From IMG/VR virus record IMGVR_UViG_3300042563_002067, positions 62,001 through 126,000 of that record: a stretch of 64,000 nucleotides of DNA. One strand, given 5' to 3'. The notes under the pieces were generated by a model. The model searched no databases. It was not told the origin of the DNA and saw only the letters and a program-made list of their open reading frames with translations. Both the position numbers and the translations under genes were made by a program. Every line of letters starts with the position of its first letter. Position 1 is the first letter of the stretch. Below, in pieces: positions 1-64,000 of the stretch. Source of the stretch: a virus.

Positions 1-44
1 AACAAAGAAGAAAGAAGAGACACATTAACAAAATTTGAATTGAT

Positions 45-374
45 ATGAGTGGAGGAGCATTTGATTACAACCAATATAAGATTGGTTACATCGCAGACCA
101 AATAGATGAGGTTATTGTGAAGAATGGTTTAGAGAAAACACCTGAAGAATTAAAACAAGAAGGTTGGAGAGACCCTGAGTGGTATACAAAATACCCTGAA
201 GATAAATTCCATTACCAATATCCGGATGAGGTTATTGAGAAGATGAAAGAGGCGGTTAAAGCACTTCATATCGCTCAAGAATACGCTCAACGAGTAGATT
301 GGTTATTATCAGGTGATGATGGTGAAGAATCGTTTTTAAGTAGATTAGATGAGAATTTAAAAAAAATTGGATAA
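45..374 (+). CDS. Hypothetical phage protein, 109 aa
   Basis: The protein begins MSGGAFDYNQYKIG, a start I associate with a small conserved phage family of unknown function, and is acidic and mostly helical, with a Glu/Lys-rich middle and an Asp/Glu-rich C-terminus. The ATG is the first in frame and follows an AT-rich leader without a Shine-Dalgarno sequence, as expected for Bacteroidota. It is the first of three closely packed plus-strand genes that end in a terminator behind the RNA ligase. No catalytic motif is visible, so no function is proposed. Confidence 0.75.
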   Translation: MSGGAFDYNQYKIGYIADQIDEVIVKNGLEKTPEELKQEGWRDPEWYTKYPEDKFHYQYPDEVIEKMKEAVKALHIAQEYAQRVDWLLSGDDGEESFLSRLDENLKKIG

Positions 375-378
375 AATT

Positions 379-651
379 ATGCCTGATTATCTATTAAGTA
401 GTTTTAACCATTATTCTAAAAGATTACAAGAAAGGTTTGAAGAACAAATTACATATGAAGAATATCTAAATAAATGTGTGTTTAAGTTAACGACCCCATC
501 TAAGAAAATTAAAAGAAAACAAAAAGGGTTAAGATATCAATTTGGTGATAGAGTTAAAGTCTATATTAGTGATGGTAAATTTGAATACCCAATAACCATC
601 TATCGTTTGGATAGAATTAATAAAAGTAGAATTTATAAAATTTTTGAATAA
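379..651 (+). CDS. Hypothetical small basic protein, 90 aa
   Basis: This is a Lys/Arg-rich protein starting MPDYLLSSFNHY. A TTG codon at 367 is in frame, but the ATG at 379 lies just after the stop of the upstream gene and is the likelier start. The C-terminal half (FGDRVKVYISDGKFEYPITIYRLDRI) reads like a small beta barrel, perhaps nucleic-acid binding. It sits in a three-gene run with the RNA ligase downstream, five bases away. I do not recognise the family; the tight packing and conserved codon use support a real gene. Confidence 0.65.
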   Translation: MPDYLLSSFNHYSKRLQERFEEQITYEEYLNKCVFKLTTPSKKIKRKQKGLRYQFGDRVKVYISDGKFEYPITIYRLDRINKSRIYKIFE

Positions 652-655
652 AATT

Positions 656-1681
656 ATGTTAGAAAAACTAAACAAATATTACGAAGACGGATTACTTTAC
701 AAACAAGTACATCCATCACTTCCATTAACCATATGGAATTATACTGAAAAAGTTCAGTACGAGAACCTGTGGGATGAGGTGACTTTGATGTGTAGAGGTT
801 TAGTTACCGACGACACCGGAGATATAGTCGCAACTCCATTCCAAAAGTTCTTCAATATAGAAGAAGGAAAATTTGAACCAACTGAAAACTTTGAAGTATT
901 TGAAAAAATGGACGGTTCATTGGGAATTGTATTTTGGTACCGAGGACAATGGGTGGTTGCCACTCGTGGTTCATTCACCTCTGACCAAGCAATCAAAGCG
1001 AGAGAAATCTTAAGAAAATACAATACCGACATAATGTTCAGACATCTGACTTTCTGTTTTGAAATCATCTATCCGGAGAACAGAATTGTTTTGGATTATG
1101 GAGATGATGAAAAATTGGTCCTATTGGGAACCTTTGATAAAAATGGTAAAGAGATAGATGCGGAAATGTGGTCTCAATGGGGATTTGATGTAGTTAAAAA
1201 ATACGATGGTATCAAAGATTTTAAAGAACTTAAATCTATGGTAAAAGATAACCAAGAAGGGTTTGTTGTGAAGTTCTCTAATGGGGATAGAGTCAAAGTA
1301 AAAGGTGTTGAGTATCTTCGTCTTCATAAGATAATGACTAACGTTACCACAACCGGTGTTTGGGAGTATTTAAAAAATGGTGAAGATGTTATGGAAATAT
1401 TAAAAGATGTCCCTGATGAATTCTATAACAAAATTAAATCTTATGTCCAACATTTAAAATACGGTTATTTTCAAATATCTGAGGATGCTGGTAAAAAATT
1501 TGATGGTATGATGTATGGTAAATACAATGATAAAGAACCTATAGAAGATAGAAAAGAGTTTGCTGAGTGGGTGTTAACCCAACCAAAACATATGTCAGGG
1601 ATTCTATTTAGGATGTTTGATAAAAAAGACTACTCTGAAATCATATGGAATCTAATGAGACCGGAATTCAAAAAATTGTAA
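656..1681 (+). CDS. RNA ligase, T4 Rnl1-like
   Basis: This 341-residue protein is an ATP-dependent RNA ligase of the Rnl1 type. The nucleotidyltransferase motif I is KMDGS (Lys about residue 85), the lysine that becomes adenylylated; just before it is a RGLVTDD segment and PFQKFFNIEEG, matching the arrangement in T4 Rnl1. Downstream are the EIIYPENRIV and GFVVKFSNGDRVKVK blocks (motifs IIIa and IV/V). T4 Rnl1 has 374 residues, so length fits. T4 Rnl1 reseals tRNAs cut in the anticodon loop by host defences. Here the gene lies a few kilobases from tRNA-like genes with insertions or permuted order, so a role in tRNA repair or processing is plausible. The ATG at 656 is preferred over an in-frame TTG at 644, which overlaps the upstream gene. 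Confidence 0.9.
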   Translation: MLEKLNKYYEDGLLYKQVHPSLPLTIWNYTEKVQYENLWDEVTLMCRGLVTDDTGDIVATPFQKFFNIEEGKFEPTENFEVFEKMDGSLGIVFWYRGQWVVATRGSFTSDQAIKAREILRKYNTDIMFRHLTFCFEIIYPENRIVLDYGDDEKLVLLGTFDKNGKEIDAEMWSQWGFDVVKKYDGIKDFKELKSMVKDNQEGFVVKFSNGDRVKVKGVEYLRLHKIMTNVTTTGVWEYLKNGEDVMEILKDVPDEFYNKIKSYVQHLKYGYFQISEDAGKKFDGMMYGKYNDKEPIEDRKEFAEWVLTQPKHMSGILFRMFDKKDYSEIIWNLMRPEFKKL

Positions 1682-1682
1682 C

Positions 1683-1712
1683 AAAGTGAGGGTAACACCT
1701 CACTTTTTTTAT
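1683..1712 (+). terminator. Rho-independent terminator after RNA ligase
   Basis: AAAGTGAGG pairs with CCTCACTTT across a GTAACA loop and is followed by a run of T. It begins two bases after the ligase stop codon and closes the first operon. Confidence 0.9.
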
Positions 1713-1720
1713 TTATTCAC

Positions 1721-1728
1721 TATTTATA
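1721..1728 (+). promoter_or_regulatory. TATTTATA late-promoter-like element
   Basis: An exact TATTTATA lies 27 bases before the ATG of the membrane GAF-like gene, directly after the terminator. It is one of at least a dozen copies found before genes in this window. Confidence 0.5.
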
Positions 1729-1755
1729 AGTTATATAAAAACATAAAATAAAGTT

Positions 1756-2361
1756 ATGAGTGTATCAATAATAGTAGCGTTTATCACGGGGGTGTTAGGA
1801 CCTCTTCTAGTATTATTTATTAAGAATAGATTAGATAAAAAGTCAGAAAAACCTGATATGGTGTTGGAAACGTTAAAAGTTAGTGAACTTATAATGTCAA
1901 AAATTGAACATATTAAAGAGGAATTTAAGGCTGAACGAGTTTGGGTTGCTCAATTTCACAATGGTGGAAATTTCTATCCAACAGGAAAATCAATGGCAAA
2001 ATTTAGTATAATTTATGAATCCGTTAGTTCTAATGTATCATCAATTCAAAGTAATTTTCATAACATACCCGTTAATTTGTTTAGTAAATCAATTAATCAA
2101 TTACTACTTAATGACACTATTGAAATTTCAGATTTTAAAGATGAGACAATTGCAACATACGGATTAAAATATATTGCAGATGATACCGGATGTAAATCCG
2201 CATATCTATTTGGAATTAAATCTATTGAAGGAAAATTTATAGGAATATTAGGGATTGATTACACTAAAAGAAAAACTAAATTAGAAGATGAATCCGTAAA
2301 TAATTTATTAATACAGGCAACATCAATTGGGGGTGTTTTAATGACCCACTTATCACAATAA
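1756..2361 (+). CDS. Membrane-anchored GAF-like domain protein
   Basis: This 201-residue protein has one N-terminal transmembrane segment (about residues 3-23, SIIVAFITGVLGPLLVLFI) and then a positively charged stop, so the rest should face the cytoplasm. Residues about 35-200 look like a GAF-type sensor domain: helix, VWVAQFHNGG strand, a variable pocket, then GCKSAYLFGIKSIEGKFIGILGID and a closing helix. No enzymatic module is attached. It may sense a ligand or simply bind the membrane. It is followed after one base by the peptidase gene, so the two are probably co-transcribed. The GAF call is by fold pattern only. Confidence 0.6.
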   Translation: MSVSIIVAFITGVLGPLLVLFIKNRLDKKSEKPDMVLETLKVSELIMSKIEHIKEEFKAERVWVAQFHNGGNFYPTGKSMAKFSIIYESVSSNVSSIQSNFHNIPVNLFSKSINQLLLNDTIEISDFKDETIATYGLKYIADDTGCKSAYLFGIKSIEGKFIGILGIDYTKRKTKLEDESVNNLLIQATSIGGVLMTHLSQ

Positions 2362-2362
2362 T

Positions 2363-2983
2363 ATGAAAAAATTAATAACAATTATAGAAGAGGTTGGTAG
2401 TGTTGATAAATCATCATACCCAAAAATAAAATTTGAAGGAACCACAGCATCTGATAAAATAAATTTATCGTTATTATCAGATATTAATTCAGCTGCCAAC
2501 GCGGCGGATATTACTGTTTCTATCGGTACGGCTGTTACAGGACATAAAGAAGTAACTAGTTCCGGTAATGTTAGTAGACACACTACAGGAGAGGCTGTAG
2601 ACATTTCTAGAGTAAATGGTTTGGGTTGGAATAGTAAATCTGATGCAGAATCTAAAAAAATATTAGGGGGTATTGAAAGTTTTGTAACTAATTTAAAAAA
2701 TGCCGGATATACCGTGAATAGCGAATCTGGTAATCCTAAGGCAGTTTTATATTTTGGATTTCCACAACACGATGACCACATTCATATCTCAAATAAAGTA
2801 GGTAGTCCAGCGGCTGAGGTAACCCCGGAAAAACCCGCAGCGCCAACAAGTGCCGAGGAATATGCTACAGACACTTTAATAAATGCTCTTAGTGGAGCCT
2901 TTAAACCATTGTTAGGTTTAAATGAGAGTAAACAAAAACGAATAATTCTCAATATTGAAAAAATTAAGAATTTATTAAAATAA
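2363..2983 (+). CDS. M15-type zinc D,D-carboxypeptidase/endolysin-like protein
   Basis: This 206-residue protein carries the signature of peptidase family M15: SRHTTGEAVDIS (His and Asp zinc ligands, about residues 71-82) and DDHIHIS (third ligand His, about 136-142). Such enzymes cut peptidoglycan peptide stems and many phages use them as endolysins. There is no signal peptide. The N-terminus MKKLITIIEEVGS contains a hydrophobic-x-Glu site (IIE|E) like those in other proteins here thought to be trimmed by the prohead protease, so a virion location is possible. The last 24 residues (LNESKQKRIILNIEKIKNLL) form a basic helix after a Pro/Ala linker. Lysis enzyme or virion-associated lysin are both open. 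Confidence 0.75.
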   Translation: MKKLITIIEEVGSVDKSSYPKIKFEGTTASDKINLSLLSDINSAANAADITVSIGTAVTGHKEVTSSGNVSRHTTGEAVDISRVNGLGWNSKSDAESKKILGGIESFVTNLKNAGYTVNSESGNPKAVLYFGFPQHDDHIHISNKVGSPAAEVTPEKPAAPTSAEEYATDTLINALSGAFKPLLGLNESKQKRIILNIEKIKNLLK

Positions 2984-3010
2984 AAAAACCCCTCCGAAGA
3001 GGGGTTTTTT
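2984..3010. terminator. Bidirectional terminator between convergent genes
   Basis: CCCCTC-CGAA-GAGGGG is flanked by six or more A on the left and T on the right, so it works on both strands. It separates the peptidase gene from the minus-strand lipoprotein gene. Confidence 0.9.
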
Positions 3011-3013
3011 GTT

Positions 3014-3187
3014 TTACTTCACTTGAGTAGTGTCTACTTTGGTAGTGTCTACGGCTGTTGTATCTACTGATACTGAATCAACCGCTGTTGTATCAACTGT
3101 AGTTGTTGATTCCTCTGTGTTTACTTGTTTACAAGATGTTACCGTCAATGTTCCGATAATTGCTAAAGCTAATAATACTTTTTTCAT
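3014..3187 (-). CDS. Small lipoprotein with VDTT repeats, 57 aa
   Basis: The minus strand encodes a 57-residue protein with a clear lipoprotein signal: MKKVLLALAIIG, then TLTVTSC with the lipobox cysteine at residue 19. The mature part is almost only Thr, Val, Asp and Ser, with the unit VDTT(A/K/Q)V given several times. It would sit on a membrane surface, probably the outer membrane or periplasmic face, as a short flexible tail. A phage lipoprotein of this kind may act in superinfection exclusion or lysis control, but that is inference. The gene is below 60 codons and is bounded by the bidirectional terminator. Confidence 0.8.
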   Translation of the reverse strand: MKKVLLALAIIGTLTVTSCKQVNTEESTTTVDTTAVDSVSVDTTAVDTTKVDTTQVK

Positions 3188-3319
3188 AATACTTTTGTTT
3201 TAATTAAATTTAAGTTCGTTAAATAAATAGGTTATTAAAATTGATAAATCAAGTTTCATACCAAAAAAATTTACTTAATCGTTGTAGTAAAATTTTTTTT
3301 GAAAAAAACTGAAATAATG

Positions 3320-3350
3320 TTTGGTAGTCTCGAATTAAGGCTTATCTTTG
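3320..3350 (+). promoter_or_regulatory. Bacteroidota-type promoter TTTG-N19-TATCTTTG
   Basis: TTTG at 3320-3323 and TATCTTTG at 3343-3350 are separated by exactly 19 bases, the known spacing for the primary sigma factor of Bacteroidota. The predicted start is about 18 bases before the ATG at 3374. Confidence 0.85.
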
Positions 3351-3373
3351 TATCGGATTTAAAACTAATCATT

Positions 3374-3628
3374 ATGGCTAAAGAGAAATTGTATAGAAGT
3401 GTTAACGGAGAGTATTTATATTTGTTCAATTGGATAGGTGGTGGATTCAATGACGTGTGGGCACCAAGTAAAAGAGAGGCTTACGCTAAGGTGGTGAGAG
3501 AAAACAAAGAACACGAGAAGAAATATCCAACACACGTTAAGTTGAGACCGGATTATAAGACAATGAGAAAATGCACTTATAGTGAGTATCAAGCACAAAA
3601 CCGAATGGGTTGGATGATGAGTATGTAA
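3374..3628 (+). CDS. Hypothetical basic protein, 84 aa
   Basis: The protein starts MAKEKLYRSVNGEYLYLFNW and is rich in Lys, Tyr and Trp. The ATG at 3374 is chosen because a clear host-type promoter ends 24 bases upstream; an upstream TTG in the same frame lies inside that promoter. It heads a run of small genes with the next start three bases after its stop. The family is not recognised. Expression from the host sigma factor suggests an early or middle gene. Confidence 0.65.
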   Translation: MAKEKLYRSVNGEYLYLFNWIGGGFNDVWAPSKREAYAKVVRENKEHEKKYPTHVKLRPDYKTMRKCTYSEYQAQNRMGWMMSM

Positions 3629-3630
3629 TT

Positions 3631-4107
3631 ATGGAAAGTCACACACAACATAGTATAGATTCATATAAACGTTTATTCTTAGATAAGAATGAATACCTTT
3701 GGGAGAGTGAACACAGTAAAGATTTTCTTAAATTCCAAGTTATAAACCTTGGTAGTTCGATTAGAGATAAGATACTTGTCTCCGTTAAAATATTGGATTA
3801 TCGTTGGGATGGTATTAGTAAGAAACTTTTAGATAGTACCGGTGTAATGGTGATTACCCGTTTAATGAAGAAATCACTAAATTTTGATTTTTCAATATGT
3901 TCGATTAGAGATTTTGATTTTTACATAATTAATGAGAGTAAATTTCGTTTACCGGAGAAAAAAAAATCATATAATCCGGAATTTAAGATTTACACCGGAA
4001 GAGGGGGATTTGACACTTTAAGAGAATCTTCGTATCTTTTTAGTGATGATACAAGCGATTTATTGAAGTCATATGAAATGGCGTTGGGGGTTAGTAGACG
4101 TAAATAA
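3631..4107 (+). CDS. Hypothetical protein, 158 aa
   Basis: The protein starts MESHTQHSIDSYKRLFLDKNEYLW and contains alternating strands (VINLGSSIRDKILVSVKILDYRW; SICSIRDFDFYIINESKF). An upstream in-frame TTG at 3610 overlaps the preceding gene, so the ATG at 3631 is preferred. No motif is recognised. The next gene overlaps its last 35 bases, a sign of dense early phage packing. Confidence 0.6.
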   Translation: MESHTQHSIDSYKRLFLDKNEYLWESEHSKDFLKFQVINLGSSIRDKILVSVKILDYRWDGISKKLLDSTGVMVITRLMKKSLNFDFSICSIRDFDFYIINESKFRLPEKKKSYNPEFKIYTGRGGFDTLRESSYLFSDDTSDLLKSYEMALGVSRRK

Positions 4108-4276
4108 AAACTACTTGAGTAAGTGGGAGTGGTCAATCAACAACCCAAAGAAGTTTCAGGTAAAACTATATTTAAAACGGGACGGGCGAGCCTATTATAG
4201 AGTAAGTAGCAAGTTAGTGTTTTTTAGGGAGATTGAGTCAGTTTTTAACATTAACGAAAATAGTCAGGTGGCGTAG
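4073..4276 (+). CDS. Hypothetical basic protein overlapping a tRNA gene
   Basis: This 67-residue frame (MKWRWGLVDVNKNYLSKWEW) is basic and aromatic and overlaps the upstream gene by 35 bases and the 5' end of the Trp-type tRNA by 15 bases. The overlap with a tRNA is unusual and lowers confidence: either the reading frame is real and ends in the tRNA acceptor stem, or it is fortuitous. Its middle (VKLYLKRDGRAYYRVSSKLVFF) looks like a genuine beta hairpin, which slightly favours a real gene. Confidence 0.4.
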   Translation: MKWRWGLVDVNKNYLSKWEWSINNPKKFQVKLYLKRDGRAYYRVSSKLVFFREIESVFNINENSQVA

Positions 4277-4364
4277 TGGTAACGCATCACCCTCCAGGTT
4301 GAGATAACAGCTAATGGCACTCTGTATGATAAAGAAGTTACAGGTTCGAGTCCTGTCCTGACTA
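4262..4364 (+). tRNA. tRNA, anticodon probably CCA (Trp), with about 31 extra bases
   Basis: The acceptor arms AGTCAGG (4262-4268) and CCTGACT (4357-4363) pair perfectly over seven bases with A as discriminator. The D arm GCG-TAGTGGTAA-CGC and the T arm ACAGG-TTCGAGT-CCTGT are canonical. The loop CTCCAGG after TCACC puts CCA at the anticodon, reading UGG (Trp). Between A26 and the T stem there are 53 bases instead of about 22, so some 31 bases are inserted after the anticodon. No partner for the 5' anticodon strand follows directly except a bulged GGTTGA. The insertion may be an intron or an enlarged variable arm; ACAG/CTGT could form a small stem inside it. CCA is not encoded. Confidence 0.75.
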
Positions 4365-4379
4365 CTAAAAATATAAGAT

Positions 4380-4454
4380 ATGGGTTGGTTTATTACATTG
4401 GGTTTAGTTGTTATGATTTGGATGATTATAATTGCAATGGTAGATAAAGATTAA
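4380..4454 (+). CDS. Membrane micropeptide, 24 aa
   Basis: A 24-residue frame (MGWFITLGLVVMIWMIIIAMVDKD) begins 15 bases after the tRNA and is one transmembrane helix with a charged C-terminus. It is the first of three consecutive membrane or secreted small proteins. It is too short to be certain, but hydrophobic composition over its full length argues against chance. Confidence 0.45.
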   Translation: MGWFITLGLVVMIWMIIIAMVDKD

Positions 4455-4485
4455 AAGTACAATTAGGATAAAAAAATAAAAAATT

Positions 4486-4641
4486 ATGGTAATAATGTTA
4501 ATACAGTTTGGTTTAATGGGATTAAACCTTTATGGAGCGAAAACACAACAAGAAAATGGTAGAAATCCCGGATTCAGTTATTTCGTCTCAGGAATATGTT
4601 GTATGGGTGGAATTATACAGTTAATAAAATTATTAATGTAA
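4486..4641 (+). CDS. Small membrane protein, 51 aa
   Basis: The frame encodes two hydrophobic segments (MVIMLIQFGLMGLNLYG and FVSGICCMGGIIQLIKLLM) separated by a polar turn. Its stop overlaps the next start as TAATG, which suggests translational coupling to the secreted protein downstream. Function is unknown. Confidence 0.5.
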   Translation: MVIMLIQFGLMGLNLYGAKTQQENGRNPGFSYFVSGICCMGGIIQLIKLLM

Positions 4642-5150
4642 TGAAGAAAGTATTATTAACCGTATCGTTATTATTAGCGTTAAATTCAACATATTCTCAA
4701 AGTAGAAAAGTGGTGGTTGATAAATGTATTAATAAATCAGAGATACACGGACCAACCGGTGTTATATGTTCTAATTTAATTAGGGATAAATGGTTTACAC
4801 TAATACCTAATTACAGATTAGATGGTGGTAGATTAAGTATGTCCGGATTCTTAGTGATAAAACTAAACATCGGTTCAATGAGTAAAGAAGACCAATTATT
4901 TTTCTCTTTCAAAGATGGTACTAAACTAAGATTGGAATCCGGAGGAAGTCTTACATTAGATAATAGTGTGTTATTTACTTTAACTGATTTAGAGTTTGCA
5001 ATTTTAAAGGAAAAAGAAATTGACACTGTTAGGTATATTAATGGTAACGATTTTAGTTCTTTTCAATATACTATGGTTGGTGATGAAGAACGTAATTATT
5101 ATACAAACTTATTTAATAACTATTACATCCGAGAGGTTCATTGTGAATAA
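4641..5150 (+). CDS. Secreted hypothetical protein with signal peptide, 169 aa
   Basis: The start MKKVLLTVSLLLALNSTYSQS is a typical flavobacterial Sec signal peptide, with likely cleavage near YSQ|S. The ATG at 4641 is chosen because it begins this signal and overlaps the upstream stop. The mature part (about 148 residues) has Cys pairs (KCINKS, GVICSN, VHCE) and beta-rich content such as GRLSMSGFLVIKLNIGSM and FFSFKDGTKLRLESGG. A periplasmic or surface protein of the infected cell is likely, perhaps altering host surface properties. Family not recognised. Confidence 0.7.
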   Translation: MKKVLLTVSLLLALNSTYSQSRKVVVDKCINKSEIHGPTGVICSNLIRDKWFTLIPNYRLDGGRLSMSGFLVIKLNIGSMSKEDQLFFSFKDGTKLRLESGGSLTLDNSVLFTLTDLEFAILKEKEIDTVRYINGNDFSSFQYTMVGDEERNYYTNLFNNYYIREVHCE

Positions 5151-5171
5151 ATAAAAAAAAGTAAAAAAAAG

Positions 5172-5203
5172 TTTGACAGATTAAAATAAAAGTATTATCT
5201 TTG
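5172..5203 (+). promoter_or_regulatory. Bacteroidota-type promoter before RNA region
   Basis: TTTG at 5172-5175 and TATCTTTG at 5196-5203 are 20 bases apart. Transcription would start near 5209 and include the 23-residue micropeptide and the tRNA-like units downstream. Confidence 0.8.
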
Positions 5204-5223
5204 TAGAAGAAAATAAATAAATT

Positions 5224-5295
5224 ATGGTAGGGTGTTTTATAGGTTTAGCTATAGTCTTTGTGTTTTTCGTAATTAAAATTAATGATTCAGAATAA
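5224..5295 (+). CDS. Membrane micropeptide, 23 aa
   Basis: The frame MVGCFIGLAIVFVFFVIKINDSE is one hydrophobic helix with a short charged tail, placed about 15 bases after the predicted transcription start. It resembles the 24-residue micropeptide at 4380 in design. Translation is unproven. Confidence 0.4.
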   Translation: MVGCFIGLAIVFVFFVIKINDSE

Positions 5296-5324
5296 AGATA
5301 AAAATAAGTTTCTTGAAAAAATAG

Positions 5325-5397
5325 GTGGACGTTGTGTCGAGGATTCAAATCCCTCCGGTCTTAACCCCGTAGCTCAGATGGTAGAGCATACGTCCAC
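5325..5397 (+). ncRNA. tRNA-like unit in permuted order, copy 1
   Basis: Parts of a tRNA appear with the 3' half first. Variable loop GTGTC (5334-5338) and T arm GAGGA-TTCAAAT-CCCTC (5339-5355, with an A-C mismatch at the loop end) precede 14 bases, CGGTCTTAACCCCG, and then T8-A9, D arm GCTC-AGATGGTA-GAGC (5372-5387). The anticodon-stem strands are at the two outer ends: TACGT (5389-5393) with ACGTT (5329-5333), extended by CCAC/GTGG. The 14 bases leave no free acceptor ends and can fold as a short capped hairpin. This is either a permuted tRNA gene needing end joining, or a tRNA mimic. No anticodon can be assigned. Confidence 0.5.
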
Positions 5398-5433
5398 TAA
5401 AATATATTCTAATTAACGACTTAGGTTCAATCG

Positions 5434-5545
5434 GTCGTTATGGTATGTGAGGAAAATGAGATTGTGTATGACCCGTAACCAGTTCGGGAGGTAGCCCTTC
5501 GCATCTAACGTGTTACTGAAAAATGTAACCGCCATAACAAGTTAG
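5434..5545 (+). other. Structured RNA segment between tRNA-like units
   Basis: GTTATGG (5437-5446 region) and CCATAAC (5532-5538) form a seven-base closing stem around about 85 bases that contain local hairpins CCCG/CGGG and GTTAC/GTAAC. A hairpin TAACGAC/GTCGTTA with TTCAAT in its loop precedes it. No coding frame is present. It may be a spacer domain of the same transcript or another degenerate tRNA-like piece. Confidence 0.3.
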
Positions 5546-5553
5546 GATTATAT

Positions 5554-5644
5554 GACATTGTAGCTCAGTGGGAGATTCATCTTCCTTGGTAGAGCAGGAG
5601 TCCCGAAAGTCTCTGTGCCACAGGTTCGAACCCTGTCGGTGTCA
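5554..5644 (+). tRNA. tRNA with a hairpin inserted in the D loop
   Basis: The acceptor arms GACATTG (5554-5560) and CGGTGTC (5637-5643) pair over all seven positions (two G-T pairs), with A73. T8-A9, D stem GCTC/GAGC and T arm ACAGG-TTCGAAC-CCTGT are canonical. The D loop is 25 bases instead of about 8 because it contains GGGAGA-TTCA-TCTTCC, a six-base-pair hairpin at 5570-5585. The anticodon arm region, GGAGTCCCGAAAGTCTC, pairs poorly and has C rather than U at position 33, so the anticodon (CGA if the 5-7-5 frame holds) is uncertain. It could be a functional tRNA, a decoy, or a substrate for processing. Confidence 0.6.
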
Positions 5645-5645
5645 C

Positions 5646-5736
5646 AAAATGTGTGGTGTAGTGTCGTTGGTTCGATTCCAACAACCGTAATCGTAATGAC
5701 CAAGGTTTAACTGCAGTGGTAGAGTATACACACACA
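5646..5736 (+). ncRNA. tRNA-like unit in permuted order, copy 2
   Basis: The 3' half comes first: anticodon-stem strand GTGTA (5656-5660), variable GTGTC (5661-5665), a perfect T arm GTTGG-TTCGATT-CCAAC (5666-5682), then AACC. After 17 bases comes GGTT (5704-5707), T8-A9, a D arm with AGTGGTAG and ACT/AGT, and the other anticodon-stem strand TACAC (5727-5731), which pairs perfectly with GTGTA. The helix continues outward (ACACA and TTTT with TGTGTG and AAAA). The variable loop is identical to that of copy 1, which supports common design. The open ends are at the anticodon, the reverse of a normal tRNA. Confidence 0.5.
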
Positions 5737-5743
5737 TATTTTA

Positions 5744-5862
5744 TTCTGTGATAAGATAGCAGATAGACCTATTACAGCAGACTATCCCGACGGGAGTGCG
5801 AGTTTTAGGTAGAATAGAATGGGTGACCTACGAATGAGTAAATCTTAAGGTCTTATCACAGA
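5744..5862 (+). other. Structured RNA segment closed by a 12-bp stem
   Basis: TCTGTGATAAGA (from 5744) and TCTTATCACAGA (to 5862) are perfect complements and enclose about 95 non-coding bases with internal hairpins, for example TAGGT/ACCTA and CCCG/CGGG. It follows directly on permuted unit 2, in the same position as the segment behind unit 1. No T-run follows, so it is not a simple terminator. Confidence 0.4.
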
Positions 5863-5875
5863 TTTAAAAAAAAAG

Positions 5876-5907
5876 TTTGACAATTCAAATAAGTTTACTT
5901 ACCTTTG
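5876..5907 (+). promoter_or_regulatory. Bacteroidota-type promoter for a small RNA
   Basis: TTTG at 5876-5879 and TACCTTTG at 5900-5907 lie 20 bases apart. The predicted start is near 5913, at the edge of the hairpin RNA. Confidence 0.8.
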
Positions 5908-5912
5908 TTAAA

Positions 5913-5972
5913 CATTTGAGAAACAGGTTGACCGGAGTCATAAAACGTTGTATAGTTTCCTCTTCTCAAAAA
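5913..5972 (+). ncRNA. Candidate small hairpin RNA, about 57 nt
   Basis: TTTGAGAA (5915-5922) and TTCTCAAA (5963-5970) form an eight-base closing stem immediately downstream of a strong promoter; GAAAC/GTTTC offers a competing inner pairing. The interval has no reading frame and is followed by an A-rich stretch and a second promoter. Whether it ends here or reads through into the large RNA is not clear from sequence. Confidence 0.4.
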
Positions 5973-5996
5973 AAAATAAAAAAAATTACAAAAGTG

Positions 5997-6027
5997 TTTG
6001 ACAAATGAAAAAAATCACTTACCTTTG
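5997..6027 (+). promoter_or_regulatory. Bacteroidota-type promoter for the large RNA
   Basis: TTTG at 5997-6000 and TACCTTTG at 6020-6027 have the exact 19-base spacing. Transcription should begin near 6033, where hairpin-rich non-coding sequence starts. Confidence 0.85.
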
Positions 6028-6032
6028 TAAAA

Positions 6033-6946
6033 CAAATGAGGAAAACCTCAAGACGTTCTTAGAAATTTTAGATTATCCTTTACCCACTTTGGTGGAGTAA
6101 AAAACGATAATAGGTGGCTTATCATCTTTAAATAATCCCGGAAACGGGGATAAAATGAAATCATTAGTGTTAGTGATTTTGTGGTTTGGGAAACTGAACT
6201 CGAGTAAGCAAGTGGGATATTAGTAGTCCTGTAGTACCGAGGATAACTTCGTAGGGAAATGGAATACTAACTTGGCAATGTGGATTGTCCGGTTGAGGTG
6301 GGAACACCAATAAGAATAACCCATAGGAACCAAGTAAGAAACATATTTCCAAATATGTGATTGCGGGTCCCAAAATTAGAGTTGGGTTAAAACCGAAAGG
6401 TAAGATAAAGAACGAGTGGTGTCGATTTTATCCCTATCAAACATCTACCAAGATGTTGATATGAACTACACTTGAAATTTCGTAATGGGGACATTACACG
6501 GAGGAGGTTAGTATTTTGTTGTCCAAAAGATAACGGAGCTTACGACAGACCCCTTCTTCGACACATCCACAACACGTTAACTATTTTCAATATGGTGAAA
6601 AACTAAACAGAAAAAAGCAAAAGCGTCTGTCAGTCGTAGATGACAAGGTGACTACTTAGTTATGGGCTGTCCATAGCACACAGAGACCGCAAGTTGATGT
6701 GTATTCTTACCAAAAACCTCTAATCCCGCAAGGATTAATCAGTTCGCAAGATTGAGGAGAGTGGAGTAATAAGAGAGTAATTTACGACTCGAGGAGTGAT
6801 TGGTCTAACCAATCGTCACTGAGGATTACATCCCAAAAGGATGTGGATATAAAGGGAACTAATAATCCTTTTAAAGATTCTCAATAATAGGTTTAATCTC
6901 AACCTAATTAGCCAAAAGGTGTTACAGAAATGTGACACCTTTTTTT
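6033..6946 (+). ncRNA. Large structured non-coding RNA, about 0.91 kb
   Basis: Between a dedicated promoter and a strong terminator lie about 900 bases with no credible reading frame on the plus strand but many local hairpins: TGAGG-AAAA-CCTCA, TCCCG-GAAA-CGGGGA (GNRA loop), GATAA/TTATC, ACATC/GATGT, TAATCC-CGCAA-GGATTA, ACATCC-CAAAA-GGATGT and TGATTGG/CCAATCG. Composition is richer in G than neighbouring genes. Size, density of tetraloop hairpins and position beside tRNA genes in a phage resemble the giant ornate RNA classes GOLLD and ROOL, but I cannot confirm membership. It is not rRNA or RNase P RNA by any motif I can see. The smpB gene follows directly. Confidence 0.7.
6917..6946 (+). 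terminator. Terminator of the large RNA
   Basis: AGGTGTTACA-GAAA-TGTGACACCT is a ten-base-pair hairpin with a GNRA loop, followed by seven T. The T-run also supplies the first element of the smpB promoter. Confidence 0.9.
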
Positions 6947-6974
6947 GTTTATATCAATTTTTATATTATCTTTG
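6944..6974 (+). promoter_or_regulatory. Bacteroidota-type promoter of smpB
   Basis: TTTG at 6944-6947 and TATCTTTG at 6967-6974 are 19 bases apart. The ATG at 6979 lies where transcription should start, so the smpB message is predicted to be leaderless. Confidence 0.85.
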
Positions 6975-6978
6975 TCGT

Positions 6979-7416
6979 ATGAAAAAATCAATTAACATCG
7001 TCAATAAGAAAGCCAAATTTGAGTATTCATTCTTAGAAACCCTAATTGTGGGAATCAAACTAGTTGGTTCTGAGGTTAAGTCCATCCGTCAGGGAAAGGT
7101 GTCCATATCTGAAGGGTATTGTTATTTTAATGATGGGGAGTTGTTTATAAAGGGGATGAATATCTCTGATTACGGTTACGGGTCCTTCCACGAGACTGTT
7201 AAGGATAGAAAACTATTACTTAAACGAAAAGAACTTAATAAGTTGGAGCGTGAGTTAATTAACGGGACAACCATCATTCCTTATCGTGTTTTCCTAAATG
7301 ATACCGGATTGGTTAAGATGGAGATTGCTCTTGCCAAAGGGAAGAAACTCCACGATAAACGAGACAGTATTAAATCCCGGGACATTGAGAGAGATATGAA
7401 GAGAGATTTAAAATAA
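6979..7416 (+). CDS. smpB: SmpB, tmRNA-binding protein
   Basis: This 145-residue protein is SmpB, which carries tmRNA into the A site of stalled ribosomes. It opens with INIVNKKAKFEYSFLETLIVGIKLVGSEVKSIRQGKVSISEGY, the conserved beta-barrel core, followed by the FIKGMNISDYGYGSFHETVKDRKLLLKRKEL block and the basic C-terminal tail (KGKKLHDKRDSIKSRDIERDMKRDLK) that reads the mRNA channel. Normal length is about 150-160 residues. The ATG at 6979 is preferred over an upstream alternative because the latter lies inside the RNA terminator. A tmRNA gene lies 0.9 kb downstream on the other strand, so the phage has both partners. Confidence 0.95.
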   Translation: MKKSINIVNKKAKFEYSFLETLIVGIKLVGSEVKSIRQGKVSISEGYCYFNDGELFIKGMNISDYGYGSFHETVKDRKLLLKRKELNKLERELINGTTIIPYRVFLNDTGLVKMEIALAKGKKLHDKRDSIKSRDIERDMKRDLK

Positions 7417-7422
7417 TCTGTG

Positions 7423-7430
7423 TATTTATA
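7423..7430 (+). promoter_or_regulatory. TATTTATA late-promoter-like element
   Basis: An exact TATTTATA lies 15 bases before the ATG of the leader-bearing protein at 7446. Confidence 0.5.
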
Positions 7431-7445
7431 GTAAAAACTAATAAT

Positions 7446-7763
7446 ATGAAAAATTTGTTAAAAACCATTTCTCAAGAAGAAAAAAGTAGAATCCTTGAAA
7501 TGCACTCATTTAAAAAAAATACGATTATAGAATCTGATGAAGAACCAAAAACAAAAAGAAAGGTTGCTGAAAAATGGAATGAGATTACCGATACACTATT
7601 TTTCACTAGTTTCATTCGTAGATATTCAAGTGAGAAAAAATTAAAAGAAAAATATGAAGGAAAAGATATGATGGAAGGATTGGAAAAAGAATTTGAAAAA
7701 TTTTTCCCCGGAGAAGATTATCTACACGACTTCTTCAAAGAATTGAGAAGAGTTGATTGGTAA
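7446..7763 (+). CDS. Small protein with shared N-terminal leader (candidate internal head protein)
   Basis: This 105-residue protein begins MKNLLKTISQEEKSRILEMH, nearly identical to the start of the protein at 12525 and similar to those at 11029 and 42442. The leader ends in NTIIE|S, a hydrophobic-x-Glu site like the predicted cleavage site of the capsid protein. The remaining 70 residues are charged and helical (KRKVAEKWNEITDTLFF). I infer a protein packaged into the prohead by its leader and trimmed by the prohead protease. A terminator follows 17 bases after the stop. Confidence 0.6.
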   Translation: MKNLLKTISQEEKSRILEMHSFKKNTIIESDEEPKTKRKVAEKWNEITDTLFFTSFIRRYSSEKKLKEKYEGKDMMEGLEKEFEKFFPGEDYLHDFFKELRRVDW

Positions 7764-7780
7764 GAAAGAACATATGTAAA

Positions 7781-7808
7781 AAGAGGTATTTAATTACCTC
7801 TTTTTTTT
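7781..7808 (+). terminator. Rho-independent terminator
   Basis: AAGAGGTA pairs with TACCTC plus T across a short TTTAAT loop, followed by eight T. It closes the single-gene unit at 7446. Confidence 0.85.
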
Positions 7809-7813
7809 GTTTA

Positions 7814-7821
7814 TATTTATA
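7814..7821 (+). promoter_or_regulatory. TATTTATA late-promoter-like element
   Basis: The element follows the terminator and lies 37 bases before the ATG at 7859. Confidence 0.45.
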
Positions 7822-7858
7822 CCATCAGTTCAATAATAAACAAATAAAAAAAGAAATT

Positions 7859-8218
7859 ATGGTAGATTTAACATCGTTCATTATGGGTATAGGTTTGGTT
7901 CTCGGGGTACTGGGAGTTGGGGTTGTGGTTATGATGTACATTCAAATTAAAAGATTAAAAAATAAATGCGCTCAATTAGAGTTAGTTCAAGGACATATAT
8001 TTGATGAGATGAACAGAAGAGACGAATCTCTTAATCGTCGTATTGATGGTGAGATTGGTAGGACAGATAAAATATATGAAGAAACTAATCGATACGTCAA
8101 TGGAAGAATTGATAATGTATACAAAGACATTGAAGAGGTATACAGAAATATGGATTCAAGATTAGATAAATTAACAAATAAATTAAATCCAACAAAAAAG
8201 GATTTATTACAGGATTAA
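7859..8218 (+). CDS. Membrane-anchored coiled-coil protein, 119 aa
   Basis: The protein has one transmembrane segment at its N-terminus (about residues 7-27, FIMGIGLVLGVLGVGVVVMMY) and then a long heptad-like charged helix (LKNKCAQLELVQGHIFDEMNRRDESLNRRIDGEI). Residues 55-110 repeat a pattern of about 14 residues, RIDxxIxxxxE/Y. The ATG at 7859 is chosen because the in-frame codons before it run into the terminator. A membrane-tethered coiled coil could act in lysis timing, superinfection exclusion or virion structure; the sequence does not decide. Confidence 0.6.
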   Translation: MVDLTSFIMGIGLVLGVLGVGVVVMMYIQIKRLKNKCAQLELVQGHIFDEMNRRDESLNRRIDGEIGRTDKIYEETNRYVNGRIDNVYKDIEEVYRNMDSRLDKLTNKLNPTKKDLLQD

Positions 8219-8242
8219 AAAATAAACATTTGAACTGATAAT

Positions 8243-8270
8243 AAAAAAACCCATCGTATGATGGGTTTTT
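8243..8270. terminator. Bidirectional terminator between coiled-coil gene and tmRNA
   Basis: ACCCATC-GTAT-GATGGGT is flanked by A-run and T-run. On the minus strand it lies five bases past the tmRNA CCA end. Confidence 0.9.
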
Positions 8271-8274
8271 CTTT

Positions 8275-8671
8275 TGGTGGAAGTGCGGAGACTCGAACTC
8301 CGGTGTTACTTGTATTACCTATTAAGGACTACACGTTTAGGATATTGTTTAAGCTAACAATCCAAAATTTCACAATTCCCTTATTTTTAGAGTGGTTCGG
8401 TTTACTGAGAACTAATCCTCCACTTGTACCTTTTCGGATAGGTACCACACCTTTTTAAGGACTCCTGTTGCTGGGTTATATGTCCACCGACCCCAATGTG
8501 TGTTTGCTTACGCTACGTTCACAAGCTCATCTTGACGTACAAGACCTACTAGAGCCATTTTGTTTAAAACGTTTCCGTCTAAATTGTTGTACCCATAGAT
8601 TTAAGTGATAGAGAACATCTCACTACGTGCCCCGAATAACTATTACGAATAGTCAATTCCGTGTCACTCCC
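8275..8671 (-). ncRNA. ssrA: tmRNA (ssrA) with an extended, non-standard tag
   Basis: The minus strand encodes a complete one-piece tmRNA of about 397 bases. The 5' end GGGAGTG (8671-8665) pairs with CACTTCC at the 3' end, followed by A and an encoded CCA (8277-8275). The pair at position 3 is G-U, the alanine identity element. GGAATTGAC follows as in the conserved GGnTTCGAC block, and the T arm is CGGAG-TTCGAGT-CTCCG. The tag frame starts after UAGAC with GGA (like UAGUC-GCA in E. coli): GNVLNKMALV, then 12 more residues ending in LVNVA and a TAA stop, 22 residues in all. Known Bacteroidota tags are short and end in ALAA, so this tag is longer and ends differently. Partner SmpB is encoded nearby. 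Confidence 0.92.
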
Positions 8672-8685
8672 ATATTTTGATACCA

Positions 8686-8716
8686 CAAAGATAATACATT
8701 TTTGGATAAATCCAAA
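8686..8716 (-). promoter_or_regulatory. Bacteroidota-type promoter of tmRNA
   Basis: On the minus strand TTTG (8716-8713), 19 bases, then TATCTTTG (8693-8686). The start would be about ten bases before the mature tmRNA 5' end, as expected for a precursor cut by RNase P. Confidence 0.85.
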
Positions 8717-8748
8717 TAAAATTATATTTATTATTAAAATAAATATCA

Positions 8749-10116
8749 ATGCCTAATACAAACGACTCTCACGGGGAATCTAAAATAATATTTGAAGACG
8801 AAGATTGGTTAATTGTAGAACCTATGGACTACGATTCCTATTTATATTATGCTCCGGACAATACAAGATTAATGTGGAAAGATGTTAGGAATGGACAACT
8901 ATTTTGTATTGTAGATAAGGAGAATAACGCCGGTCTTGGAGGAGGATTTAGAACTTATATAATTTTCAAAGACGAAGATAATAAAATCTCATATTATAAT
9001 TGGAATAGTAAACCATTTTCAAAGAGTACTTTTCTTGAGGCAATACCTGAGGATATTAAACCACAAGTTGTAGAAGTTATTGGTGTTGGTAAAATGTATG
9101 ATTTATTAACTAGAATTGTTAACGGAGAACCGGTTAGTTCTCGTTGGATGGAAAATGTTGATGAGTCAGTTTATGATTTTAAATACACCCCAAAGGCACC
9201 ATTTAAAAGTAAAATAGTGTTGAAGTTTGATGACGACGAATATATTAAACTATTTGACCCAAGCGATGACGATATGTGGTACTACAACGTAATTACATCA
9301 TACTATGATTCATATGAATGGGACGATGGTTACCAAGCTACCGAGGATTTTGGGGAGGGTTATTTTTTTAGTTACTTTAACGGTGATAACCTTAAAAAAA
9401 TAAAAGAAATCCTTTCAATTATTGAACCTAGTTCAGTCCCGTTGGAAACGGATGAACAAAAATCAGATGCTGGTAAAAAATTACTTGATATGTTTGGAAA
9501 TGAAATTGATAGCATCATCTCGGATTATACTAGCGAACAAAATCAATGTAAAACCAAAGGGTTTAACACAATGATAAAAAATGATTTTTGTAACGCATTT
9601 GACAATTACGGTATTTTTACAAAATATTGTCTTACAGAATATTTTACAAGTGTTGGTATGTTATTATCTCTATACGATACGATGGGTGATAAAACATTAA
9701 CTATAAGTGAATTATTGTTTAGAATAGGTTCAGAGATGCAGATTGCTGGTTGGAGTGAATATATTTATGAAGTTGATTGTGAGGATTTTGACCAAGAATC
9801 ATTTGATTCATATACATCAACTAACTTAGATAAAATTATTGAAAAACTTGAAGATGAATCTCAATATGAAGATATTCACGCATATGGTGACATATACAGA
9901 AGACTTGATGCTAAGTTTAAAGTAAATAACCGATATAAAACTAAATCCGGAAGAGAATTTTTCTATAGAGGAATTAACGTAAGAAATAACAGAATACTCA
10001 TTGATGTGTTTAAAAAAGACAATGGAGGAATGGAAAGTAGAAGTTATACCGAAGAAGAATTTAATAACTTCTTAGTATCTCCGGAATTATTTGAAGGGTT
10101 CATTAGAATAAATTAA
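8749..10116 (+). CDS. Hypothetical acidic protein, 455 aa
   Basis: A large, acidic, Tyr-rich protein beginning MPNTNDSHGESKIIFEDEDWLIV. It has beta-rich N-terminal content (KIIFEDEDWLIVEPMDYDSYLYYA) and a helical middle. One Cys-containing stretch (NQCKTKGF, NDFCNAF) is present but no known catalytic motif. It is divergent to the tmRNA and ends 42 bases before the peptidase gene. The N-terminal portion resembles phage proteins that contain a small domain with the DDEDW pattern, but I do not recognise the family well enough to name it. Confidence 0.6.
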   Translation: MPNTNDSHGESKIIFEDEDWLIVEPMDYDSYLYYAPDNTRLMWKDVRNGQLFCIVDKENNAGLGGGFRTYIIFKDEDNKISYYNWNSKPFSKSTFLEAIPEDIKPQVVEVIGVGKMYDLLTRIVNGEPVSSRWMENVDESVYDFKYTPKAPFKSKIVLKFDDDEYIKLFDPSDDDMWYYNVITSYYDSYEWDDGYQATEDFGEGYFFSYFNGDNLKKIKEILSIIEPSSVPLETDEQKSDAGKKLLDMFGNEIDSIISDYTSEQNQCKTKGFNTMIKNDFCNAFDNYGIFTKYCLTEYFTSVGMLLSLYDTMGDKTLTISELLFRIGSEMQIAGWSEYIYEVDCEDFDQESFDSYTSTNLDKIIEKLEDESQYEDIHAYGDIYRRLDAKFKVNNRYKTKSGREFFYRGINVRNNRILIDVFKKDNGGMESRSYTEEEFNNFLVSPELFEGFIRIN

Positions 10117-10124
10117 AATAATTC

Positions 10125-10154
10125 TTTGTTATTTAATTATTTTTTCTATCTTTG
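10125..10154 (+). promoter_or_regulatory. Bacteroidota-type promoter of the PepT-like gene
   Basis: TTTG at 10125-10128 and TATCTTTG at 10147-10154 lie 18 bases apart. The ATG at 10159 is four bases after the -7 element, so the message should be leaderless. Confidence 0.75.
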
Positions 10155-10158
10155 CTGA

Positions 10159-10977
10159 ATGGAAAGAAATTATCAATTATTAAAAGACGTTTTGTCGGTT
10201 CCGACAGTAACATATCAAGAAGACCGTATGGTGGAATTTATAACCAATTGGTTAGAAGAAAATGGAATTCCCTTCAATGTGGATGAACATAACAACATTT
10301 ATGCAATAAAACAAACAGATGAGTTTGTGGATTACTTCCCCTGTGTAATTGCTCACACTGATACAGTTCATAATATTGACACGATTAATATTCGTGAGGA
10401 AATGTTACAAAATAGTCAGTATGAAATCAAACCGGCTTTAAAAGCTTATAACGATTTGGGTAACCCAACCGGAATTGGTGGTGATGACAAATGTGGTGTT
10501 TATGCGTGTTTAGAACTATTAAAAGAATTACCAAATCTGAAAGCCGCGTTCTTTGTATCTGAAGAAACCGGATGTCACGGGTCCAAGAAAGCCGACCCAA
10601 ACTTCTTTATGAATGTTGGTTATGGTATTCAGTTTGATGCTCCGGGAAATACAATGGTTACAGAAATTTGTATGGGAACAAGATTGTTTGATAGAGACAG
10701 TGAGTTTTTTGAAACTTGTAACGGTGTATTAAATGAGAGTTTCAATGGACGACAAGAATACTTCTCAAACCCTTATACCGATGTTTACGCATTAAAGAAC
10801 TCTTTTGACTTCGCCTGTATCAATTTTGCGATAGGTTATTACGACTATCACACAAGAAATGAGTATGTGGTTATCGAGGATGTTTATAATGGAATTGAGA
10901 CGGGTAAAAAGATGATTCAAGAATTGGGGAATAAAAAATACCAATATAAAGTAGAATCAAAATTTAAAATGTTTTAA
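10159..10977 (+). CDS. M20-family metallopeptidase, PepT-like, compact
   Basis: This 272-residue protein has the di-zinc peptidase signatures IAHTDTV (zinc ligand His and catalytic Asp, about residues 71-77), GIGGDDKCGVYACLELLKEL (bridging Asp, about 109-128) and SEETGCHGS (catalytic Glu-Glu, about 139-147). The order matches PepT and related M20 peptidases. PepT has about 410 residues with a lid domain inserted after the Glu-Glu motif; here only about 125 residues remain, so the lid is reduced or missing. The likely role is cleaving short peptides in the cytoplasm, which could include peptides released by Clp-type proteolysis. It is expressed from a host-type promoter, apart from the late genes. 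Confidence 0.8.
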   Translation: MERNYQLLKDVLSVPTVTYQEDRMVEFITNWLEENGIPFNVDEHNNIYAIKQTDEFVDYFPCVIAHTDTVHNIDTINIREEMLQNSQYEIKPALKAYNDLGNPTGIGGDDKCGVYACLELLKELPNLKAAFFVSEETGCHGSKKADPNFFMNVGYGIQFDAPGNTMVTEICMGTRLFDRDSEFFETCNGVLNESFNGRQEYFSNPYTDVYALKNSFDFACINFAIGYYDYHTRNEYVVIEDVYNGIETGKKMIQELGNKKYQYKVESKFKMF

Positions 10978-11000
10978 GAGACTTCGGTCTCTTTTTTTTT
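10977..11000 (+). terminator. Rho-independent terminator with TTCG loop
   Basis: AGAGAC-TTCG-GTCTCT is followed by about nine T. It overlaps the last base of the peptidase stop codon. Confidence 0.9.
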
Positions 11001-11007
11001 TATATGA

Positions 11008-11015
11008 TATTTATA
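11008..11015 (+). promoter_or_regulatory. TATTTATA late-promoter-like element
   Basis: The sequence GATATTTATAAATAAAA lies 13 bases before the ATG at 11029, just after the terminator; this is the fullest form of the late element. Confidence 0.6.
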
Positions 11016-11028
11016 AATAAAATATTTT

Positions 11029-11841
11029 ATGAAAAAACTATATTTCTTAAATGAAGAAGAAAAAAATAGAATTTTAAATCTTCACGAAAGTGCCACAAAA
11101 CGACAATATTTAAGTGAGCAAATTCCATTTGGACCTCAAATACCACCAAACCCATATAAGACAGCCCTTGATAATATGAAAGGTAATGCGAATTGGGAAG
11201 GAAAATATTCTTGTGTTCCTAGCCAAGGGGTTAAACCAACCAAATTAAAAGATGGGTCAACTATGTATATTATTAATGGTGTAAAATACTATAGTAATGG
11301 TAGAAAAAAAATGGCTGACGGTAAAATGTTAAATTATGCTTGTGAGACGGAATTTATTAAAGAAGGTGAACGACAAACAAATATTACAAAAGTTTATTGT
11401 AGTGTTAAAAATGGGATGATAACAACCGGAAGTCTTAAAAATTCACCATGGAACGACTATGTTAAATCTTTTAAAATAACTAGTCAAGAAATAGAAACGG
11501 CTAAAAAATCTTGTCCTAAAACTAATAAAACTAAACAAAGTTCTGGTAATAGACAACAAATTATTTCTCAAACAGAAAATAACACAAAGGCAATTCAGAA
11601 ATTATTAAAGTTACCTGAAACGGGGATTATGGATACAACATTATTACAAAAAATTAATGAAGTGTTAAATGGTGGGGGACAACAAGCTCAACCAAGACCT
11701 CAAGTTGAACCAATCCAACAACTGACTCCGGCAGGTGTTAAAACACAACAATTAACAACTATGTCTCCGGAACAATTAACCGCAGGGTTGCAACAAATGC
11801 AACAAAAAGCTGCCGCTGCAACCGCAGGATTAAAACGATAA
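11029..11841 (+). CDS. Leader-bearing protein with peptidoglycan-binding-like C-terminus
   Basis: This 270-residue protein starts MKKLYFLNEEEKNRILNLHE and continues SATKRQYLSE|Q, almost the same leader as the protein at 42442. The leader ends in a hydrophobic-x-Glu site (LSE|Q). After a Pro-rich stretch there is a central domain with four cysteines (YSCVPS, YACETE, VYCSV, KSCPK). Near residue 185 TKAIQKLLKLPETGIMDTTLLQKINEVL matches the helical PG_binding_1 repeat. The C-terminus is Gln/Pro/Ala-rich. I infer an internal head or virion protein with cell-wall affinity. It is the first of three consecutive leader-bearing genes. Confidence 0.65.
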   Translation: MKKLYFLNEEEKNRILNLHESATKRQYLSEQIPFGPQIPPNPYKTALDNMKGNANWEGKYSCVPSQGVKPTKLKDGSTMYIINGVKYYSNGRKKMADGKMLNYACETEFIKEGERQTNITKVYCSVKNGMITTGSLKNSPWNDYVKSFKITSQEIETAKKSCPKTNKTKQSSGNRQQIISQTENNTKAIQKLLKLPETGIMDTTLLQKINEVLNGGGQQAQPRPQVEPIQQLTPAGVKTQQLTTMSPEQLTAGLQQMQQKAAAATAGLKR

Positions 11842-11850
11842 TATATAAAG

Positions 11851-12498
11851 ATGAAAAAAGTTATATTAGAAGAAATTGAAAATATGAAATACCTTTTGGG
11901 GTATAAAAGAGGTGTTGTTATTTCTGAACAAGAAGAAAAAAATGATTTGATTGATAAATACTCAACTAAATCAATATCAAATTCTATCGATTCAGGTGAT
12001 TACTCAAATCTTGACCCAAGAGTTGCTGATGCAATTAAACAATCTCAGAATATGGTTGGTGGACAATCTATTTTACCTAACTCAACTTCAGGAACTACGT
12101 CAGGAACTACGTCAGGAACTACTTCAGGAACTACGTCAGGAGCAACAACTCCGGCACCATCAACCCCTGCAACACCAATAAAAATCGGTGTAAAATATCC
12201 ATCAATAATGGAATTACAAAATTCATTAAATACTAAATTTCAATCAGGATTAACTCCGGATGGTATGTATGGACCTAAAACCTCATCAAGTATTTTAGCA
12301 GCATTAACAAAAACATCAACAACAACCACCGCAAATACGACACCGGTAAATACTGTTGTTGGTGGTGACGCATCATCTGAAGCGATTAAAAAAACCGCTG
12401 AGGCAAATGCTTCAATATCTAAAGGTGTTGTTGCTAATGCACCAAAACCGGCAGCAAATTCTAATTTTGCTGAAGTAGACGGTGGTGATTTTACATAA
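11851..12498 (+). CDS. Leader-bearing protein with PG_binding_1 domain
   Basis: This 215-residue protein starts MKKVILEEIENMKYLLGYKR and its leader ends in VVISE|Q, the same cleavage-like site as its neighbours although the leader sequence differs. Residues about 113-155 (SIMELQNSLNTKFQSG, LTPDGMYGPKTSSSIL) are a good match to the peptidoglycan-binding PG_binding_1 fold. Between leader and domain lies a SGTT repeat linker. The C-terminal 60 residues are Thr/Ala-rich and flexible. There is no export signal, so access to peptidoglycan would be through the virion. It follows the previous gene by nine bases. Confidence 0.65.
   Translation: MKKVILEEIENMKYLLGYKRGVVISEQEEKNDLIDKYSTKSISNSIDSGDYSNLDPRVADAIKQSQNMVGGQSILPNSTSGTTSGTTSGTTSGTTSGATTPAPSTPATPIKIGVKYPSIMELQNSLNTKFQSGLTPDGMYGPKTSSSILAALTKTSTTTTANTTPVNTVVGGDASSEAIKKTAEANASISKGVVANAPKPAANSNFAEVDGGDFT
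12088..12147 (+). repeat. 12-base tandem repeat coding SGTT
   Basis: The unit TCAGGAACTACG occurs four times in a row from 12088 to 12135 (one base change in the last), followed by a partial unit. It encodes a flexible (SGTT)4 linker. Slippage here would change the linker length by four residues without breaking the frame. Confidence 0.9.
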
Positions 12499-12524
12499 AA
12501 TATAAACAATAAAAAATAAAAAAA

Positions 12525-12962
12525 ATGAAAAATTTATTCAACAGTATTTCTCAAGAAGAAAAAAATAGAATACTTGAGATGCACTCAGGTAAAAAAAATG
12601 TAATATCTGAACAATCTGAACACGGAAAAGGGGCGATTATTCCTGAACCTAAAAAAAATAAAGTTGCAACACCACAGATGTTAGATAAAGTTTTAAAAAA
12701 ACTTAATTATGATATTGAAACAGGGGGTTCTAAATTAAAATTTATGAAAAATATACCTGAAAAAAAATTAACTTTATTTGTTACTTTTACTCCGGAATAT
12801 GCGATTGTTAATAAGAAAAAAGATAAAGAACCAACTCAAACAGGAACTGATGGTAAAATTCACGGAATGGGATTAGCGATTCCAGCTGAAAAGTTTCCTT
12901 TATTGTTGAAACCTAATACTCTAAAAGAATTTGAAAAATTTCTTATGAGTTGTGAAAAATAA
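12525..12962 (+). CDS. Leader-bearing small protein, 145 aa
   Basis: The protein starts MKNLFNSISQEEKNRILEMH, closely matching the leader at 7446, and the leader ends NVISE|Q. The remaining 110 residues are basic (KKNKVATPQMLDKVLKKLNYDIE; LTLFVTFTPEYAIVNKKKDKE) and look like a small alpha/beta domain that I do not recognise. Its place behind two other leader-bearing genes, before a bidirectional terminator, suggests one late operon of head-delivered proteins. Confidence 0.6.
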   Translation: MKNLFNSISQEEKNRILEMHSGKKNVISEQSEHGKGAIIPEPKKNKVATPQMLDKVLKKLNYDIETGGSKLKFMKNIPEKKLTLFVTFTPEYAIVNKKKDKEPTQTGTDGKIHGMGLAIPAEKFPLLLKPNTLKEFEKFLMSCEK

Positions 12963-12968
12963 TAAAAA

Positions 12969-12996
12969 AAAGAGGACTATTTGTCCTCTTTTTTCT
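12969..12996. terminator. Bidirectional terminator
   Basis: AAGAGGAC-TATTT-GTCCTCTT is flanked by A-run and T-run between convergent genes; it overlaps the last codons of the Clp gene on the minus strand. Confidence 0.9.
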
Positions 12997-15022
12997 TTCT
13001 ACTCTTTTTTACCTCTTCCGGTTTAACTACCACTTCTTTCTCTACGGAGATAAGGGTGTATGGAACACCCTCCACCATATTTCCTTTGATAATCTCTTCG
13101 GACACAAAATCCTCAATTTTATCTTGGATTGCTCTTTTGATTGGTCTAGCCCCGTAGGTCTCATCAAATCCAACTTCAGATATTAGTTCTAAAATAGTTT
13201 CATCAAATGTGATGTCATATTTCAACCCAACTAGTCTGTTGGATAATTTATCCAATTCCAATTTAACAATTTTCTTAACGTCTTCCTTAACCAAAGAATT
13301 AAAGATAACTACCTCATCAATTCTGTTTAAGAATTCCGGAGTAAAAAATTTCTTAAGTTCTTTTTTAAGTGTCTCACGTTTGTATTCTTCTTCCACATAA
13401 GAACTAGCACCTGTTTTGAAACCAACCCCTGAACCAAAATCTTGTAATTTTTTAGCTCCAACATTAGATGTCATAATGATGACACAATTTTTGAAGTTAA
13501 TCTTTCTCCCCATACCATCGGTAAGGTGACCGTCGTCTAATACTTGAAGAAGTGTTGAGAAGATATCTTTGTTTGCTTTCTCAATCTCATCAAATAGAAT
13601 TACAGAATAAGGTTTGTTTTTCACCTGTTCAGTTAATTGTCCCCCCTCATCGTATCCAACGTATCCCGGAGGTGCACCAATCAATCTTGAAATGGTGTGT
13701 TTCTCTTGGTATTCAGACATATCCACACGAATCATATTATCTTCACTACCAAACATTTGTTTCGCTAGTTGTTTTGCCAAGTATGTTTTACCCACACCTG
13801 TTGACCCTAAGAAGATGAATGAACCGATTGGTTTGTTCGGGTCCTTGATACCAATTCTATTTCTACGGATTGACTTTGCAATCTTTGAAACAGCTTCTGC
13901 TTGTCCAATTACTTTATCAGATAGATTCGCCTCCATCTCAGATAATAGTTTGGTTTCATCTGCATTTAATTTGGTTACCGGGATTTTAGTCATATTGGAA
14001 ACAACCTCATAAACTAAATCAAGGGTGATAACTTTCTTGTGAGTAAGAAGTTCTTCCTCAAACTTTTTCTTTTCAGTCTCAAGTTTAGTTAAGATACGTT
14101 TTTCTTTATCACGTAGGTTTGCTGCCTCTTCATATCGTTGTTGTTTTACAACGTCCACCTTTTCTTGTTTGATGTCGGCAGCTTGTTGTTTCAACTTCTC
14201 GATTGATTCCGGCATTTTAATTTCCACTTGACTTCTCGCTCCAACCTCATCGATGATGTCAAACCCTTTGTCCGGGAATTCTCTATCGGTGATGTATCTG
14301 TCGGCTAAGTCAACACATACTGACAATACTTCATCCGTATAAGTTACCTTATGGAAGTTCTCGTATTTGTCTTTTACGTTTTTAAGGATTTCTAAAGTTT
14401 CAGCTTTGGTTGCTGAATCCACAACAACTTTTTGGAAACGTCTTTCTAACGCTCCGTCCTTCTCAAAGTTTTTTCTATACTCATCCAAGGTTGTTGCTCC
14501 AACACATTGAATCTCCCCACGGGCAAGTGCCGGTTTAAAGATGTTTGATGCGTCCATTGAACCTGATGAATTTCCTGCACCAACTATGGTGTGGATTTCG
14601 TCAATGAATACGATGATGTTTGGTGCGTTTTGAAGTTCTTCGATGATTACTTTCATTCTTTCTTCAAATTGTCCACGGTATTTGGTTCCGGCAACAATTG
14701 ATGTCATATCTAAGGATACGATACGTTTGTCCATTAAGTTTCTTGGACATTCCCCATTATAAATCATAATGGCAAGACCTTCAACGATTGCGGTTTTACC
14801 ACAACCAGGTTCACCAATGATTATTGGGTTATTTTTCTTTCTACGTGAAAGGATTTGAGCAATTCGAGTAATTTCTCTTTCTCTACCAATAACCGGGTCA
14901 AGTTTACCCTCTTCGGCAAGTTTTATCAAATCTCTACTAAAATTGTCTAATACGGGTGTTGATGAGTCAGTCTTAACTGCTTTATTACCACCATTACTTC
15001 CACCATCCATAGATTCTGTCAT
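12977..15022 (-). CDS. ClpC-like AAA+ unfoldase lacking the N domain
   Basis: This 681-residue protein is a two-ring Clp/Hsp100 ATPase. D1 has GEPGCGKT (residues 70-77), VFIDEIHT and an arginine-finger region; D2 has GSTGVGKT (about 405), [10 protein letters not shown] and [10 protein letters not shown]. Between the rings lies a UVR-type helical hairpin ([18 protein letters not shown]), typical of ClpC rather than ClpB. In D2, VGFKT sits where ClpC carries its ClpP-docking loop (VGF), so it should feed a ClpP protease, presumably from the host. The N-terminal Clp repeats are absent; the protein starts directly before D1. Full ClpC has about 820 residues. Together with phage SmpB and tmRNA it suggests phage-controlled degradation of tagged proteins. 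Confidence 0.9.
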
Positions 15023-15134
15023 AATTTATTTGTTTTAATTAAGTATAAGGATTATTTTCACTTTTTCAAATGATTCTACAAAAGTAATACAAATAATTGG
15101 ATGGACAAAACAAATTTTAATTATATTTATCAAT

Positions 15135-15476
15135 ATGGAAAAAAGACCCGCTTGGAAAAAATATATGGACTTGGTTCATCCGGAATCTGAATTAACTGAT
15201 GTCTACAGAAAAATTCGTCACGCCTTCCAAAGAGAGGGTTGGACTCAAGAACAATTGGAGAAACCCCCGTATTATCCTCAGGATATTATGAATTACTATC
15301 AAAAAATATCTAATTTAGTGACTGACTTAAAAACTGAGATGAAAACTTATTTTGGTGATATTGACTCTGACGAATTTACTGATTACATTCATAGTAAATT
15401 AAAACATATAGATTTAGAAACACCTTTAAGAGATGGCAATATTAAAAGAAACAATTCAAGGGACGAAGATAATTAA
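15135..15476 (+). CDS. Hypothetical helical protein, 113 aa
   Basis: A charged helical protein (MEKRPAWKKYMDLVHPESEL) whose ATG lies three bases after a TATTTATC element, so its message would be leaderless. It overlaps the next gene by 44 bases. No family is recognised. Confidence 0.6.
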   Translation: MEKRPAWKKYMDLVHPESELTDVYRKIRHAFQREGWTQEQLEKPPYYPQDIMNYYQKISNLVTDLKTEMKTYFGDIDSDEFTDYIHSKLKHIDLETPLRDGNIKRNNSRDEDN

Positions 15477-15675
15477 TGAAATCCAATCGTCAAATGTTAA
15501 AAAAACAGAATACGATACTGAAACTAAAGTAATGTTAGTTGAGTTTAATAATGGACAAAAATACGAGTATGATGAGGTTCCTCACCAAGTATATACTCAA
15601 TTCAGAATGGCGGAATCTCAAGGGAAATTCTTCTCAACAAAAATAGTTAAAACATACAAACACAAAAAACTTTAA
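15433..15675 (+). CDS. KTSC-domain protein, 80 aa
   Basis: The protein matches the small KTSC domain over most of its length: SSNVKKTEYDTETKVMLVEF, then NNGQKYEYDEVPHQVYTQF, and a GKFFSTKI motif. KTSC domains are common in phages and bacteria; some accompany lysyl-tRNA synthetase-like proteins and their role is mostly unknown, possibly nucleic-acid binding. The ATG at 15433 overlaps the upstream gene. Confidence 0.8.
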   Translation: MAILKETIQGTKIINEIQSSNVKKTEYDTETKVMLVEFNNGQKYEYDEVPHQVYTQFRMAESQGKFFSTKIVKTYKHKKL

Positions 15676-15693
15676 CAATTATAGATATTTAAG

Positions 15694-15701
15694 TATTTAT
15701 A
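15694..15701 (+). promoter_or_regulatory. TATTTATA late element, four bases before an ATG
   Basis: TATTTATA is followed by GTTA and the ATG at 15706 of the nucleotidyltransferase-like gene. If this is a -10 type element the message is leaderless. Confidence 0.6.
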
Positions 15702-15705
15702 GTTA

Positions 15706-16482
15706 ATGAGTAATCTAAAAAGTATATTATCTAGCTTTCATTTACAGGATGAACTAAATCCTAAGATTTGGGAATTACCTAATGAACGTGATATGTCCGA
15801 CCCAAAAGGTCAGGTTGAAGTGATGGTTCCTAAGGTTAGAGAACGTCTATTAGAAATCGCCTATGAGTTCATAGAATTCTTAGGGGTTGATGTTATTATA
15901 TCCGATGTTGTAATGACGGGTTCATTAGCCAATTACAATTGGTCCAAATATTCTGATGTTGATTTACACTTAATTGCCGACTTTGAACAATTCTCAGAAA
16001 AAGAACTCCCATTATATGAGGAACTCTTCAAATTAAAAAAAACTTTATTTAACGACAAACACAACATCAAAATCTATGGTTATGATGTAGAACTTTATGT
16101 CCAAGACGAAGTTGAATCTCATTTTAGTAGTGGGGAATATTCAGTTTTATTTAATGAATGGAAAACCAAACCGTCAAAAGAAAATGTTGAGATTGACACT
16201 AACTTAATTAAAACCAAATCTGAACATTGGATGAAAACAATTGATGAGGTTATTGATGACGTAAAAGAAGAACCATTACAGTCCGGAGTTGAGAGTATCA
16301 ATAAGGTTAAGGATAAATTAAAAAAATATAGAACTGCCGGATTAGAAGATGGTGGTGAAATGTCTGATGAAAATTTAGTATTCAAAGTTTTGAGAAGAAA
16401 TGGGTACATTCAAAAACTTTTTGATTTTCAAAATGAATACCAAGACAATAAACTTTCTTTGAAAGAAAAATCAATTAATTAG
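15706..16482 (+). CDS. Nucleotidyltransferase-fold protein
   Basis: This 258-residue protein contains the Pol-beta-type nucleotidyltransferase signature GSLANYNWSKYSDVDLHLI (about residues 67-85), i.e. GS followed by DxD, with a further acidic strand YDVELYV about 45 residues later that could supply the third carboxylate. Such enzymes transfer nucleotides to RNA, proteins or small molecules. The C-terminal third is helical and charged. It lies in the late region between a KTSC gene and a large late structural gene. The substrate is not evident. Phage proteins of this type are widespread, and the motif is complete enough to expect activity. Confidence 0.75.
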   Translation: MSNLKSILSSFHLQDELNPKIWELPNERDMSDPKGQVEVMVPKVRERLLEIAYEFIEFLGVDVIISDVVMTGSLANYNWSKYSDVDLHLIADFEQFSEKELPLYEELFKLKKTLFNDKHNIKIYGYDVELYVQDEVESHFSSGEYSVLFNEWKTKPSKENVEIDTNLIKTKSEHWMKTIDEVIDDVKEEPLQSGVESINKVKDKLKKYRTAGLEDGGEMSDENLVFKVLRRNGYIQKLFDFQNEYQDNKLSLKEKSIN

Positions 16483-16523
16483 TAGAAATAACGACAGAAT
16501 TATAACATTTTTAATTCTGAACA

Positions 16524-16531
16524 TATTTATA
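16524..16531 (+). promoter_or_regulatory. TATTTATA late-promoter-like element
   Basis: ACATATTTATATATAAAAT lies 31 bases before the ATG at 16563. Confidence 0.55.
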
Positions 16532-16562
16532 TATAAAATAATTCCAAACAAAAACACATAAA

Positions 16563-17915
16563 ATGGGAAACAATTTAAAACCGGTTGGTAGCGAAAAACT
16601 ACAAGGAATGGAAAAAGTTCAACGTATCATGGAAATCGCTAGATATAAGGAGAATATTCCAAACCCTATTAATGAAGATAAATCTACAGAATATACTAAA
16701 GTTTTAGCGAACGGTAGAACTTATAAAATTGATAAGGAAAGAAATGGTTACGTACTTAAAAGTAGTATAAATGAATCAGCTAATGAGTTCGATTATATGG
16801 AGCCTATGAAAAATAGAAAATATTATTCTTCATATTCTCAAGCGTTGAAACGTCTTAACCTAGTTGCTAAAGAAGTTAACGTTAACGAAGGTAGTGAGAA
16901 AAACGTTAATTTATTTTATGAAAGTGAAAACGATGCAACCAAATACATTTTAAAAATGAAAGGTGGGGAAACTGACGAACAAGTTGCTCCGGCACCCGCT
17001 CCATCTGCGGCTCCTGCTCCGGCACCCGCTCCTGCTCCGGCACCCGCTCCGGCACCTGAAGAGATGTCAGAACCGGCACCTGAAGATATGGATTTAGGTG
17101 ATGATATGGAAGATGACGACAACAATGAAGAAGTTACTTTAAAATCTATTCAAAAATTGACAGGTAAATTAGCTCAAAAATTAAGAGCGTTCCAAGAAAC
17201 AGAAGAAGGTCAAGATATGACATCTAAAGATTCAAAATATGTTATTAACTCAATTTTGTCCGCAATAGATTTAGAATCTATTGATGATGAAGACAAAGAA
17301 GAAATTGTTAATAAAATTGAAGGTACTGAAGATGAAGGTATGGGAGATTTTAACCCTGATGATATGGGTGATAATGAAGCTGATTTTGGTGACGAAATGG
17401 GAGATGAAGAACCGGTTGCCCCTGAAGGAGAAATGGGTGAAGGTTTTGATGATTTTGAAATGAAATCAAGATTCAGAGATTTTGATGATGACGAATTTAG
17501 TGAAATTAATTTAGAAAAAGATTTTGATTTTAAACCAAGACACCCAAAACATAGAAGTTTAAATCATCCTGATATTGACTCTAAACACTCAGGTCACATT
17601 GAAGATATGATTGAAGGAATTTTTACTGAATCTAAAGTTGATAAAATTATAGAAGGTTATTTTAAATTGAACGATAAAGAACAACAATTATTAGAATCTA
17701 AAAAAAGACAATCTAAATTAGTAACTGAAAATAAAAAAGCTAAAATTAATAAAATAAAACAATTGTCTGAAAGTATCTCTCAAGAAGTTGGTGCTAGAAA
17801 ATTAATGGAAAAATATCCAAACGCTAAGTTGGTTGGTAAAACAAACAGACAAAATTTAGTATTTGAAATGAATGACAAACAATTAAGAGTTAATACAAAA
17901 GGTCAGGTTATATAA
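16563..17915 (+). CDS. Late virion or head-core protein with Pro/Ala linker, 450 aa
   Basis: The protein has an N-terminal helical part, an alanine/proline linker of (AP) units at about residues 142-170, then a very acidic Asp/Glu/Met/Gly segment (residues 171-320) and a basic C-terminus (KKRQSKLVTENKKAKINKIKQ). The acidic middle resembles that of the scaffold-position protein at 38220. Strong late-type promoter context and position before the terminase suggest a head-core or scaffolding-related protein. NPINE|D near residue 38 fits the prohead-protease pattern. A named function is not justified. Confidence 0.55.
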   Translation: MGNNLKPVGSEKLQGMEKVQRIMEIARYKENIPNPINEDKSTEYTKVLANGRTYKIDKERNGYVLKSSINESANEFDYMEPMKNRKYYSSYSQALKRLNLVAKEVNVNEGSEKNVNLFYESENDATKYILKMKGGETDEQVAPAPAPSAAPAPAPAPAPAPAPAPEEMSEPAPEDMDLGDDMEDDDNNEEVTLKSIQKLTGKLAQKLRAFQETEEGQDMTSKDSKYVINSILSAIDLESIDDEDKEEIVNKIEGTEDEGMGDFNPDDMGDNEADFGDEMGDEEPVAPEGEMGEGFDDFEMKSRFRDFDDDEFSEINLEKDFDFKPRHPKHRSLNHPDIDSKHSGHIEDMIEGIFTESKVDKIIEGYFKLNDKEQQLLESKKRQSKLVTENKKAKINKIKQLSESISQEVGARKLMEKYPNAKLVGKTNRQNLVFEMNDKQLRVNTKGQVI

Positions 17916-18325
17916 TGAGTTATTTAATATATGTTAATGAATTAGGTCCTAATTATAAAGGTGATAACATATATGAATTTATTTTCTCGGATAGTTCAGA
18001 AGACGTTTGGGGTGAATCTTGGGAATCAAAACCGTCTAACGGTTACCCACTCCCACCGGACATAGAACACATAAAAACAGTAGGAGTTTTGAAGAATGAC
18101 CAAATCACAATGTCAGTAATTCAAAACTCTGACTATTTTTCGATGATAGATTCAATGGATGATATAATCGCATTATGTTGGGAAAACGAAAGTGAAGACG
18201 TTGATTTCACACGTCAAAGAAGATTGGTGTTTAAGTTTGGAGAAACAGAACAATCAGTCAAAGATAAATTATACGAAAGAGATATCGTATTAGAGTTTGA
18301 AAAAAAAATCGAATATGAACACTAA
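17915..18325 (+). CDS. Hypothetical protein, 136 aa
   Basis: The start overlaps the previous stop as TAATG. The protein (MSYLIYVNELGPNYKGDNIYEF) is acidic and beta-rich with several Trp, and its central RLVFKFGETEQSVKDKLYE is like a small structural domain. The family is not recognised; it probably belongs to the late operon leading to the terminase. Confidence 0.6.
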   Translation: MSYLIYVNELGPNYKGDNIYEFIFSDSSEDVWGESWESKPSNGYPLPPDIEHIKTVGVLKNDQITMSVIQNSDYFSMIDSMDDIIALCWENESEDVDFTRQRRLVFKFGETEQSVKDKLYERDIVLEFEKKIEYEH

Positions 18326-19253
18326 TCAAAAAAAATTAAAACTAGTGAAGGAGGGAATTAAAGCGTCTACTCTAAATAAAATGACTGATAGTCAGGTTGA
18401 TGTGTTGTTCAGTAAATTACAAGAACAAGTTAGTACGGTAACTGAACCTGCTAAAACAGGATATAAAGTTGGTGATAAAGGTGGTAATTTACCTGCAACA
18501 CCTAAAGGGTATAATGTAAAGAAAAATCCTGATGGGACTATTCTTGCAACCCCTAACGAACAAGACAATACTTTAAATGTTGTCCAAGACCCTGACGCGA
18601 CTGAGGACGGTATGGGTATGTTTGAAGAAAAAGAAATTGATGAAAAATTTGAATCAAAAAAACAACAAAAATATTTCTTCGCTAAATGTGGTGATGGAAA
18701 AACAAAAGAACAAAAAAAATGGTGTAAAATGGCTGATGAGTTTGCTGAAAAGACTAACTTTGCCAAACTTCCTGAAAAGAAAAAAGAAACCAAAGAAGGT
18801 TATGATGATATGGTTGGTGGGGCTTTAAATAAAATTGCTCAATCCAAATTAAGTCAGGTAAAACCAAGTGTTACTATGGGAGAAAGTAAAATTGAAAAAG
18901 AAATTATGAGACTTGTAGAAAAACACATTACACCAAAAATGTCTAAAAAAGATTTTAATAATCTTTTAGAAGGAGACACAAAGACAGCTCCGGCGAAACC
19001 AAAGGTTAGTCCTGGTACAAAACCAAAACATCCATTCCAACCGGACCCTGATAAAAAAGGAGCTCCTAAAGCAAAAAAAAGAGTGATGGATGAGGATACA
19101 AAAACTGCACCGGCAAAACCAAAAGTTAATCCGGGAACAAAACCAAAACATCCTTTTGCTCCGGACCCAAGTAAACAAGGTGCTCCAAAAGCAATTAAAA
19201 GAGAATTACCAAGTTTTTTAAAATTCAATCAGTTAGGACTTAAAACAAAATAA
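18315..19253 (+). CDS. Late protein with two C-terminal Pro/Lys repeats, 312 aa
   Basis: The ATG at 18315 (MNTNQKKLKLVKEG) overlaps the preceding gene by 11 bases and is preferred over an upstream alternative. A site KLQE|Q lies near residue 40. A middle stretch (KQQKYFFAKCGDGKTKEQKKWCKMADEFAEKT) holds two cysteines. The C-terminus has two copies of a 36-residue unit, DTKTAPAKPKV(S/N)PGTKPKHPF followed by PDP and basic residues, at about residues 220-300. The Lys/Pro-rich tail may bind DNA, which would suit an internal head protein, but this is inference. Confidence 0.55.
   Translation: MNTNQKKLKLVKEGIKASTLNKMTDSQVDVLFSKLQEQVSTVTEPAKTGYKVGDKGGNLPATPKGYNVKKNPDGTILATPNEQDNTLNVVQDPDATEDGMGMFEEKEIDEKFESKKQQKYFFAKCGDGKTKEQKKWCKMADEFAEKTNFAKLPEKKKETKEGYDDMVGGALNKIAQSKLSQVKPSVTMGESKIEKEIMRLVEKHITPKMSKKDFNNLLEGDTKTAPAKPKVSPGTKPKHPFQPDPDKKGAPKAKKRVMDEDTKTAPAKPKVNPGTKPKHPFAPDPSKQGAPKAIKRELPSFLKFNQLGLKTK
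18978..19203 (+). repeat. Two-copy coding repeat (about 108 bases each)
   Basis: Two copies of a segment encoding DTKTAPAKPKV and following residues lie in tandem, separated by a few codons (MDE). The DNA copies differ at many third positions, so the duplication is not recent. Confidence 0.8.
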
Positions 19254-19255
19254 TT

Positions 19256-20644
19256 ATGAGCGTAAATTTAAAAATGGAAAAAATATTGAAAGCCAAAAGT
19301 GACTTAGATAAAAAATTAGTTAATGAAGGGTTAACCAATAATCAAACAACTATGTTGAACGAAATTAATCGTCGTTTAAATGAGGCTCCTGTTAGTTATG
19401 ATGGTCCTGAAAGAATGGAACCGGGTATTGAAAGACAAATTAATCAAAGAGAAACCCCATATAAAGAACATCCAGCATTACCACAAGATGGTGATAGAGA
19501 TTTCATTGAAATGATTACCTCTCAACGATTTAAAGACTCTGTAGACAAAGTAAGAAGATTTTTAGGTGATACTACACCAATTCAGGGAAATAATCCAATG
19601 ATGGGACTAATGAGTTCTGTAATGGGTAGTTTACAACAAATTAAAAGAGTTGAAGTTCAAAACAAAGAATATCTTGAAAACTTGGCAGTTGATTTAGTTA
19701 AAAAAGAATTAGGTATTCCTGAAGGTCAATTACAGTTTGAGGTTGAATTAGTTAATGGACCAATGGGAGCGTCTGAAGGAATGCAAACACAACCGGAACA
19801 ACCGGACGAAGAAGATGTCGAAGAAGCATTCAAAGAAAGCGAAGAACACCAAGAAGAAATAGAAGACTTTATGGATTCTATGGAAAAATTCAATTTAGAG
19901 AAAGCAAAAAGAAGAATGATTAATTCATTAGTTCAAGGAGCGGCATTTAAAGGTGGACATATGTATACATTAGTTAGTGACGAGATAAATAGATTAAGTC
20001 CAAACTTACTAAACCTATATGGTGTTACACAATCATTGATGGAACACTTATATTGGTTATATCCGGATATGGAAAATATGGCCGGTGGTGGAGGTGGTCA
20101 AATGGGACAATCAGAATCTGACCCTGAAACTGACCCACCAACAATTAAAGCGAAAGCATTTACATTCCCTTTATTAGTTCACGAAATAGTTAAAGGTATT
20201 TATTCATTATATGGTGACCAAGGATTACCAAACGACCCTGTTCAAAGAAGTATGGTTGTCGGTGCTGAGGATACATTACCAGCAGAAATATGGGATTCAA
20301 GATTAGGTCCAATATTTTGGGAAAAATTCAGAGATTCTTGGCCTGATAAATTATATGAAGACGACCAAAGACACCTTCAACAATACTTATTTATGAAATT
20401 GTCTCAATTAGAGGCGAAAGATTTTATTGTATTAGCGAAAGCCATTATGGCTGATAAACCTGAAGCAAAAGAGGTAATAAATAGAATGGTTGCAGAAATC
20501 GTTGAAATCCTTAAAAACCACGAGTATGAATCAAAAATGTCTGATGACGAAGATGATGAAGACGATAGTGAAAATTATGGTGATTACGGATTTGATGACT
20601 TAGATGACTTAGATGATATTGATTTATCTTCGTTAGGATTCTAA
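19256..20644 (+). CDS. Late protein directly upstream of terminase, 462 aa
   Basis: The protein starts MSVNLKMEKILKAKSDLDKK; LNE|A at residue 43 fits the prohead-protease pattern. The body is helical with Met- and Gln-rich stretches, a Gly-rich turn (AGGGGGQ) near residue 280 and a conserved-looking block FTFPLLVHEIVKGIYSLYGD. The last 35 residues are almost entirely Asp/Glu. It ends 21 bases before the terminase. By position it could be a head-completion or neck protein, but I see no homologous motif and leave it unnamed. Confidence 0.55.
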   Translation: MSVNLKMEKILKAKSDLDKKLVNEGLTNNQTTMLNEINRRLNEAPVSYDGPERMEPGIERQINQRETPYKEHPALPQDGDRDFIEMITSQRFKDSVDKVRRFLGDTTPIQGNNPMMGLMSSVMGSLQQIKRVEVQNKEYLENLAVDLVKKELGIPEGQLQFEVELVNGPMGASEGMQTQPEQPDEEDVEEAFKESEEHQEEIEDFMDSMEKFNLEKAKRRMINSLVQGAAFKGGHMYTLVSDEINRLSPNLLNLYGVTQSLMEHLYWLYPDMENMAGGGGGQMGQSESDPETDPPTIKAKAFTFPLLVHEIVKGIYSLYGDQGLPNDPVQRSMVVGAEDTLPAEIWDSRLGPIFWEKFRDSWPDKLYEDDQRHLQQYLFMKLSQLEAKDFIVLAKAIMADKPEAKEVINRMVAEIVEILKNHEYESKMSDDEDDEDDSENYGDYGFDDLDDLDDIDLSSLGF

Positions 20645-20665
20645 AAATTACCGACAACAGTATGT

Positions 20666-22435
20666 ATGTCGAATTTAACAAAAGAACAAGTATTAATAGA
20701 ATACGTAAAATGTAGTAGAGATATTGAATACGCACTTAAGACGTATTTAGAAACTTATGATAACACCGTTAAAAAATATGTTCCATTGGAACTTTTTCCG
20801 GACCAGTTAACATTACTGAATGACTACGAAGAATACAATGAGAATATAGCATTAAAATACAGACAGGCCGGGGTATCAACAGTTACCGCGGCTTGGATGT
20901 CTAAAAAACTTGTATTCGCAAGAAAAGAAACTCCCGAAAAAATATTAATTATCGCCAATAAGTTGGATACTTCATTGGAGATGGCGAACAAGATAAAAGC
21001 GTTCGTTGGTCAATGGCCGTCTTGGACAGGTGTAGATTTTGATAAAGCAAAAAATTCCCAAAAACATTATAAGTTAACAAACGGATGTGAGGTTAAAGCC
21101 GTTGCAACATCTAAGGATGCCTTGCGTGGATTTACACCAACCATACTTGTATTTGATGAGGCGGCGTTTATTGAGGCAGATAGTGATTTCTGGTCTGCCT
21201 GTATGGCGTCCCTATCTACGGGGGGTAAAGTAATTGTGGTTTCAACACCTAACGGTTATGACGCAATTTACTATGAAATATACGACCAAGCGTTACGTAA
21301 TATGAATGACTTCAAAATTACGGAAATGTTTTGGTATCGAGACCCAAGATACACCAAAGATTTATTTTTTGTTAAAACAGATAACATTATTCATTATTTG
21401 TTAAACAAAGAGGAATATGACCCTAATGGATTTATTGATTGGGGTAGTAAATCATATGACGCTCGAAACTTTGATGATGTTAAATTATTAATGAATGACG
21501 GATACAAACCTTGTTCATCTTGGTTTGAGGCGATGGTTAAGAAATTAAAATACGATAAACGTAAGGTTTCTCAGGAGTTAGAATGTAACTTTTTAGGTTC
21601 CGGAGATAACGTATTTGATTCTCTTATGATGCAAGATATTCGTGAAAATCAAATCCAAGAACCTATTAACAAATTGATGGGGAATGCTCTTTGGATTTGG
21701 AAGGAACCGGTTGTTGGACATAAATACATTATGGGTGTCGACGTTTCCCGTGGGGATTCTGAAGATTTTAGTTCATTTCAAATTGTTGATTTTGATGAAA
21801 GAGAACAAGTTGCTGAATATGTTGGTAAATTACCACCCGATACTATGGCTGAAATTTGTCATAAATGGGCTGTTATATATTCTTGTTTTGTCGTTATCGA
21901 TATTACAGGTGGTATGGGTGTTGCAACTTCAAGAAAACTCCAAGAAATGAATTATCGTGATTTATATGTTGATGGTGTTGATGTCTCTAACAAATGGAAA
22001 TACGACCCAGCCGCGGCAGATAAAATTCCGGGATTAAATTTTAATAATAAAAGGGTTCAAATTATTGCCTCATTTGAAGAGGCGATGAGACATAAATTTA
22101 GGATTTATAGTTCTCGTTTAAATAATGAGATGAACACCTTTGTATATATCAATGGTAGACCTGACCACCAAAAAGGACATCACGATGATTTAATTATGTC
22201 AATCGCGATGGCGACGTATGTTGCGGAGTCTTCTTTTGGAAAATTAACTAAAGTTACGGAACAAACTAAAGCGATGTTAGATTCTTGGTCCGTTAACAAT
22301 AATGAATCAATTAAAGAAAACATCAATTTTAACCCTGTAATCCCACATTATCAAGATAGAATAAATCAATTTAACAGCCAACAAGTTAGTCGAGACGATT
22401 ATCAAAAATATGGTTGGTTATTTGGCGGAATGTAA
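20666..22435 (+). CDS. Terminase large subunit, T4 gp17-like
   Basis: This 589-residue protein packages DNA. The ATPase part has YRQAGVST (Walker A, residues 65-72) and ILVFDEAAF (Walker B, about 155-163); FNCFLGSG-like text appears as ECNFLGSGDNVF in the linker. The nuclease part has MGVDVSRGDSEDFSSF (first Asp), VVIDITGGMG (second Asp) and GHHDDLIMSIAMA (third carboxylates). Order and length match T4 gp17 (610 residues). No small terminase is obvious next to it. It lies ahead of the adhesin block rather than beside the portal, so the adhesin genes look inserted between gp17- and gp20-type genes. Confidence 0.95.
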   Translation: MSNLTKEQVLIEYVKCSRDIEYALKTYLETYDNTVKKYVPLELFPDQLTLLNDYEEYNENIALKYRQAGVSTVTAAWMSKKLVFARKETPEKILIIANKLDTSLEMANKIKAFVGQWPSWTGVDFDKAKNSQKHYKLTNGCEVKAVATSKDALRGFTPTILVFDEAAFIEADSDFWSACMASLSTGGKVIVVSTPNGYDAIYYEIYDQALRNMNDFKITEMFWYRDPRYTKDLFFVKTDNIIHYLLNKEEYDPNGFIDWGSKSYDARNFDDVKLLMNDGYKPCSSWFEAMVKKLKYDKRKVSQELECNFLGSGDNVFDSLMMQDIRENQIQEPINKLMGNALWIWKEPVVGHKYIMGVDVSRGDSEDFSSFQIVDFDEREQVAEYVGKLPPDTMAEICHKWAVIYSCFVVIDITGGMGVATSRKLQEMNYRDLYVDGVDVSNKWKYDPAAADKIPGLNFNNKRVQIIASFEEAMRHKFRIYSSRLNNEMNTFVYINGRPDHQKGHHDDLIMSIAMATYVAESSFGKLTKVTEQTKAMLDSWSVNNNESIKENINFNPVIPHYQDRINQFNSQQVSRDDYQKYGWLFGGM

Positions 22436-22455
22436 TATTTATTTAAAAAGAATAA

Positions 22456-25400
22456 ATGGGATTTGATAGTAGAAAAAAATCGGGTAATATAATCGGGGGG
22501 TCAAGACTTAATGTTATTGGTCAGGGGATTTATAATGTGAAAATTATCCCACCTGGATTTACTAAGCGTTTACCTGCGTATGCCGATGCTGGTGGAAACC
22601 CACCAAGTCAAACACCAAGTAACACTCCAACTCAAACTCCAACACTATCAATAACCCCATCAAATACGCCAACACCTACATATACTCCAACACCAACTCA
22701 AACTGCAACACCATTATATTGTGATTTTAGTTATTATGTTAACGCAATCACTCCAACTCCAACATCAACATCATTAGCGTGTGATTTCACATATGAAGTC
22801 GAATTATTTACAAATACCCCAACACCAACCCCAACACCAACTCCAACACAAACAATAACACAAACACCAACACAAACTGAGACGCCAACACAAACACCAA
22901 CACAAACTGAGACGCCAACACAAACTCCAACACCAACACAAACTGAGACGCCAACACAAACCCCAACACAAACCCCAACATCCTCTCCATTACCACCAAC
23001 AGTTGAGTATTTCCAAGATTGTTGTGATAGTCTTACCGTATATAAAGTTGGTGGTGTATCAACCCCTATTATTGTTGGTAACACTTATTACATCAACACT
23101 GATGGATTTAGTGGTTGTGGGACTGCGGTAAGTGGTCCACCATATAATAGTCAATCTTTAATTATTAGTGTTACATCATACTCAAATTGTGTTCTGTGTG
23201 AGGTAGACAATCCTTGCCCAACACCAACACCAACACCAACAATGACAGTAACACCAACAAATACTCAAACCCCAACGGTTACACAAACACCGACGGTTAC
23301 TCAAACACCAACTAATACACCAACAAATACTCAAACCCCAACTAATACACTTACACCTACACCTACTCCAACAGTTTGTATTCCACAAATGATATATAGT
23401 GGTGAAAAATTTATTAATATACCACTTCATACTAGTGCGTCTTTCAAACCGGATGGTACGATATTATATATTGCAATTCATAATGGTTCACCAACTGATA
23501 GTGTATGTGCTTATTCATTATCAACACCGTGGGATGTTTCAACAATTACATTACCACTAATAGGATGTTCAATTGCTGTTCCGGTAATTTCCGGATTAAC
23601 CCCTACTAGTGTAATTGGTCATCATTTTTCACCGGACGGTAGTAAATTATTTGTAGTTGAGACAGCATCAAAAAGTGTCCTTAGATATATATTATCAACA
23701 TCGTGGGATGTTACAACATCTAGTTATTCACCCGGTGACTTATTTACTATAGTTGGTTTAACTCCGTCACATATTGATTTTACCCCTGACGGTTTATTTA
23801 TGTTTGTTACTGTTACGGGTAGCCTTCTTAAAAAATATAGTTTAACCACACCTTGGGTTATAAATACGGGGGTTGTGGAAATTCAATCAATTTCCAACTC
23901 AATTGTTTCCGATTTTACTTTTCAAAATAGTGGAACTTATTTGTTTTCAATAGTATCAGGTCCAAGTATAAGAAGACAAACACTATCTACACCGTATGAT
24001 TTAACTTCAATTGTTCCTGTTTTAACTCAGACAGAAAATGTAAGTAGTTTTATTTCAGGAGGTAATCTTTATTCTCTTAATTTTAAAGATGGTTATAAAG
24101 GGTTTATTGGTGGTTATTACTCAACCGGTTTGAACGGAATTACAGCTTTTAATCTTACCTGTGAATACGATATTAGCGGGACTTTAATATTACCAACACC
24201 TACTCCAACACCAACTCAGACGGTTACACCAACCAATACAGTTACTCCAACACCAACATTACCACCATCGTTTGTTTCAGTATGGAGAACAACAACACCA
24301 TCTGAAAGTATTACATTACCATATTCACCATCAGGAACATATAGTGGAACAATAGATTGGGGCGACGGTAGTATATCCGCTAACACATATGCAAATAGAA
24401 CACACACATACTCATTATCAGGTAATTCTACTGTTACAATTTATGGAACAACTAATGGTTGGGCGTTTGGTAATACTGGTGACATATTAAAAATTAGAGA
24501 AGTTTTAAAATGGGGACCATTAAAAATTAGTAATGGTGCTCAAGTTTTTAGAGGATGTAGTAATTTAGTATTAACCGGTGTTACGGACACTATTGATTTA
24601 ACAAGTGTTAATAATTTAATTTATATGTTTGGAGGTTGTTCATCTCTTACAACCATCAACAACGTTAATAGTTGGAATGTTTCAGGAATTACCGTTATGA
24701 GTAATATGTTTCAATCATCAACTTTTGACGATGATATAAGTTCTTGGAGTGTTTCAAATGTTACAGATATGAATCGTATGTTCCAATTTGGAGCATTTAA
24801 CCATAATATAAATTCGTGGAATGTTTCAGGGGTTACAAGTATGGAAAATATGTTTAGACAATCTTCTTTTAATCAACCATTATCAGGTTGGAATGTTTCA
24901 AAGGTTACATCTACTATGGCAGGTATGTTTGATGGAACCTTATTTAACCAAGATATAAGTATGTGGAATGTTTCAGGGGTTACAAGTATGAGTGGTATGT
25001 TTAGATACACCCCATTTAATTATTCTCTTAATAATTGGAATGTTTCAAAGGTAACAAATATGTCTAATATGTTTTATGGTGCGTCATTTAATTTACCATT
25101 ATCAGGCTGGAATGTTTCAAAGGTTACAAATATGAATTCTATGTTCGCATCAACTTCACAATTTAACCAAAACATTAATTCGTGGAATGTTTCAGGTGTT
25201 ACAGATATGGGTTCTATGTTTTATCAAAACGCATATTTTAACCAACCATTATCCGGATGGAGTGTGTCAAACGTTAGAAATATGTCTTTTATGTTTTACA
25301 ATTCACCATTTAATTATCCTATTGGTAATTGGGATGTTTTAAATGTTACAGGAATGACATCTATGTTCCAAAGTTCATCATTTAACCAAGACATCGGAAA

Positions 25401-25644
25401 TTGGAATATATCGGGAGTAACCAATTTCACTGATTTTATGTTTGCAAAAACACCGATTACATTCTCAACAATAAATTTAGATTCTATTTATAATGGATGG
25501 CAAACCAAAACACCGCAAACCGGATTAACAATTAATTTTGGTTCTGCAAAATACACATTAGCGAGTCAACCGGGTAAAGATATACTAACAGGTTCAACTA
25601 TGAGCGGTGGATATGGTTGGACAATAACAGATGGGGGGATATAA
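22456..25644 (+). CDS. Large adhesin-like tail/fibre protein with Thr-Pro stalks and BspA-like repeats
   Basis: This 1062-residue protein is mosaic. After a short head (MGFDSRKKSGNIIGG) come Thr/Pro/Gln stalks (about residues 50-180 and 255-310) split by a Cys-rich module (VEYFQDCCDSLTVYKVGG). A propeller-like domain with repeated SPDGS-type blades follows (about 315-560). A PKD-like module (DWGDGSISANTYANRTHTY) precedes about nine repeats of 25 residues of the form FNQPLSGWNVSKVTNMSNMF, a BspA/DUF285 surface-protein repeat. Such repeats bind host surfaces. There is no signal peptide, consistent with a virion protein. The Cys module, PKD-like module and repeats recur in the paralogous genes downstream. 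Confidence 0.75.
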   Translation: MGFDSRKKSGNIIGGSRLNVIGQGIYNVKIIPPGFTKRLPAYADAGGNPPSQTPSNTPTQTPTLSITPSNTPTPTYTPTPTQTATPLYCDFSYYVNAITPTPTSTSLACDFTYEVELFTNTPTPTPTPTPTQTITQTPTQTETPTQTPTQTETPTQTPTPTQTETPTQTPTQTPTSSPLPPTVEYFQDCCDSLTVYKVGGVSTPIIVGNTYYINTDGFSGCGTAVSGPPYNSQSLIISVTSYSNCVLCEVDNPCPTPTPTPTMTVTPTNTQTPTVTQTPTVTQTPTNTPTNTQTPTNTLTPTPTPTVCIPQMIYSGEKFINIPLHTSASFKPDGTILYIAIHNGSPTDSVCAYSLSTPWDVSTITLPLIGCSIAVPVISGLTPTSVIGHHFSPDGSKLFVVETASKSVLRYILSTSWDVTTSSYSPGDLFTIVGLTPSHIDFTPDGLFMFVTVTGSLLKKYSLTTPWVINTGVVEIQSISNSIVSDFTFQNSGTYLFSIVSGPSIRRQTLSTPYDLTSIVPVLTQTENVSSFISGGNLYSLNFKDGYKGFIGGYYSTGLNGITAFNLTCEYDISGTLILPTPTPTPTQTVTPTNTVTPTPTLPPSFVSVWRTTTPSESITLPYSPSGTYSGTIDWGDGSISANTYANRTHTYSLSGNSTVTIYGTTNGWAFGNTGDILKIREVLKWGPLKISNGAQVFRGCSNLVLTGVTDTIDLTSVNNLIYMFGGCSSLTTINNVNSWNVSGITVMSNMFQSSTFDDDISSWSVSNVTDMNRMFQFGAFNHNINSWNVSGVTSMENMFRQSSFNQPLSGWNVSKVTSTMAGMFDGTLFNQDISMWNVSGVTSMSGMFRYTPFNYSLNNWNVSKVTNMSNMFYGASFNLPLSGWNVSKVTNMNSMFASTSQFNQNINSWNVSGVTDMGSMFYQNAYFNQPLSGWSVSNVRNMSFMFYNSPFNYPIGNWDVLNVTGMTSMFQSSSFNQDIGNWNISGVTNFTDFMFAKTPITFSTINLDSIYNGWQTKTPQTGLTINFGSAKYTLASQPGKDILTGSTMSGGYGWTITDGGI
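22600..22995 (+). repeat. Thr/Pro/Gln low-complexity stalk sequence
   Basis: Hexamer-like units such as CCAACACAAACT encode PTQT/PTPT. The DNA is a degenerate tandem array that could recombine with the similar arrays at 30715-31130, 31355-31790 and 32060-32365. Confidence 0.85.
24650..25440 (+). repeat. BspA/DUF285-type 75-base repeats, array 1
   Basis: About ten units of roughly 75 bases encode SWNVSxVTxMxxMFxxxxFN. Units share TGGAATGTTTCA and ATGTTT blocks with arrays 2 and 3 in the next two genes. Confidence 0.85.
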
Positions 25645-25647
25645 TAT

Positions 25648-28059
25648 ATGGGAACAATTTTAAAAATATTATCAATAAATTACGACGGACAATTCGCCGA
25701 CATTACCTTTTACCCTTGTTCGGGTGGGAGTATTAATATCGGTGAAGTTAACTTACCATATAATTATTATTCGGAAAATTACTACGGAACATATAACATT
25801 TATTTACTTGATTCGGGTAAAACTTGTTTGTTAAATGTTCCTTGTTTAACACCTACGCCTACTCCAACAACAACAATGACATTAACTCCAACAAATACTC
25901 CAACACCAACAAACACACCCGCACCAAATTGTGATTTATTAGGTTTAGATATTACAACCCCAACCCCAACTCCAACACCTACAATGACACCAACACCAAG
26001 TTCTACACCATTATTACCATTTATATCTGTGTGGAGAACAACATCTCCGTCTGAGAGTATAACATTACCTTATTACGGTTTAGATTATTCAGGAACCATT
26101 GATTGGGGTGATGGAAATTTTTCGGCGAATACATTTGCAAATAGGACACATATTTATACAACTCCTGATGACTATGTAATAACTATTACAGGTAAAGTTA
26201 ATGTGTGGTCGTTTTATTATACACCAACAAGTAAACTTAAAATAAGAGAAATAACACAGTGGGGATGTCTTAACATAACTCAACTATCATATAATTTTTA
26301 TGAGTGTTCTAATTTAATATTAACAGGTGTTACTGACACTCTAAATTTATCTCAAGTGACAAATTTAACATATATATTTCGTGGATGTTCGTCTATTACA
26401 ACCATAAATAATATTAATAATTGGGATGTTTCTAACATTACAGGTATGTCAGGAATGTTTGGTCAAAGTAATTTTAACGATAACATTAATAATTGGGATG
26501 TTTCGGGAGTTGAGGATATGAGTTATATGTTCCAAGGAGCAACATCTTTCAACGAACCATTATCTGGTTGGACTGTTTCAGGTGTTACAAATATGTCGAA
26601 TATGTTCCAAGGAACAACATCTTTCAACCAACCATTATCAGGTTGGAACGTTTCAAATGTTGCGTCTATGACATATATGTTCCAAAATTCACAATTTAAT
26701 CAAGATATTAATAATTGGGATGTTTCAAGTGTTATTTATATGAATTATATGTTTAACGGCACACCGTTTAATCAACCGTTGTCAGGTTGGAATGTTTCAA
26801 ATGTTACAAGTACGTATTATATGTTTGCTAGCACCCCATTCAATCAACCAATCGGAAATTGGGATGTCTCAAAAGTGGTTAATATGGAGGGTATGTTCCA
26901 AAACGCAACATCCTTCAACCAACCAATTAATAATTGGAATGTTTCAGGAGTTACCAATATGACATCAATACTCCAAAGCACTGATTTCAACCTACCATTA
27001 TCCGGATGGAATGTTTCAAATGTCTATAATATGACTTTTATGTTTGCCAATTCACCATTCAATCAACCAATTGGGAATTGGAATGTTTCGGGTGTTACAA
27101 ATATGGTAGGTATGTTCCAAGGAGCAACATCGTTCAATCAACCATTATCCGGATGGAATGTAAGTAACGTTAATAGTATGAGGCAAATGTTTAATACTGC
27201 TACCGACTTTAACCAACCTATTGGGTCTTGGAATGTTTCGGGGGTTACAGATTTGGGTTATATGTTTTATGCGTCATCATTTGACTATCCATTATCTGGG
27301 TGGAATGTTTCAAAAGTTACAGATATGACTTATATGTTTGCCAATTCCCCATTCAATCAACCAATCGGAAATTGGGATGTCTCAAAAGTTAAAAATATGT
27401 CAGGTATGTTTGTCAATACATCATTTGATTATCCGATTGGGAATTGGACTGTTTCAGGGGTAACAAATATGAGTAATATGTTTCAAAACGACCAATATTT
27501 TAATCAACCATTATCTGGATGGAACGTCTCAAATGTTGTTGATATGACATCTATGTTCCGAAATTCACAATTTAATCAAGATATTAATAATTGGGATGTT
27601 TCAAGTGTTATTTATATGAATTATATGTTCGCATCTTCCCTATTTAATCAACCATTATCCGGATGGAATGTTTCAAATGTTGGTGATATGAACAATATGT
27701 TTTATAATTCGGAGTTCAATTACCCTATTGGAAATTGGGATGTATCTAATGTTGTTAATATGAACAATATGTTTAATATTAATACATATTTTAACCAAGA
27801 TATTGGAAATTGGAGTATATCAAATGTAACTAATTTTACTGACTTTATGTTAGGTAAAACACCATTAACATTCTCAACAACAAATTTAGATTCAATCTAT
27901 AGTGGATGGTCAACTAAAAATCCGTATACAGGAAGAACAATAAATTTTGGAAGTGCTAACTACACAATATCCGGAGGACAACCAGGTAAAAATACATTAA
28001 CGGGTTCAACTATGAGTGGAGGATATGGTTGGACAATAACTGATGGAGGAGGAATTTAA
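25648..28059 (+). CDS. Adhesin-like protein with BspA-like repeats, 803 aa
   Basis: The N-terminal module (about residues 1-68, LSINYDGQFADITFYPCSGG to LLNVPC) is shared with the next three genes. A short Thr/Pro stalk, a PKD-like module (DWGDGNFSANTFANRTH) and about 18 repeats of 25 residues follow (residues 255-740), for example NQPLSGWNVSNVTNM. It ends with a cap segment (NLDSIYSGWSTKNPYTG to MSGGYGWTITDGG) nearly identical to that of the upstream protein. It is most likely a tail fibre or surface decoration protein. High DNA identity among repeats suggests frequent expansion and contraction. Confidence 0.75.
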   Translation: MGTILKILSINYDGQFADITFYPCSGGSINIGEVNLPYNYYSENYYGTYNIYLLDSGKTCLLNVPCLTPTPTPTTTMTLTPTNTPTPTNTPAPNCDLLGLDITTPTPTPTPTMTPTPSSTPLLPFISVWRTTSPSESITLPYYGLDYSGTIDWGDGNFSANTFANRTHIYTTPDDYVITITGKVNVWSFYYTPTSKLKIREITQWGCLNITQLSYNFYECSNLILTGVTDTLNLSQVTNLTYIFRGCSSITTINNINNWDVSNITGMSGMFGQSNFNDNINNWDVSGVEDMSYMFQGATSFNEPLSGWTVSGVTNMSNMFQGTTSFNQPLSGWNVSNVASMTYMFQNSQFNQDINNWDVSSVIYMNYMFNGTPFNQPLSGWNVSNVTSTYYMFASTPFNQPIGNWDVSKVVNMEGMFQNATSFNQPINNWNVSGVTNMTSILQSTDFNLPLSGWNVSNVYNMTFMFANSPFNQPIGNWNVSGVTNMVGMFQGATSFNQPLSGWNVSNVNSMRQMFNTATDFNQPIGSWNVSGVTDLGYMFYASSFDYPLSGWNVSKVTDMTYMFANSPFNQPIGNWDVSKVKNMSGMFVNTSFDYPIGNWTVSGVTNMSNMFQNDQYFNQPLSGWNVSNVVDMTSMFRNSQFNQDINNWDVSSVIYMNYMFASSLFNQPLSGWNVSNVGDMNNMFYNSEFNYPIGNWDVSNVVNMNNMFNINTYFNQDIGNWSISNVTNFTDFMLGKTPLTFSTTNLDSIYSGWSTKNPYTGRTINFGSANYTISGGQPGKNTLTGSTMSGGYGWTITDGGGI
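26410..27850 (+). repeat. BspA/DUF285-type 75-base repeats, array 2
   Basis: About 18 units with strong DNA similarity; segments such as CCATTATCCGGATGGAA recur almost unchanged, showing recent duplication. Confidence 0.85.
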
Positions 28060-28063
28060 TATT

Positions 28064-30277
28064 ATGAAAACTTTTGAAATATTTACAACAAATTACGACG
28101 GGTATATCGGAGATATAAGTTATTCCGCATATACCGGAGGAACTATTAGTTTAGGTTCACAGTTATTACCATACGATTATAATACAGATTATTATTATGG
28201 AACATATACCGTATACATACCTTTTTATAATAAAACCTGTATTTTAGATTATCCGCCACCTTCTTGGGATTTAATCGGTGATACGTTAATATTGTTCATT
28301 TCAAGTTGGAAAACCGACAATGAAGGTTTTACTAACACTAATCAAATTGGTATTGTGTTAGACCCATCAGGAACTTTTAATTTTGTAATTGATTGGGGTG
28401 ATGGAAATACAGACACAATAACATCATATAGTCAACCTGAGCTTATACATACTTACAATGTTATAGGAACATATACTATACGTATGTTTGGAGTAATTGA
28501 CGGGTTTAATATAGGAAATTATGCTGGTGATTATGGTAAAATTTTAAGTGTTCAACAGTGGGGTGATGTAAAATTAATTGATGGTGGATATCAATTTTAT
28601 TATTGTTTTAATTTAGATTTATCTACCGTAATCGATACTTTAGACACTTCAAATCTGACTAATATCGACGCTATGTTTGCAGAATGTTATAGTTTAACAT
28701 CTGTAAATAATATACAATCGTGGGACATTTCTAATATAACAAGTTTATCTTATTTATTCTCCGGATGTATATTATTTAATCAAAACTTAAATAATTGGGA
28801 TATTTCGGGAATTACAAATATAAGTGGAATGTTTTATTTGACAAGTTATAATCAACCATTATCCGGGTGGAATGTTTCAAATGTTCAATACACAAATTAT
28901 ATGTTTAGTAATTCTCAATTTAATCAACCATTATCCGGATGGGATGTTTCAAATGTTGTTGATATGAGTAATATGTTTGAGTCTTGTCCATTTAACCAAC
29001 CAATCAATAATTGGAATGTTTCAGGTGTTACAAATATGGGTTATATGTTTAATGGGTCATCATTTAATCAACCATTATCCGGATGGGATGTTTCAAATGT
29101 TACAGATATGAGTTATATGTTCTATAACAACTCAATATTTAATCAACCTATTGAAAATTGGAATGTTTCAAATGTTACAAATATGAGTGGTATGTTCTAT
29201 TACAACTCAGCATTTAACCATCCAATTGGGAATTGGAATGTTTCGGGTGTTACCAATATGAGTTATATGTTCTATTACAACTCAACATTTAACCATCCAA
29301 TTGGGGATTGGAATGTTTCGGGTGTTACCAATATGTCGGGTATGTTCTCTAATAATCAAATATTTAATCAACCATTATCCGGGTGGAACGTCTCAAATGT
29401 TACCAATATGTCGAATATGTTCTATTCCAACTCAACATTTAATCAACCATTATCAAGTTGGACTGTTAGTAATGTAACAAATATGTCAGGTATGTTTTAT
29501 AATAATAGAATATTTAACCAACAAATTGATAATTGGGATGTATCTAAAGTTACAAATATGAGTTATATGTTTTTTAACAGTTTATTTGACCAACCATTAT
29601 CCGGATGGAATGTTTCTAAAGTTACTCTTATGTTTTCCATGTTTAATAATTCTCAATTTAATCAAAATATAAATAATTGGAATGTTTCTGGAGTTACAAA
29701 TATGAGTGATATGTTCTCTAATAATCAAATATTTAATCAACCATTATCCGGGTGGAATGTTTCAAAGGTTACAAGTATGAGTAATATGTTTGCCACTTCA
29801 TCATTCAATCAACCAATTAATAATTGGAATGTGTCGGGTGTCACAGATATGGGTGCGATGTTCTATCAATCTCAATTTAATCAACCATTATCCGGGTGGA
29901 ATGTTTCAAATGTTATTAGTTTGTTTAATATGTTTAGGGGTTCAAAATTTAATCAACCTATTGGAAATTGGGATATTTCTAAAGTATCTAATGTTGTGTA
30001 TATGTTTTATGAAAACCAATATTTTAAACAAAATTTAGGGAATTGGAACATATCAGGTGTTACAAATTTTTATTATTTTATGGGAACTAAAAACCCTATT
30101 ACTTTTTTCACATACAATTTAGATAGTATTTATAATGGGTGGGTAACAAAAAACCCACAAATAGGGATACAGATTAATTTTGGTAGTGCAAAATACACAT
30201 CAGCTGGTTTGGCGGCAAGGACAACCCTTGTAACAACTTATTTTTGGTCAATTAGCGACGGAGGAATGTTAACTTAA
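28064..30277 (+). CDS. Adhesin-like protein with BspA-like repeats, 737 aa
   Basis: The ATG at 28064 follows the upstream stop by four bases; an ATG at 28043 in frame overlaps that gene and gives an atypical start. The shared N-terminal module (FTTNYDGYIGDISYSAYTGG) is followed directly by a PKD-like module (DWGDGNTDTITSY) without a Thr/Pro stalk, then about 18 repeats such as HPIGNWNVSGVTNMSYMF and a diverged cap. It is a paralogue of the two preceding genes and should have the same place in the virion. Confidence 0.75.
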   Translation: MKTFEIFTTNYDGYIGDISYSAYTGGTISLGSQLLPYDYNTDYYYGTYTVYIPFYNKTCILDYPPPSWDLIGDTLILFISSWKTDNEGFTNTNQIGIVLDPSGTFNFVIDWGDGNTDTITSYSQPELIHTYNVIGTYTIRMFGVIDGFNIGNYAGDYGKILSVQQWGDVKLIDGGYQFYYCFNLDLSTVIDTLDTSNLTNIDAMFAECYSLTSVNNIQSWDISNITSLSYLFSGCILFNQNLNNWDISGITNISGMFYLTSYNQPLSGWNVSNVQYTNYMFSNSQFNQPLSGWDVSNVVDMSNMFESCPFNQPINNWNVSGVTNMGYMFNGSSFNQPLSGWDVSNVTDMSYMFYNNSIFNQPIENWNVSNVTNMSGMFYYNSAFNHPIGNWNVSGVTNMSYMFYYNSTFNHPIGDWNVSGVTNMSGMFSNNQIFNQPLSGWNVSNVTNMSNMFYSNSTFNQPLSSWTVSNVTNMSGMFYNNRIFNQQIDNWDVSKVTNMSYMFFNSLFDQPLSGWNVSKVTLMFSMFNNSQFNQNINNWNVSGVTNMSDMFSNNQIFNQPLSGWNVSKVTSMSNMFATSSFNQPINNWNVSGVTDMGAMFYQSQFNQPLSGWNVSNVISLFNMFRGSKFNQPIGNWDISKVSNVVYMFYENQYFKQNLGNWNISGVTNFYYFMGTKNPITFFTYNLDSIYNGWVTKNPQIGIQINFGSAKYTSAGLAARTTLVTTYFWSISDGGMLT
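28720..30080 (+). repeat. BspA/DUF285-type 75-base repeats, array 3
   Basis: About 18 units; two adjacent units near 29200-29340 are almost identical over 80 bases, pointing to recent tandem duplication. Confidence 0.85.
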
Positions 30278-30280
30278 TTT

Positions 30281-30490
30281 ATGGAATATATATATAGAAT
30301 ATCGACAAATAATTATACCGGATATACCGCCGATATAACTTTTAATCCATCAACAGGTGGAACAATTAATATTGGTACGGTTACATTACCGTATGATTAC
30401 CCTACAGATTATCCGTATGGTGATTATTATATATACATACCGGCAACAGGTGTATCGGGGTCTTTGAATAATCCCCCACCAACACCTTAA
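30281..30490 (+). CDS. Stand-alone N-terminal module of the adhesin family, 69 aa
   Basis: The protein (RISTNNYTGYTADITFNPSTGG to YYIYIPATG) is only the roughly 65-residue N-terminal module found in the genes at 25648, 28064 and 30511, ending in NNPPPTP and a stop. It begins three bases after the upstream gene. It may be a truncated paralogue that lost its stalk and repeats, or a working short version that occupies the same attachment site. No frameshift into a longer frame is visible downstream before the next start. Confidence 0.65.
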   Translation: MEYIYRISTNNYTGYTADITFNPSTGGTINIGTVTLPYDYPTDYPYGDYYIYIPATGVSGSLNNPPPTP

Positions 30491-30510
30491 TTTATACGAA
30501 CTAACAATAT

Positions 30511-33500
30511 ATGAGTACAACTTTAGAAATATTAACTGCGAATTATAACGGACAATTAGCCGATATAACCTTTTTCCCTTGTTCGGGGGGGGTTATAAAT
30601 ATTGGTGAAGTTACATTACCGTATAATTACGAATCCGAAAATTATTATGGAACTTACATTATTTACGTAATGTATTACGATGAAACTTGCTCGTTGGATA
30701 TTCCTTGTATATCATTAACACCGACAAATACACCGACAAATACACCGACACCTACTATTACAGATACTCCAACTCAAACACCAACTCAAACTAATACTGT
30801 TACACCAACTAATACTGGAACACCAGCACAAACCCCAACACAAACGACAACGCAGACACAAACACAAACACCTTCCAATACAGCTACACCTACTAACACT
30901 ATCACTCCAACTCAAACTCCAACTAAGACTCATACTCCCACACCAACAAATCGCCCTACAACAACACCAACAATGACACCAACAAATACTCCTACACAAA
31001 CAAATACTCAAACAAATACGCCAACAAATACGCAAACGCAAACACAAACGCAAACTCAAACCACTACACAAACTCCGACTAACACTCCAACACAAACACA
31101 AACTCAAACACAAACACCGTCACCATTACCTCCAACAATTGGGTATTTTGAAGATTGTTGTTACCCATCTATAATATATAAAGTGGGTGGAATAATATAT
31201 CCTGTTTTTATTGATAACTTCTATTATATAGAGACTACCGGATATAGTGGTTGTGTTAAAGCAATAAATCCTACGTCATTTAACAGTCAATATGAAATTA
31301 TTAGTTTAACTTCATATGTGAGTTGCCTTATTTGTCAATTAGACCACGAATGTATTTTACCTACACCTACACCAACTCCAACTCAAACTGTGACTCCAAC
31401 GGTAACGCCAACAGTAACTCCAACAATTTCAACAACACCAACAAATACTCCTACACAAACACAAACACAAACTTCAACACCAACACAAACACCTACCAAT
31501 ACACCAACAAACACTCAAACACAAACTCAAACACAAACACAAACTCAAACTTCAACACCGACACAAACACCTACTCAAACTCCGACTAACACTCCAACCA
31601 AAACTCAAACTCCAACAACAACAACGACATTAACCGCAACACCAACTCAGACTCAAACTCCAACAAACACTCAAACACCAACAAAAACTCAAACACCAAC
31701 ACCAACAAAAACAATGACTCAAACACCTACTAATACTCAAACACAAACACCAACCAAAACTCAAACACAGACGCCTACAAACACACCAGTTTGTTCAGCA
31801 CCTCAAATGTTAGGTGTTACATTGTCATCAGGTTCAATTTTATCTGTTTCGATTATTCCGGGACCAAATTGTAGTGGTATTTTTATGATATATTCTTATG
31901 ATAATATAAACTTTAATTCTGCTGTGGCAACTCCAAGTAACTGTACATCACCGTTTACTTTTGACTCTCTTACTACAACAGGAAATGTTTATGTAAAAGT
32001 GGGTCAATTATGTACATCAGGTGGTATTAGCGCATATTCTGAAGTTTTCCCATATTTCTTCCCAACCCCAACTCCGACACCAACACCAACAAATACACAA
32101 ACGCCTACTAAAACTCCAACCAACACTCCAACTAAAACTCAAACCCCAACAACAACAACAACATTAACTGCAACTCCGACTCAGACTCAGACGCCAACTA
32201 AAACTCCTACTAACACTCCAACCAAAACACAAACACAAACTCCAACTAAAACTCAAACTCCAACAACAACAACAACATTAACTGCAACTCCGACGCAAAC
32301 ACAAACGCCTACTAAAACTCCTACACAAACACCTACTCGAACAAACACTCCAACGCCAACAACATCGTGTGGTGTTACATTAATTTCTACCACATATGTT
32401 TCAGGAACCACTTGGAATTATAATTTCACAACAGCAGGTTCTTGTGGAACACTTTTACCGGAATATTCGTCTGATAATATAACTTGGACTTTGGGTGGTG
32501 CAGGTGGTTGTACTTCACCTAGGTCGGCAATAACCGGTATTAATAGTGGAACAATATACTTTAGAATGACATTATTTTGTTCGTCTCTTACGGGAGTTTC
32601 AAATGTTATTACTTATGTGTTCCCATCACCAACACCTACACCTACAAGAACTCAAACACCAACACCAACAAAAACACCTACACCTACACCGACTGAAACA
32701 CCACCTGGAGTAACTTGTGTATGTTATGAATTATATTGGTCTCCACCAGGTGGTCCTTTCTTTGGTTCAACAACTTTTGATTATATTGATTGTGAAGGGT
32801 TCCCTGCAAGTTCCTTTGCTAACAATATGGGTGATTCACCGAATATTTGTGCTCAAGAAAACACTATTTCATTTGGCGGTGGTGACAATTCAGGTGGTTG
32901 GCTTCCATCAATATATAATTGTTGCGCAACAAATATTACATTAGGATATAGAGTGTCAAATGCTGTATGTTCGTTACCTGGTTGGGCGTTAGTTAATCAA
33001 TGTATAAATCGTTCCGCAATTTTAGGTTTATGTGACGCAACCGAATTATATGATGATGATATATCCGGTAATTGTACCTTCGCATTTGCAGCTGCGGGTT
33101 ATTATAAAACCACTGATAACTTTAGTAGAAGATATTGGGATGGAACCGCATTTACGGGTGCTTGTTTTTCGTGTGGTTGTTTAGTTGTTAATACAGTAAT
33201 AACATTATCTGATGGTTCAACTAAATTAATACAAGATGTTCAAGTTAACGACATACTTAAATCTATTGATGTTTCAGGAATGCCACAACCATCAAACGAA
33301 TGGTACTCTTGGAGTAGTGACACTTTAAATTATGTAGAATCAACCTCTACAGTAATTAATTTTACAATATATGAATTTGATTCGGTTATTAATATTAATA
33401 ACGATAAATTAATTGCGACTGATTCTCATAACCACGTTGTTAAACAAAATGGTGTTTGGTATATCAGAACAACATCTGATTTAAATGTTGGTGATGTATT

Positions 33501-33633
33501 ATTAGATATTGACAATACTGAATTTGAAATCACATCATTAGTGACAATTACAGAATCAACAACAGTTTATAACGTTGATGTGAATAATAGTAATTTATAT
33601 TTTGCGAATAATGTCTTAACTCACAATAAGTAA
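30511..33633 (+). CDS. Adhesin-like protein with Thr/Pro stalks and C-terminal Hint domain
   Basis: This 1040-residue protein has the shared N-terminal module, long Thr/Pro/Gln stalks (about residues 70-205, 285-430, 520-610, 705-735) and small globular modules between them (IGYFEDCCYPSIIYKVGG; two Cys-containing fibronectin-like modules). Instead of BspA-like repeats it ends in a Cys-rich domain and, from about residue 888, a Hint domain: CGCLVVNTVITLSDGSTKLI, VQVNDILKSID, DSHNHVVKQNGVWYIRTTSD, LNVGDVLLDI and a C-terminal NNVLTHNK. The final His-Asn with one more residue is the intein-type C-terminal splice motif, so self-cleavage is expected. It is a likely tail-fibre or decoration protein that matures autocatalytically. 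Confidence 0.75.
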   Translation: MSTTLEILTANYNGQLADITFFPCSGGVINIGEVTLPYNYESENYYGTYIIYVMYYDETCSLDIPCISLTPTNTPTNTPTPTITDTPTQTPTQTNTVTPTNTGTPAQTPTQTTTQTQTQTPSNTATPTNTITPTQTPTKTHTPTPTNRPTTTPTMTPTNTPTQTNTQTNTPTNTQTQTQTQTQTTTQTPTNTPTQTQTQTQTPSPLPPTIGYFEDCCYPSIIYKVGGIIYPVFIDNFYYIETTGYSGCVKAINPTSFNSQYEIISLTSYVSCLICQLDHECILPTPTPTPTQTVTPTVTPTVTPTISTTPTNTPTQTQTQTSTPTQTPTNTPTNTQTQTQTQTQTQTSTPTQTPTQTPTNTPTKTQTPTTTTTLTATPTQTQTPTNTQTPTKTQTPTPTKTMTQTPTNTQTQTPTKTQTQTPTNTPVCSAPQMLGVTLSSGSILSVSIIPGPNCSGIFMIYSYDNINFNSAVATPSNCTSPFTFDSLTTTGNVYVKVGQLCTSGGISAYSEVFPYFFPTPTPTPTPTNTQTPTKTPTNTPTKTQTPTTTTTLTATPTQTQTPTKTPTNTPTKTQTQTPTKTQTPTTTTTLTATPTQTQTPTKTPTQTPTRTNTPTPTTSCGVTLISTTYVSGTTWNYNFTTAGSCGTLLPEYSSDNITWTLGGAGGCTSPRSAITGINSGTIYFRMTLFCSSLTGVSNVITYVFPSPTPTPTRTQTPTPTKTPTPTPTETPPGVTCVCYELYWSPPGGPFFGSTTFDYIDCEGFPASSFANNMGDSPNICAQENTISFGGGDNSGGWLPSIYNCCATNITLGYRVSNAVCSLPGWALVNQCINRSAILGLCDATELYDDDISGNCTFAFAAAGYYKTTDNFSRRYWDGTAFTGACFSCGCLVVNTVITLSDGSTKLIQDVQVNDILKSIDVSGMPQPSNEWYSWSSDTLNYVESTSTVINFTIYEFDSVININNDKLIATDSHNHVVKQNGVWYIRTTSDLNVGDVLLDIDNTEFEITSLVTITESTTVYNVDVNNSNLYFANNVLTHNK
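30715..32705 (+). repeat. Thr/Pro/Gln low-complexity stalk arrays
   Basis: Three long arrays (30715-31130, 31355-31790, 32060-32365) and a short one (32635-32705) of ACA/CCA/CAA/ACT codons encode TPTQTPTNT-like stalks. A 66-base block encoding KTQTPTTTTTLTATPTQTQT appears three times. Confidence 0.85.
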
Positions 33634-33661
33634 AACAGATACTTATTAGAACAAAGTAAAC

Positions 33662-33669
33662 TATTTATA
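33662..33669 (+). promoter_or_regulatory. TATTTATA late-promoter-like element
   Basis: It lies 28 bases before the portal ATG at 33698, in the only sizeable gap between the adhesin block and the head genes. Confidence 0.5.
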
Positions 33670-33697
33670 TAAGGAAAATTATATTTAAATTTAGAAT

Positions 33698-35584
33698 ATG
33701 GAAAATAATGAAAATAATGATTTAACGGTTTGGCAAAGGTTATCAAGAGCCTTTGGACCAAACGCGTTATTAAATCAAGACTACCCAACATATAAGTTAG
33801 ATAAGAAAGAGTTGTTAAAGACAACATCACAAGCGGAATATGAAAGAGAAAAATTACAAGCTCAACAAACATATTACCTATCTAACCAATGGACTAAGAT
33901 TGAAAGTAATCTATACACTCAAGCAGTTTATTATGAACCAACTCGTTTGGCTTCATTTTACGATTATGAATCTATGGAATACACCCCTGAGATATCAGCG
34001 GCATTAGACATCTATGGTGAAGAATCAACAACTGTTGATGAGAATGGATATATGTTACAAATTTATTCTGAATCAAAAAGAATAAAATCTATACTAGCCG
34101 ATTTATTCAATAACGTATTAGACGTTAATACGAATTTAACTATGTGGACAAGAAATACTTGTAAGTATGGTGATAACTTTGTTTATTTAAAATTAGATTC
34201 AGATAAAGGTATTGTTGGTTGTATGCAATTACCAAACATTGAAATAGAACGTTTGGAAAGAGGTATGGCAGCAAAATCTGCAACTATAGATGAACCTGCA
34301 GAACACAAAGGATTAAGATTTAAGTGGAAGGCAAAAGATATGGAGTTTAACTCTTGGGAAGTTGCCCACTTCCGTTTATTAGGTGACGATAGAAAACTTC
34401 CATACGGAACGTCAATGTTAGAAAAAGCAAGACGTATTTGGAAACAATTATTATTATCGGAAGATGCGATGTTAATTTATAGAACTTCAAGAGCACCGGA
34501 AAGACGTGTGTTCAAAGTATTCGTTGGTAATATGGATGATAAAGATGTTGAGGCTTACGTACAACGTGTTGCAAACAAATTTAAACGTGACCAAGTTGTT
34601 GATGCTAAAACAGGTAATGTCGATATGAGATTCAACCAAATGGCTGTTGACCAAGATTACTTTATTCCTGTTAGAGACCCAGCGGCGGCATCACCAATTG
34701 ATACGTTACCGGGAGCAACAAACTTATCTGAAATTGCCGATATAGAATATATCCAAAAGAAATTATTAACCGCTCTTCGTGTTCCTAAAGCATTTTTAGG
34801 ATTTGAAGAAACTGCCGGTGATGGTAAGAATTTATCATTACAGGATATTCGTTTTGCAAGAACAATCAATAAGATTCAAAAATCAATGATTGCCGAATTA
34901 AATAAAATTGCAATCATTCATTTATTCTTATTAGGGTTTGAAGATGAGTTATCTAACTTTACGTTAGGACTAACCAATCCATCATCCCAAGCAGATTTAT
35001 TAAAGAATGACCTTTGGAAAGAAAAAATTGCATTATACCAACAAGCCGTTGCGGCAATTGCGGGTATTGCTCCGGTATCTGTATCGTGGGCTAAGAAACA
35101 TATTTTAGGATTCTCTGATGAGGAAATCAAACTTGATTTACAACAACAAAGAATTGAGATGGCTGTCGGAGCTGAATTAACAAATACGGCAACTATCATA
35201 ACACATACAGGTATCTTCGATAATATCGATAAATTATATGGTAACCCTGCATCCGGAGCAACTGCCGGTGGTGCGGCACCATCATCCCCACCACCACCGG
35301 GAGGTGGAGGAGGTTTCGGCGGAGGTGGAGACTTAGGTGGAGGAATGGAAGATTTAGGTGGACCTGAACCAGGACCTGAACCGGGTGGACCTGAACCGGG
35401 TGGAGCCCCTGAGGCGGCAGCTCCCGAAGCAGAAGTAACTCCTGAATCATTTAATAGAGATAATTTAAAAATATTGGTAGAAAGAAGTAATATGACAGAA
35501 GATGATTCATACATTGATTTATCCAAAGGTGGAAACTCTTTAGGAGAAATTGAAGCTCAATTAGGTAAACTTCTAAAAGATTAG
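33698..35584 (+). CDS. Portal protein, T4 gp20-like
   Basis: This 628-residue protein matches the T4 gp20 portal family. Recognisable blocks are YEPTRLASFYDYESMEYTPEISAALDIYGEEST (about residues 88-120), the FRLLGDDRKLPYGTSMLEKARRIWKQL block, YRTSRAPERRVFKVFVGNM and KFKRDQVVDAKTGNVD. The portal is the twelvefold ring at the capsid vertex through which DNA enters. T4 gp20 has 524 residues; the extra length is a Gly/Pro/Ala-rich C-terminal linker (GGGGGFGGGGDLGGG, then PEPGPEPGG) plus a terminal helix. It opens the classic gp20-core-gp21-gp22-gp23 order. Confidence 0.92.
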   Translation: MENNENNDLTVWQRLSRAFGPNALLNQDYPTYKLDKKELLKTTSQAEYEREKLQAQQTYYLSNQWTKIESNLYTQAVYYEPTRLASFYDYESMEYTPEISAALDIYGEESTTVDENGYMLQIYSESKRIKSILADLFNNVLDVNTNLTMWTRNTCKYGDNFVYLKLDSDKGIVGCMQLPNIEIERLERGMAAKSATIDEPAEHKGLRFKWKAKDMEFNSWEVAHFRLLGDDRKLPYGTSMLEKARRIWKQLLLSEDAMLIYRTSRAPERRVFKVFVGNMDDKDVEAYVQRVANKFKRDQVVDAKTGNVDMRFNQMAVDQDYFIPVRDPAAASPIDTLPGATNLSEIADIEYIQKKLLTALRVPKAFLGFEETAGDGKNLSLQDIRFARTINKIQKSMIAELNKIAIIHLFLLGFEDELSNFTLGLTNPSSQADLLKNDLWKEKIALYQQAVAAIAGIAPVSVSWAKKHILGFSDEEIKLDLQQQRIEMAVGAELTNTATIITHTGIFDNIDKLYGNPASGATAGGAAPSSPPPPGGGGGFGGGGDLGGGMEDLGGPEPGPEPGGPEPGGAPEAAAPEAEVTPESFNRDNLKILVERSNMTEDDSYIDLSKGGNSLGEIEAQLGKLLKD

Positions 35585-35585
35585 A

Positions 35586-35593
35586 TATTTATA
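35586..35593 (+). promoter_or_regulatory. TATTTATA late-promoter-like element
   Basis: GATATTTATAAATAAAA lies directly after the portal stop codon and 13 bases before the ATG at 35607. Confidence 0.6.
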
Positions 35594-35606
35594 AATAAAA
35601 AAACTT

Positions 35607-36323
35607 ATGAACTTCGGTATATTAAAAACAAAAATAGAAAGAGTGTTGTTAGAATCATACGCTAACGACACATTTAAAGACGAAATAAAAAATTTCAAAA
35701 AATATGTTTTAGAAAACAAAAACATAAGTAAATTATTTTATTTATACGATGAATTAAATTCTCCAAAAGCATTAAGTGAATCTTACGCCAGAGAGTTTAT
35801 TAACGAAAGTATTAAAATGTATGAGAACACAATCAATAAAATCAAGCAATCTGATTTAAATAAAATAAAATCTTGGGTTGGTAATAAACAGATAGAGAAT
35901 CAATATGAGACTATCGATACGTTGTTTTCTTCAGATATATTAACGATTGAATCTAAAATTAAATGTAGAAACATTCTGTCAGAATCTCTTAGAAAATTAC
36001 CGGTGGTGAAAACAGAAGGGATTGATTTACCGTTAACAACAATGGTAAGTGTTGCAAACAAAACTATTAAAAGTTATATTGATGGTTTAACTGAATCTGA
36101 CAAAAAAGAATTAATGTCTTTATTGTCTGAAGATGATTCAACATTGAATGAAAAATACGTTACACTTAAAGAAGGTGTAGTTACGAAACTAACGGAAATG
36201 AAGAATGCTAGCACTGATTCAACAATGCAAATAAGAATTGAGGATACTATCTCAAAAGTAATTTCTGAAAAATACGACAAACTTACGTACTTCAAACTTA
36301 AAAACCTTAAAGAAAATCTTTAA
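35607..36323 (+). CDS. Probable prohead core protein, 238 aa
   Basis: A charged, helical protein starting MNFGILKTKIERVLLESYAND. LLE|S at about residue 16 fits the prohead-protease consensus. Its position between portal and protease corresponds to the small core genes (67/68) of T4, which are packed inside the prohead. No sequence motif beyond helical repeats is visible. Its stop overlaps by four bases the stop of the minus-strand bS21 gene. Confidence 0.55.
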   Translation: MNFGILKTKIERVLLESYANDTFKDEIKNFKKYVLENKNISKLFYLYDELNSPKALSESYAREFINESIKMYENTINKIKQSDLNKIKSWVGNKQIENQYETIDTLFSSDILTIESKIKCRNILSESLRKLPVVKTEGIDLPLTTMVSVANKTIKSYIDGLTESDKKELMSLLSEDDSTLNEKYVTLKEGVVTKLTEMKNASTDSTMQIRIEDTISKVISEKYDKLTYFKLKNLKENL

Positions 36324-36514
36324 TTATCGTCTGATTTAAATTTTTTCTGAACATACTTAGCTTTTGAAAGACCATCACGTTTAATTACTGATGGTTTTTT
36401 AAATTCTTTTCGTTTTGATAATTCAGAGCTTTGACGGGTTTTAATTACTTTACTTTTATAGAGTTTTAGAGCTTTCTCAATCGTAATGTGATTATTTAAT
36501 TTTACTATTAGCAT
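36320..36514 (-). CDS. rpsU: Ribosomal protein bS21 homologue
   Basis: This 64-residue protein is bS21: MLIVKLNNHITIEKALKLYKSKV, then SSELSKRKEFKKPSVIKRDG and a basic tail KAKYVQKKFK. Normal bS21 has about 63-70 residues. Phage-borne bS21 copies are known from several large phages, where they can join host ribosomes late in infection. In Flavobacterium the bS21 region helps hide the anti-Shine-Dalgarno of 16S RNA. The gene lies antisense between head genes and, unlike nearly every other gene here, is preceded by a strong Shine-Dalgarno sequence. It could bias host ribosomes toward phage messages. Confidence 0.9.
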   Translation of the reverse strand: MLIVKLNNHITIEKALKLYKSKVIKTRQSSELSKRKEFKKPSVIKRDGLSKAKYVQKKFKSDDN

Positions 36515-36537
36515 ATACTACATATATCTCCCTCCTA
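36512..36537 (-). promoter_or_regulatory. Strong Shine-Dalgarno with AUG-UAG start-stop before rpsU
   Basis: On the minus strand TAGGAGGGAG (36537-36528) is followed after about seven bases by ATG TAG (36523-36518), a start codon with an immediate stop, then TAT and the real ATG (36514). The first ATG is at optimal distance from the Shine-Dalgarno and in frame with the gene. This suggests translational control. Confidence 0.7.
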
Positions 36538-36608
36538 CAAAAAAGTTTTGACATTACCCATAAAAACACCTATTATTTTTAAAAATAAACAGGAAAATAT
36601 GAAAATTA

Positions 36609-37079
36609 ATGAAAAAGGGAAAAACTTCTCTACTACACGGGTTCAAAACAGCGAAGATTGTTTATGGAACGGTAGACTCAATCAAACTTAAATCACTTTA
36701 CTTAAACATCCAAACTTGGGTTGAACCAATATACGAATGTGATAATTGGACAAGAACAGTTCTTAACCTAAGTAGGAGTATTAAACACTCAATCTACGAG
36801 TCAATAAACAAAGATATATTCAACGACAAATTTATTGTAGACTTAGATTTAAGGTCCAGCGGACTCAATCTAAACAAAAAATCGTTTATGAACCTTGAAA
36901 TAAATTTTTATTTAATACAAGAAGATTTGGATTTCAAATGTAACGAAATAAAAGAATCATTACAACAAATAACAAAACAAATTTTTAAAGATAATTTTTT
37001 AGATAATGAAAATTTTAACTTTTATCTAACCAAAAACAGTAAAATCACAGAAGAATTGTTACAAACCGAGAATGTTTAA
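36609..37079 (+). CDS. Hypothetical protein between bS21 and prohead protease, 156 aa
   Basis: The protein (MKKGKTSLLHGFKTAKIVYG) is basic at its start and beta/alpha thereafter, with the block VEPIYECDNWTRTVLNLSRSIKHSIYES. A promoter-like TTTTGAC-N20-TATTATTTTT lies at about 36545-36575. Another ATG at 36599 opens a different, 30-codon frame that overlaps the start. The family is not recognised; a late structural role is possible by position. Confidence 0.55.
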   Translation: MKKGKTSLLHGFKTAKIVYGTVDSIKLKSLYLNIQTWVEPIYECDNWTRTVLNLSRSIKHSIYESINKDIFNDKFIVDLDLRSSGLNLNKKSFMNLEINFYLIQEDLDFKCNEIKESLQQITKQIFKDNFLDNENFNFYLTKNSKITEELLQTENV

Positions 37080-37087
37080 TATTTATA
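37080..37087 (+). promoter_or_regulatory. TATTTATA late-promoter-like element
   Basis: ATATTTATAAATAAAAC overlaps the preceding stop codon and lies 15 bases before the protease ATG. Confidence 0.6.
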
Positions 37088-37102
37088 AATAAAACATTCA
37101 AA

Positions 37103-37828
37103 ATGAATTTAAGAATATTACAACCAAGTGAATCAGGGAAAGGTATATTAGTTGAATACGATGCTGGGTATATTAACCCAAATGATAATCGTAACGAAAC
37201 ATTAATTAGAGAATCTAGCGAAACTCTTGACCACACTAAACCAATTGAGTTTTATGCCGTATTACAAAAATATGATACCCCTAATAGAAATGGTAGATTA
37301 TATCCTGAACGTATATTAAAAAGAGAGGCGGAGAATTATAAAAAAATGATTAAAAAGGGAACAGCCCTATCCGAGTTAAATCACCCGGAATCATCTTTAA
37401 TCGATTTAGATAGAGTTTCTCACGCAATCACCGAAGTATGGTGGGAAGGTAATGTCCTAATGGGTAAAATAAAACTACTTACATCACCGGGATATCACGA
37501 AAGTGGTATTTGTTCAACCAAAGGTGACTTAGCAGCTAACTACCTAAGACAAGGAGTTACATTAGGTATCTCATCAAGAGGTGTAGGTTCCCTTAAAAAG
37601 ATTGGTGAACAAAATGAAGTTCAAGACGATTTTGAATTAATCTGTTTTGATTTAGTATCATCACCATCAACCCCGGGAGCGTATCTATTCTTAAATAAAG
37701 AGGATAAACAACTATACGATGAGAACTTAGAAGAAGAGAAAAAAATGAGTGTTGAGAGACACGTTGGTGATTCCGGAAATAAATCGCTTGACTTAATGAA
37801 AAAATTAAACGATTATTTGGGTTACTAA
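37103..37828 (+). CDS. Prohead maturation protease, T4 gp21-like
   Basis: This 241-residue serine protease belongs to the gp21/herpes-assemblin type. The catalytic His is in ALSELNHPES (about residue 97) and the catalytic Ser in TLGISSRGVGSL (about residue 160); YDTPNRNGRLYPERIL and DRVSHAITEVWWEGN are family blocks. In T4 this enzyme sits in the prohead core and cuts scaffold, capsid and internal proteins after (I/L)-x-Glu. T4 gp21 has 212 residues. It lies between core and scaffold genes as in T4. Many proteins in this window carry candidate cleavage sites for it. Confidence 0.92.
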   Translation: MNLRILQPSESGKGILVEYDAGYINPNDNRNETLIRESSETLDHTKPIEFYAVLQKYDTPNRNGRLYPERILKREAENYKKMIKKGTALSELNHPESSLIDLDRVSHAITEVWWEGNVLMGKIKLLTSPGYHESGICSTKGDLAANYLRQGVTLGISSRGVGSLKKIGEQNEVQDDFELICFDLVSSPSTPGAYLFLNKEDKQLYDENLEEEKKMSVERHVGDSGNKSLDLMKKLNDYLGY

Positions 37829-37842
37829 TAAAAAAAAACAAA

Positions 37843-38052
37843 ATGGAAGAAAAGTATTTTATCGCAAAAGTTACCTTGGACTCAGTTGATGAGGCATCAG
37901 GTAAGATTAAAAAATTAAGAGAAGAAAAATTAGTAAGTGGTTACAACCCTACTGATGTTGAGGCGAAAGTTACCAAAGTTTTTGAACATTATACAATGGA
38001 GTGGAGAATTACCGCTATTGTAGAAAGTAAAATTGATGAAGTAATTGAGTAG
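37843..38052 (+). CDS. Small hypothetical protein, 69 aa
   Basis: The protein (MEEKYFIAKVTLDSVDEASGKIKKL) is a small alpha/beta domain with the pattern of Bacteroidota DUF4494-like proteins, in which a strand of the form YFIAKV is followed by a helix with EAExK. That link is tentative. It follows the protease by 14 bases and is closed by a terminator. Confidence 0.6.
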   Translation: MEEKYFIAKVTLDSVDEASGKIKKLREEKLVSGYNPTDVEAKVTKVFEHYTMEWRITAIVESKIDEVIE

Positions 38053-38073
38053 TTAAATTTTTAATTATTAAGT

Positions 38074-38101
38074 AAAAGAGGACATATAGTCCTCTTTTTT
38101 T
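38074..38101 (+). terminator. Rho-independent terminator
   Basis: AAAGAGGAC-ATAT-AGTCCTCTTT followed by T-run separates the protease unit from the scaffold gene. Confidence 0.9.
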
Positions 38102-38187
38102 ATGCTTTTTATTTTTTGGAGATATTTATCAATGTATAAAAACCTAACTCAATTTAAGTAAATTTTAAACTTTTTTTGAATTAGGAG

Positions 38188-38195
38188 ATATTTAT
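38188..38195 (+). promoter_or_regulatory. TATTTATA late-promoter-like element
   Basis: GAGATATTTATATATTAAAAT lies 24 bases before the scaffold ATG at 38220. Confidence 0.6.
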
Positions 38196-38219
38196 ATATT
38201 AAAATAACAACAAAACGAA

Positions 38220-39731
38220 ATGGCAAAAGAAAAATCTTTAGTTGAAGAGGCTATCATCCAAATGAAAAACTTGGAAGAAGCGGTAGCTGAAAATGCAAAA
38301 GGAATACTTGCTTCTACAATGAAACAAGAAATCAAAGACCTAGTAAAAGAATCTCTAACTGAACAAGACGAGATTAACCCTGATGACGTTGAAGTGGATG
38401 AACCTATGGGTTCTGATGATATTGCCGATATTGATATGGGTGATGATTCAGATGAAGAAGGTGATGAAATGGATACTGATGATACTGATGACGAAGAAGA
38501 TATGGACTTTGGTGACGAAGAAGATATGGACGACGAGGAAGACACTATTGACTTAACTGACGCAGACGATGAAGAAGTACTTAGAGTATTTCAACTTATG
38601 GGTCCGGATGACAACATTGTCGTAACAAAAGACGACAAAGGAAACACTCACCTTAAAGATGAGGAAACCGGTAAAGAGTATATGATTGTTGGTGAAAGTG
38701 AAGAAGAAGAATTTGAAATGTCTGAAGAATGGGACGAAGAACTTGAAGAAGATGAGATGGGTGACGAATCTATTGAATCAATCGTTGAGAGAATGTTCGG
38801 TTCTGATGATGAAGACGAAGACGAAGTGGAATTTGATTTTGAAGAGTTTGACGAATCTGATGATATGGACGATGAAGAAATCGTTTATGAAATCGAAATG
38901 GATGAAGAAGACGAAGAAGAATTAGGTGAAGAAGAAATGGATGATGAATCTATTACTGAAGCTAAAATGTCTATCAAACCAAAAGGTGTTGGGATGGGTA
39001 ATCAATCAAAATTTAAATTTAACAAATCACCTAATCAAGGAACAGGATTTAAAACTAAAATGAAAGAGGCTCCAAAATCTGTAGGAACAGGTAAAGCGAA
39101 ATTCGAGTATAAAGAAGGTGAAAATTCAGGAACTAAATTAGGAACAAACAAAGTTGTTAAGAAAACTGAAACAAAAGAAGGTTCAACTAGAAAACCAATG
39201 GTTAAAAAAGTTGAAGGTAAAAAAGAAGAGACAAAAGAGGCTGTAAGAACTTTAGGTTCAGGGTCTAACTTTAGAAAAGGTGGTTTACCAAAACCAAGAG
39301 CTCATTCAAGTTTTAATACTGCTATCAAAGAAAGTAACACTAATTCAGAGTTACAAGTTCTTAGAGAAAAAAACGAAGAATACAGAAAAGCACTTAATGT
39401 TTTCAGAAGTAAATTAAACGAGGTTGCAATCTTCAATTCAAACTTGGCTTACGCTACACGTTTGTTCACTGAACATTCAACATCAAAACAAGAAAAAATT
39501 AACATTTTAAGAAGATTTGATGGTGTTGAAACTATCAAAGAATCTAAAAATCTATATCAGGTCGTTAAAAATGAATTATCCTCAGGAACTAAAACTCAAA
39601 CTATGAACGAGTCAATTGAAAGAACAATCGCAAAATCACCTTCTACAGGAGCGGTTAACTTACTTGAATCAAAAACATATGAGAATCCACAGTTCTTAAG
39701 AATGAAAGATTTAATGGCAAAAATAAAATAA
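38220..39731 (+). CDS. Prohead scaffold/core protein in gp22 position, 503 aa
   Basis: An extremely acidic protein: after a helical start (MAKEKSLVEEAIIQMKNLEEA), residues about 50-240 are mostly Asp/Glu with Met. A basic Lys/Gly/Thr segment follows (about 250-370), then a helical C-terminal domain (LQVLREKNEEYRKALNVFRSKLNEVAIFNSNLAYATRLF) that resembles the C-terminal helix bundle of T4-type scaffolds. Its position between protease and capsid gene is that of T4 gene 22. T4 gp22 has 269 residues, so this version is much longer. Several hydrophobic-x-Glu sites would allow degradation by the protease. Confidence 0.8.
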   Translation: MAKEKSLVEEAIIQMKNLEEAVAENAKGILASTMKQEIKDLVKESLTEQDEINPDDVEVDEPMGSDDIADIDMGDDSDEEGDEMDTDDTDDEEDMDFGDEEDMDDEEDTIDLTDADDEEVLRVFQLMGPDDNIVVTKDDKGNTHLKDEETGKEYMIVGESEEEEFEMSEEWDEELEEDEMGDESIESIVERMFGSDDEDEDEVEFDFEEFDESDDMDDEEIVYEIEMDEEDEEELGEEEMDDESITEAKMSIKPKGVGMGNQSKFKFNKSPNQGTGFKTKMKEAPKSVGTGKAKFEYKEGENSGTKLGTNKVVKKTETKEGSTRKPMVKKVEGKKEETKEAVRTLGSGSNFRKGGLPKPRAHSSFNTAIKESNTNSELQVLREKNEEYRKALNVFRSKLNEVAIFNSNLAYATRLFTEHSTSKQEKINILRRFDGVETIKESKNLYQVVKNELSSGTKTQTMNESIERTIAKSPSTGAVNLLESKTYENPQFLRMKDLMAKIK

Positions 39732-39763
39732 AAATAAATTAAAATTAATAAAAACCAAAAAAA

Positions 39764-41635
39764 ATGGGAGCATTATTAGAATCAGGATTAGTTGGTAACA
39801 TCGGGTTAAAACACCTTAAAGTTATCAAAGAAGACACAATCAACAAATGGGATAAATTAGGATTCCTAGAAGGTCTTAAAGGACACATGAGAGAAAACGT
39901 AGCTCAGTTATATGAGAACCAAGCGTCTTTCTTAATAAACGAAGCTACAGGTGAAGGTTCAAACGGTTCATTCGAAACGGTTGTATTCCCTATCGTAAGA
40001 AGAGTATTCTCTAAATTACTTGCGAATGAAATCGTATCAGTACAAGCTATGAACTTACCAATCGGTAAATTGTTCTTCTTCGTACCTAAAATTCAAGGTT
40101 ACCAATCAGGTCAAGAAACTATCTTAGGAACTCAATTAGGTGGTGGTACTCACTACGGACCAATTGGTGCGGCTGATGGACAAACTGCGGCTGATGGTCA
40201 ATCAGGAGCTGGTTACACAGGAGCAAACGCATTCAAGAAAAATCTTTATGATTTATTCTATGAAGGAAACGAAGGTCAATTAGACCCTCCAGGATTGTTT
40301 GACTACTCTAAAGGACAATGGTCGGCAGTTACTAAACCAACAACAGTTATGGTTTGGTCAAATGGTAGTTTAGTTGTTGCTGACGCAACTGCATTAGCTA
40401 ACCAATTCAATGGAAAAAACATTAGAAAAGTAATCGTAGCATTATCAGGATTCACAACTGCTGGTACAGGTAAATTAATCGGACCAGACGGTAATGAAGT
40501 TGATACTGAAACTTTCTTATCTGATTTAAGAATCTACAGTGATTCTACAACTGCATGGACTTCAACAACATCACCTTGTAGTGTTGTAAGTGGGTCTACC
40601 GGAATAAACTCATTATTGTTTAGAGTTGTTACTCAACAATATGGTGAAGGTATCGTTTCAGGATTAAACGGAAGAGGAACTACATCATTTGCAACTACAG
40701 GTAATAACGGTACTTACAATGATACTTGTTCTCCTGCAGGAATCATCTACTTAGAAGTTGATTTATCTTGTCCAACTTGTCCTTCTTGTGGTGACACATT
40801 AGACGGTTATACAGGAACAACTATCGGAGTATTACCATCAACTGGGTTTACTGCTGTTTACAGACGTTACGCTGATATGGAATTTGAAGATAAAATCGGT
40901 GAGGTTTCTTTCGAATTAGATTCAGTTACTGTATCTGTTACAGAAAGAAAATTAAGAGCACAATGGTCTCCTGAGTTAGCTCAAGACGTTGCAGCTTTCC
41001 ACAACATCGATGCTGAGGCTGAATTAACAGCTTTATTATCTGAACAAGTTGCGGCTGAAATCGACCGTGAAATCTTAAGAGATTTACGTAAAGGTGCGGC
41101 ATGGAACTTACGTTGGGATTACAATGGTTGGAGAAGAATCTCTTCAACAACAAACTATACACAAAAAGATTGGAACCAAACTTTGATTACTGCAATTAAC
41201 CAATTGTCAGCACAAATCCACAAATCTACTTTAAGAGGTGGAGCTAACTGGATTGTAGTATCTTCTGAGGTTTCAGCGATTATGGATGACTTAGAATACT
41301 TCCACGTATCTAATGCTTCACCTGAACAAGACCAATATAATATGGGTATTGAAAGAGTTGGAACATTAGCAGGACGTTACCAAGTATATCGTGACCCTTA
41401 CTTCCCAGCTAACCAAGTGTTAATTGGACACAAAGGAACATCGTTACTTGATACAGGATACATCTACGCTCCGTATGTACCATTACAATTAACACCTACA
41501 ATGTACAACCCATTCAACTTTACACCGATTAAAGGTATAATGACTCGTTACGCGAAAAAGATGGTGAATAATAGATTTTACGGCAGAATTACTGTAGATG
41601 GTGTTAGAACATTCGATTTAAGAGAATTGAGATAA
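39764..41635 (+). CDS. Major capsid protein, T4 gp23-like
   Basis: This 623-residue protein is the gp23-type HK97-fold shell protein. The N-terminal 60 residues are a delta domain ending in SFLINE|ATGEG, a prohead-protease site; then comes FETVVFPIVRRVFSKLLANEIVSVQAMNLPIGKLFFFVPK, the N-arm and start of the fold. ADMEFEDKIGEVSFELDSVTVSVTERKLRAQWSPELAQD and LTALLSEQVAAEIDREILRDL are strong gp23 blocks. Residues about 130-350 hold an inserted domain with a CPTCPSCG cluster, not typical of T4. Length exceeds T4 gp23 (521). The gene is followed by a terminator. Confidence 0.95.
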   Translation: MGALLESGLVGNIGLKHLKVIKEDTINKWDKLGFLEGLKGHMRENVAQLYENQASFLINEATGEGSNGSFETVVFPIVRRVFSKLLANEIVSVQAMNLPIGKLFFFVPKIQGYQSGQETILGTQLGGGTHYGPIGAADGQTAADGQSGAGYTGANAFKKNLYDLFYEGNEGQLDPPGLFDYSKGQWSAVTKPTTVMVWSNGSLVVADATALANQFNGKNIRKVIVALSGFTTAGTGKLIGPDGNEVDTETFLSDLRIYSDSTTAWTSTTSPCSVVSGSTGINSLLFRVVTQQYGEGIVSGLNGRGTTSFATTGNNGTYNDTCSPAGIIYLEVDLSCPTCPSCGDTLDGYTGTTIGVLPSTGFTAVYRRYADMEFEDKIGEVSFELDSVTVSVTERKLRAQWSPELAQDVAAFHNIDAEAELTALLSEQVAAEIDREILRDLRKGAAWNLRWDYNGWRRISSTTNYTQKDWNQTLITAINQLSAQIHKSTLRGGANWIVVSSEVSAIMDDLEYFHVSNASPEQDQYNMGIERVGTLAGRYQVYRDPYFPANQVLIGHKGTSLLDTGYIYAPYVPLQLTPTMYNPFNFTPIKGIMTRYAKKMVNNRFYGRITVDGVRTFDLRELR

Positions 41636-41657
41636 TCAAAATCTTAAAATATTTAAC

Positions 41658-41686
41658 AAAAAGGGACTATATGTCCCTTTTTTTTA
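41658..41686 (+). terminator. Terminator after major capsid gene
   Basis: AAAAGGGAC-TATAT-GTCCCTTTT with a long T-run, 23 bases past the stop. Confidence 0.9.
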
Positions 41687-41718
41687 TGTATATTTGTAAA
41701 CAATCAAGTTTATGGTTG

Positions 41719-41726
41719 TATTTATA
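41719..41726 (+). promoter_or_regulatory. TATTTATA late element, four bases before an ATG
   Basis: TATTTATA is followed by ATAT and the ATG of the HNH endonuclease at 41731; a leaderless message is predicted. Confidence 0.6.
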
Positions 41727-41730
41727 ATAT

Positions 41731-42411
41731 ATGAAGAAAATACTATTAGAAAAATCAGTTGTTGATGAAATTTTGAGATTATATAATGATGAGATGTTAG
41801 GCTCTCCATCTATATCTGAAAAATTAAATATTAACAAACAAGTTGTGTTACGAACATTAAAAGAAAATGGTGCTATTGTCGGTATCTCCGGTAGAAAATA
41901 TAAGGGTGGGAAATCTGAATCAGATAAACGACATTATCTTAAAAATAGAGAAAAACGATTACAATATTTTTCTGATTGGCAAAAAGATAATAGAGACCGT
42001 CTAAATGATTACCATCAAAAATGGAGAGAAAAAAATATTGATAAACATAGAGAATATAAACGTAAGTATGAAAAACATCGTAAAGATACTGACCCCCTCT
42101 ATAAACTAATCACCAATTTCAGAACTGCAATATGGACAGTATTAAAAGAAAGTAATGTAGACAAATATGGACATTACTTTGATGTTCTACAATATAGTCC
42201 GGAGGAATTGATTAATCATTTAGAAAAACAATTTAAGGATGATATGACGTGGGATAACTATGGAATTTGGCACGTGGACCATAAACTACCAATTACATCT
42301 TTTGATATACAAGAGATGGGTGACGAGGAATTTATGAGATGTTGGTGTTTGGATAACCTTCAACCAATGTGGGGTGAGGAGAATATTCGTAAATCAAATA
42401 AAGTTTTTTAA
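41731..42411 (+). CDS. HNH homing-type endonuclease
   Basis: This 226-residue protein has an N-terminal helix-turn-helix-like segment (MLGSPSISEKLNINKQVVLRTLKENGA), a basic Arg/Lys/Tyr-rich middle (YHQKWREKNIDKHREYKRKYEKHRK) and a C-terminal HNH domain: WHVDHKLPITSFDI, then CWCLDNLQPMWGEENIRKSNK with the HNH Asp-His, Asn and final Asn/Lys. Proteins of this design are common free-standing mobile genes in phages and often sit beside conserved genes such as the capsid gene, as here. It may act as an intergenic homing endonuclease or as a packaging-associated nuclease; homing is the simpler view. Confidence 0.85.
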   Translation: MKKILLEKSVVDEILRLYNDEMLGSPSISEKLNINKQVVLRTLKENGAIVGISGRKYKGGKSESDKRHYLKNREKRLQYFSDWQKDNRDRLNDYHQKWREKNIDKHREYKRKYEKHRKDTDPLYKLITNFRTAIWTVLKESNVDKYGHYFDVLQYSPEELINHLEKQFKDDMTWDNYGIWHVDHKLPITSFDIQEMGDEEFMRCWCLDNLQPMWGEENIRKSNKVF

Positions 42412-42420
42412 ATACTGAGG

Positions 42421-42428
42421 TATTTATA
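42421..42428 (+). promoter_or_regulatory. TATTTATA late-promoter-like element
   Basis: TATTTATATAAAAAG lies 13 bases before the ATG at 42442. Confidence 0.55.
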
Positions 42429-42441
42429 TAAAAAGAAAAAT

Positions 42442-43584
42442 ATGAACAATTTATTTGAGATATCGAGTGAGGAAAGAAGTAGAATATTAAATCTTCACGA
42501 GAGTGCAACAAAACGACAATATTTAACGTTAGAACAGGTTGTTCAACCCCAATATCATTCGACAACTACATCAAAATCGACTAACACTACTTTTCCGGTT
42601 CAAAATGTTGGTGATAAATTTGCTTATGGTCAGGTTGATTCTCCAAATGTTAAGTCAAAAATAATTTCATTAAAACCTCAAATTGATAAATTTATCAAGG
42701 ATGATGGTGGTAAAAATTTTGTTATAACTATTACTGCAGGGGAATCTAATGTTACGAATCCAAAAGGATTTGAAGAAAAGGGTAGTTTAGCATTGGCGAG
42801 AGCTAATTCTGTGAAAGGGTATTTTGAAGAAGTATTTCAAGATTTAATTAAAAATGGTGTTTTAACTATTAAAGTTCCTACAGATGTTAGTCAAGTATCT
42901 TTAGGTAAAACACCATATGATAAGACTAAAGGTGATAATAAAAATCCTGATAAGATTAAATTATATAGTGGTGAGCAATTTGTAAACTTTACTATCACAG
43001 GTAGTGGTTCAAAGTGTAATTTTGTTTTAGATGTTGAAGCTGGTCAAGGGGACCCTAATTTAGATTATGTAACAACTGATGAGATTTTAGAAGGTAAAGG
43101 GGAAGTTACATTTACTCCGGGACAGATTCCGGATAGATTGGTTATTATGGATAGTCAGGGTAAAATAGAAACGGACACAGGGTATATTACGGGTGACGTT
43201 AGTAAATACCCGGATTGGAAATATACTCCACTATATGTTTATCTTTTAACTTTGGTAAGTCAAACTAACCCGGTTGCGGTTTCAGGTAGTGAAATATTAA
43301 CGATAACAGTTACAGATTATGCTGATTTGGTTAAACAATTATTGAATGACCCCAATTCACGTAGTTATCAAAAAATGGGTAGTGAGATAGAACCGGGGTT
43401 AAAAGCTATGGCGGGTATGATTAAAAAAGGGCGAACAGAGTTTGTTATTTATAAATTATCGAATGCGGGAACCACAGTTCAATTTGATTCACCAAATAAT
43501 GATAAAAAAATCAAAGTATATTCACCTATTGGAACCGGAACAATTAAAACAGGTTACGGGTTAGTAGGTCGTTGTATTAATTAA
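42442..43584 (+). CDS. Leader-bearing protein with OmpA-like domain, 380 aa
   Basis: The N-terminus MNNLFEISSEERSRILNLHE and SATKRQYLTLE|Q repeats the leader seen at 11029 with few changes. Residues about 60-130 (SLKPQIDKFIKDDGGKNFVI, then EEKGSLALARANSVKGYFEEV) resemble an OmpA C-terminal peptidoglycan-binding domain, in which a run of RAxxVxxYL follows a strand. The C-terminal 200 residues are beta-rich. I infer a virion protein with cell-wall affinity, packed in the head by its leader. The gene converges with the small secreted protein gene on the other strand and overlaps it by eight bases. Confidence 0.6.
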   Translation: MNNLFEISSEERSRILNLHESATKRQYLTLEQVVQPQYHSTTTSKSTNTTFPVQNVGDKFAYGQVDSPNVKSKIISLKPQIDKFIKDDGGKNFVITITAGESNVTNPKGFEEKGSLALARANSVKGYFEEVFQDLIKNGVLTIKVPTDVSQVSLGKTPYDKTKGDNKNPDKIKLYSGEQFVNFTITGSGSKCNFVLDVEAGQGDPNLDYVTTDEILEGKGEVTFTPGQIPDRLVIMDSQGKIETDTGYITGDVSKYPDWKYTPLYVYLLTLVSQTNPVAVSGSEILTITVTDYADLVKQLLNDPNSRSYQKMGSEIEPGLKAMAGMIKKGRTEFVIYKLSNAGTTVQFDSPNNDKKIKVYSPIGTGTIKTGYGLVGRCIN

Positions 43585-43825
43585 TTCGTTTTGAACTAAT
43601 TAACTCATAAGTTAATTTATTATCTTTTGCGTAGGCAATATAGGTTTTGATAGTATCGTTTTTAGTAATTTTCATTATAGAAAAAACTTTTTTGTTATAA
43701 ACTTTAGATAACGAATCCATCAAGACGTTGGCATCTTTGTCAATGTCTTTTGTTTTTGGTTTAACTTGAGCCACAGAGGTTAATGTTCCGATAAGTAATA
43801 ACGATAATAAGAATAACTTTTTCAT
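43577..43825 (-). CDS. Small secreted protein with signal peptide, 82 aa
   Basis: MKKLFLLSLLLIGTLTSVAQ is a typical flavobacterial signal peptide, with likely cleavage after VAQ. The mature 60 residues are Lys- and Asp-rich (VKPKTKDIDKDANVLMDSL). The minus-strand upstream region has a TATATTTG promoter-like element near 43845-43855. It should be exported to the periplasm of the infected cell. Function unknown; the expression pattern suggests early or middle use. Confidence 0.7.
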   Translation of the reverse strand: MKKLFLLSLLLIGTLTSVAQVKPKTKDIDKDANVLMDSLSKVYNKKVFSIMKITKNDTIKTYIAYAKDNKLTYELISSKRIN

Positions 43826-43887
43826 AGTGTTTGTGTTTTGTTTGACAAATATAAATATAATATTTTAACTGCCAAAATTTTTATATA

Positions 43888-43915
43888 AAAAAAGACGTTA
43901 TTCTACGTCTTTTTC
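43888..43915 (-). terminator. Terminator of the 74-residue minus-strand gene
   Basis: AAAAAGACGT and ACGTCTTTTT pair around TATTCT, with T-runs on both strands; it overlaps the end of the gene at 43898. Confidence 0.8.
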
Positions 43916-44122
43916 TTTTTTGGCGGTTACTCTAATTGCTTTTGATAATACTTCACATTCTCCTAATGAGAATATTCCGGATTGATATGCGTATTTAACG
44001 GCTTGGGTTAGATAGTATATTCCGTGTTCTTTATCCATAGTTTCAAGTATGGCATCTAAGTGTTCTTCAGATTGGATTGGTATTGATTCAAATAGCTTTC
44101 CGAATAATTGAGGTTCTTCCAT
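43898..44122 (-). CDS. Small acidic helical protein, 74 aa
   Basis: The protein MEEPQLFGKLFESIPIQSEEH is acidic and helical. The ATG at 44122 is chosen because it follows an A-rich leader; a longer frame upstream would run through the divergent promoter and neighbouring gene. It is divergent from the metallopeptidase gene; the two starts are 30 bases apart and share the ATATTTATAAGTAT element. The C-terminus ends in basic KKEKDVE. Family not recognised. Confidence 0.6.
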   Translation of the reverse strand: MEEPQLFGKLFESIPIQSEEHLDAILETMDKEHGIYYLTQAVKYAYQSGIFSLGECEVLSKAIRVTAKKEKDVE

Positions 44123-44139
44123 TTTTTTAATTTGTTTGA

Positions 44140-44147
44140 TATTTATA
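44140..44147 (+). promoter_or_regulatory. TATTTATA element in a divergent gap, five bases before an ATG
   Basis: TATTTATA is followed by AGTAT and the ATG at 44153. Because the element is nearly palindromic (TATAAATA on the other strand), it may also serve the divergent gene at 44122. Confidence 0.55.
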
Positions 44148-44152
44148 AGTAT

Positions 44153-45382
44153 ATGAACAAAAATAACAAAATACAGATTAAAGAGGCTACCGGAGAGAGT
44201 GGAACTAGAGGTTCGTTTATAGCACCTCTTCAAGTGGGTATTAGAAAATTCAAAAAATCTCAAATGGGTCCGTTTACGACATCGGTATCTAAGTATGATA
44301 ATCCTGAATTGGAATTTGATAGTTATGATGGTTCGATGGATGAAACAAAGAAACAGATTAAGAAGATAGAGGGGAAGGCAAGAAAGGTAACTAATTATAT
44401 GACGAAACACCCTGATTCGACCAATAGTGATGAAGAGGGTAACAACATTAATCAAACACCCGGTAAGAAAAATTTAAAAGTTGTTCCAATTAAAGAAAAT
44501 ACGTTGGCTAGTAATGCCGGTGAATACAATGGTCCAATTGAGTTAGGATTAAAAAAATGGAGAAAGACTGAATTATTTCCTTTTAGTATTGATGTTGATA
44601 ATCACCATAATAAAAAAGCTAAAGGTAAACATATAAAAAATAATGTTGAACGTGTTATTGGTATGTGGGAGAAAGGTGTTGACGGAAGTTATGATATAGA
44701 CACACACGACGTTCATACGGTTAAAGAATGGGTTGAGATAACCGAAGGCACCATATTGGGAGATATTGTCCCAAATGGACTAAAAATGTCCTCTAATTAC
44801 GACAGAGTTATTGATAAGTTTAGAAAGGATATTCCTGAGGATAAAATGAAGGAATATGATTTGATTTCTGAGAAGATAAAAGATTTTGTTCAAGATAGGG
44901 GATATGTTATAAAAGTATTGAATTCTTGTAACACCGGATTTAAAGGGGTTAGAACAAATAAGGCAATTATTTTATGTTCACCTGAAATGTTTCCAAATTT
45001 TGCATCATTTGTTTATATTTTATTCCACGAATTAAGGCACGAACAACAGATGAGTGAATTTGATTTGAAGGATTCCTATATGGGGGATATTGAGGATTTT
45101 GAGGAATTTTATAAAATCTATTGGGATATGGAAATGGATGCCGATAATTACGGTAAGGATTGGGTTAAAAAAATTGGTGATGTGTTAAAATTGCCTGAGG
45201 ATGTTTATTATCTAGATAATATGATTAAAAATTATCCATCAATGTCAAATATGGTTAGACAAATGACATCACACCTACACAGAGAAATACAAACCTTAAA
45301 GAGTCGAGGAATGACGTATACGGACATTAGTGACTTGGATATCGTTAAGAAACACTTACAGAGTCTTGAAGATATGTTTTAA
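44153..45382 (+). CDS. HExxH metallopeptidase with duplicated N-terminal unit, 409 aa
   Basis: The C-terminal half has FHELRHEQQM (about residue 300), a zinc HExxH motif with a following Glu/Asp-rich helix, and looks like a small gluzincin/minigluzincin domain. The N-terminal 150 residues contain two diverged copies of one unit: IKEATGESGTRGSFIAPLQV with GIRKFKKSQMGPFTTSV, and IKENTLASNAGEYNGPIELG with LKKWRKTELFPFSIDV. Each copy opens with IKE, a possible prohead-protease site; the first, IKE|ATGE, has the same downstream residues as the capsid site. An injected or head-internal peptidase is plausible. The ATG at 44153 is preferred; an upstream in-frame codon lies in the opposite gene. Confidence 0.7.
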   Translation: MNKNNKIQIKEATGESGTRGSFIAPLQVGIRKFKKSQMGPFTTSVSKYDNPELEFDSYDGSMDETKKQIKKIEGKARKVTNYMTKHPDSTNSDEEGNNINQTPGKKNLKVVPIKENTLASNAGEYNGPIELGLKKWRKTELFPFSIDVDNHHNKKAKGKHIKNNVERVIGMWEKGVDGSYDIDTHDVHTVKEWVEITEGTILGDIVPNGLKMSSNYDRVIDKFRKDIPEDKMKEYDLISEKIKDFVQDRGYVIKVLNSCNTGFKGVRTNKAIILCSPEMFPNFASFVYILFHELRHEQQMSEFDLKDSYMGDIEDFEEFYKIYWDMEMDADNYGKDWVKKIGDVLKLPEDVYYLDNMIKNYPSMSNMVRQMTSHLHREIQTLKSRGMTYTDISDLDIVKKHLQSLEDMF

Positions 45383-45387
45383 ATAAC

Positions 45388-45415
45388 AAACCCCTACTCA
45401 ACAGTGGGGGTTTTT
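45388..45415. terminator. Bidirectional terminator
   Basis: AAACCCCTACT-CAAC-AGTGGGGGTTT pairs over 11 bases (one G-T) between convergent genes; the minus-strand gene ends inside it. Confidence 0.9.
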
Positions 45416-45837
45416 GATTTAATTAAGATTCTATTCTTTAATTTTGATAATGAATGTTCCACTTGGGATTTCATTTGTTCAATACGTTGCATTCTATTTT
45501 GTTGCACTTTGTTATCATACATATTGGACATTTTCTTCCAATCTCTATCAGTAAGGGGGATATTACTATAATAACAAACGTGATTGATTATTGTAATTTT
45601 TTTATCGTCTAAGATAATGAATACACCTAATTTTTTATTTTCTATAATTCTATGGTCAGATAGTGGAGCAATTTCATAAATGGAATTGGAATGTCGTAAG
45701 ACATTACGGAAAATAAATTTACAATCATTGATATCCGCCAATCTTCCCGGGTCAACAACATCGTATAATATCTGTAACTCTAATAGTTTCTTTCTAACAG
45801 CTCTACGTTTTAATTTTCGTTTTATGTATTTTATCAT
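45394..45837 (-). CDS. Hypothetical basic protein, 147 aa
   Basis: The protein starts MIKYIKRKLKRRAVRKKLLELQ, a strongly basic amphipathic helix, and continues with a beta-rich part (KLGVFIILDDKKITIINHVCYYSNIPL) and a helical tail. A TATCTTTG element about 25 bases upstream on the minus strand suggests a host-type promoter. No family is recognised; the basic start could bind membrane or nucleic acid. Confidence 0.65.
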   Translation of the reverse strand: MIKYIKRKLKRRAVRKKLLELQILYDVVDPGRLADINDCKFIFRNVLRHSNSIYEIAPLSDHRIIENKKLGVFIILDDKKITIINHVCYYSNIPLTDRDWKKMSNMYDNKVQQNRMQRIEQMKSQVEHSLSKLKNRILIKSKTPTVE

Positions 45838-45915
45838 ATCTTTAGTGAATTATCGGACAAAGATACGTAAAAATTTTATATATAAAAAAATAATTTGATA
45901 AAAAAAAGGAGAAAA

Positions 45916-46194
45916 TTAAATTCCTCCTTTATTTTTTGCTTTATCTAAGTAGTCATAAGCTCTATCTCCATACATTTCATATATTTTTTTGAAGAATTGT
46001 GCGGGGTTTTTTCTTATGTATCTAAGAACATCATTTGGGATATACGAACCGTATTTGTCACCAAAGATTGATTTGACTTGTCTCTCTCTATCACTCGTTG
46101 GTCTATTAACATCGGATGAGTAATCTTGTTCAGACATTACTTTTTTAATAATGTTTGATAAATCTGATTCTGAAAGTTTAACTACCTTACCCAT
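45916..46194 (-). CDS. Leader-bearing small protein, 92 aa
   Basis: MGKVVKLSESDLSNIIKKVMSE|Q is a short leader ending in MSE|Q, the same cleavage-like ending as in the proteins at 11029, 11851 and 12525, although the helical part differs. The remaining 70 residues (RERQVKSIFGDKYGSYIPND, then RKNPAQFFKKIYEMYGDRAY) are basic and helical. It is probably a small internal head protein. Confidence 0.6.
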   Translation of the reverse strand: MGKVVKLSESDLSNIIKKVMSEQDYSSDVNRPTSDRERQVKSIFGDKYGSYIPNDVLRYIRKNPAQFFKKIYEMYGDRAYDYLDKAKNKGGI

Positions 46195-46197
46195 AAC

Positions 46198-46803
46198 TTA
46201 CGAATTTAATCCATTCATTCCACCAAGTTCGATTGCATCTAGTAAGACAACTGCCTTACCATACGCGTTTGTCCAAGTTGGGTGGGGTGGGACAACTGTT
46301 ATAGTGTTACCACTACAATCAAGTACACACATAATTGTTTCTGTTCCTGCGGATATAGGTGGTGGTGATACACAATTTTCACAATCTAAAAAGGGACCTG
46401 AATAGTAATAATAATTTGTTTCACCCGAATTAGTTAACCCATCAAAAGTTACGCAAAATGGTGTTCCTCTACCAAATTGTATTTCATAAGTACTACCTGA
46501 TGTGGGAGCACCAAAGTAACTACAAAATTCAGTTGGGTCTATATTAATCTCTTCTAATGTACCACATCGTATAAATTTAAAATTTAAATCCACTGTGGTC
46601 TCACTTAAACACTCACAACAATCTGTATATGATATCCCCAAGGTTACCCCTATAGTTGGAGGGTTAGACGTTTCTACCCCAACAGTAGCACAAAATCCTA
46701 TCTCGTCAATAGAATACCCTACTGTTTCTCCCACTGTTAACGTTATTGCAGAAACAATGTATTCCTCATTAGTTAAACAATCATTTATAATATAATTTGC
46801 CAT
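46198..46803 (-). CDS. Cys-rich virion protein, 201 aa
   Basis: The protein is beta-rich and Cys-rich: YTDCCECLSET, FIRCGTLEE, DPTEFCSYFG, DCENCVSPPP and MCVLDCSGN. Its DCCEC and Pro-rich CVSPPPI features resemble the Cys modules of the adhesin-like proteins at 22456 and 30511. A TATTTATA element (46837-46844 on the minus strand) precedes it. A tail or fibre-associated structural role is likely; the family is not named. Confidence 0.6.
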   Translation of the reverse strand: MANYIINDCLTNEEYIVSAITLTVGETVGYSIDEIGFCATVGVETSNPPTIGVTLGISYTDCCECLSETTVDLNFKFIRCGTLEEINIDPTEFCSYFGAPTSGSTYEIQFGRGTPFCVTFDGLTNSGETNYYYYSGPFLDCENCVSPPPISAGTETIMCVLDCSGNTITVVPPHPTWTNAYGKAVVLLDAIELGGMNGLNS

Positions 46804-46836
46804 ATATTTTGTATTATTTTTTTTTTAGTTTTTATT

Positions 46837-46844
46837 TATAAATA
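46837..46844 (-). promoter_or_regulatory. TATTTATA late-promoter-like element (minus)
   Basis: On the minus strand GATATTTATAAATAAAAAC lies about 34 bases before the ATG at 46803. Confidence 0.55.
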
Positions 46845-46849
46845 TCTTA

Positions 46850-48310
46850 TTATTCCAAATACTTCACATTAACAATCTGAAATTTGATTTGTTTTTTGTA
46901 GGTATTAATCACCCCACTACTCTCAACTTTCAAATCAACATAGTATTCGTTTGGTATTTTATCCCTCGTATCGAACATAAAGTAATATTCATTTGGGGTT
47001 TGGTTAATTCTTGTCCATCCTTGAACTTGAACTTCTGTTTGCCCTTCTCTTACATACACTCGGTAATGAGCCTTTACGTTTGGAAGTAACTTATTTGTTG
47101 TGTAAGCTTGTTTAATTACCACGCCAACTTTTCTAATATCTGTGTTGTATATTTTTTCGTCTTGTTTTATTCCGTAAAAATCAAATCCATAAATCTTTGG
47201 GTCCTGAGTTGACGTACCAATTTGAATTGAATGTTTTAACGGGTATAATACAAAGTCATTGGTTATATTAGGTAAAGAAAAACCATTTAATTTTAACCCT
47301 GACCAAATGTCATAAAAAGAACAAGGTGTACGATACCCAATTAATGGTGGTATTGTAACTTCATAAACACCTTTGGTTCTCTGACATACATCTAAGTAAG
47401 GACTCATTAATCCTAAAATAGGAGTTCCATTGGAATCCGAAATAGACACTGACGGTAATTCATCTAAGTTGATAGGATTACCATCTTCGTATATGTATAA
47501 GTATAATTTATTGATTTTCCCTAACGAAAATGAGTTTCTGTCATCCTCAATCAAATCATCATAGTTTGTTTCTAAGAATGGTTCGTAGAAGGTTTGAGTA
47601 TGTCTTGTAAAGAATTGAACTTCGTAGTTCTCAGTTAACCCCGTTAAGTTTTCAATTTGAGGTAAATAAGCAATTCCCCATCCTGTTACACCGGTTAAAC
47701 CATTTGTTAAGATATTATTAATTTCACTTGTCATATCAAAAGATATGTCTTCATTCCCGAATTGAAAATGTTGTGTGTCTACAATAGTTAACGCACTGTA
47801 TGGTGTTGAACCTGAATTATTATTGTTATAGATACCCGGTGATGTCCACCCACTTAATGTTGTTGTTTGAATCCAATTTGACGGTCTTGTTGAGAAGTTT
47901 CTATCTGAATTACTATAATCATATATTAAGTCAGCAAAGTCATATCCAACACCTTCGTCCCACATTTGGTTGTTAGGTATTCTAAATAATATTAAATCAA
48001 AGGAAGTTGCTCTCAATCTAGCTTGAGATGTTGTTGTATTTAACTCTTCAATATTAAAGGTTGATGTGTTAACCATTCTTAACGTATGTGTCATAGCATC
48101 AGGACAAGTTGTAGATATTGTTCCGTCAGATATTTTTTCTTGAAGAAGAGACATATCCAAATCAAAAATGAAACGGCTAAACCCATTTGGGTATTGTGAA
48201 GTCGCTAATGAACCATAAAATAGTTCAGTCACAGGGTTTCTTCCGGTGTTTGTTAAACTATTTGATATGATTGTATTGTTTTTACTAAAATAGGAATTGT
48301 TAATTGACAT
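46850..48310 (-). CDS. Virion structural protein, 486 aa
   Basis: The ATG at 48310 (MSINNSYFSKNNTIIS) is preferred over an in-frame TTG upstream. The protein is beta-rich and Thr/Asn-rich; the N-terminal 230 residues (FSRFIFDLDMSLLQEKIS; TTLSGWTSPGIYNN) look like a carbohydrate-binding or jelly-roll domain of the DNRLRE type. The C-terminal part has repeated strand pairs (KAHYRVYVREGQTEVQVQGWTRI). It belongs to the minus-strand virion operon with the OB-fold baseplate protein and may be a baseplate or tail appendage component. Confidence 0.6.
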   Translation of the reverse strand: MSINNSYFSKNNTIISNSLTNTGRNPVTELFYGSLATSQYPNGFSRFIFDLDMSLLQEKISDGTISTTCPDAMTHTLRMVNTSTFNIEELNTTTSQARLRATSFDLILFRIPNNQMWDEGVGYDFADLIYDYSNSDRNFSTRPSNWIQTTTLSGWTSPGIYNNNNSGSTPYSALTIVDTQHFQFGNEDISFDMTSEINNILTNGLTGVTGWGIAYLPQIENLTGLTENYEVQFFTRHTQTFYEPFLETNYDDLIEDDRNSFSLGKINKLYLYIYEDGNPINLDELPSVSISDSNGTPILGLMSPYLDVCQRTKGVYEVTIPPLIGYRTPCSFYDIWSGLKLNGFSLPNITNDFVLYPLKHSIQIGTSTQDPKIYGFDFYGIKQDEKIYNTDIRKVGVVIKQAYTTNKLLPNVKAHYRVYVREGQTEVQVQGWTRINQTPNEYYFMFDTRDKIPNEYYVDLKVESSGVINTYKKQIKFQIVNVKYLE

Positions 48311-48332
48311 AAAATCTTTTAACAATAAATAT

Positions 48333-49901
48333 TTAGTTTAATCGAATATTTTGATTTAAGACAGTATTATTTACATCGGCTAGTAATTGATTGATACTAG
48401 TCTTGGTTGTTTTAGAACCTTGAGTCGCTTCATCCGGAACCATATTAGCATGAGGATGGACGTGATTGTTTAAAAATTCAACAATTTTCTCAATCAGTTT
48501 AACCAATTCTTCACCTCTAACACTTGAGTATGTTTTCTCAAATAATGTATCTCCGGCACCAACAAATTTATCCTGTGGAATACCGTATAACGTATTAGAT
48601 AAATCAATTTGTCCTTTAGGACTTGTTGCGTTTTGAGATAATAAAAATACTTTTTGAGCACCTAACACACCGTAAGTAACATCTTCATTTTGAAATGTTG
48701 TTGGTATTACTGTTTCTTCTTTAACAGTTCCTTGAGGACCAAATAAAGGTTTACCCCCTTTATTTTCTGAAACCAAAAACCAACCTTCTTCTTTTGAATT
48801 ATTTAATTTAATTTTATTAAAAAATCTTTTGTAATTCACGTATTCAACAACATCATTTAATGCCGTTGATGGTGTAAAGTTTTTACCGGTATCGTATGTT
48901 TGTTTTGATGGTGTAACAACAAAAGGAAATTGGTCAGCAAGATTTTTTGGGTTATTAATTGTTATTCCTGTAAATGTAACATTTGGGTTAAATACTTTAG
49001 AAATAAAATCATTAATTGATTTAACCGATTCCTGAAAAGTTTTACCCACAAACGATATGGACTCTAGTTCAACACCATAATCTTCACCACTATTTAATTT
49101 TAATATGGTATCGTATTTAAAGTTGTCCGTATTAACTTTTGGACTTGGTTTAAGATTATACAATTTAACTGACCCGGTAAAGGAATCTGCCGTCGTATTT
49201 AATGTTGCAATATCCCAAACAATCATTTTTTTAACTAATAAAACATCTTGAACTAATCTATATTTTGTTTCAGGTGGTAATGTTTTTTTAGTTTGAGTAA
49301 ATCTTGTTAACTGTAAAAAGGCTCTATTTTGATTACCAATTGGGAATTTATCTTTAGATAATTCTTTTGTTTTTCCGGCACGGATTAATACTTCATTTTC
49401 TTTTACAATAACGTCAGCGGTTCCTCTACCTAACAAAGCGTTGTCACCAGGTTCAGGGAAGATACCTTGACTGTTTTTATCACGGTATTCACCGTCTTGG
49501 TTTTTAAGACTCATACCTTGTTTAATTCTATCTCCGGCTGCCAAGAATTTTTTGGCGCCTTGGTAGTGTTCAAAAGGTGTTGTCATTGGAGACGAGAACG
49601 GACCTTGAATATAAAATTGGTTATTAAATTCGGACATTCTATTCATATAAACAATATGAACATACTCATCCTTTTTAGGTGTCTGACTAATATAAAACGG
49701 TAATAACGGCATAAAAAGTAATGGGTCTCTCGATGTCCATATATCTTTTTGTTCATCCCAATTCGGAACGGACGCGATTATATCGTTATAATTTTTAGTT
49801 TCAGGAATAACTCTAATTCTACCCAACATCATTGGGTCTTGGTTATCGTAAACATATCCCGGAAATAATATTTGATACTTATTTTGACTATCTATTATCA
49901 T
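48333..49901 (-). CDS. Baseplate hub/spike protein with N-terminal OB fold
   Basis: This 522-residue protein begins like gp5/VgrG-type spike proteins: YQILFPGYVYDNQDPMMLGRIRVIPE, the usual GRIRV strand of the OB fold, followed by WTSRDPLLFMPLLPFYISQTPKKDEYVHIVYMN. Later, LIEKIVEFLNNHVHPHANMV is a C-terminal pattern common in such proteins, with a His-rich loop. No lysozyme domain is inserted, unlike T4 gp5. It should sit at the centre of the baseplate. The start overlaps the upstream small gene by 14 bases. Confidence 0.75.
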   Translation of the reverse strand: MIIDSQNKYQILFPGYVYDNQDPMMLGRIRVIPETKNYNDIIASVPNWDEQKDIWTSRDPLLFMPLLPFYISQTPKKDEYVHIVYMNRMSEFNNQFYIQGPFSSPMTTPFEHYQGAKKFLAAGDRIKQGMSLKNQDGEYRDKNSQGIFPEPGDNALLGRGTADVIVKENEVLIRAGKTKELSKDKFPIGNQNRAFLQLTRFTQTKKTLPPETKYRLVQDVLLVKKMIVWDIATLNTTADSFTGSVKLYNLKPSPKVNTDNFKYDTILKLNSGEDYGVELESISFVGKTFQESVKSINDFISKVFNPNVTFTGITINNPKNLADQFPFVVTPSKQTYDTGKNFTPSTALNDVVEYVNYKRFFNKIKLNNSKEEGWFLVSENKGGKPLFGPQGTVKEETVIPTTFQNEDVTYGVLGAQKVFLLSQNATSPKGQIDLSNTLYGIPQDKFVGAGDTLFEKTYSSVRGEELVKLIEKIVEFLNNHVHPHANMVPDEATQGSKTTKTSINQLLADVNNTVLNQNIRLN

Positions 49902-50112
49902 TTGGTTTTATTCTTTTTTGATATTCTTTTAATATGGTGTTGTAAGTTAACTCTAACTTATCTAATTGTTCAGTTCCTTTTAAAACTAATTTTTTAGTAA
50001 ATTCAAAATCCTCCAAAAGATAATCCATCGCAAGAATTAAATCTTTATTTGACGATGTTTTATGTTCTTTAATGATTTGTAATACTTTTTCAGATTTTTC
50101 TTTCTTATCCAT
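49888..50112 (-). CDS. Small helical protein, 74 aa
   Basis: A short, Lys/Glu-rich helical protein (MDKKEKSEKVLQIIKEHKTS) between two baseplate genes, overlapping the next by 14 bases. It could be a chaperone or small baseplate component; no family is recognised. Confidence 0.6.
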   Translation of the reverse strand: MDKKEKSEKVLQIIKEHKTSSNKDLILAMDYLLEDFEFTKKLVLKGTEQLDKLELTYNTILKEYQKRIKPNDNR

Positions 50113-50114
50113 AA

Positions 50115-52010
50115 TTAGAATTTTTTACCATACGAACTGGCAGGAACAGTCAAGAACGCCGGAGTTACCACCAATGGTCCCACCGCAACTTGAAGTTTAT
50201 TATTTTCCGCATCTTCCATAGCCATCGCTTTCATTTGTCCAAACTTCCCTAATAAATCAAAATTTGGTGCACCACTTGGCATCGCTCCGGTAGGGATTCC
50301 CATACTTTGCATTTCTTCAATGGCACCAATAAAGGCTCTTGATTCGGAGTAACCATCCAATAATTGTGCGGCATATAAGAATGGTAATGGTATTCCACTA
50401 CTCAGTCCGGGGAGATTTAATAAATTCAATAACGCCAATATATCGTCTATTAAGTTTTTACACTTACGATAATCCGTTATCAATCCAATGATTGCCAATA
50501 ATAACGCAATTAATTTTAATATCATTGCATATTTTTTAACAATCTTTTCTTTAACAATATCTTTAATAACTTGTTGAACAAGTTTCAAAATGTCTTCTTT
50601 AATTAATTTAAACAATTCCTCAACAAATATTGCACCTACTTTAGATACTAAATTAATGAAGAACTTTTTAAATATTTTAGCGAAATCAACAAATGATTTT
50701 ATATTGTCCGCCAATGTATTACCCAACGCTTTATACATAACAATAATTGGTAATATCATTTTTGGAGTAATTAAAGCACTAATCATTCCGTTACTTATTA
50801 ATTTTATAAAATTTGTGTCAACAACAACCTGTGGGGTAACATTTATTCCAACACCAATCCAAGCCGGATTGTTTGCCAAAACATCTGTTATGTTATTTGC
50901 CGCCTCTTCAAACTCAGAACCTTCATAAAAATTTAATTGTCCTAACGCACTTATAATTTCGTTGAAGTTAACAGGTAAATCAATGTTATCACAATCCTCA
51001 AATTGAATAACCCCTTTCTTAATGTTTTGTGTTCTAATATCAATATTTCTTAAATCAATTTCAGTAAACTCAAAAAATGAATCGTCAACACCATCTAGTT
51101 CAGCTATCTTAGCAATACCACTAGTATCTATTTCATTACCCCTACTATCAAAACAAAGTCCTAATATTCTTGCCAATATTAATTCGTATTTACTTGCGTT
51201 TTCAACTTGAGATGTTCCCGCAGATACTTTCATTGATATTGCACCGGATAAGGATTCCATAATAGACCCAATAATATCGGTGTCTTCCGCCATTCTTATT
51301 GTGTCGTAATAATCAACCATAAATTCACCTACTCTAAGAGGTCCGGTTCTACTACTTAAATCAACCTGAAACCAACCACCTGTTACACCATTTGGGTCAG
51401 CGTTTACATATTGTATTTTAAATAAATCTTGACCCGACTTACCTACGTGAGTGTATATACTATTATTTTGAGTTAATTGATGTAATTCTCGATTCATTGA
51501 GAATGGAATTTGTCCTACTTGAATCGACTTCTTTTCGTAAACAACAGCACCTACTTCATCTTGGGGGTCAATTAATAATCTATTAAATAAATCGATAGAA
51601 CCAACTTTTACATAAATTGTTTCCGGAGATGTGTATGTTTGTTGTTGGTCACACCCTAATGCTGTTAAACAATCTTTAATAACAATTGTTCGTAACCTTG
51701 GTTGTACGTTTTTAATTGTTCTAATTAAGAGTCTTTTAATATATGATGGTGAACCACTACCATTTCCACCTGTTGTGTTGGTTAAATCTAAAAGTTGTTC
51801 AAATTGGTTTTTTACTTGTTTCTGATATCTTTTAGTTTGACTTTTAACACTGTTTAATGATTCTGAAACTTGAGATTTTGTTTTTTCAAAGGAACTACCC
51901 GCTTTTCTATTTGCCTCGTCATACTGAGACTTAATATCAGCAAAAGATTTTGTTGCGTTAACTTTCTTTTGAATTTTATTATATCCAAAATTAATGTCTA
52001 ATGAACCCAT
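50115..52010 (-). CDS. Large tail/baseplate protein with hydrophobic C-terminal region, 631 aa
   Basis: The N-terminal 90 residues are a coiled coil (KSQYDEANRKAGSSFEKTKS). The middle contains IRTIKNVQPRLRTIVIKDCL, VGQIPFSMNRELHQLTQ and repeated acidic loops (FTEIDLRNIDI). The C-terminal third is hydrophobic and helical (FVDFAKIFKKFFINLVSKV; YAMILKLIALLLAIIGLITD), as in proteins that contact membranes or form a buried hub. By place between hub-type and sigma genes it is likely a baseplate or tail tip protein. It is expressed in the minus-strand late operon. Confidence 0.55.
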   Translation of the reverse strand: MGSLDINFGYNKIQKKVNATKSFADIKSQYDEANRKAGSSFEKTKSQVSESLNSVKSQTKRYQKQVKNQFEQLLDLTNTTGGNGSGSPSYIKRLLIRTIKNVQPRLRTIVIKDCLTALGCDQQQTYTSPETIYVKVGSIDLFNRLLIDPQDEVGAVVYEKKSIQVGQIPFSMNRELHQLTQNNSIYTHVGKSGQDLFKIQYVNADPNGVTGGWFQVDLSSRTGPLRVGEFMVDYYDTIRMAEDTDIIGSIMESLSGAISMKVSAGTSQVENASKYELILARILGLCFDSRGNEIDTSGIAKIAELDGVDDSFFEFTEIDLRNIDIRTQNIKKGVIQFEDCDNIDLPVNFNEIISALGQLNFYEGSEFEEAANNITDVLANNPAWIGVGINVTPQVVVDTNFIKLISNGMISALITPKMILPIIVMYKALGNTLADNIKSFVDFAKIFKKFFINLVSKVGAIFVEELFKLIKEDILKLVQQVIKDIVKEKIVKKYAMILKLIALLLAIIGLITDYRKCKNLIDDILALLNLLNLPGLSSGIPLPFLYAAQLLDGYSESRAFIGAIEEMQSMGIPTGAMPSGAPNFDLLGKFGQMKAMAMEDAENNKLQVAVGPLVVTPAFLTVPASSYGKKF

Positions 52011-52011
52011 A

Positions 52012-52392
52012 TTATTTTTTCATTTTATAAGAATCGTTATCTTTTGAAATGTCTTTTTCCATTAGAGTTCTGAATAGTTCATCATCCCCTAAATCAGTTA
52101 TTGAGAATCCTGCTCCACTATCTTTATTAGCGTTAGATTTTTCCCACATAGAAGATTGTAACTTAGATAGGGTTAGTTTTTTCTCAATACAGTCGTTAAC
52201 AATTTTTTGTTGTTTTTCGATAACCGGACCAATGACAGTCATATCCTCCGGTTCTTTCATCATTGTTAACATCTTGTTTTGTATTCTTATTGCAGTATTT
52301 CGTTGTTCCACAACTTCGTTATAGATTTCCTGCATCAATGATAACATTGATTCTTTTGAAAGATTAATTTCTTTTTTTGTCGGTCTTGCCAT
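52012..52392 (-). CDS. Small helical protein upstream of baseplate genes, 126 aa
   Basis: The protein starts MARPTKKEINLSKESMLSLM, is helical throughout and ends in SITDLGDDELFRTLMEKDI. The MARPTKK start is often seen in small terminase or DNA-binding proteins, and the acidic/hydrophobic C-terminus could be a sliding-clamp binding tail as in late transcription factors (gp33). Neither view is established. The nearest neighbour is the late sigma factor. A TATTTATT element lies just before its ATG. Confidence 0.55.
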   Translation of the reverse strand: MARPTKKEINLSKESMLSLMQEIYNEVVEQRNTAIRIQNKMLTMMKEPEDMTVIGPVIEKQQKIVNDCIEKKLTLSKLQSSMWEKSNANKDSGAGFSITDLGDDELFRTLMEKDISKDNDSYKMKK

Positions 52393-52417
52393 AACAATAA
52401 ATATTTAATATTGGATT

Positions 52418-53167
52418 TTATTTAACCATAGTTTGGACTAACTCAAAATACATATTTTTATATTTCTTCATTGACCCTCTAATTTCTTTAGTAGAAAGGT
52501 TGGTCATTTCCCTCAATGAGAGTAATATTATATTCTTGTTGAATTTATTATTGTCGTTACCCACAAAAATATTTTCATAATTATCGAATAAATCGTATAA
52601 TGCTTGTCCGAGTTTTATTTCATTCTCACTTAGATTTTCATTTTTAACAAACAAATCTAATTTGATTAAAAAATGATGAATAATCCTTTCAGAATCTAAA
52701 TTATCATTTTCAATGTAATATGCGAACCCTTCATCGTTTTCTAAACTAGTTGAAATATCTTCGTAAGAAATTTTTCTATTAGTTTCTTTTTGGTCCTTAA
52801 TAATTTGACCCATAAGATAATTTTTACATATGGTTCCAAAATAAGAGTAAGCCTTCTTTTCTTTAGAAGGCTTAAACTTATCTATTTTTGTTATTAAGAA
52901 TGAGTGAGTATCTGTATGGATTTCATTAAAATCCATGTCTTTTCTATATAATTTGTATCTTCTTATAATCGAAGATATCATCTTATCTAAAGGTTTTAAT
53001 AAAAACTCATTATAAATTTTATTTCTCTCGTGATGACATTCGGTTTCTAAAAATCGAACAACTGCCAGTTCTTCTCGAACATCAAAATAATTTAATTGGG
53101 TTGGTTTTCTACCTTTCTTCTTTAACTCAACGCTGGTGTCTCCTGTCAAATTAACTGATTCAGTCAT
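52418..53167 (-). CDS. Late-transcription sigma factor, T4 gp55-like
   Basis: This 249-residue protein looks like a minimal sigma-70 factor. Residues about 45-125 form region 2: LLKPLDKMISSIIRRYKLYRKDMDFNEIHTDTHSFLITKIDKFKPSKEKKAYSYFGTICKNYLMGQII, matching the sequence order of gp55-type sigmas. Region 4 is absent or weak; T4 gp55 has 185 residues and also lacks most of region 4. In T4 gp55 directs RNA polymerase to TATAAATA together with gp33 and the clamp. Here the recurring TATTTATA element before late genes is the likely target. The gene overlaps the next by one base. Confidence 0.8.
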   Translation of the reverse strand: MTESVNLTGDTSVELKKKGRKPTQLNYFDVREELAVVRFLETECHHERNKIYNEFLLKPLDKMISSIIRRYKLYRKDMDFNEIHTDTHSFLITKIDKFKPSKEKKAYSYFGTICKNYLMGQIIKDQKETNRKISYEDISTSLENDEGFAYYIENDNLDSERIIHHFLIKLDLFVKNENLSENEIKLGQALYDLFDNYENIFVGNDNNKFNKNIILLSLREMTNLSTKEIRGSMKKYKNMYFELVQTMVK

Positions 53168-53979
53168 TACGATTCTTGAGATTCGTATTTTATGGCTCTG
53201 TCATTAATAAAGAAAAACTCTTTTTTTGCTGACTCTACCCAAAATTTAACCTCGTCCGGGGAAATGATATCGTCACCATTTTTGTAATTCCAAAAAATAG
53301 AACCTTCACGTAAGTTCATATGTTTGTAACCAATTTTAGGAATTGTCATAATTCTTATTGAGTTGTATGTCATTCTTAAAAAGAATTCGTACCCAAAGGT
53401 TAATTTAAACGATGGTTTTAACAATCCATAATCAATGAATGATTCTTTTTTAATTACTATCCCTGATAGTTGGAAATTTTGATAATCCATTAACGTTTCA
53501 TTTGTTAAGATTCCCATTTCAGGTGTAAAATTTGCTGCGAATGTTGCCTCATTAGTGAAACCCGCAAAATTTGTGTTTTGGTCTACGTCAACAACTATTG
53601 GTAAAAATGCCGATACCTCAGGATATATTTCAGAATATTTAAGAACGTTCTTAAACCAAATTGAAGAATATTCATCATCAAATTCAAACAATGAAACCCA
53701 CGTTGATTTTGCACTTCTAACACCATAGTTAATTTGTGCCGAGTAATTTGGTTCTTTAGTCCACTCAACTTTAATTACCGGTAAATCACCAAAGTCAAAA
53801 TCGTTTAAGTATTCAACTAAAGATGTTTCGTTAGTATGAACAATAACAAGTTCTTTTATTTCTGTTTTTTGTATTCTTAACGAATCGATAGCTTTTTTAA
53901 AGTATTCGTCAAAATCTCGTGCTTTAGACGATTTAATCGGTAAGATAACCGATACATCAAATGTTTTAATTTCTTCCAT
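53167..53979 (-). CDS. Glycosyltransferase, GT-A (family 2-like)
   Basis: This 270-residue protein has a GT-A start, FDVSVILPIKSSKARDFDEYF, and an acidic metal-site-like motif FEFDDEYS (about residue 90-97, standing for DxD). LVIVHTNETSLVEYL and NYGVRSAKSTWVSLFEFDDE follow GT2 order. The C-terminal region (FLRMTYNSIRIMTIPKIGYKHMNLREGS) fits the acceptor lobe. It belongs to the minus-strand glycan locus; acceptor and donor are unknown. Confidence 0.75.
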   Translation of the reverse strand: MEEIKTFDVSVILPIKSSKARDFDEYFKKAIDSLRIQKTEIKELVIVHTNETSLVEYLNDFDFGDLPVIKVEWTKEPNYSAQINYGVRSAKSTWVSLFEFDDEYSSIWFKNVLKYSEIYPEVSAFLPIVVDVDQNTNFAGFTNEATFAANFTPEMGILTNETLMDYQNFQLSGIVIKKESFIDYGLLKPSFKLTFGYEFFLRMTYNSIRIMTIPKIGYKHMNLREGSIFWNYKNGDDIISPDEVKFWVESAKKEFFFINDRAIKYESQES

Positions 53980-53986
53980 ATTGTTC

Positions 53987-55042
53987 TTAAATTGTTTGTA
54001 GTTTAGATAATTGTTCAGTAAAAGATTCTTGTCTTGACGTTAAATATTTATCAAATAATTCAACAGATTCTTTTTCAAAAGATTCTTTAGTTGGTAATGA
54101 ATCAACAGTTTTTTTCATTTGAATAAATAAGTTTTCGTTTACATTATCCTCTAACCAATTTTGTAAATAATCGGCAATGAAGTCAACTAATTGTATTTTA
54201 TTGTTAATCCATAAACCATTTTCCTCACTCATCCATTCAGGAATTAAACTAGGAACTAAACCTAATACAGGTATTCCACATTTCATAGATTCTAATGGGT
54301 ATGTTCCATAAGCACTTGTCTCATCAATCCATACTGATAAACAAGATTCTTCCAACCCGGTTGAAAATTCTTTTTCTGTTAGACTTCTCATATCTCTGAA
54401 GGTTACCCATCTATATTGAGGAAATTTAATGTAGAATGTTTTAATTAAGTTAACCGTATCTCTTTGGTCTCTTGAATGTACTGTAATGATTGGTTTTGCG
54501 GGTAAGGTTTGAGGTTTAAAACTATCAGAAATGTATGGAGTTAAGATATCAAAAGATATGTTTCTCATAACACTTTCGATTTGTTCTTTTTGTTTGTTTG
54601 ATGTTGTTATACATTTTAAAAATCCTAAGTCACTCCAAGATTGTCCTGGCTGTAACGTTTCTAACATATGGTCGTATGATTGACATAATACAATTTTACC
54701 ACAAGGTAAATTGTTAACTTGAGACATAACAAAACCGTATAGTTCCGGGATGATAATTAAGTCTTCCGGAGAAACATCTAAATTCTGACCCTCAATTGAT
54801 TTATGTGGTATTACCATATATTCTTCACCTAACCATTCAGATACACCAGTGTAATCAGGAGTTTCGTGTAAAATAATTGGGTTATACCCGGCGTTTAATA
54901 ATGATAACGCTAATCTATAGATGTAAGCAATAGATGCTTTAGCGTTACCTTTGGTGTCTTGAGCAATAAGATAAATTCTAGATTTCTTATTTTTCATATT
55001 CTCAATAGACAATTCTAATTTTGTAATTTGTTCTTGATTCAT
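53987..55042 (-). CDS. Glycosyltransferase, GT-B (group 1-like)
   Basis: This 351-residue protein has a Rossmann start (SRIYLIAQDTKGNAKASIAYIYRLALSLLNAGYNPIIL) and a C-terminal domain with GTYPLESMKCGIPVLGLVPSLIPEWMSEENGLWI, the donor-binding motif of group-1 glycosyltransferases (E-x7-E equivalent). A first-half DLIIIPELYGFVM block is also typical. It probably adds a sugar from a nucleotide donor made by the enzymes of this locus. Confidence 0.75.
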   Translation of the reverse strand: MNQEQITKLELSIENMKNKKSRIYLIAQDTKGNAKASIAYIYRLALSLLNAGYNPIILHETPDYTGVSEWLGEEYMVIPHKSIEGQNLDVSPEDLIIIPELYGFVMSQVNNLPCGKIVLCQSYDHMLETLQPGQSWSDLGFLKCITTSNKQKEQIESVMRNISFDILTPYISDSFKPQTLPAKPIITVHSRDQRDTVNLIKTFYIKFPQYRWVTFRDMRSLTEKEFSTGLEESCLSVWIDETSAYGTYPLESMKCGIPVLGLVPSLIPEWMSEENGLWINNKIQLVDFIADYLQNWLEDNVNENLFIQMKKTVDSLPTKESFEKESVELFDKYLTSRQESFTEQLSKLQTI

Positions 55043-55043
55043 A

Positions 55044-55322
55044 TTATATTTTATTTAGTAAGTTTTTATAAAGTAGCGTGTTAAACGCAATTTTAAATGG
55101 TATTGATAAATTGTTAGTACCCTTTGCACCTAATTGTTCATCAATCTCTTCCGGTTCGTCCATAATTATTTCCATCATTAATTTAACCGTTTCATATTTA
55201 ATTATACTAATGTGGGTTGATTCTGTAATACCTGAGGTAACAACTTTATCCCCTTTAATTTGAACGTAGTCATCTATTTTGTCTAAATCCAAATAATAAT
55301 TTTCACCTAATACTTTTAACAT
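55044..55322 (-). CDS. Hypothetical protein, 92 aa
   Basis: A short acidic protein (MLKVLGENYYLDLDKIDDYVQIK) that abuts the glycosyltransferase and overlaps the upstream HAD-like gene by one base. The pattern of strands followed by a helix (KYETVKLMMEIIMDEPEEID) suggests a small alpha/beta fold. Not recognised. Confidence 0.6.
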   Translation of the reverse strand: MLKVLGENYYLDLDKIDDYVQIKGDKVVTSGITESTHISIIKYETVKLMMEIIMDEPEEIDEQLGAKGTNNLSIPFKIAFNTLLYKNLLNKI

Positions 55323-55918
55323 TATATTATTTTTGTTAATTCAAATTCTAATTCTTTAATTGTTGTTATAGAATTGTCTAATTTGATATGTTTATTGTAT
55401 TCCGTTTGATATTGTATGATAATTTTATCATCCGGATGTTCTAATAATAAGGCGGGATTAGCCGTAAGTAAAACATCAATTTCGTCCCACATTGAATTTA
55501 TTGTCATATTACTATAGAATTTTACTTTTTCTATCTGACAACCAAATTTTGATAAGAAGAATAACGATGATGGTTTTGACCTACCCATTTCATCAGACAC
55601 AATTAATATGTCGTGATTATCTCTTAAATTTACGTATATCTCATTTAAATCATTGAAGGTTGAATATTCAGTTGATTGAGAGTGTCCAAAAATTTCCATA
55701 GGAAACTCCTCATATAAAAATGAATATAATTCTTCGTCCGTTTGGAACTTAAAATGATTTCTAAGATTTAAACTATCTACCGGTAGGGATATCTCATATT
55801 TAAAAGATTCTTCGTCTTCCAACCCCTCCGTCTTATCTATCATATATTTTTGATAGGTTTGTTCTATTTTATCTATTGTATTTCTTAATACTCCGTTAAT
55901 CTCAATTGCTATTCTCAT
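55322..55918 (-). CDS. HAD-like protein with altered nucleophile motif
   Basis: The N-terminus MRIAIEINGVLRNT stands where HAD phosphatases have DxDGTL; here the two Asp are Glu and Asn. LIVSDEMGRSKPSSLFFLSKFG follows as the motif II/III region and VLLTANPALLLEH as motif IV. The substitutions predict a loss of classical phosphatase activity. The protein has 198 residues and no cap insert. It may be a regulatory or structural derivative. It overlaps the PhoH gene by 17 bases. Confidence 0.55.
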   Translation of the reverse strand: MRIAIEINGVLRNTIDKIEQTYQKYMIDKTEGLEDEESFKYEISLPVDSLNLRNHFKFQTDEELYSFLYEEFPMEIFGHSQSTEYSTFNDLNEIYVNLRDNHDILIVSDEMGRSKPSSLFFLSKFGCQIEKVKFYSNMTINSMWDEIDVLLTANPALLLEHPDDKIIIQYQTEYNKHIKLDNSITTIKELEFELTKII

Positions 55919-56663
55919 CCGGTTCGTTATCGTATTTACGTAATATCTTACTAATTAATGGGTTTCGTACAATATCGTTTTTATCTTTAAATTCAAACGT
56001 TGACACATAGTCATCATCTCTAAACTTTTCGATTGCGTCCCATAAACCACTGTGGGTTTTATTTTTATATTTGTCCGATTGTTCCACATCACCTGATATG
56101 AAGAATTTACTGTTAAACCCAATTCTTGTTAAAAGAAGTTTCATTTGACTTGGCGAGGCATTCTGACCTTCTTCAAATATTAGAATAGAATTATCAATAT
56201 TCATACCTCTCATAAACGCTAATGCAAATACTTCAATAACTTCAATCTCTTTAAGTTTTTCACGAGATTCTTTTCCAATAATTTTATTTAATAAATAATA
56301 TGATGGAAAAATATATGGGTCTAATTTTTCTTCTACGTTACCGGGTAGTGAACCTAATTTTTCTTCGGCTTCAACCGCCGGTCTAACAATGATAATTTTC
56401 TCATAAGGAGTTTTTGGGTCTGATAATAAATCAATTGCAGCTTTCATTGTTATGTAACTTTTACCAACGCCCGCTGGTCCGGAACAAACAGTAATTTCAC
56501 TTTCAATTAGAGTATCGTAATACTTTTTTTGATTTACTGTTAAAAACTTTTCTTTAGTTTTTCTCCTGATGATTTGACCAATTAAATCTTTTTTACTTAC
56601 CGGTTTACCGGTGACTTCCGGAGTCGGAGTTGTTGTTGGTTTTCTTTTTCTAGCTTCAGCCAT
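55902..56663 (-). CDS. PhoH-like ATPase
   Basis: This 253-residue protein is a PhoH-family P-loop ATPase. Walker A is CSGPAGVGKSYI (about residues 58-69), IIIVRPAVEAEEKLGSLPGNVEEKLDPY is the family block, and ILIFEEGQNASPSQMKLLLTRIG is Walker B with its extension; FISGDVEQSD is motif III. PhoH proteins are common in T4-like phages, with suspected RNA or DNA helicase roles. The N-terminal 30 residues are basic and Thr/Pro-rich. Confidence 0.92.
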   Translation of the reverse strand: MAEARKRKPTTTPTPEVTGKPVSKKDLIGQIIRRKTKEKFLTVNQKKYYDTLIESEITVCSGPAGVGKSYITMKAAIDLLSDPKTPYEKIIIVRPAVEAEEKLGSLPGNVEEKLDPYIFPSYYLLNKIIGKESREKLKEIEVIEVFALAFMRGMNIDNSILIFEEGQNASPSQMKLLLTRIGFNSKFFISGDVEQSDKYKNKTHSGLWDAIEKFRDDDYVSTFEFKDKNDIVRNPLISKILRKYDNEPDENSN

Positions 56664-56670
56664 TTTTTAA

Positions 56671-57660
56671 TTATTGTTGTTTATAATATGTTAACCAATG
56701 TTCAATCATTTCGTCTAACATAGTTTCAAAGGTATAGTCGTGAGTCCATCCCGTTGCTTTTACTAATTTTGATGGGTCACCTTTTAAATTATGTAATTCT
56801 TCCGGTCTTAAAAACTTCTCATCTTGTTTCACATATAATTCCCAATCTAAATCTAATTTTCCAAAAACATACTCACATAGGTCTTGTACTGAATGTGATA
56901 TCCCTGTTGCACATACAAAATCATCAGGTTTATCCAATTGAAGAATCTCCCACATTACTTTAACATAATCTTTAGCGTGTCCCCAATCTCGAGTAGCATC
57001 TAAGTTACCTAGTTTAAGTTCATTCGATAATCCAAATTTAATTTTAACGGCCTCTTTACAGACTTTATTAGTTACAAAGTTAGTTCCTCTTCTTGGTGAT
57101 TCGTGGTTGAATAATATTCCGTTTGATATGAACATACCATAAGAATTTCTATAGTTACGACAAATATTGTAACTAAAAACTTTGGCACATCCGTAAGGTG
57201 ATACAGGGTTCAATGGTGTAGTTTCTCTTTGATATCCATCGGTATCAATTGAATTACCAAACATTTCTGATGATGACGCTTGATAAATTTTAATAGATGG
57301 GTCTAATAATTTAACCGACTCTAAAACATTTAAAGTTCCTATTCCAGTAACATTTGCGGTGTATAATGGTTGGTCAAATGATATTCTTACGTGTGACTGA
57401 GCGGCTAAATTATATATCTCAATTGGTTTAACCTCACTAATAACTCGTACTAATGATGATAAGTCAGTTAAATCAGCGTAATGTAATTTAACTTTATCAT
57501 ATACTTTATCCAATCTTGATGTTTGATTTTCTGCTACTGAATTTCTTTTTAAAGTTCCGTGAACTTCATATCCTTTTTCTATTAAGAATTCTGCAAGATA
57601 AGAACCATCTTGACCATTAATCCCTGTAATTAAAGCAATTTTATTTTCTTGTGTTTTCAT
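56671..57660 (-). CDS. gmd: GDP-mannose 4,6-dehydratase
   Basis: This 329-residue SDR enzyme makes GDP-4-keto-6-deoxy-D-mannose from GDP-mannose. It shows ITGINGQDGSYLAEFL (NADP-binding), YNLAAQSHVRISFDQP, SSSEMFG (catalytic Ser/Thr and Glu) and SPYGCAKVFSYNI (YxxxK), then LFNHESPRRGTNFVTNKV and LGNLDATRDWGHAKDYV, all signatures of Gmd. Length is close to the family norm (about 345-370). It starts the pathway used by the next two genes. Confidence 0.93.
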   Translation of the reverse strand: MKTQENKIALITGINGQDGSYLAEFLIEKGYEVHGTLKRNSVAENQTSRLDKVYDKVKLHYADLTDLSSLVRVISEVKPIEIYNLAAQSHVRISFDQPLYTANVTGIGTLNVLESVKLLDPSIKIYQASSSEMFGNSIDTDGYQRETTPLNPVSPYGCAKVFSYNICRNYRNSYGMFISNGILFNHESPRRGTNFVTNKVCKEAVKIKFGLSNELKLGNLDATRDWGHAKDYVKVMWEILQLDKPDDFVCATGISHSVQDLCEYVFGKLDLDWELYVKQDEKFLRPEELHNLKGDPSKLVKATGWTHDYTFETMLDEMIEHWLTYYKQQ

Positions 57661-58543
57661 AATTTTCTATAAACCAATTTATTGTTTCTTTTAATCCCTG
57701 TTCAATTGGGGTAAATTCAAAATTAGGTAAATACGATTTTAATTTTGAATTATCCGATGGTTTTCTAAATTGACCATCAGGTTTTGTTTTGTCAAATATT
57801 ACTTTCCCTTTAAAGTTAAACTCATTAACTAATAAATCAACCAAATCTTTAATACTAATTTCATTTGAGTTACTGAATATAATAGGTTCTGATTCATTAT
57901 AATTGTCTAAGGCCCATTCAGATAATTTTGCGATATCTTTAGAATATATAAATTCCCTTAATGGTGTTCCACTACCCCAAACAACAAAATCAGCGTTATC
58001 TCTTTGAGCGTTATACATTTTATGTAATAACATAGGGATTACGTGACCGGTGTCTAATGAAAAATTATCATTTGGTCCGTAAATGTTTGTTGGGATTACT
58101 GACACATATTCTAACCCATATTGTTCCCTATAAGCTCTTATTTGAATATCAGCCATTCTTTTTGCGTATGCGTATGGGTAATTTGAAAAGTGAGGGGCTC
58201 CTAAGTGAATTTTTTTCTCAGTTATTGGGTATTCAATATTGTCCGGAAATACACAAGTTGATAAAAATGATACTAATTTTTTAACATTATTTTTTCTGGC
58301 CGATTCAATAACGTTAGTGTTAATCATTATGTTATCGTAAAAAAACTCTCCTTTATAATTCATATTGGCACTAAGACCACCTACTTTACCGGCACAATGA
58401 ATAACGTGAGTTGGTTTATGGTATTCAAACATTTTATCGGTTTCTTCAATATTTCTCAAATCATACTCTTTACCAATTTTTACATCAGAAGTAATGGAAG
58501 AACCAACTAAACCATTACCACCGGTTACTAATAATTTTTTCAT
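57641..58543 (-). CDS. GDP-fucose synthase / ColC-type epimerase-reductase
   Basis: This 300-residue SDR enzyme shows MKKLLVTGGNGLVGSSI (nucleotide binding), HVIHCAGKVGGLSANMNYKGEF, LSTCVFPDNIEYPITE (catalytic Ser/Cys) and YPYAYAKRMADIQIRAY (YxxxK), then IPTNIYGPNDNFS. These mark the GDP-L-fucose synthase family; ColC of the colitose pathway belongs to the same family and performs a C5 epimerisation and C4 reduction on the 3-deoxy substrate. The neighbouring ColD-like gene makes ColC function likely. It overlaps gmd by 20 bases. Confidence 0.88.
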   Translation of the reverse strand: MKKLLVTGGNGLVGSSITSDVKIGKEYDLRNIEETDKMFEYHKPTHVIHCAGKVGGLSANMNYKGEFFYDNIMINTNVIESARKNNVKKLVSFLSTCVFPDNIEYPITEKKIHLGAPHFSNYPYAYAKRMADIQIRAYREQYGLEYVSVIPTNIYGPNDNFSLDTGHVIPMLLHKMYNAQRDNADFVVWGSGTPLREFIYSKDIAKLSEWALDNYNESEPIIFSNSNEISIKDLVDLLVNEFNFKGKVIFDKTKPDGQFRKPSDNSKLKSYLPNFEFTPIEQGLKETINWFIENYENTRK

Positions 58544-59691
58544 ATATTTTCGTTAACAATTTTAATTACTTTAGTTATTTCTTCTTCAGTCATTTGGTGA
58601 TTGTTTGGTAAGTATAAACCATATTCGTGTACTAACTTTGAATTAGGTAATTCTTGTTTCCCATATCTTTCATACCAAAATGGGTGTTCGTTTATTGACC
58701 CACAAATTAATGGTCGACATTCGATATCATTATTTTGTAATTCAGTTATCAATCTGTCAAGATTTTTAGTTATTATAGGATAAGAAAAATTTGACACATA
58801 GGAATTACTTGTTGGTTTAACCTCCCAAAAATCATTTTTGATACCTTCTTTATATCTTATGTAATTCTTATATCTAGATTCAACAATATGGTCTAATTTA
58901 TCCATTTGTTGAATTCCGATAAACGCTTGTAAGTCAGTTGCTCTTAAATTAAACCCCGGGTAATAAAAGGTGTATAATGATTTAAAATCATTAACCTTAT
59001 ATTTTTCGCGTAATTCTTTTTGTTTCGATAAAGGTAAATCTCTGTCCCACCCGTGCGACCTAATGGATAATAAAATATGATACAATTCTTCATTATCTGT
59101 TGATACCATACCACCTTCAATTGTTGACATATGATGTCCAAAATAAAATGAAAAGGTTGATAAATCTCCAAAAGTTCCTAAATGTTTATCACCGTATTTT
59201 GAACCAATAGATTCACAAGTATCCTCAATTAATAAAATATCATTTTCTTCACATAGCTCAATGATTTCTTTCATATGATTAGGAAAACCTAATACGTGAA
59301 CTAATATAATTGCGGAAGGGTTTTCTTCTTTAATTAACGTTTTTAAATGGTTAATATCTAAACCTAAATTATCCTTATCACAATCACACATAATAGGCGT
59401 TAATCCTAATTGTATTGCCGGTGTCACAGTAGTTACCCAAGAAACTGCTGGAACAATAATTTTATTATTTTTTAACTTACCGGATAGTATTAACGAATAA
59501 ATCGCCGCTAAATTGGCTGAAGACCCGGAATTCACAAATACCGAATACTTACACCCTAACCATTTAGACCATAAGTCCTCAAAAGTTGTTGTTAATTCTC
59601 CTTTAGTTAATCTTGGATTGGTTTTTAACCATTCTATTAATTTGGTGATGTCATCAAAATCAATAGTGTCCTTTACTAGTTTAATACTCAT
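58540..59691 (-). CDS. PLP-dependent sugar 3-dehydratase, ColD-like
   Basis: This 383-residue protein belongs to the DegT/DnrJ/EryC1 family: VFVNSGSSANLAAI, VPAVSWVTTVTPAIQLG, LVHVLGFPNHM, LLIEDTCESIGSKYG and THSFSFYFGHHMSTIEGG-like text. At the position of the PLP lysine (residue about 186) there is His, in FGHHMSTIEGG, as in ColD (His188), the GDP-4-keto-6-deoxy-mannose 3-dehydratase. ColD has 388 residues. It would take the product of Gmd to the 3,6-dideoxy sugar. Other lysine-lacking relatives (RfbH, CDP-sugar dehydrase) contain cysteines for an iron-sulphur cluster that are not evident here. Confidence 0.85.
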   Translation of the reverse strand: MSIKLVKDTIDFDDITKLIEWLKTNPRLTKGELTTTFEDLWSKWLGCKYSVFVNSGSSANLAAIYSLILSGKLKNNKIIVPAVSWVTTVTPAIQLGLTPIMCDCDKDNLGLDINHLKTLIKEENPSAIILVHVLGFPNHMKEIIELCEENDILLIEDTCESIGSKYGDKHLGTFGDLSTFSFYFGHHMSTIEGGMVSTDNEELYHILLSIRSHGWDRDLPLSKQKELREKYKVNDFKSLYTFYYPGFNLRATDLQAFIGIQQMDKLDHIVESRYKNYIRYKEGIKNDFWEVKPTSNSYVSNFSYPIITKNLDRLITELQNNDIECRPLICGSINEHPFWYERYGKQELPNSKLVHEYGLYLPNNHQMTEEEITKVIKIVNENI

Positions 59692-60460
59692 ATATGTCTT
59701 TAATTGTTAAGTTGATTAGGTCGTTATAATCTATTGTTTTTTCGCAACTATAATAACCACCTCTTTTTATTTTTAAGTTATTGGATTCGTCGTATTCTAT
59801 GTAATCTATAATGTTTTTATTTAATTTTGTAAAGATGTCCTCAATAAACTTTTGAACATTGATTAATTCACCTAAACCAACAATACAATCTTTATCGGCT
59901 TTTAATGAAACATCAACAATGTTTTTAGGGTGGGTTAAATCTCTATTAAAATTAATATCACCAATAGATATTTTTTTATCGTTCAGTATTGAATCAAATA
60001 TTTTACCAAAGAGAAACCCTTCTTTTCTATAAACAGAATTAAAGTTAAATGGGTAGATTATTATTACGTTAGGGTAAACATCTCTGTTATGATTAATATA
60101 GTTACAGAGAATTTCTTTTGATTTAATATATGGTGAGTAATTATAGTTATACTCATCACTTAGGGAGACACACCCGTCGTATTTATTCCACAATTCTGAT
60201 GTTGAATAAATGATGACCTTATTTGAGATGTCTTTAAACTTATTAATAACTTCTAACGTATAATCAAAATTAGTTTTTATAAAAAACTCATCAGATTCAT
60301 TTAAAAAAGTTCGTTGTTCCGCAAATAATAAAAAAACCTTGTCATACTTTTTAGAACAAAGTGTTGCAAAATCTATGTTTCGGGACGATATTTTTTCATA
60401 ATCATTGGGGAAATAATGACTTAACTGAGATGTATTCCCAATTACTAAATTACTCAACAC
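59681..60460 (-). CDS. SDR-family sugar-nucleotide epimerase/reductase-like protein
   Basis: This 259-residue protein starts with a GTG (or nearby TTG) codon and a short Rossmann signature (LVIGNTSQLSHYF). VIIYSTSELWNKYDG and YSPYIKSKEILCNYI supply Ser and YxxxK in SDR order. It resembles extended SDRs that act on sugar nucleotides but its N-terminal Gly motif is weakened (GNTSQL). It may be a reductase or epimerase of the same pathway or a glycan-modifying variant. It overlaps its neighbours by 11 bases on each side. Confidence 0.65.
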   Translation of the reverse strand: MLSNLVIGNTSQLSHYFPNDYEKISSRNIDFATLCSKKYDKVFLLFAEQRTFLNESDEFFIKTNFDYTLEVINKFKDISNKVIIYSTSELWNKYDGCVSLSDEYNYNYSPYIKSKEILCNYINHNRDVYPNVIIIYPFNFNSVYRKEGFLFGKIFDSILNDKKISIGDINFNRDLTHPKNIVDVSLKADKDCIVGLGELINVQKFIEDIFTKLNKNIIDYIEYDESNNLKIKRGGYYSCEKTIDYNDLINLTIKDIYEY

Positions 60461-60794
60461 CTTTATATAATTTTACCGAATCCTCAATTAATGATTTACC
60501 TTGACTTATTGAATTATCAACCATCCGATTTATTGCCTCAACATATTTAGGTCGTTTACTTTTAAAACAGATGTCAATTTTTTTCTTTAACACAGCAATT
60601 TCAGAGTCGGTTTTAGCATCACTAATGGCGTCTTCTAAATACCACATTCTACAATGTAATATGGATAATTTTTCAATCACCTCACCTAAATTATCGGTTT
60701 CAATGATATCATCAGGTAATTCAACATTTTTATTTTTAGTTAAAATTTCTAATGTTTTATTTTTAATTATTTCTTCAATTTTTTCACCTATCAT
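60450..60794 (-). CDS. Small helical protein in glycan locus, 114 aa
   Basis: An acidic helical protein (MIGEKIEEIIKNKTLEILTK) with the segment LSILHCRMWYLEDAISDAKTDSEIAVLKKKIDICFKSKRPKYVEAINRM. The HCRMWYLED motif resembles the DUF4254-type helical proteins found next to glycosyltransferases. Function unknown. Confidence 0.6.
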   Translation of the reverse strand: MIGEKIEEIIKNKTLEILTKNKNVELPDDIIETDNLGEVIEKLSILHCRMWYLEDAISDAKTDSEIAVLKKKIDICFKSKRPKYVEAINRMVDNSISQGKSLIEDSVKLYKGVE

Positions 60795-60796
60795 AA

Positions 60797-61666
60797 TTAT
60801 TTAATTTTTAAATTTATTTCATTTTGTATTGTTGTTATCATATTAGGATAATTTAAATTATTTGACCATAAATTTTTATTTTTACCATCATAATAAAATA
60901 TACCTTCAGATTCATTAAATGTGAATGAAATGAATGTTTTTTTATCGTCATTAAAATTTTCTTTAGTATGTGTAAAACAAAATGGTCCGGAAGCCCTTCC
61001 TACAATAATATCACAATGATTTGAAATTAGACTAATTTGTAATAAATCAGGTAATGATTCTGTTATTTGTGGATATGTTGTAATAACATTAGAATTATTT
61101 TCATATAATTGATTAGTACTTAAAAATAAACAATTAGGGTTATTTTCAGACAAATTTTCAACAATAGGTGTGAAACTAAAATTATGTGATTGACTTGAAT
61201 TTACATTACCGTCACAAACTAAAATAATTAAATCATATTTTAGTTTTAATTCTTTTATTTTGTTTACAATATTATCATGCGATTTTAAATTAGTATTAAT
61301 CACAGAGGGTAAATACTTATTAAAATCATTATCTAATTCAATATTATAGAAATCACAAATATCGGTAACTAATTTAAAATGATTAATAAATGAACAACCA
61401 GGAATAGGTTGGTGTGATACATAAATCATTTGTTTTTGTCCTATCCAAGTATTCACAATATTATTTTCTAAATTTGTGTTGTGAATATCATAATTTCCGG
61501 GGATACCCACAATTTCATTAACTTCAGGTAAATCTTCAAATAATGGTGATTGTAGATTATGATAGTATGTAATGTTATAATGGTTTTTTAAAATATTAAT
61601 TAATATTCTTGAGTAAAATATATCACCATTGTGGAAATGATTATATAATGTTATATTGTTTTTCAT
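60797..61666 (-). CDS. Glycosyltransferase, GT9/ADP-heptose-transferase-like
   Basis: The ATG at 61666 (MKNNITLYNHFHNGDIFYSRILI) is preferred; the longer frame overlaps the preceding gene. The start fits GT9-type proteins (helix-loop GD motif) and IISNHCDIIVGRASGPFCFTHTKEN is the C-terminal donor-site region where GT9 proteins have DTGxxH. The middle contains LIILVCDGNVNSSQSHNF. Likely a sugar transferase; donor unclear. Confidence 0.6.
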   Translation of the reverse strand: MKNNITLYNHFHNGDIFYSRILINILKNHYNITYYHNLQSPLFEDLPEVNEIVGIPGNYDIHNTNLENNIVNTWIGQKQMIYVSHQPIPGCSFINHFKLVTDICDFYNIELDNDFNKYLPSVINTNLKSHDNIVNKIKELKLKYDLIILVCDGNVNSSQSHNFSFTPIVENLSENNPNCLFLSTNQLYENNSNVITTYPQITESLPDLLQISLISNHCDIIVGRASGPFCFTHTKENFNDDKKTFISFTFNESEGIFYYDGKNKNLWSNNLNYPNMITTIQNEINLKIK

Positions 61667-61670
61667 ATTA

Positions 61671-62444
61671 TTAACTATAATGTATGTGTTTATCCATATA
61701 TTTAAAATTTTCATTTAAATTATTTAATAATGAAAAAGTTGATACGTTACTTCTACTTACTAATTTAAAATCAGTTAATGATAATAAAATAGAATCAACA
61801 ATAACTTCTTCGGCTAATTTAGATTTATTTGGTAGATTTGAAAAATGTAAACCAACATTAGAATCACCCCTTCTTGATTCAGTATAAATTAAAGTATCAC
61901 CTAATTCTTTTTTAAAAAAATTCAAAGAATTATTATCATCAGTCATTAAATAAATTTTATCATAACTGTTATGTTTAAATTCTTCATTAATATTTGACAA
62001 AATAATTTCATCAGATAATAATGCTCCGTGAGTACTATGGTCTGTACCTCTTTTTTGAACACCTAAAGTTTTTAACCCTTTAAAATAATTTTTATCAATA
62101 TTGTTAAAAAAAATATTATCCATTAATTTTAAATCAATCAATGTTTGAGAGGGGGTTTTTAAATTTTTTAAAATAGTTAATTCATCAAGTCCATTTCCAA
62201 TAGCTTCAGGGAAATAATACCCATAAGGGGTTAAATTAATAAATGTTGACGTAATTGGTTCAATATCATAAACTTGTTTAAAAAATTTATCATATAGATT
62301 TTCGTTAGATAAATCACTATACATATAATTAAACCATTCAACATTAAATTTTTGATTATTATCGTTAAAATACATTATACCCGCTAATAATGTTAAAAAA
62401 TCCGAAAAAAAACCTTCGTTTCGGTTTATTATTAATTTATTCAT
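61671..62444 (-). CDS. Fucosyltransferase-like GT-B protein
   Basis: This 257-residue protein has GFFSDFLTLLAGIMYF at its start, GVQKRGTDHSTHGALLSDE, where O-fucosyl and alpha-1,2/1,6 fucosyltransferases carry the HxRxGD motif, and YLMTDDNNSLNFFKKEL followed by LVSRSNVSTFSLL, the donor-binding SxSxxS region. This order (RGTD, TDD, SNVSTF) fits GT11/GT23/NodZ-type enzymes, which use GDP-fucose. A GDP-6-deoxy sugar donor from the neighbouring genes would fit. Confidence 0.65.
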   Translation of the reverse strand: MNKLIINRNEGFFSDFLTLLAGIMYFNDNNQKFNVEWFNYMYSDLSNENLYDKFFKQVYDIEPITSTFINLTPYGYYFPEAIGNGLDELTILKNLKTPSQTLIDLKLMDNIFFNNIDKNYFKGLKTLGVQKRGTDHSTHGALLSDEIILSNINEEFKHNSYDKIYLMTDDNNSLNFFKKELGDTLIYTESRRGDSNVGLHFSNLPNKSKLAEEVIVDSILLSLTDFKLVSRSNVSTFSLLNNLNENFKYMDKHIHYS

Positions 62445-62450
62445 ATTTTA

Positions 62451-63128
62451 TTATAAATTTTTATTTAATTCAAAATTTATTGATTTTCTTTTTAGATATA
62501 AATTTTTATCAATATAATCATTTTTAGAATTTTCTAAATGTATATTGTCTCGACCACCGAATCCAACATCAGGATGTTCATGTTTAATTATTAGTTCATT
62601 AAAATAAGTTTGTTTATTTAATAAGTTTGCAACATCCATAAATTCGTTATCCGCCCATAAAGATTTATATTCTGGATGATAAATGTAATTAAACCTCTCA
62701 TAATATTTTTTACCTAAAATACATAAAGTATTCAATCTATTACCTTGATAACCATCATTAAACCATAAAACACCATCAGTATCCGGATATTTTTCTTTCA
62801 TTTTTTTTCTAATGATTGTATCGTAACCTTTAACTTTTGGTATCATATCATCAGATGCTAATAAGACAATATCCCAATCATTTTCGGTTTCCATATCTCT
62901 ATTTATGGCTTCGATTTTTGATTTACTTTCACCATAAATGTATGATAAGTTTTTGTATTCTTTAAACATCTCAATAACACCCGGTTGATTCATAACTTTA
63001 TCATCAGTGTCTAATGTTACTAAAAATTTAATATTATCTAAATCATCACACATTGTGTAATACATTTTTAAAACATTAAAGAATTTAAATGTTCGTCCTC
63101 TAGTAGGAAACTTAATTAAAATTTTCAT
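62451..63128 (-). CDS. Glycosyltransferase, GT-A-like
   Basis: This 225-residue protein begins MKILIKFPTRGRTFKFFNVL and has FLVTLDTDDKVMNQPG and VLLASDDMIPKVKGYD, with ASDDM as the likely metal-binding DxD equivalent. GVLWFNDGYQGNRLNTLCILGKKYYE and DNEFMDVANLL suit the acceptor region of a GT2-type enzyme. It is followed by the fucosyltransferase-like gene six bases later. Confidence 0.7.
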   Translation of the reverse strand: MKILIKFPTRGRTFKFFNVLKMYYTMCDDLDNIKFLVTLDTDDKVMNQPGVIEMFKEYKNLSYIYGESKSKIEAINRDMETENDWDIVLLASDDMIPKVKGYDTIIRKKMKEKYPDTDGVLWFNDGYQGNRLNTLCILGKKYYERFNYIYHPEYKSLWADNEFMDVANLLNKQTYFNELIIKHEHPDVGFGGRDNIHLENSKNDYIDKNLYLKRKSINFELNKNL

Positions 63129-63987
63129 TCTTAAAATTTTTGTTCATTATTTTATTATACAACTCTTGTTGGTTGTTATTCGCCTCTGTTGATACGGTTC
63201 CGTCACTTTCGTGGTGAAAATATACAAAAAGAGGTTTTGGTATTCTTTTCCCCGAATATCCCTTCAATCCCATTCTAATCCATAAATCATAATCTTCCCA
63301 TCCTTTCAATGTAACATCATACCCGTCACAAACATCAAACGCTTCTTTATGAAACATTGAACAATTAACTATAAACGGACCTTCTCTTAATCTTTCTATA
63401 GACCATTCAGGTCTTTTTTCGATTCCTTGTATTTGACCTATATGATGTGTATCACAATAAACCGGACTAATGGTTTTATTGTTTTTTAAAATGTTAACAC
63501 AGAATTGAATATAATCCGGATGAATAGTGTCATCACCATCTAATGGTAGTATAAAAATACCATTTGAATTTTTAACCCCATTATTTCTTGCTGAAGATGG
63601 TCCTTGATTTTCTTGATATATGATTTTAATATTTGGATGGTCTTTAATACTCTCTAATTTTAATTTAACGTAAGTATCGGTTGACCCGTCATCAACAATT
63701 ACTATCTCTACATTTTTATAGGTAGAATCAAATACTGATTGTAACGATTTTTCGAATTGTAACCCATAATTGTAAATCGGAATTATAACAGAAACTAACG
63801 GTAACTTTGGATTAATTTTATTTATCGGGTATTTTGATTCTAATTTAATAGGTAATTTTTCTTTGTATTTTTCTAAAAATAATAATCTATTCTGTTCCCA
63901 CTGATTATTGGTCATACCAATAGAAAGATGTGTTAACGGGACATTTGAAATTGTTCCAACTTTAACTCCGGATAAATGATTACTCAT
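63112..63987 (-). CDS. Glycosyltransferase family 2
   Basis: This 291-residue protein is a clear GT2: LVSVIIPIYNYGLQFEKSLQSV, IVIVDDGSTDTYVKL, QGPSSARNNGVKNSNGIFILPLDGDD (DxD motif LDGDD) and WEDYDLWIRM (catalytic ED). The N-terminal 45 residues (KVGTISNVPLTHLSIGM) are an extension. It lies at the edge of the window, the first gene of the minus-strand glycan operon seen here; more genes may lie beyond. Confidence 0.92.
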   Translation of the reverse strand: MSNHLSGVKVGTISNVPLTHLSIGMTNNQWEQNRLLFLEKYKEKLPIKLESKYPINKINPKLPLVSVIIPIYNYGLQFEKSLQSVFDSTYKNVEIVIVDDGSTDTYVKLKLESIKDHPNIKIIYQENQGPSSARNNGVKNSNGIFILPLDGDDTIHPDYIQFCVNILKNNKTISPVYCDTHHIGQIQGIEKRPEWSIERLREGPFIVNCSMFHKEAFDVCDGYDVTLKGWEDYDLWIRMGLKGYSGKRIPKPLFVYFHHESDGTVSTEANNNQQELYNKIMNKNFKNENFN

Positions 63988-64000
63988 ACAAAATGATGTA

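Follow-up and report, generated by a model that had tools for sequence, protein, structure and literature searches.

Leader-bearing proteins of the phage genome

The window analysed here is the whole stretch of 64,000 nt that spans positions 62,001 to 126,000 of the viral record IMGVR_UViG_3300042563_002067, and coordinates are positions in this window unless they are marked as whole-genome. Unrelated proteins with common N-terminal leaders were found in it, with the sequences and coordinates given in the original prediction. The leaders belong to class A (7446, 11029, 12525 and 42442), class B (45916) and class C (11851). In the lists below, a slash marks the junction between leader and payload.

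7446..7763 (+): leader-A protein, 105 aa; leader 7446-7532, MKNLLKTISQEEKSRILEMHSFKKNTIIE/S; leader-A HMM 33.7 bits, E 1.3e-8
11029..11841 (+): leader-A protein, 270 aa; leader 11029-11118, ...ILNLHESATKRQYLSE/Q; HMM 77.1 bits, E 3e-22
11851..12498 (+): leader-C protein, 215 aa; leader 11851-11928, MKKVILEEIENMKYLLGYKRGVVISE/Q; HMM 69.5 bits
12525..12962 (+): leader-A protein, 145 aa; leader 12525-12611, MKNLFNSISQEEKNRILEMHSGKKNVISE/Q; HMM 45.4 bits
42442..43584 (+): leader-A protein, 380 aa; leader 42442-42534, ...ILNLHESATKRQYLTLE/Q; HMM 67.6 bits
45916..46194 (-): leader-B protein, 92 aa; leader 46129-46194, MGKVVKLSESDLSNIIKKVMSE/Q; HMM 48.1 bits, E 6e-13
2363..2983 (+): peptidase-M15-like protein, tentative; possible 9-residue leader MKKLITIIE/E; Pfam M15_3 E 0.042
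8175-8942 (-), whole-genome coordinates: A-like leader protein outside the window
18010-18888 (+), whole-genome coordinates: class C leader protein outside the window
34460-34726 (+), whole-genome coordinates: class B leader protein outside the window

The six leader proteins of the window match the profiles at E values of 1e-8 to 1e-22, and the window sequences themselves belong to the modelled family. As an example, MKNLxxxISQEEKxRILEMHS is common to 7446 and 12525, whose bodies are unrelated, and EE(K/R)xRILNLHESATKRQYL is common to 11029 and 42442, while dozens of other bodies carry a leader closely similar to that of 11851. The junctions were located where they had been placed before, namely VISE/Q in 11851 and 12525, VMSE/Q in 45916, YLSE/Q in 11029, IIE/S in 7446 and IKE/A in the 44153 protein described below. 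One correction concerns 42442, which departs from the hydrophobic-x-Glu ending with TLE/Q, where the threonine at P3 is not hydrophobic. The class A leader also offers a second possible site, LHE/S. The inclusion of 2363 in the family is weak: IIE/E is present but no leader is in common with the other proteins. Its homologues have hydrophobic-x-Glu at similar places without a common leader, and 2363 is at best a marginal, tentative member. The search of the whole genome that had been proposed recovered A-like, B and C members outside the window.

The C-terminal stretch of 11029 is PG-binding-like with a weak PG_binding_1 match (E 0.048), and the body of 11851 is PG-binding/endolysin-like and matches endolysin PHROGs (E 1e-4). 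The body of 42442, the gene of which is separated from the capsid gene by one other gene, is OmpA-like. Its predicted structure (pLDDT 80) consists of a leader helix at 9-31 followed by a low-confidence linker and a region that matches OmpA domain 3td3 (Foldseek E 3.8e-5, prob 1.00), and Pfam OmpA was matched by 9 of the 25 homologues. As a general rule, the earlier view of the payloads as envelope-acting proteins is not supported. Genuine OmpA-like, PG-binding, VanY and LysM domains occur in a minority of payloads, and most payloads match nothing; PDB profile searches with families A5-A7 returned nothing useful. Some cargoes are predicted to bind or cut the cell wall and envelope, and the PG-binding and OmpA-like ones could act at lysis instead.

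Head proteins and prohead protease

The window encodes the gp21-like protease and the capsid protein, here found to be gp23-like, that the original prediction had described, together with further proteins that have a comparable junction.

37103..37828 (+): gp21-like prohead protease (S77); Pfam PF03420 E 4.9e-24
38220..39731 (+): acidic protein in the scaffold (gp22) position, assigned from position and composition; SLTE/Q after residue 48 (38220-38363)
39764..41635 (+): gp23-like major capsid protein; propeptide 39764-39943, ending FLINE/A; Pfam Gp23 E 1.3e-74
19256..20644 (+): conserved structural-region protein; RRLNE/A junction after residue 43
44153..45382 (+): conserved HExxH (FHELRHE) protein; short leader 44153-44185, MNKNNKIQIKE/A

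The protease scores 85 bits against a family cut-off of 27 and matches the T4 gp21 structure 5jbl at E 2e-15. Its LNHP and SSRG motifs align with T4 gp21 and the catalytic His and Ser are conserved, and this S77 protease is predicted to cut the leaders. In the capsid protein, E60 of the INE/A junction falls in the column of T4 E65, the cleavage site of gp23, and among the 120 capsid homologues in which this region was matched the sequence is LINE/A in 119 and LINE/S in one. The scaffold-position protein has no family match. The SLxE junction is present in 85 of its 128 homologues, where it is mostly followed by Q, and the remainder are mainly fragments. Furthermore, the N-terminal segment is swapped among relatives of 19256 with the hydrophobic-x-Glu/A or /Q junction mostly kept (for example MGNLTNRQIDNIIKRVLKE/APIDYEGPERM), and the upstream segment of 44153 differs among its relatives with hydrophobic-x-Glu/A(T) kept (for example MNINQILRKILKE/A and MDLNQIIKKVLSE/A). 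The structure prediction of 44153 is of low confidence (pLDDT 51).

Modularity of the leaders and conservation of the junction

Distinct N-termini in IMG/VR relatives numbered 158 for leader A, 185 for B and 29 for C, and these leaders front about 148 different payload clusters. After the junction, payload pairs from different clusters are only 6-8% identical, whereas the leaders across such clusters are 54% identical for B, 31% for C and 17% for A, the last being an ungapped value for a leader with a variable linker. In leader B the information content is 2-3 bits, and by the second residue past the Glu it has dropped to 0.2-0.3 bits. Hydrophobic-x-Glu-Gln was found within 25 residues after the leader core in 94/161 A, 78/128 B and 24/27 C sequences, against 0/155, 0/125 and 0/26 respectively in windows 40 residues further on. 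P3 is L, I, V or M in 57/59 A, 80/80 B and 15/15 C representatives, where the sites were picked by that pattern; the L/I-x-E ending is independently backed by the enrichment in A-C and by the B profile, which is aligned on Met1.

The junction site is constant while the length of the linker differs between leaders, and this bears on the very improbable case that the leader brings proteins to the prohead where most of them stay unprocessed. In T4, Asp at position 10 does block processing with targeting kept (PMC9026906), and some leaders deviate at P3, such as TLE/Q of 42442. Nevertheless, the hydrophobic P3 and the P1 Glu are kept despite the differing linkers, and Gln is strongly favoured at P1' in A-C, as a protease site would show.

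A single record contains up to 15 B and up to 7 A leaders, with at most about 20 A/B matches per record. An S77 protease was detected in 20 of 24 long leader-bearing records, and the other four may be fragments. The capsid gene is followed by a leader gene within 6 kb in 29/32 loci, whereas one was found upstream of it in 0/28. The leader A pattern is present in 106 viral stretches and in none of 84,980 cellular genomes. A tblastn search with leader A against cultured phages, which is insensitive with a 31-residue query, gave no match. MAG contigs that carry capsid relatives, from rumen Bacteroidales and others, yielded weak B-like N-termini and nothing more. The starts of HNH endonucleases (41731 family, cluster 10) also matched the leader models and were discarded as false positives.

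Tests against chance and recent copying

In this genome [ILVM]xE occurs in 96/179 N-termini and in 81/179 internal windows. Hydrophobic-x-Glu alone is therefore no evidence, being near chance, and judging members by it was dropped. An unbiased test of N-termini instead found 14 protein pairs similar only at the N-terminus against one similar only internally. The same test recovered the known ipII/ipIII targeting sequence in T4 and gave 12 pairs in the cultured Flavobacterium phage immuto, and 0 pairs in three Bacteroidota phages without S77 that served as controls. The common leaders are not due to chance.

These results also bear on docking to a partner outside the prohead (tail, membrane or host factor), with the Glu junction a mere domain boundary. 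Several payloads bind peptidoglycan or are OmpA-like, which would fit a tail or lysis role. We consider this explanation improbable, since the capsid and scaffold-position proteins use the same junction, the blind test picks out the capsid-targeting sequence of T4 and gives no signal in the phages without S77, and the leaders, judged by eye, have no signal-peptide core. Nor do they look like secretory signal peptides or lipoproteins: judged from sequence, no hydrophobic core, lipobox or signal-peptidase site was seen, and they read as charged helices.

That gene starts were recently recombined or duplicated, and that the peptide has no function, could be suspected from the codons within this genome, where 13/17 and 14/17 agree at identical residues, and from class C (codon identity 0.68 against 0.51 expected). 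However, codon identity across payload clusters is close to the codon-usage expectation in B (0.55 against 0.52) and A (0.62 against 0.55). Synonymous codons in leaders A and B are thus near saturation and the peptide is under selection rather than freshly copied DNA, which leaves recent copying already disfavoured and extremely improbable.

Comparison with known systems

In T4 the internal proteins IPI, IPII and IPIII carry a capsid-targeting sequence (CTS) that gp21 cleaves (Mullaney and Black 1996; review PMC9026906). Like it, the leaders are short N-terminal peptides that end in L/I-x-E on unrelated bodies in a phage with an S77 protease. The T4 CTS is one 10-residue sequence on about three proteins, whereas here there are several unrelated classes of about 15-32 residues each, about 148 payload families for A-C with 65 more for D in the immuto group, and Gln is favoured after the predicted cut in A-C. 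On inspection the leaders have no resemblance to MKTYQEF or MKTYQEFIAE; we therefore say that they work like a CTS and do not claim homology.

Passages on giant phages of the phiKZ/SPN3US type (PMC10052503, PMC7411985) describe a distant homologue of gp21 that processes many proteins inside the head, cutting after Glu. Short propeptides, like the leaders, number two in those passages (20 and 24 residues), and the other N-terminal ones in SPN3US have 111-254 residues, unlike them; the same passages mention no short leader on many unrelated cargoes. The nearest cultured Bacteroidota T4-like relative found is Flavobacterium phage vB_FspM_immuto (MW353175). It similarly has an S77 protease, a gp23-like capsid protein (VSE/A) and multi-copy leaders ending in hydrophobic-x-Glu. 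Its leaders MENFDLKKFLVENKLTxNSxxLxE and MKKQILSEQFKRMQxLAGIITE differ from A and B, neither of which was found in immuto. Class D leader genes of immuto, which grows on Flavobacterium sp. LMO8, include 1803-2318, 103806-104354, 117631-118632 and 118632-118931, and further candidates are 25061-25456 and 111675-112139; the predicted cuts follow the Glu of LKE, INE or ITE. We found the leaders described nowhere in the literature covered, which largely leaves aside subscription papers and preprints.

Proposed role of the leaders and implications

The best-supported reading, in agreement with the original prediction, is that the leaders act as propeptides for capsid targeting, which the prohead protease then cuts off (probability roughly 0.85), with the leader/payload boundary as the predicted cut. 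It is based on the common leaders, their modularity, the conserved junction, the protease and capsid homology and the association with S77 phages; core binding, packaging, cleavage, ejection and cargo function are what we infer from these. The virus is probably of a T4-like group that infects Bacteroidota, a host phylum that we infer. The best reading of the system is an enlarged and diversified counterpart of the T4 internal proteins, in which the leaders differ from those of T4.

An amphipathic helix at the N-terminus of the leader would bind a component of the prohead core, and the bound payload would be enclosed while the prohead forms. The gp21-like S77 protease would then cut after hydrophobic-x-Glu inside the head and free the mature payload, which would usually begin with Gln and would enter the next cell together with the ejected DNA. 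More than one leader class (A, B and C here, D in the immuto group) may serve a single assembly line, perhaps with different prohead-core partners for different classes. The leaders would stay fixed while the cargo genes behind them are gained, lost and exchanged.

If this is true, very many unannotated proteins of aquatic phages would be predicted head-delivered cargo, recognisable from their first 15-32 residues. In T4, IPI counters GmrSD and IPIII is required to infect strain ECOR17 (PMC9391042). Because T4 cargo includes anti-defence proteins, early-acting phage proteins may be sought in the cargo lists, and by analogy with the T4 internal proteins, factors for anti-defence or takeover are probably present among the remaining cargoes. 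Proteins of choice might also be loaded into phage heads by means of the tags, and the cultured phage immuto makes the claim of head delivery directly testable. The chances are about even that Bacteroidota T4-like phages possess a general platform that loads hundreds of fast-exchanging cargo families, by independent classes of tag, for the next host. The main reading would in any case widen the idea of T4 internal proteins, of which there are about three, to many proteins in each genome and several independent tag families.

Head module and predicted processing junctions

The window (positions 62001-126000 of a source virus record of 159,912 bases) was found to contain a T4-like head module, listed here by window start.

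33698, portal (PHROG portal, E 5e-68)
37103, S77 prohead protease (Pfam E 4.9e-24; T4 gp21 structure 5jbl, E 2e-15)
38220, acidic protein in the scaffold position (assigned by position and acidic composition)
39764, gp23-type capsid protein (E 1.3e-74)

The gp21-like protease named in the original prediction is borne out by the Pfam match, the 5jbl structure match and the motifs LNHP and SSRG, which the 37103 protein shares with T4 gp21. An S77 protease was detected in 20 of the 24 long IMG/VR records bearing leaders. Processing of the capsid protein had been expected at INE|A (the bar marks the predicted cut after hydrophobic-x-Glu, phi-x-E), and FLINE|A does align with T4 gp23 E65, the established gp23 cut site; chain lengths of 521 and 456 are consistent with T4 gp23 being cut at E65. 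LINE|A or LINE|S was observed in 120/120 capsid relatives with the region matched, and SLxE|Q in most relatives of the scaffold-position protein. In the core families of 19256 (structural region) and 44153 (HExxH protein), relatives carry quite different N-terminal segments and the join is usually phi-x-E|A. As an example, MGNLTNRQIDNIIKRVLKE|APIDYEGPERM compares with ...RRLNE|APVSYDGPERM in the first family and MNINQILRKILKE|ATSDS with MNKNNKIQIKE|ATGES in the second. This exchange of the leader around a fixed join is as expected of a processed propeptide.

Shared leaders and their boundary

The leaders named in the prediction were found in the sequence as quoted, and belong to class A (7446, 11029, 12525, 42442), class B (45916) and class C (11851). 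The phi-x-E motif alone is no more than chance, occurring in 96/179 N-termini and 81/179 internal windows of the source genome; the shared leaders are more than chance. In a blind test all N-termini of a genome were compared, and pairs were kept if the remaining sequence was unrelated and they were not signal peptides. The source genome (171 genes) gave 14 N-terminal-only pairs against 1 internal-only pair, some proteins within the 14 being unconvincing as leader proteins. On T4 the test recovered ipII/ipIII, the known capsid-targeting pair, and one borderline pair, while the S77-less Bacteroidota phages crAss001, phi14:2 and phi38:1 gave zero pairs.

Column information was computed with one representative for each payload group. 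Leader B carries 2-3 bits per column over most of its length; beginning two residues past the Glu, columns carry 0.2-0.4 bits, and the drop was observed at the same position when alignment was on Met1 and the Glu was not used. Within 25 residues past the leader core, phi-x-E-Q was found in 94/161 (A), 78/128 (B) and 24/27 (C) cases, compared with 0/155, 0/125 and 0/26 in control windows 40 residues further on. The helix-to-site linker of class A ranges from LHLNE|Q to LHESATKRQYLSE|Q with the site retained. Since the sites of classes A-D (D being one leader type of Flavobacterium phage immuto) were picked by the phi-x-E pattern, their P3 (hydrophobic) and P1 (Glu) frequencies are partly built in; the enrichment counts, which cover A-C, and the Met1-aligned profile are free of that selection.

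Distribution and payloads

Leader loci came from three scans of IMG/VR, two by sequence pattern and one by capsid protein, and leaders were then assigned with profile models.

Leader classes (distinct N-termini in profile models; consensus)
A, 158; MKNLFxIxEEEKNRILNLHESATKxxYLxE|Q
B, 185; MKKxIKLTESDLxRIVKRVIxE|Q
C, 29; MKKxIIxEEINxMKYLLGYKRGVVISE|Q

Strict clustering gave 148 payload groups (A 60, B 81, C 15), some with more than one leader class; this count includes one false-positive group (HNH endonucleases) and is raised somewhat by fragments. An additional leader C scan found dozens of further bodies. Whole long records carry up to 15 B and up to 7 A leaders, and the leader A pattern had no match among 84,980 bacterial and archaeal genomes. 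A possible fifth class of about 15 residues, MKIIITESQYxxLxE, stands ahead of many different bodies, at two places in G000 and at many IMG/VR loci.

G000 19907-20365 (+), possible fifth-class leader protein
G000 32478-33104 (-), possible fifth-class leader protein

The payloads had been proposed to act on the host envelope. Domains among 115 representatives (PG_binding_1 in 8, OmpA in 3, VanY, LysM) agree with this for a minority; most representatives lack any match, so the proposal is not supported for the payloads in general. An OmpA-like body is indicated for 42442 by Foldseek (E 3.8e-5, probability 1.00) and by Pfam OmpA matches in 9/25 homologues; in the predicted structure of this protein the leader helix spans residues 9-31, up to the predicted cut, and a linker of low confidence comes next. 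The assignments of 2363 and 44153 are less firm, as single sequences gave weak matches (2363, M15, E 0.042; 44153, DUF6782, E 0.031). An annotated OmpA-domain protein, a cargo type also found behind leader A, occurs in crAss-like Cellulophaga phage phi14:2 (L382 283-1278).

Other genes

6919-7416 (+), phage-encoded SmpB (Pfam E 5e-48)
12977-15022 (-), ClpA/ClpB-like double AAA+ ATPase (AAA_2 E 1.6e-70)
25648-33633 (+) and whole-genome 137776 and 151901, large proteins with similar N-terminus I..NYDGQxADITFxPCSGG and related bodies
window 5554, one tRNA-Pro in addition to the cluster listed next
L009 5770-16979 (whole genome about 44770-55979), 24 tRNA genes clustered in 11 kb

No tmRNA gene was detected by ARAGORN, whether in the window or elsewhere in the record, so SmpB may work with host tmRNA or otherwise. 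The ATPase gene directly adjoins leader genes 11029-11851-12525 on the opposite strand. The large proteins are probably tail or adhesin paralogues.

Selection, proposed mechanism and recurrence

Codons were compared at positions where leaders of different payload groups have the same residue, with the expectation taken from codon usage. Observed and expected identities were 0.55 vs 0.52 (B), 0.62 vs 0.55 (A) and 0.68 vs 0.51 (C). Leader peptides of classes A and B are therefore old and kept by selection, not copying, with some more recent copying inside a genome and in class C.

In T4, the 10 N-terminal residues of IPIII are enough for packaging, with positions 4 and 7 important in targeting and positions 8 and 10 in processing (PMC9026906). 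By analogy, the leader helix would bind the prohead core and phi-x-E would be the cut site. A capsid-targeting sequence able to carry varied cargo is already known in T4-like phages (PMC9026906); the literature searched gave no description of several leader classes unrelated to one another, of hundreds of cargo families or of a cultured system in which to test them.

By capsid protein, a Microcystis phage (42.5%) and immuto (39.5%) are among the closest cultured phages; the Bacteroidota host of the source virus is a predicted one. Capsid relatives in binned genomes were observed in Bacteroidales and Paludibacteraceae, and also in a Prochlorococcus single-cell assembly (L570, 60%) and an Acidobacteria bin (L573, 84% over a fragment), the last two pointing either to a broader host range or to phage contigs assigned in error.

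Immuto, a cultured phage of Flavobacterium sp. LMO8, has an S77 protease and a VSE|A capsid site. Its leaders in the blind test were MENFDLKKFLVENKLTxNSxxLxE (four proteins; class D type), MKKQILSEQFKRMQxLAGIITE (two proteins) and MKKSQLRxIIKE-like starts (three proteins). A class D scan matched at least 120 stretches; among the matches listed, at least 114 distinct leaders, 113/114 with a phi-x-E site, precede at least 65 payload clusters. The leaders of immuto and the spread of class D therefore show the arrangement again in a second lineage, built there on other leader sequences.
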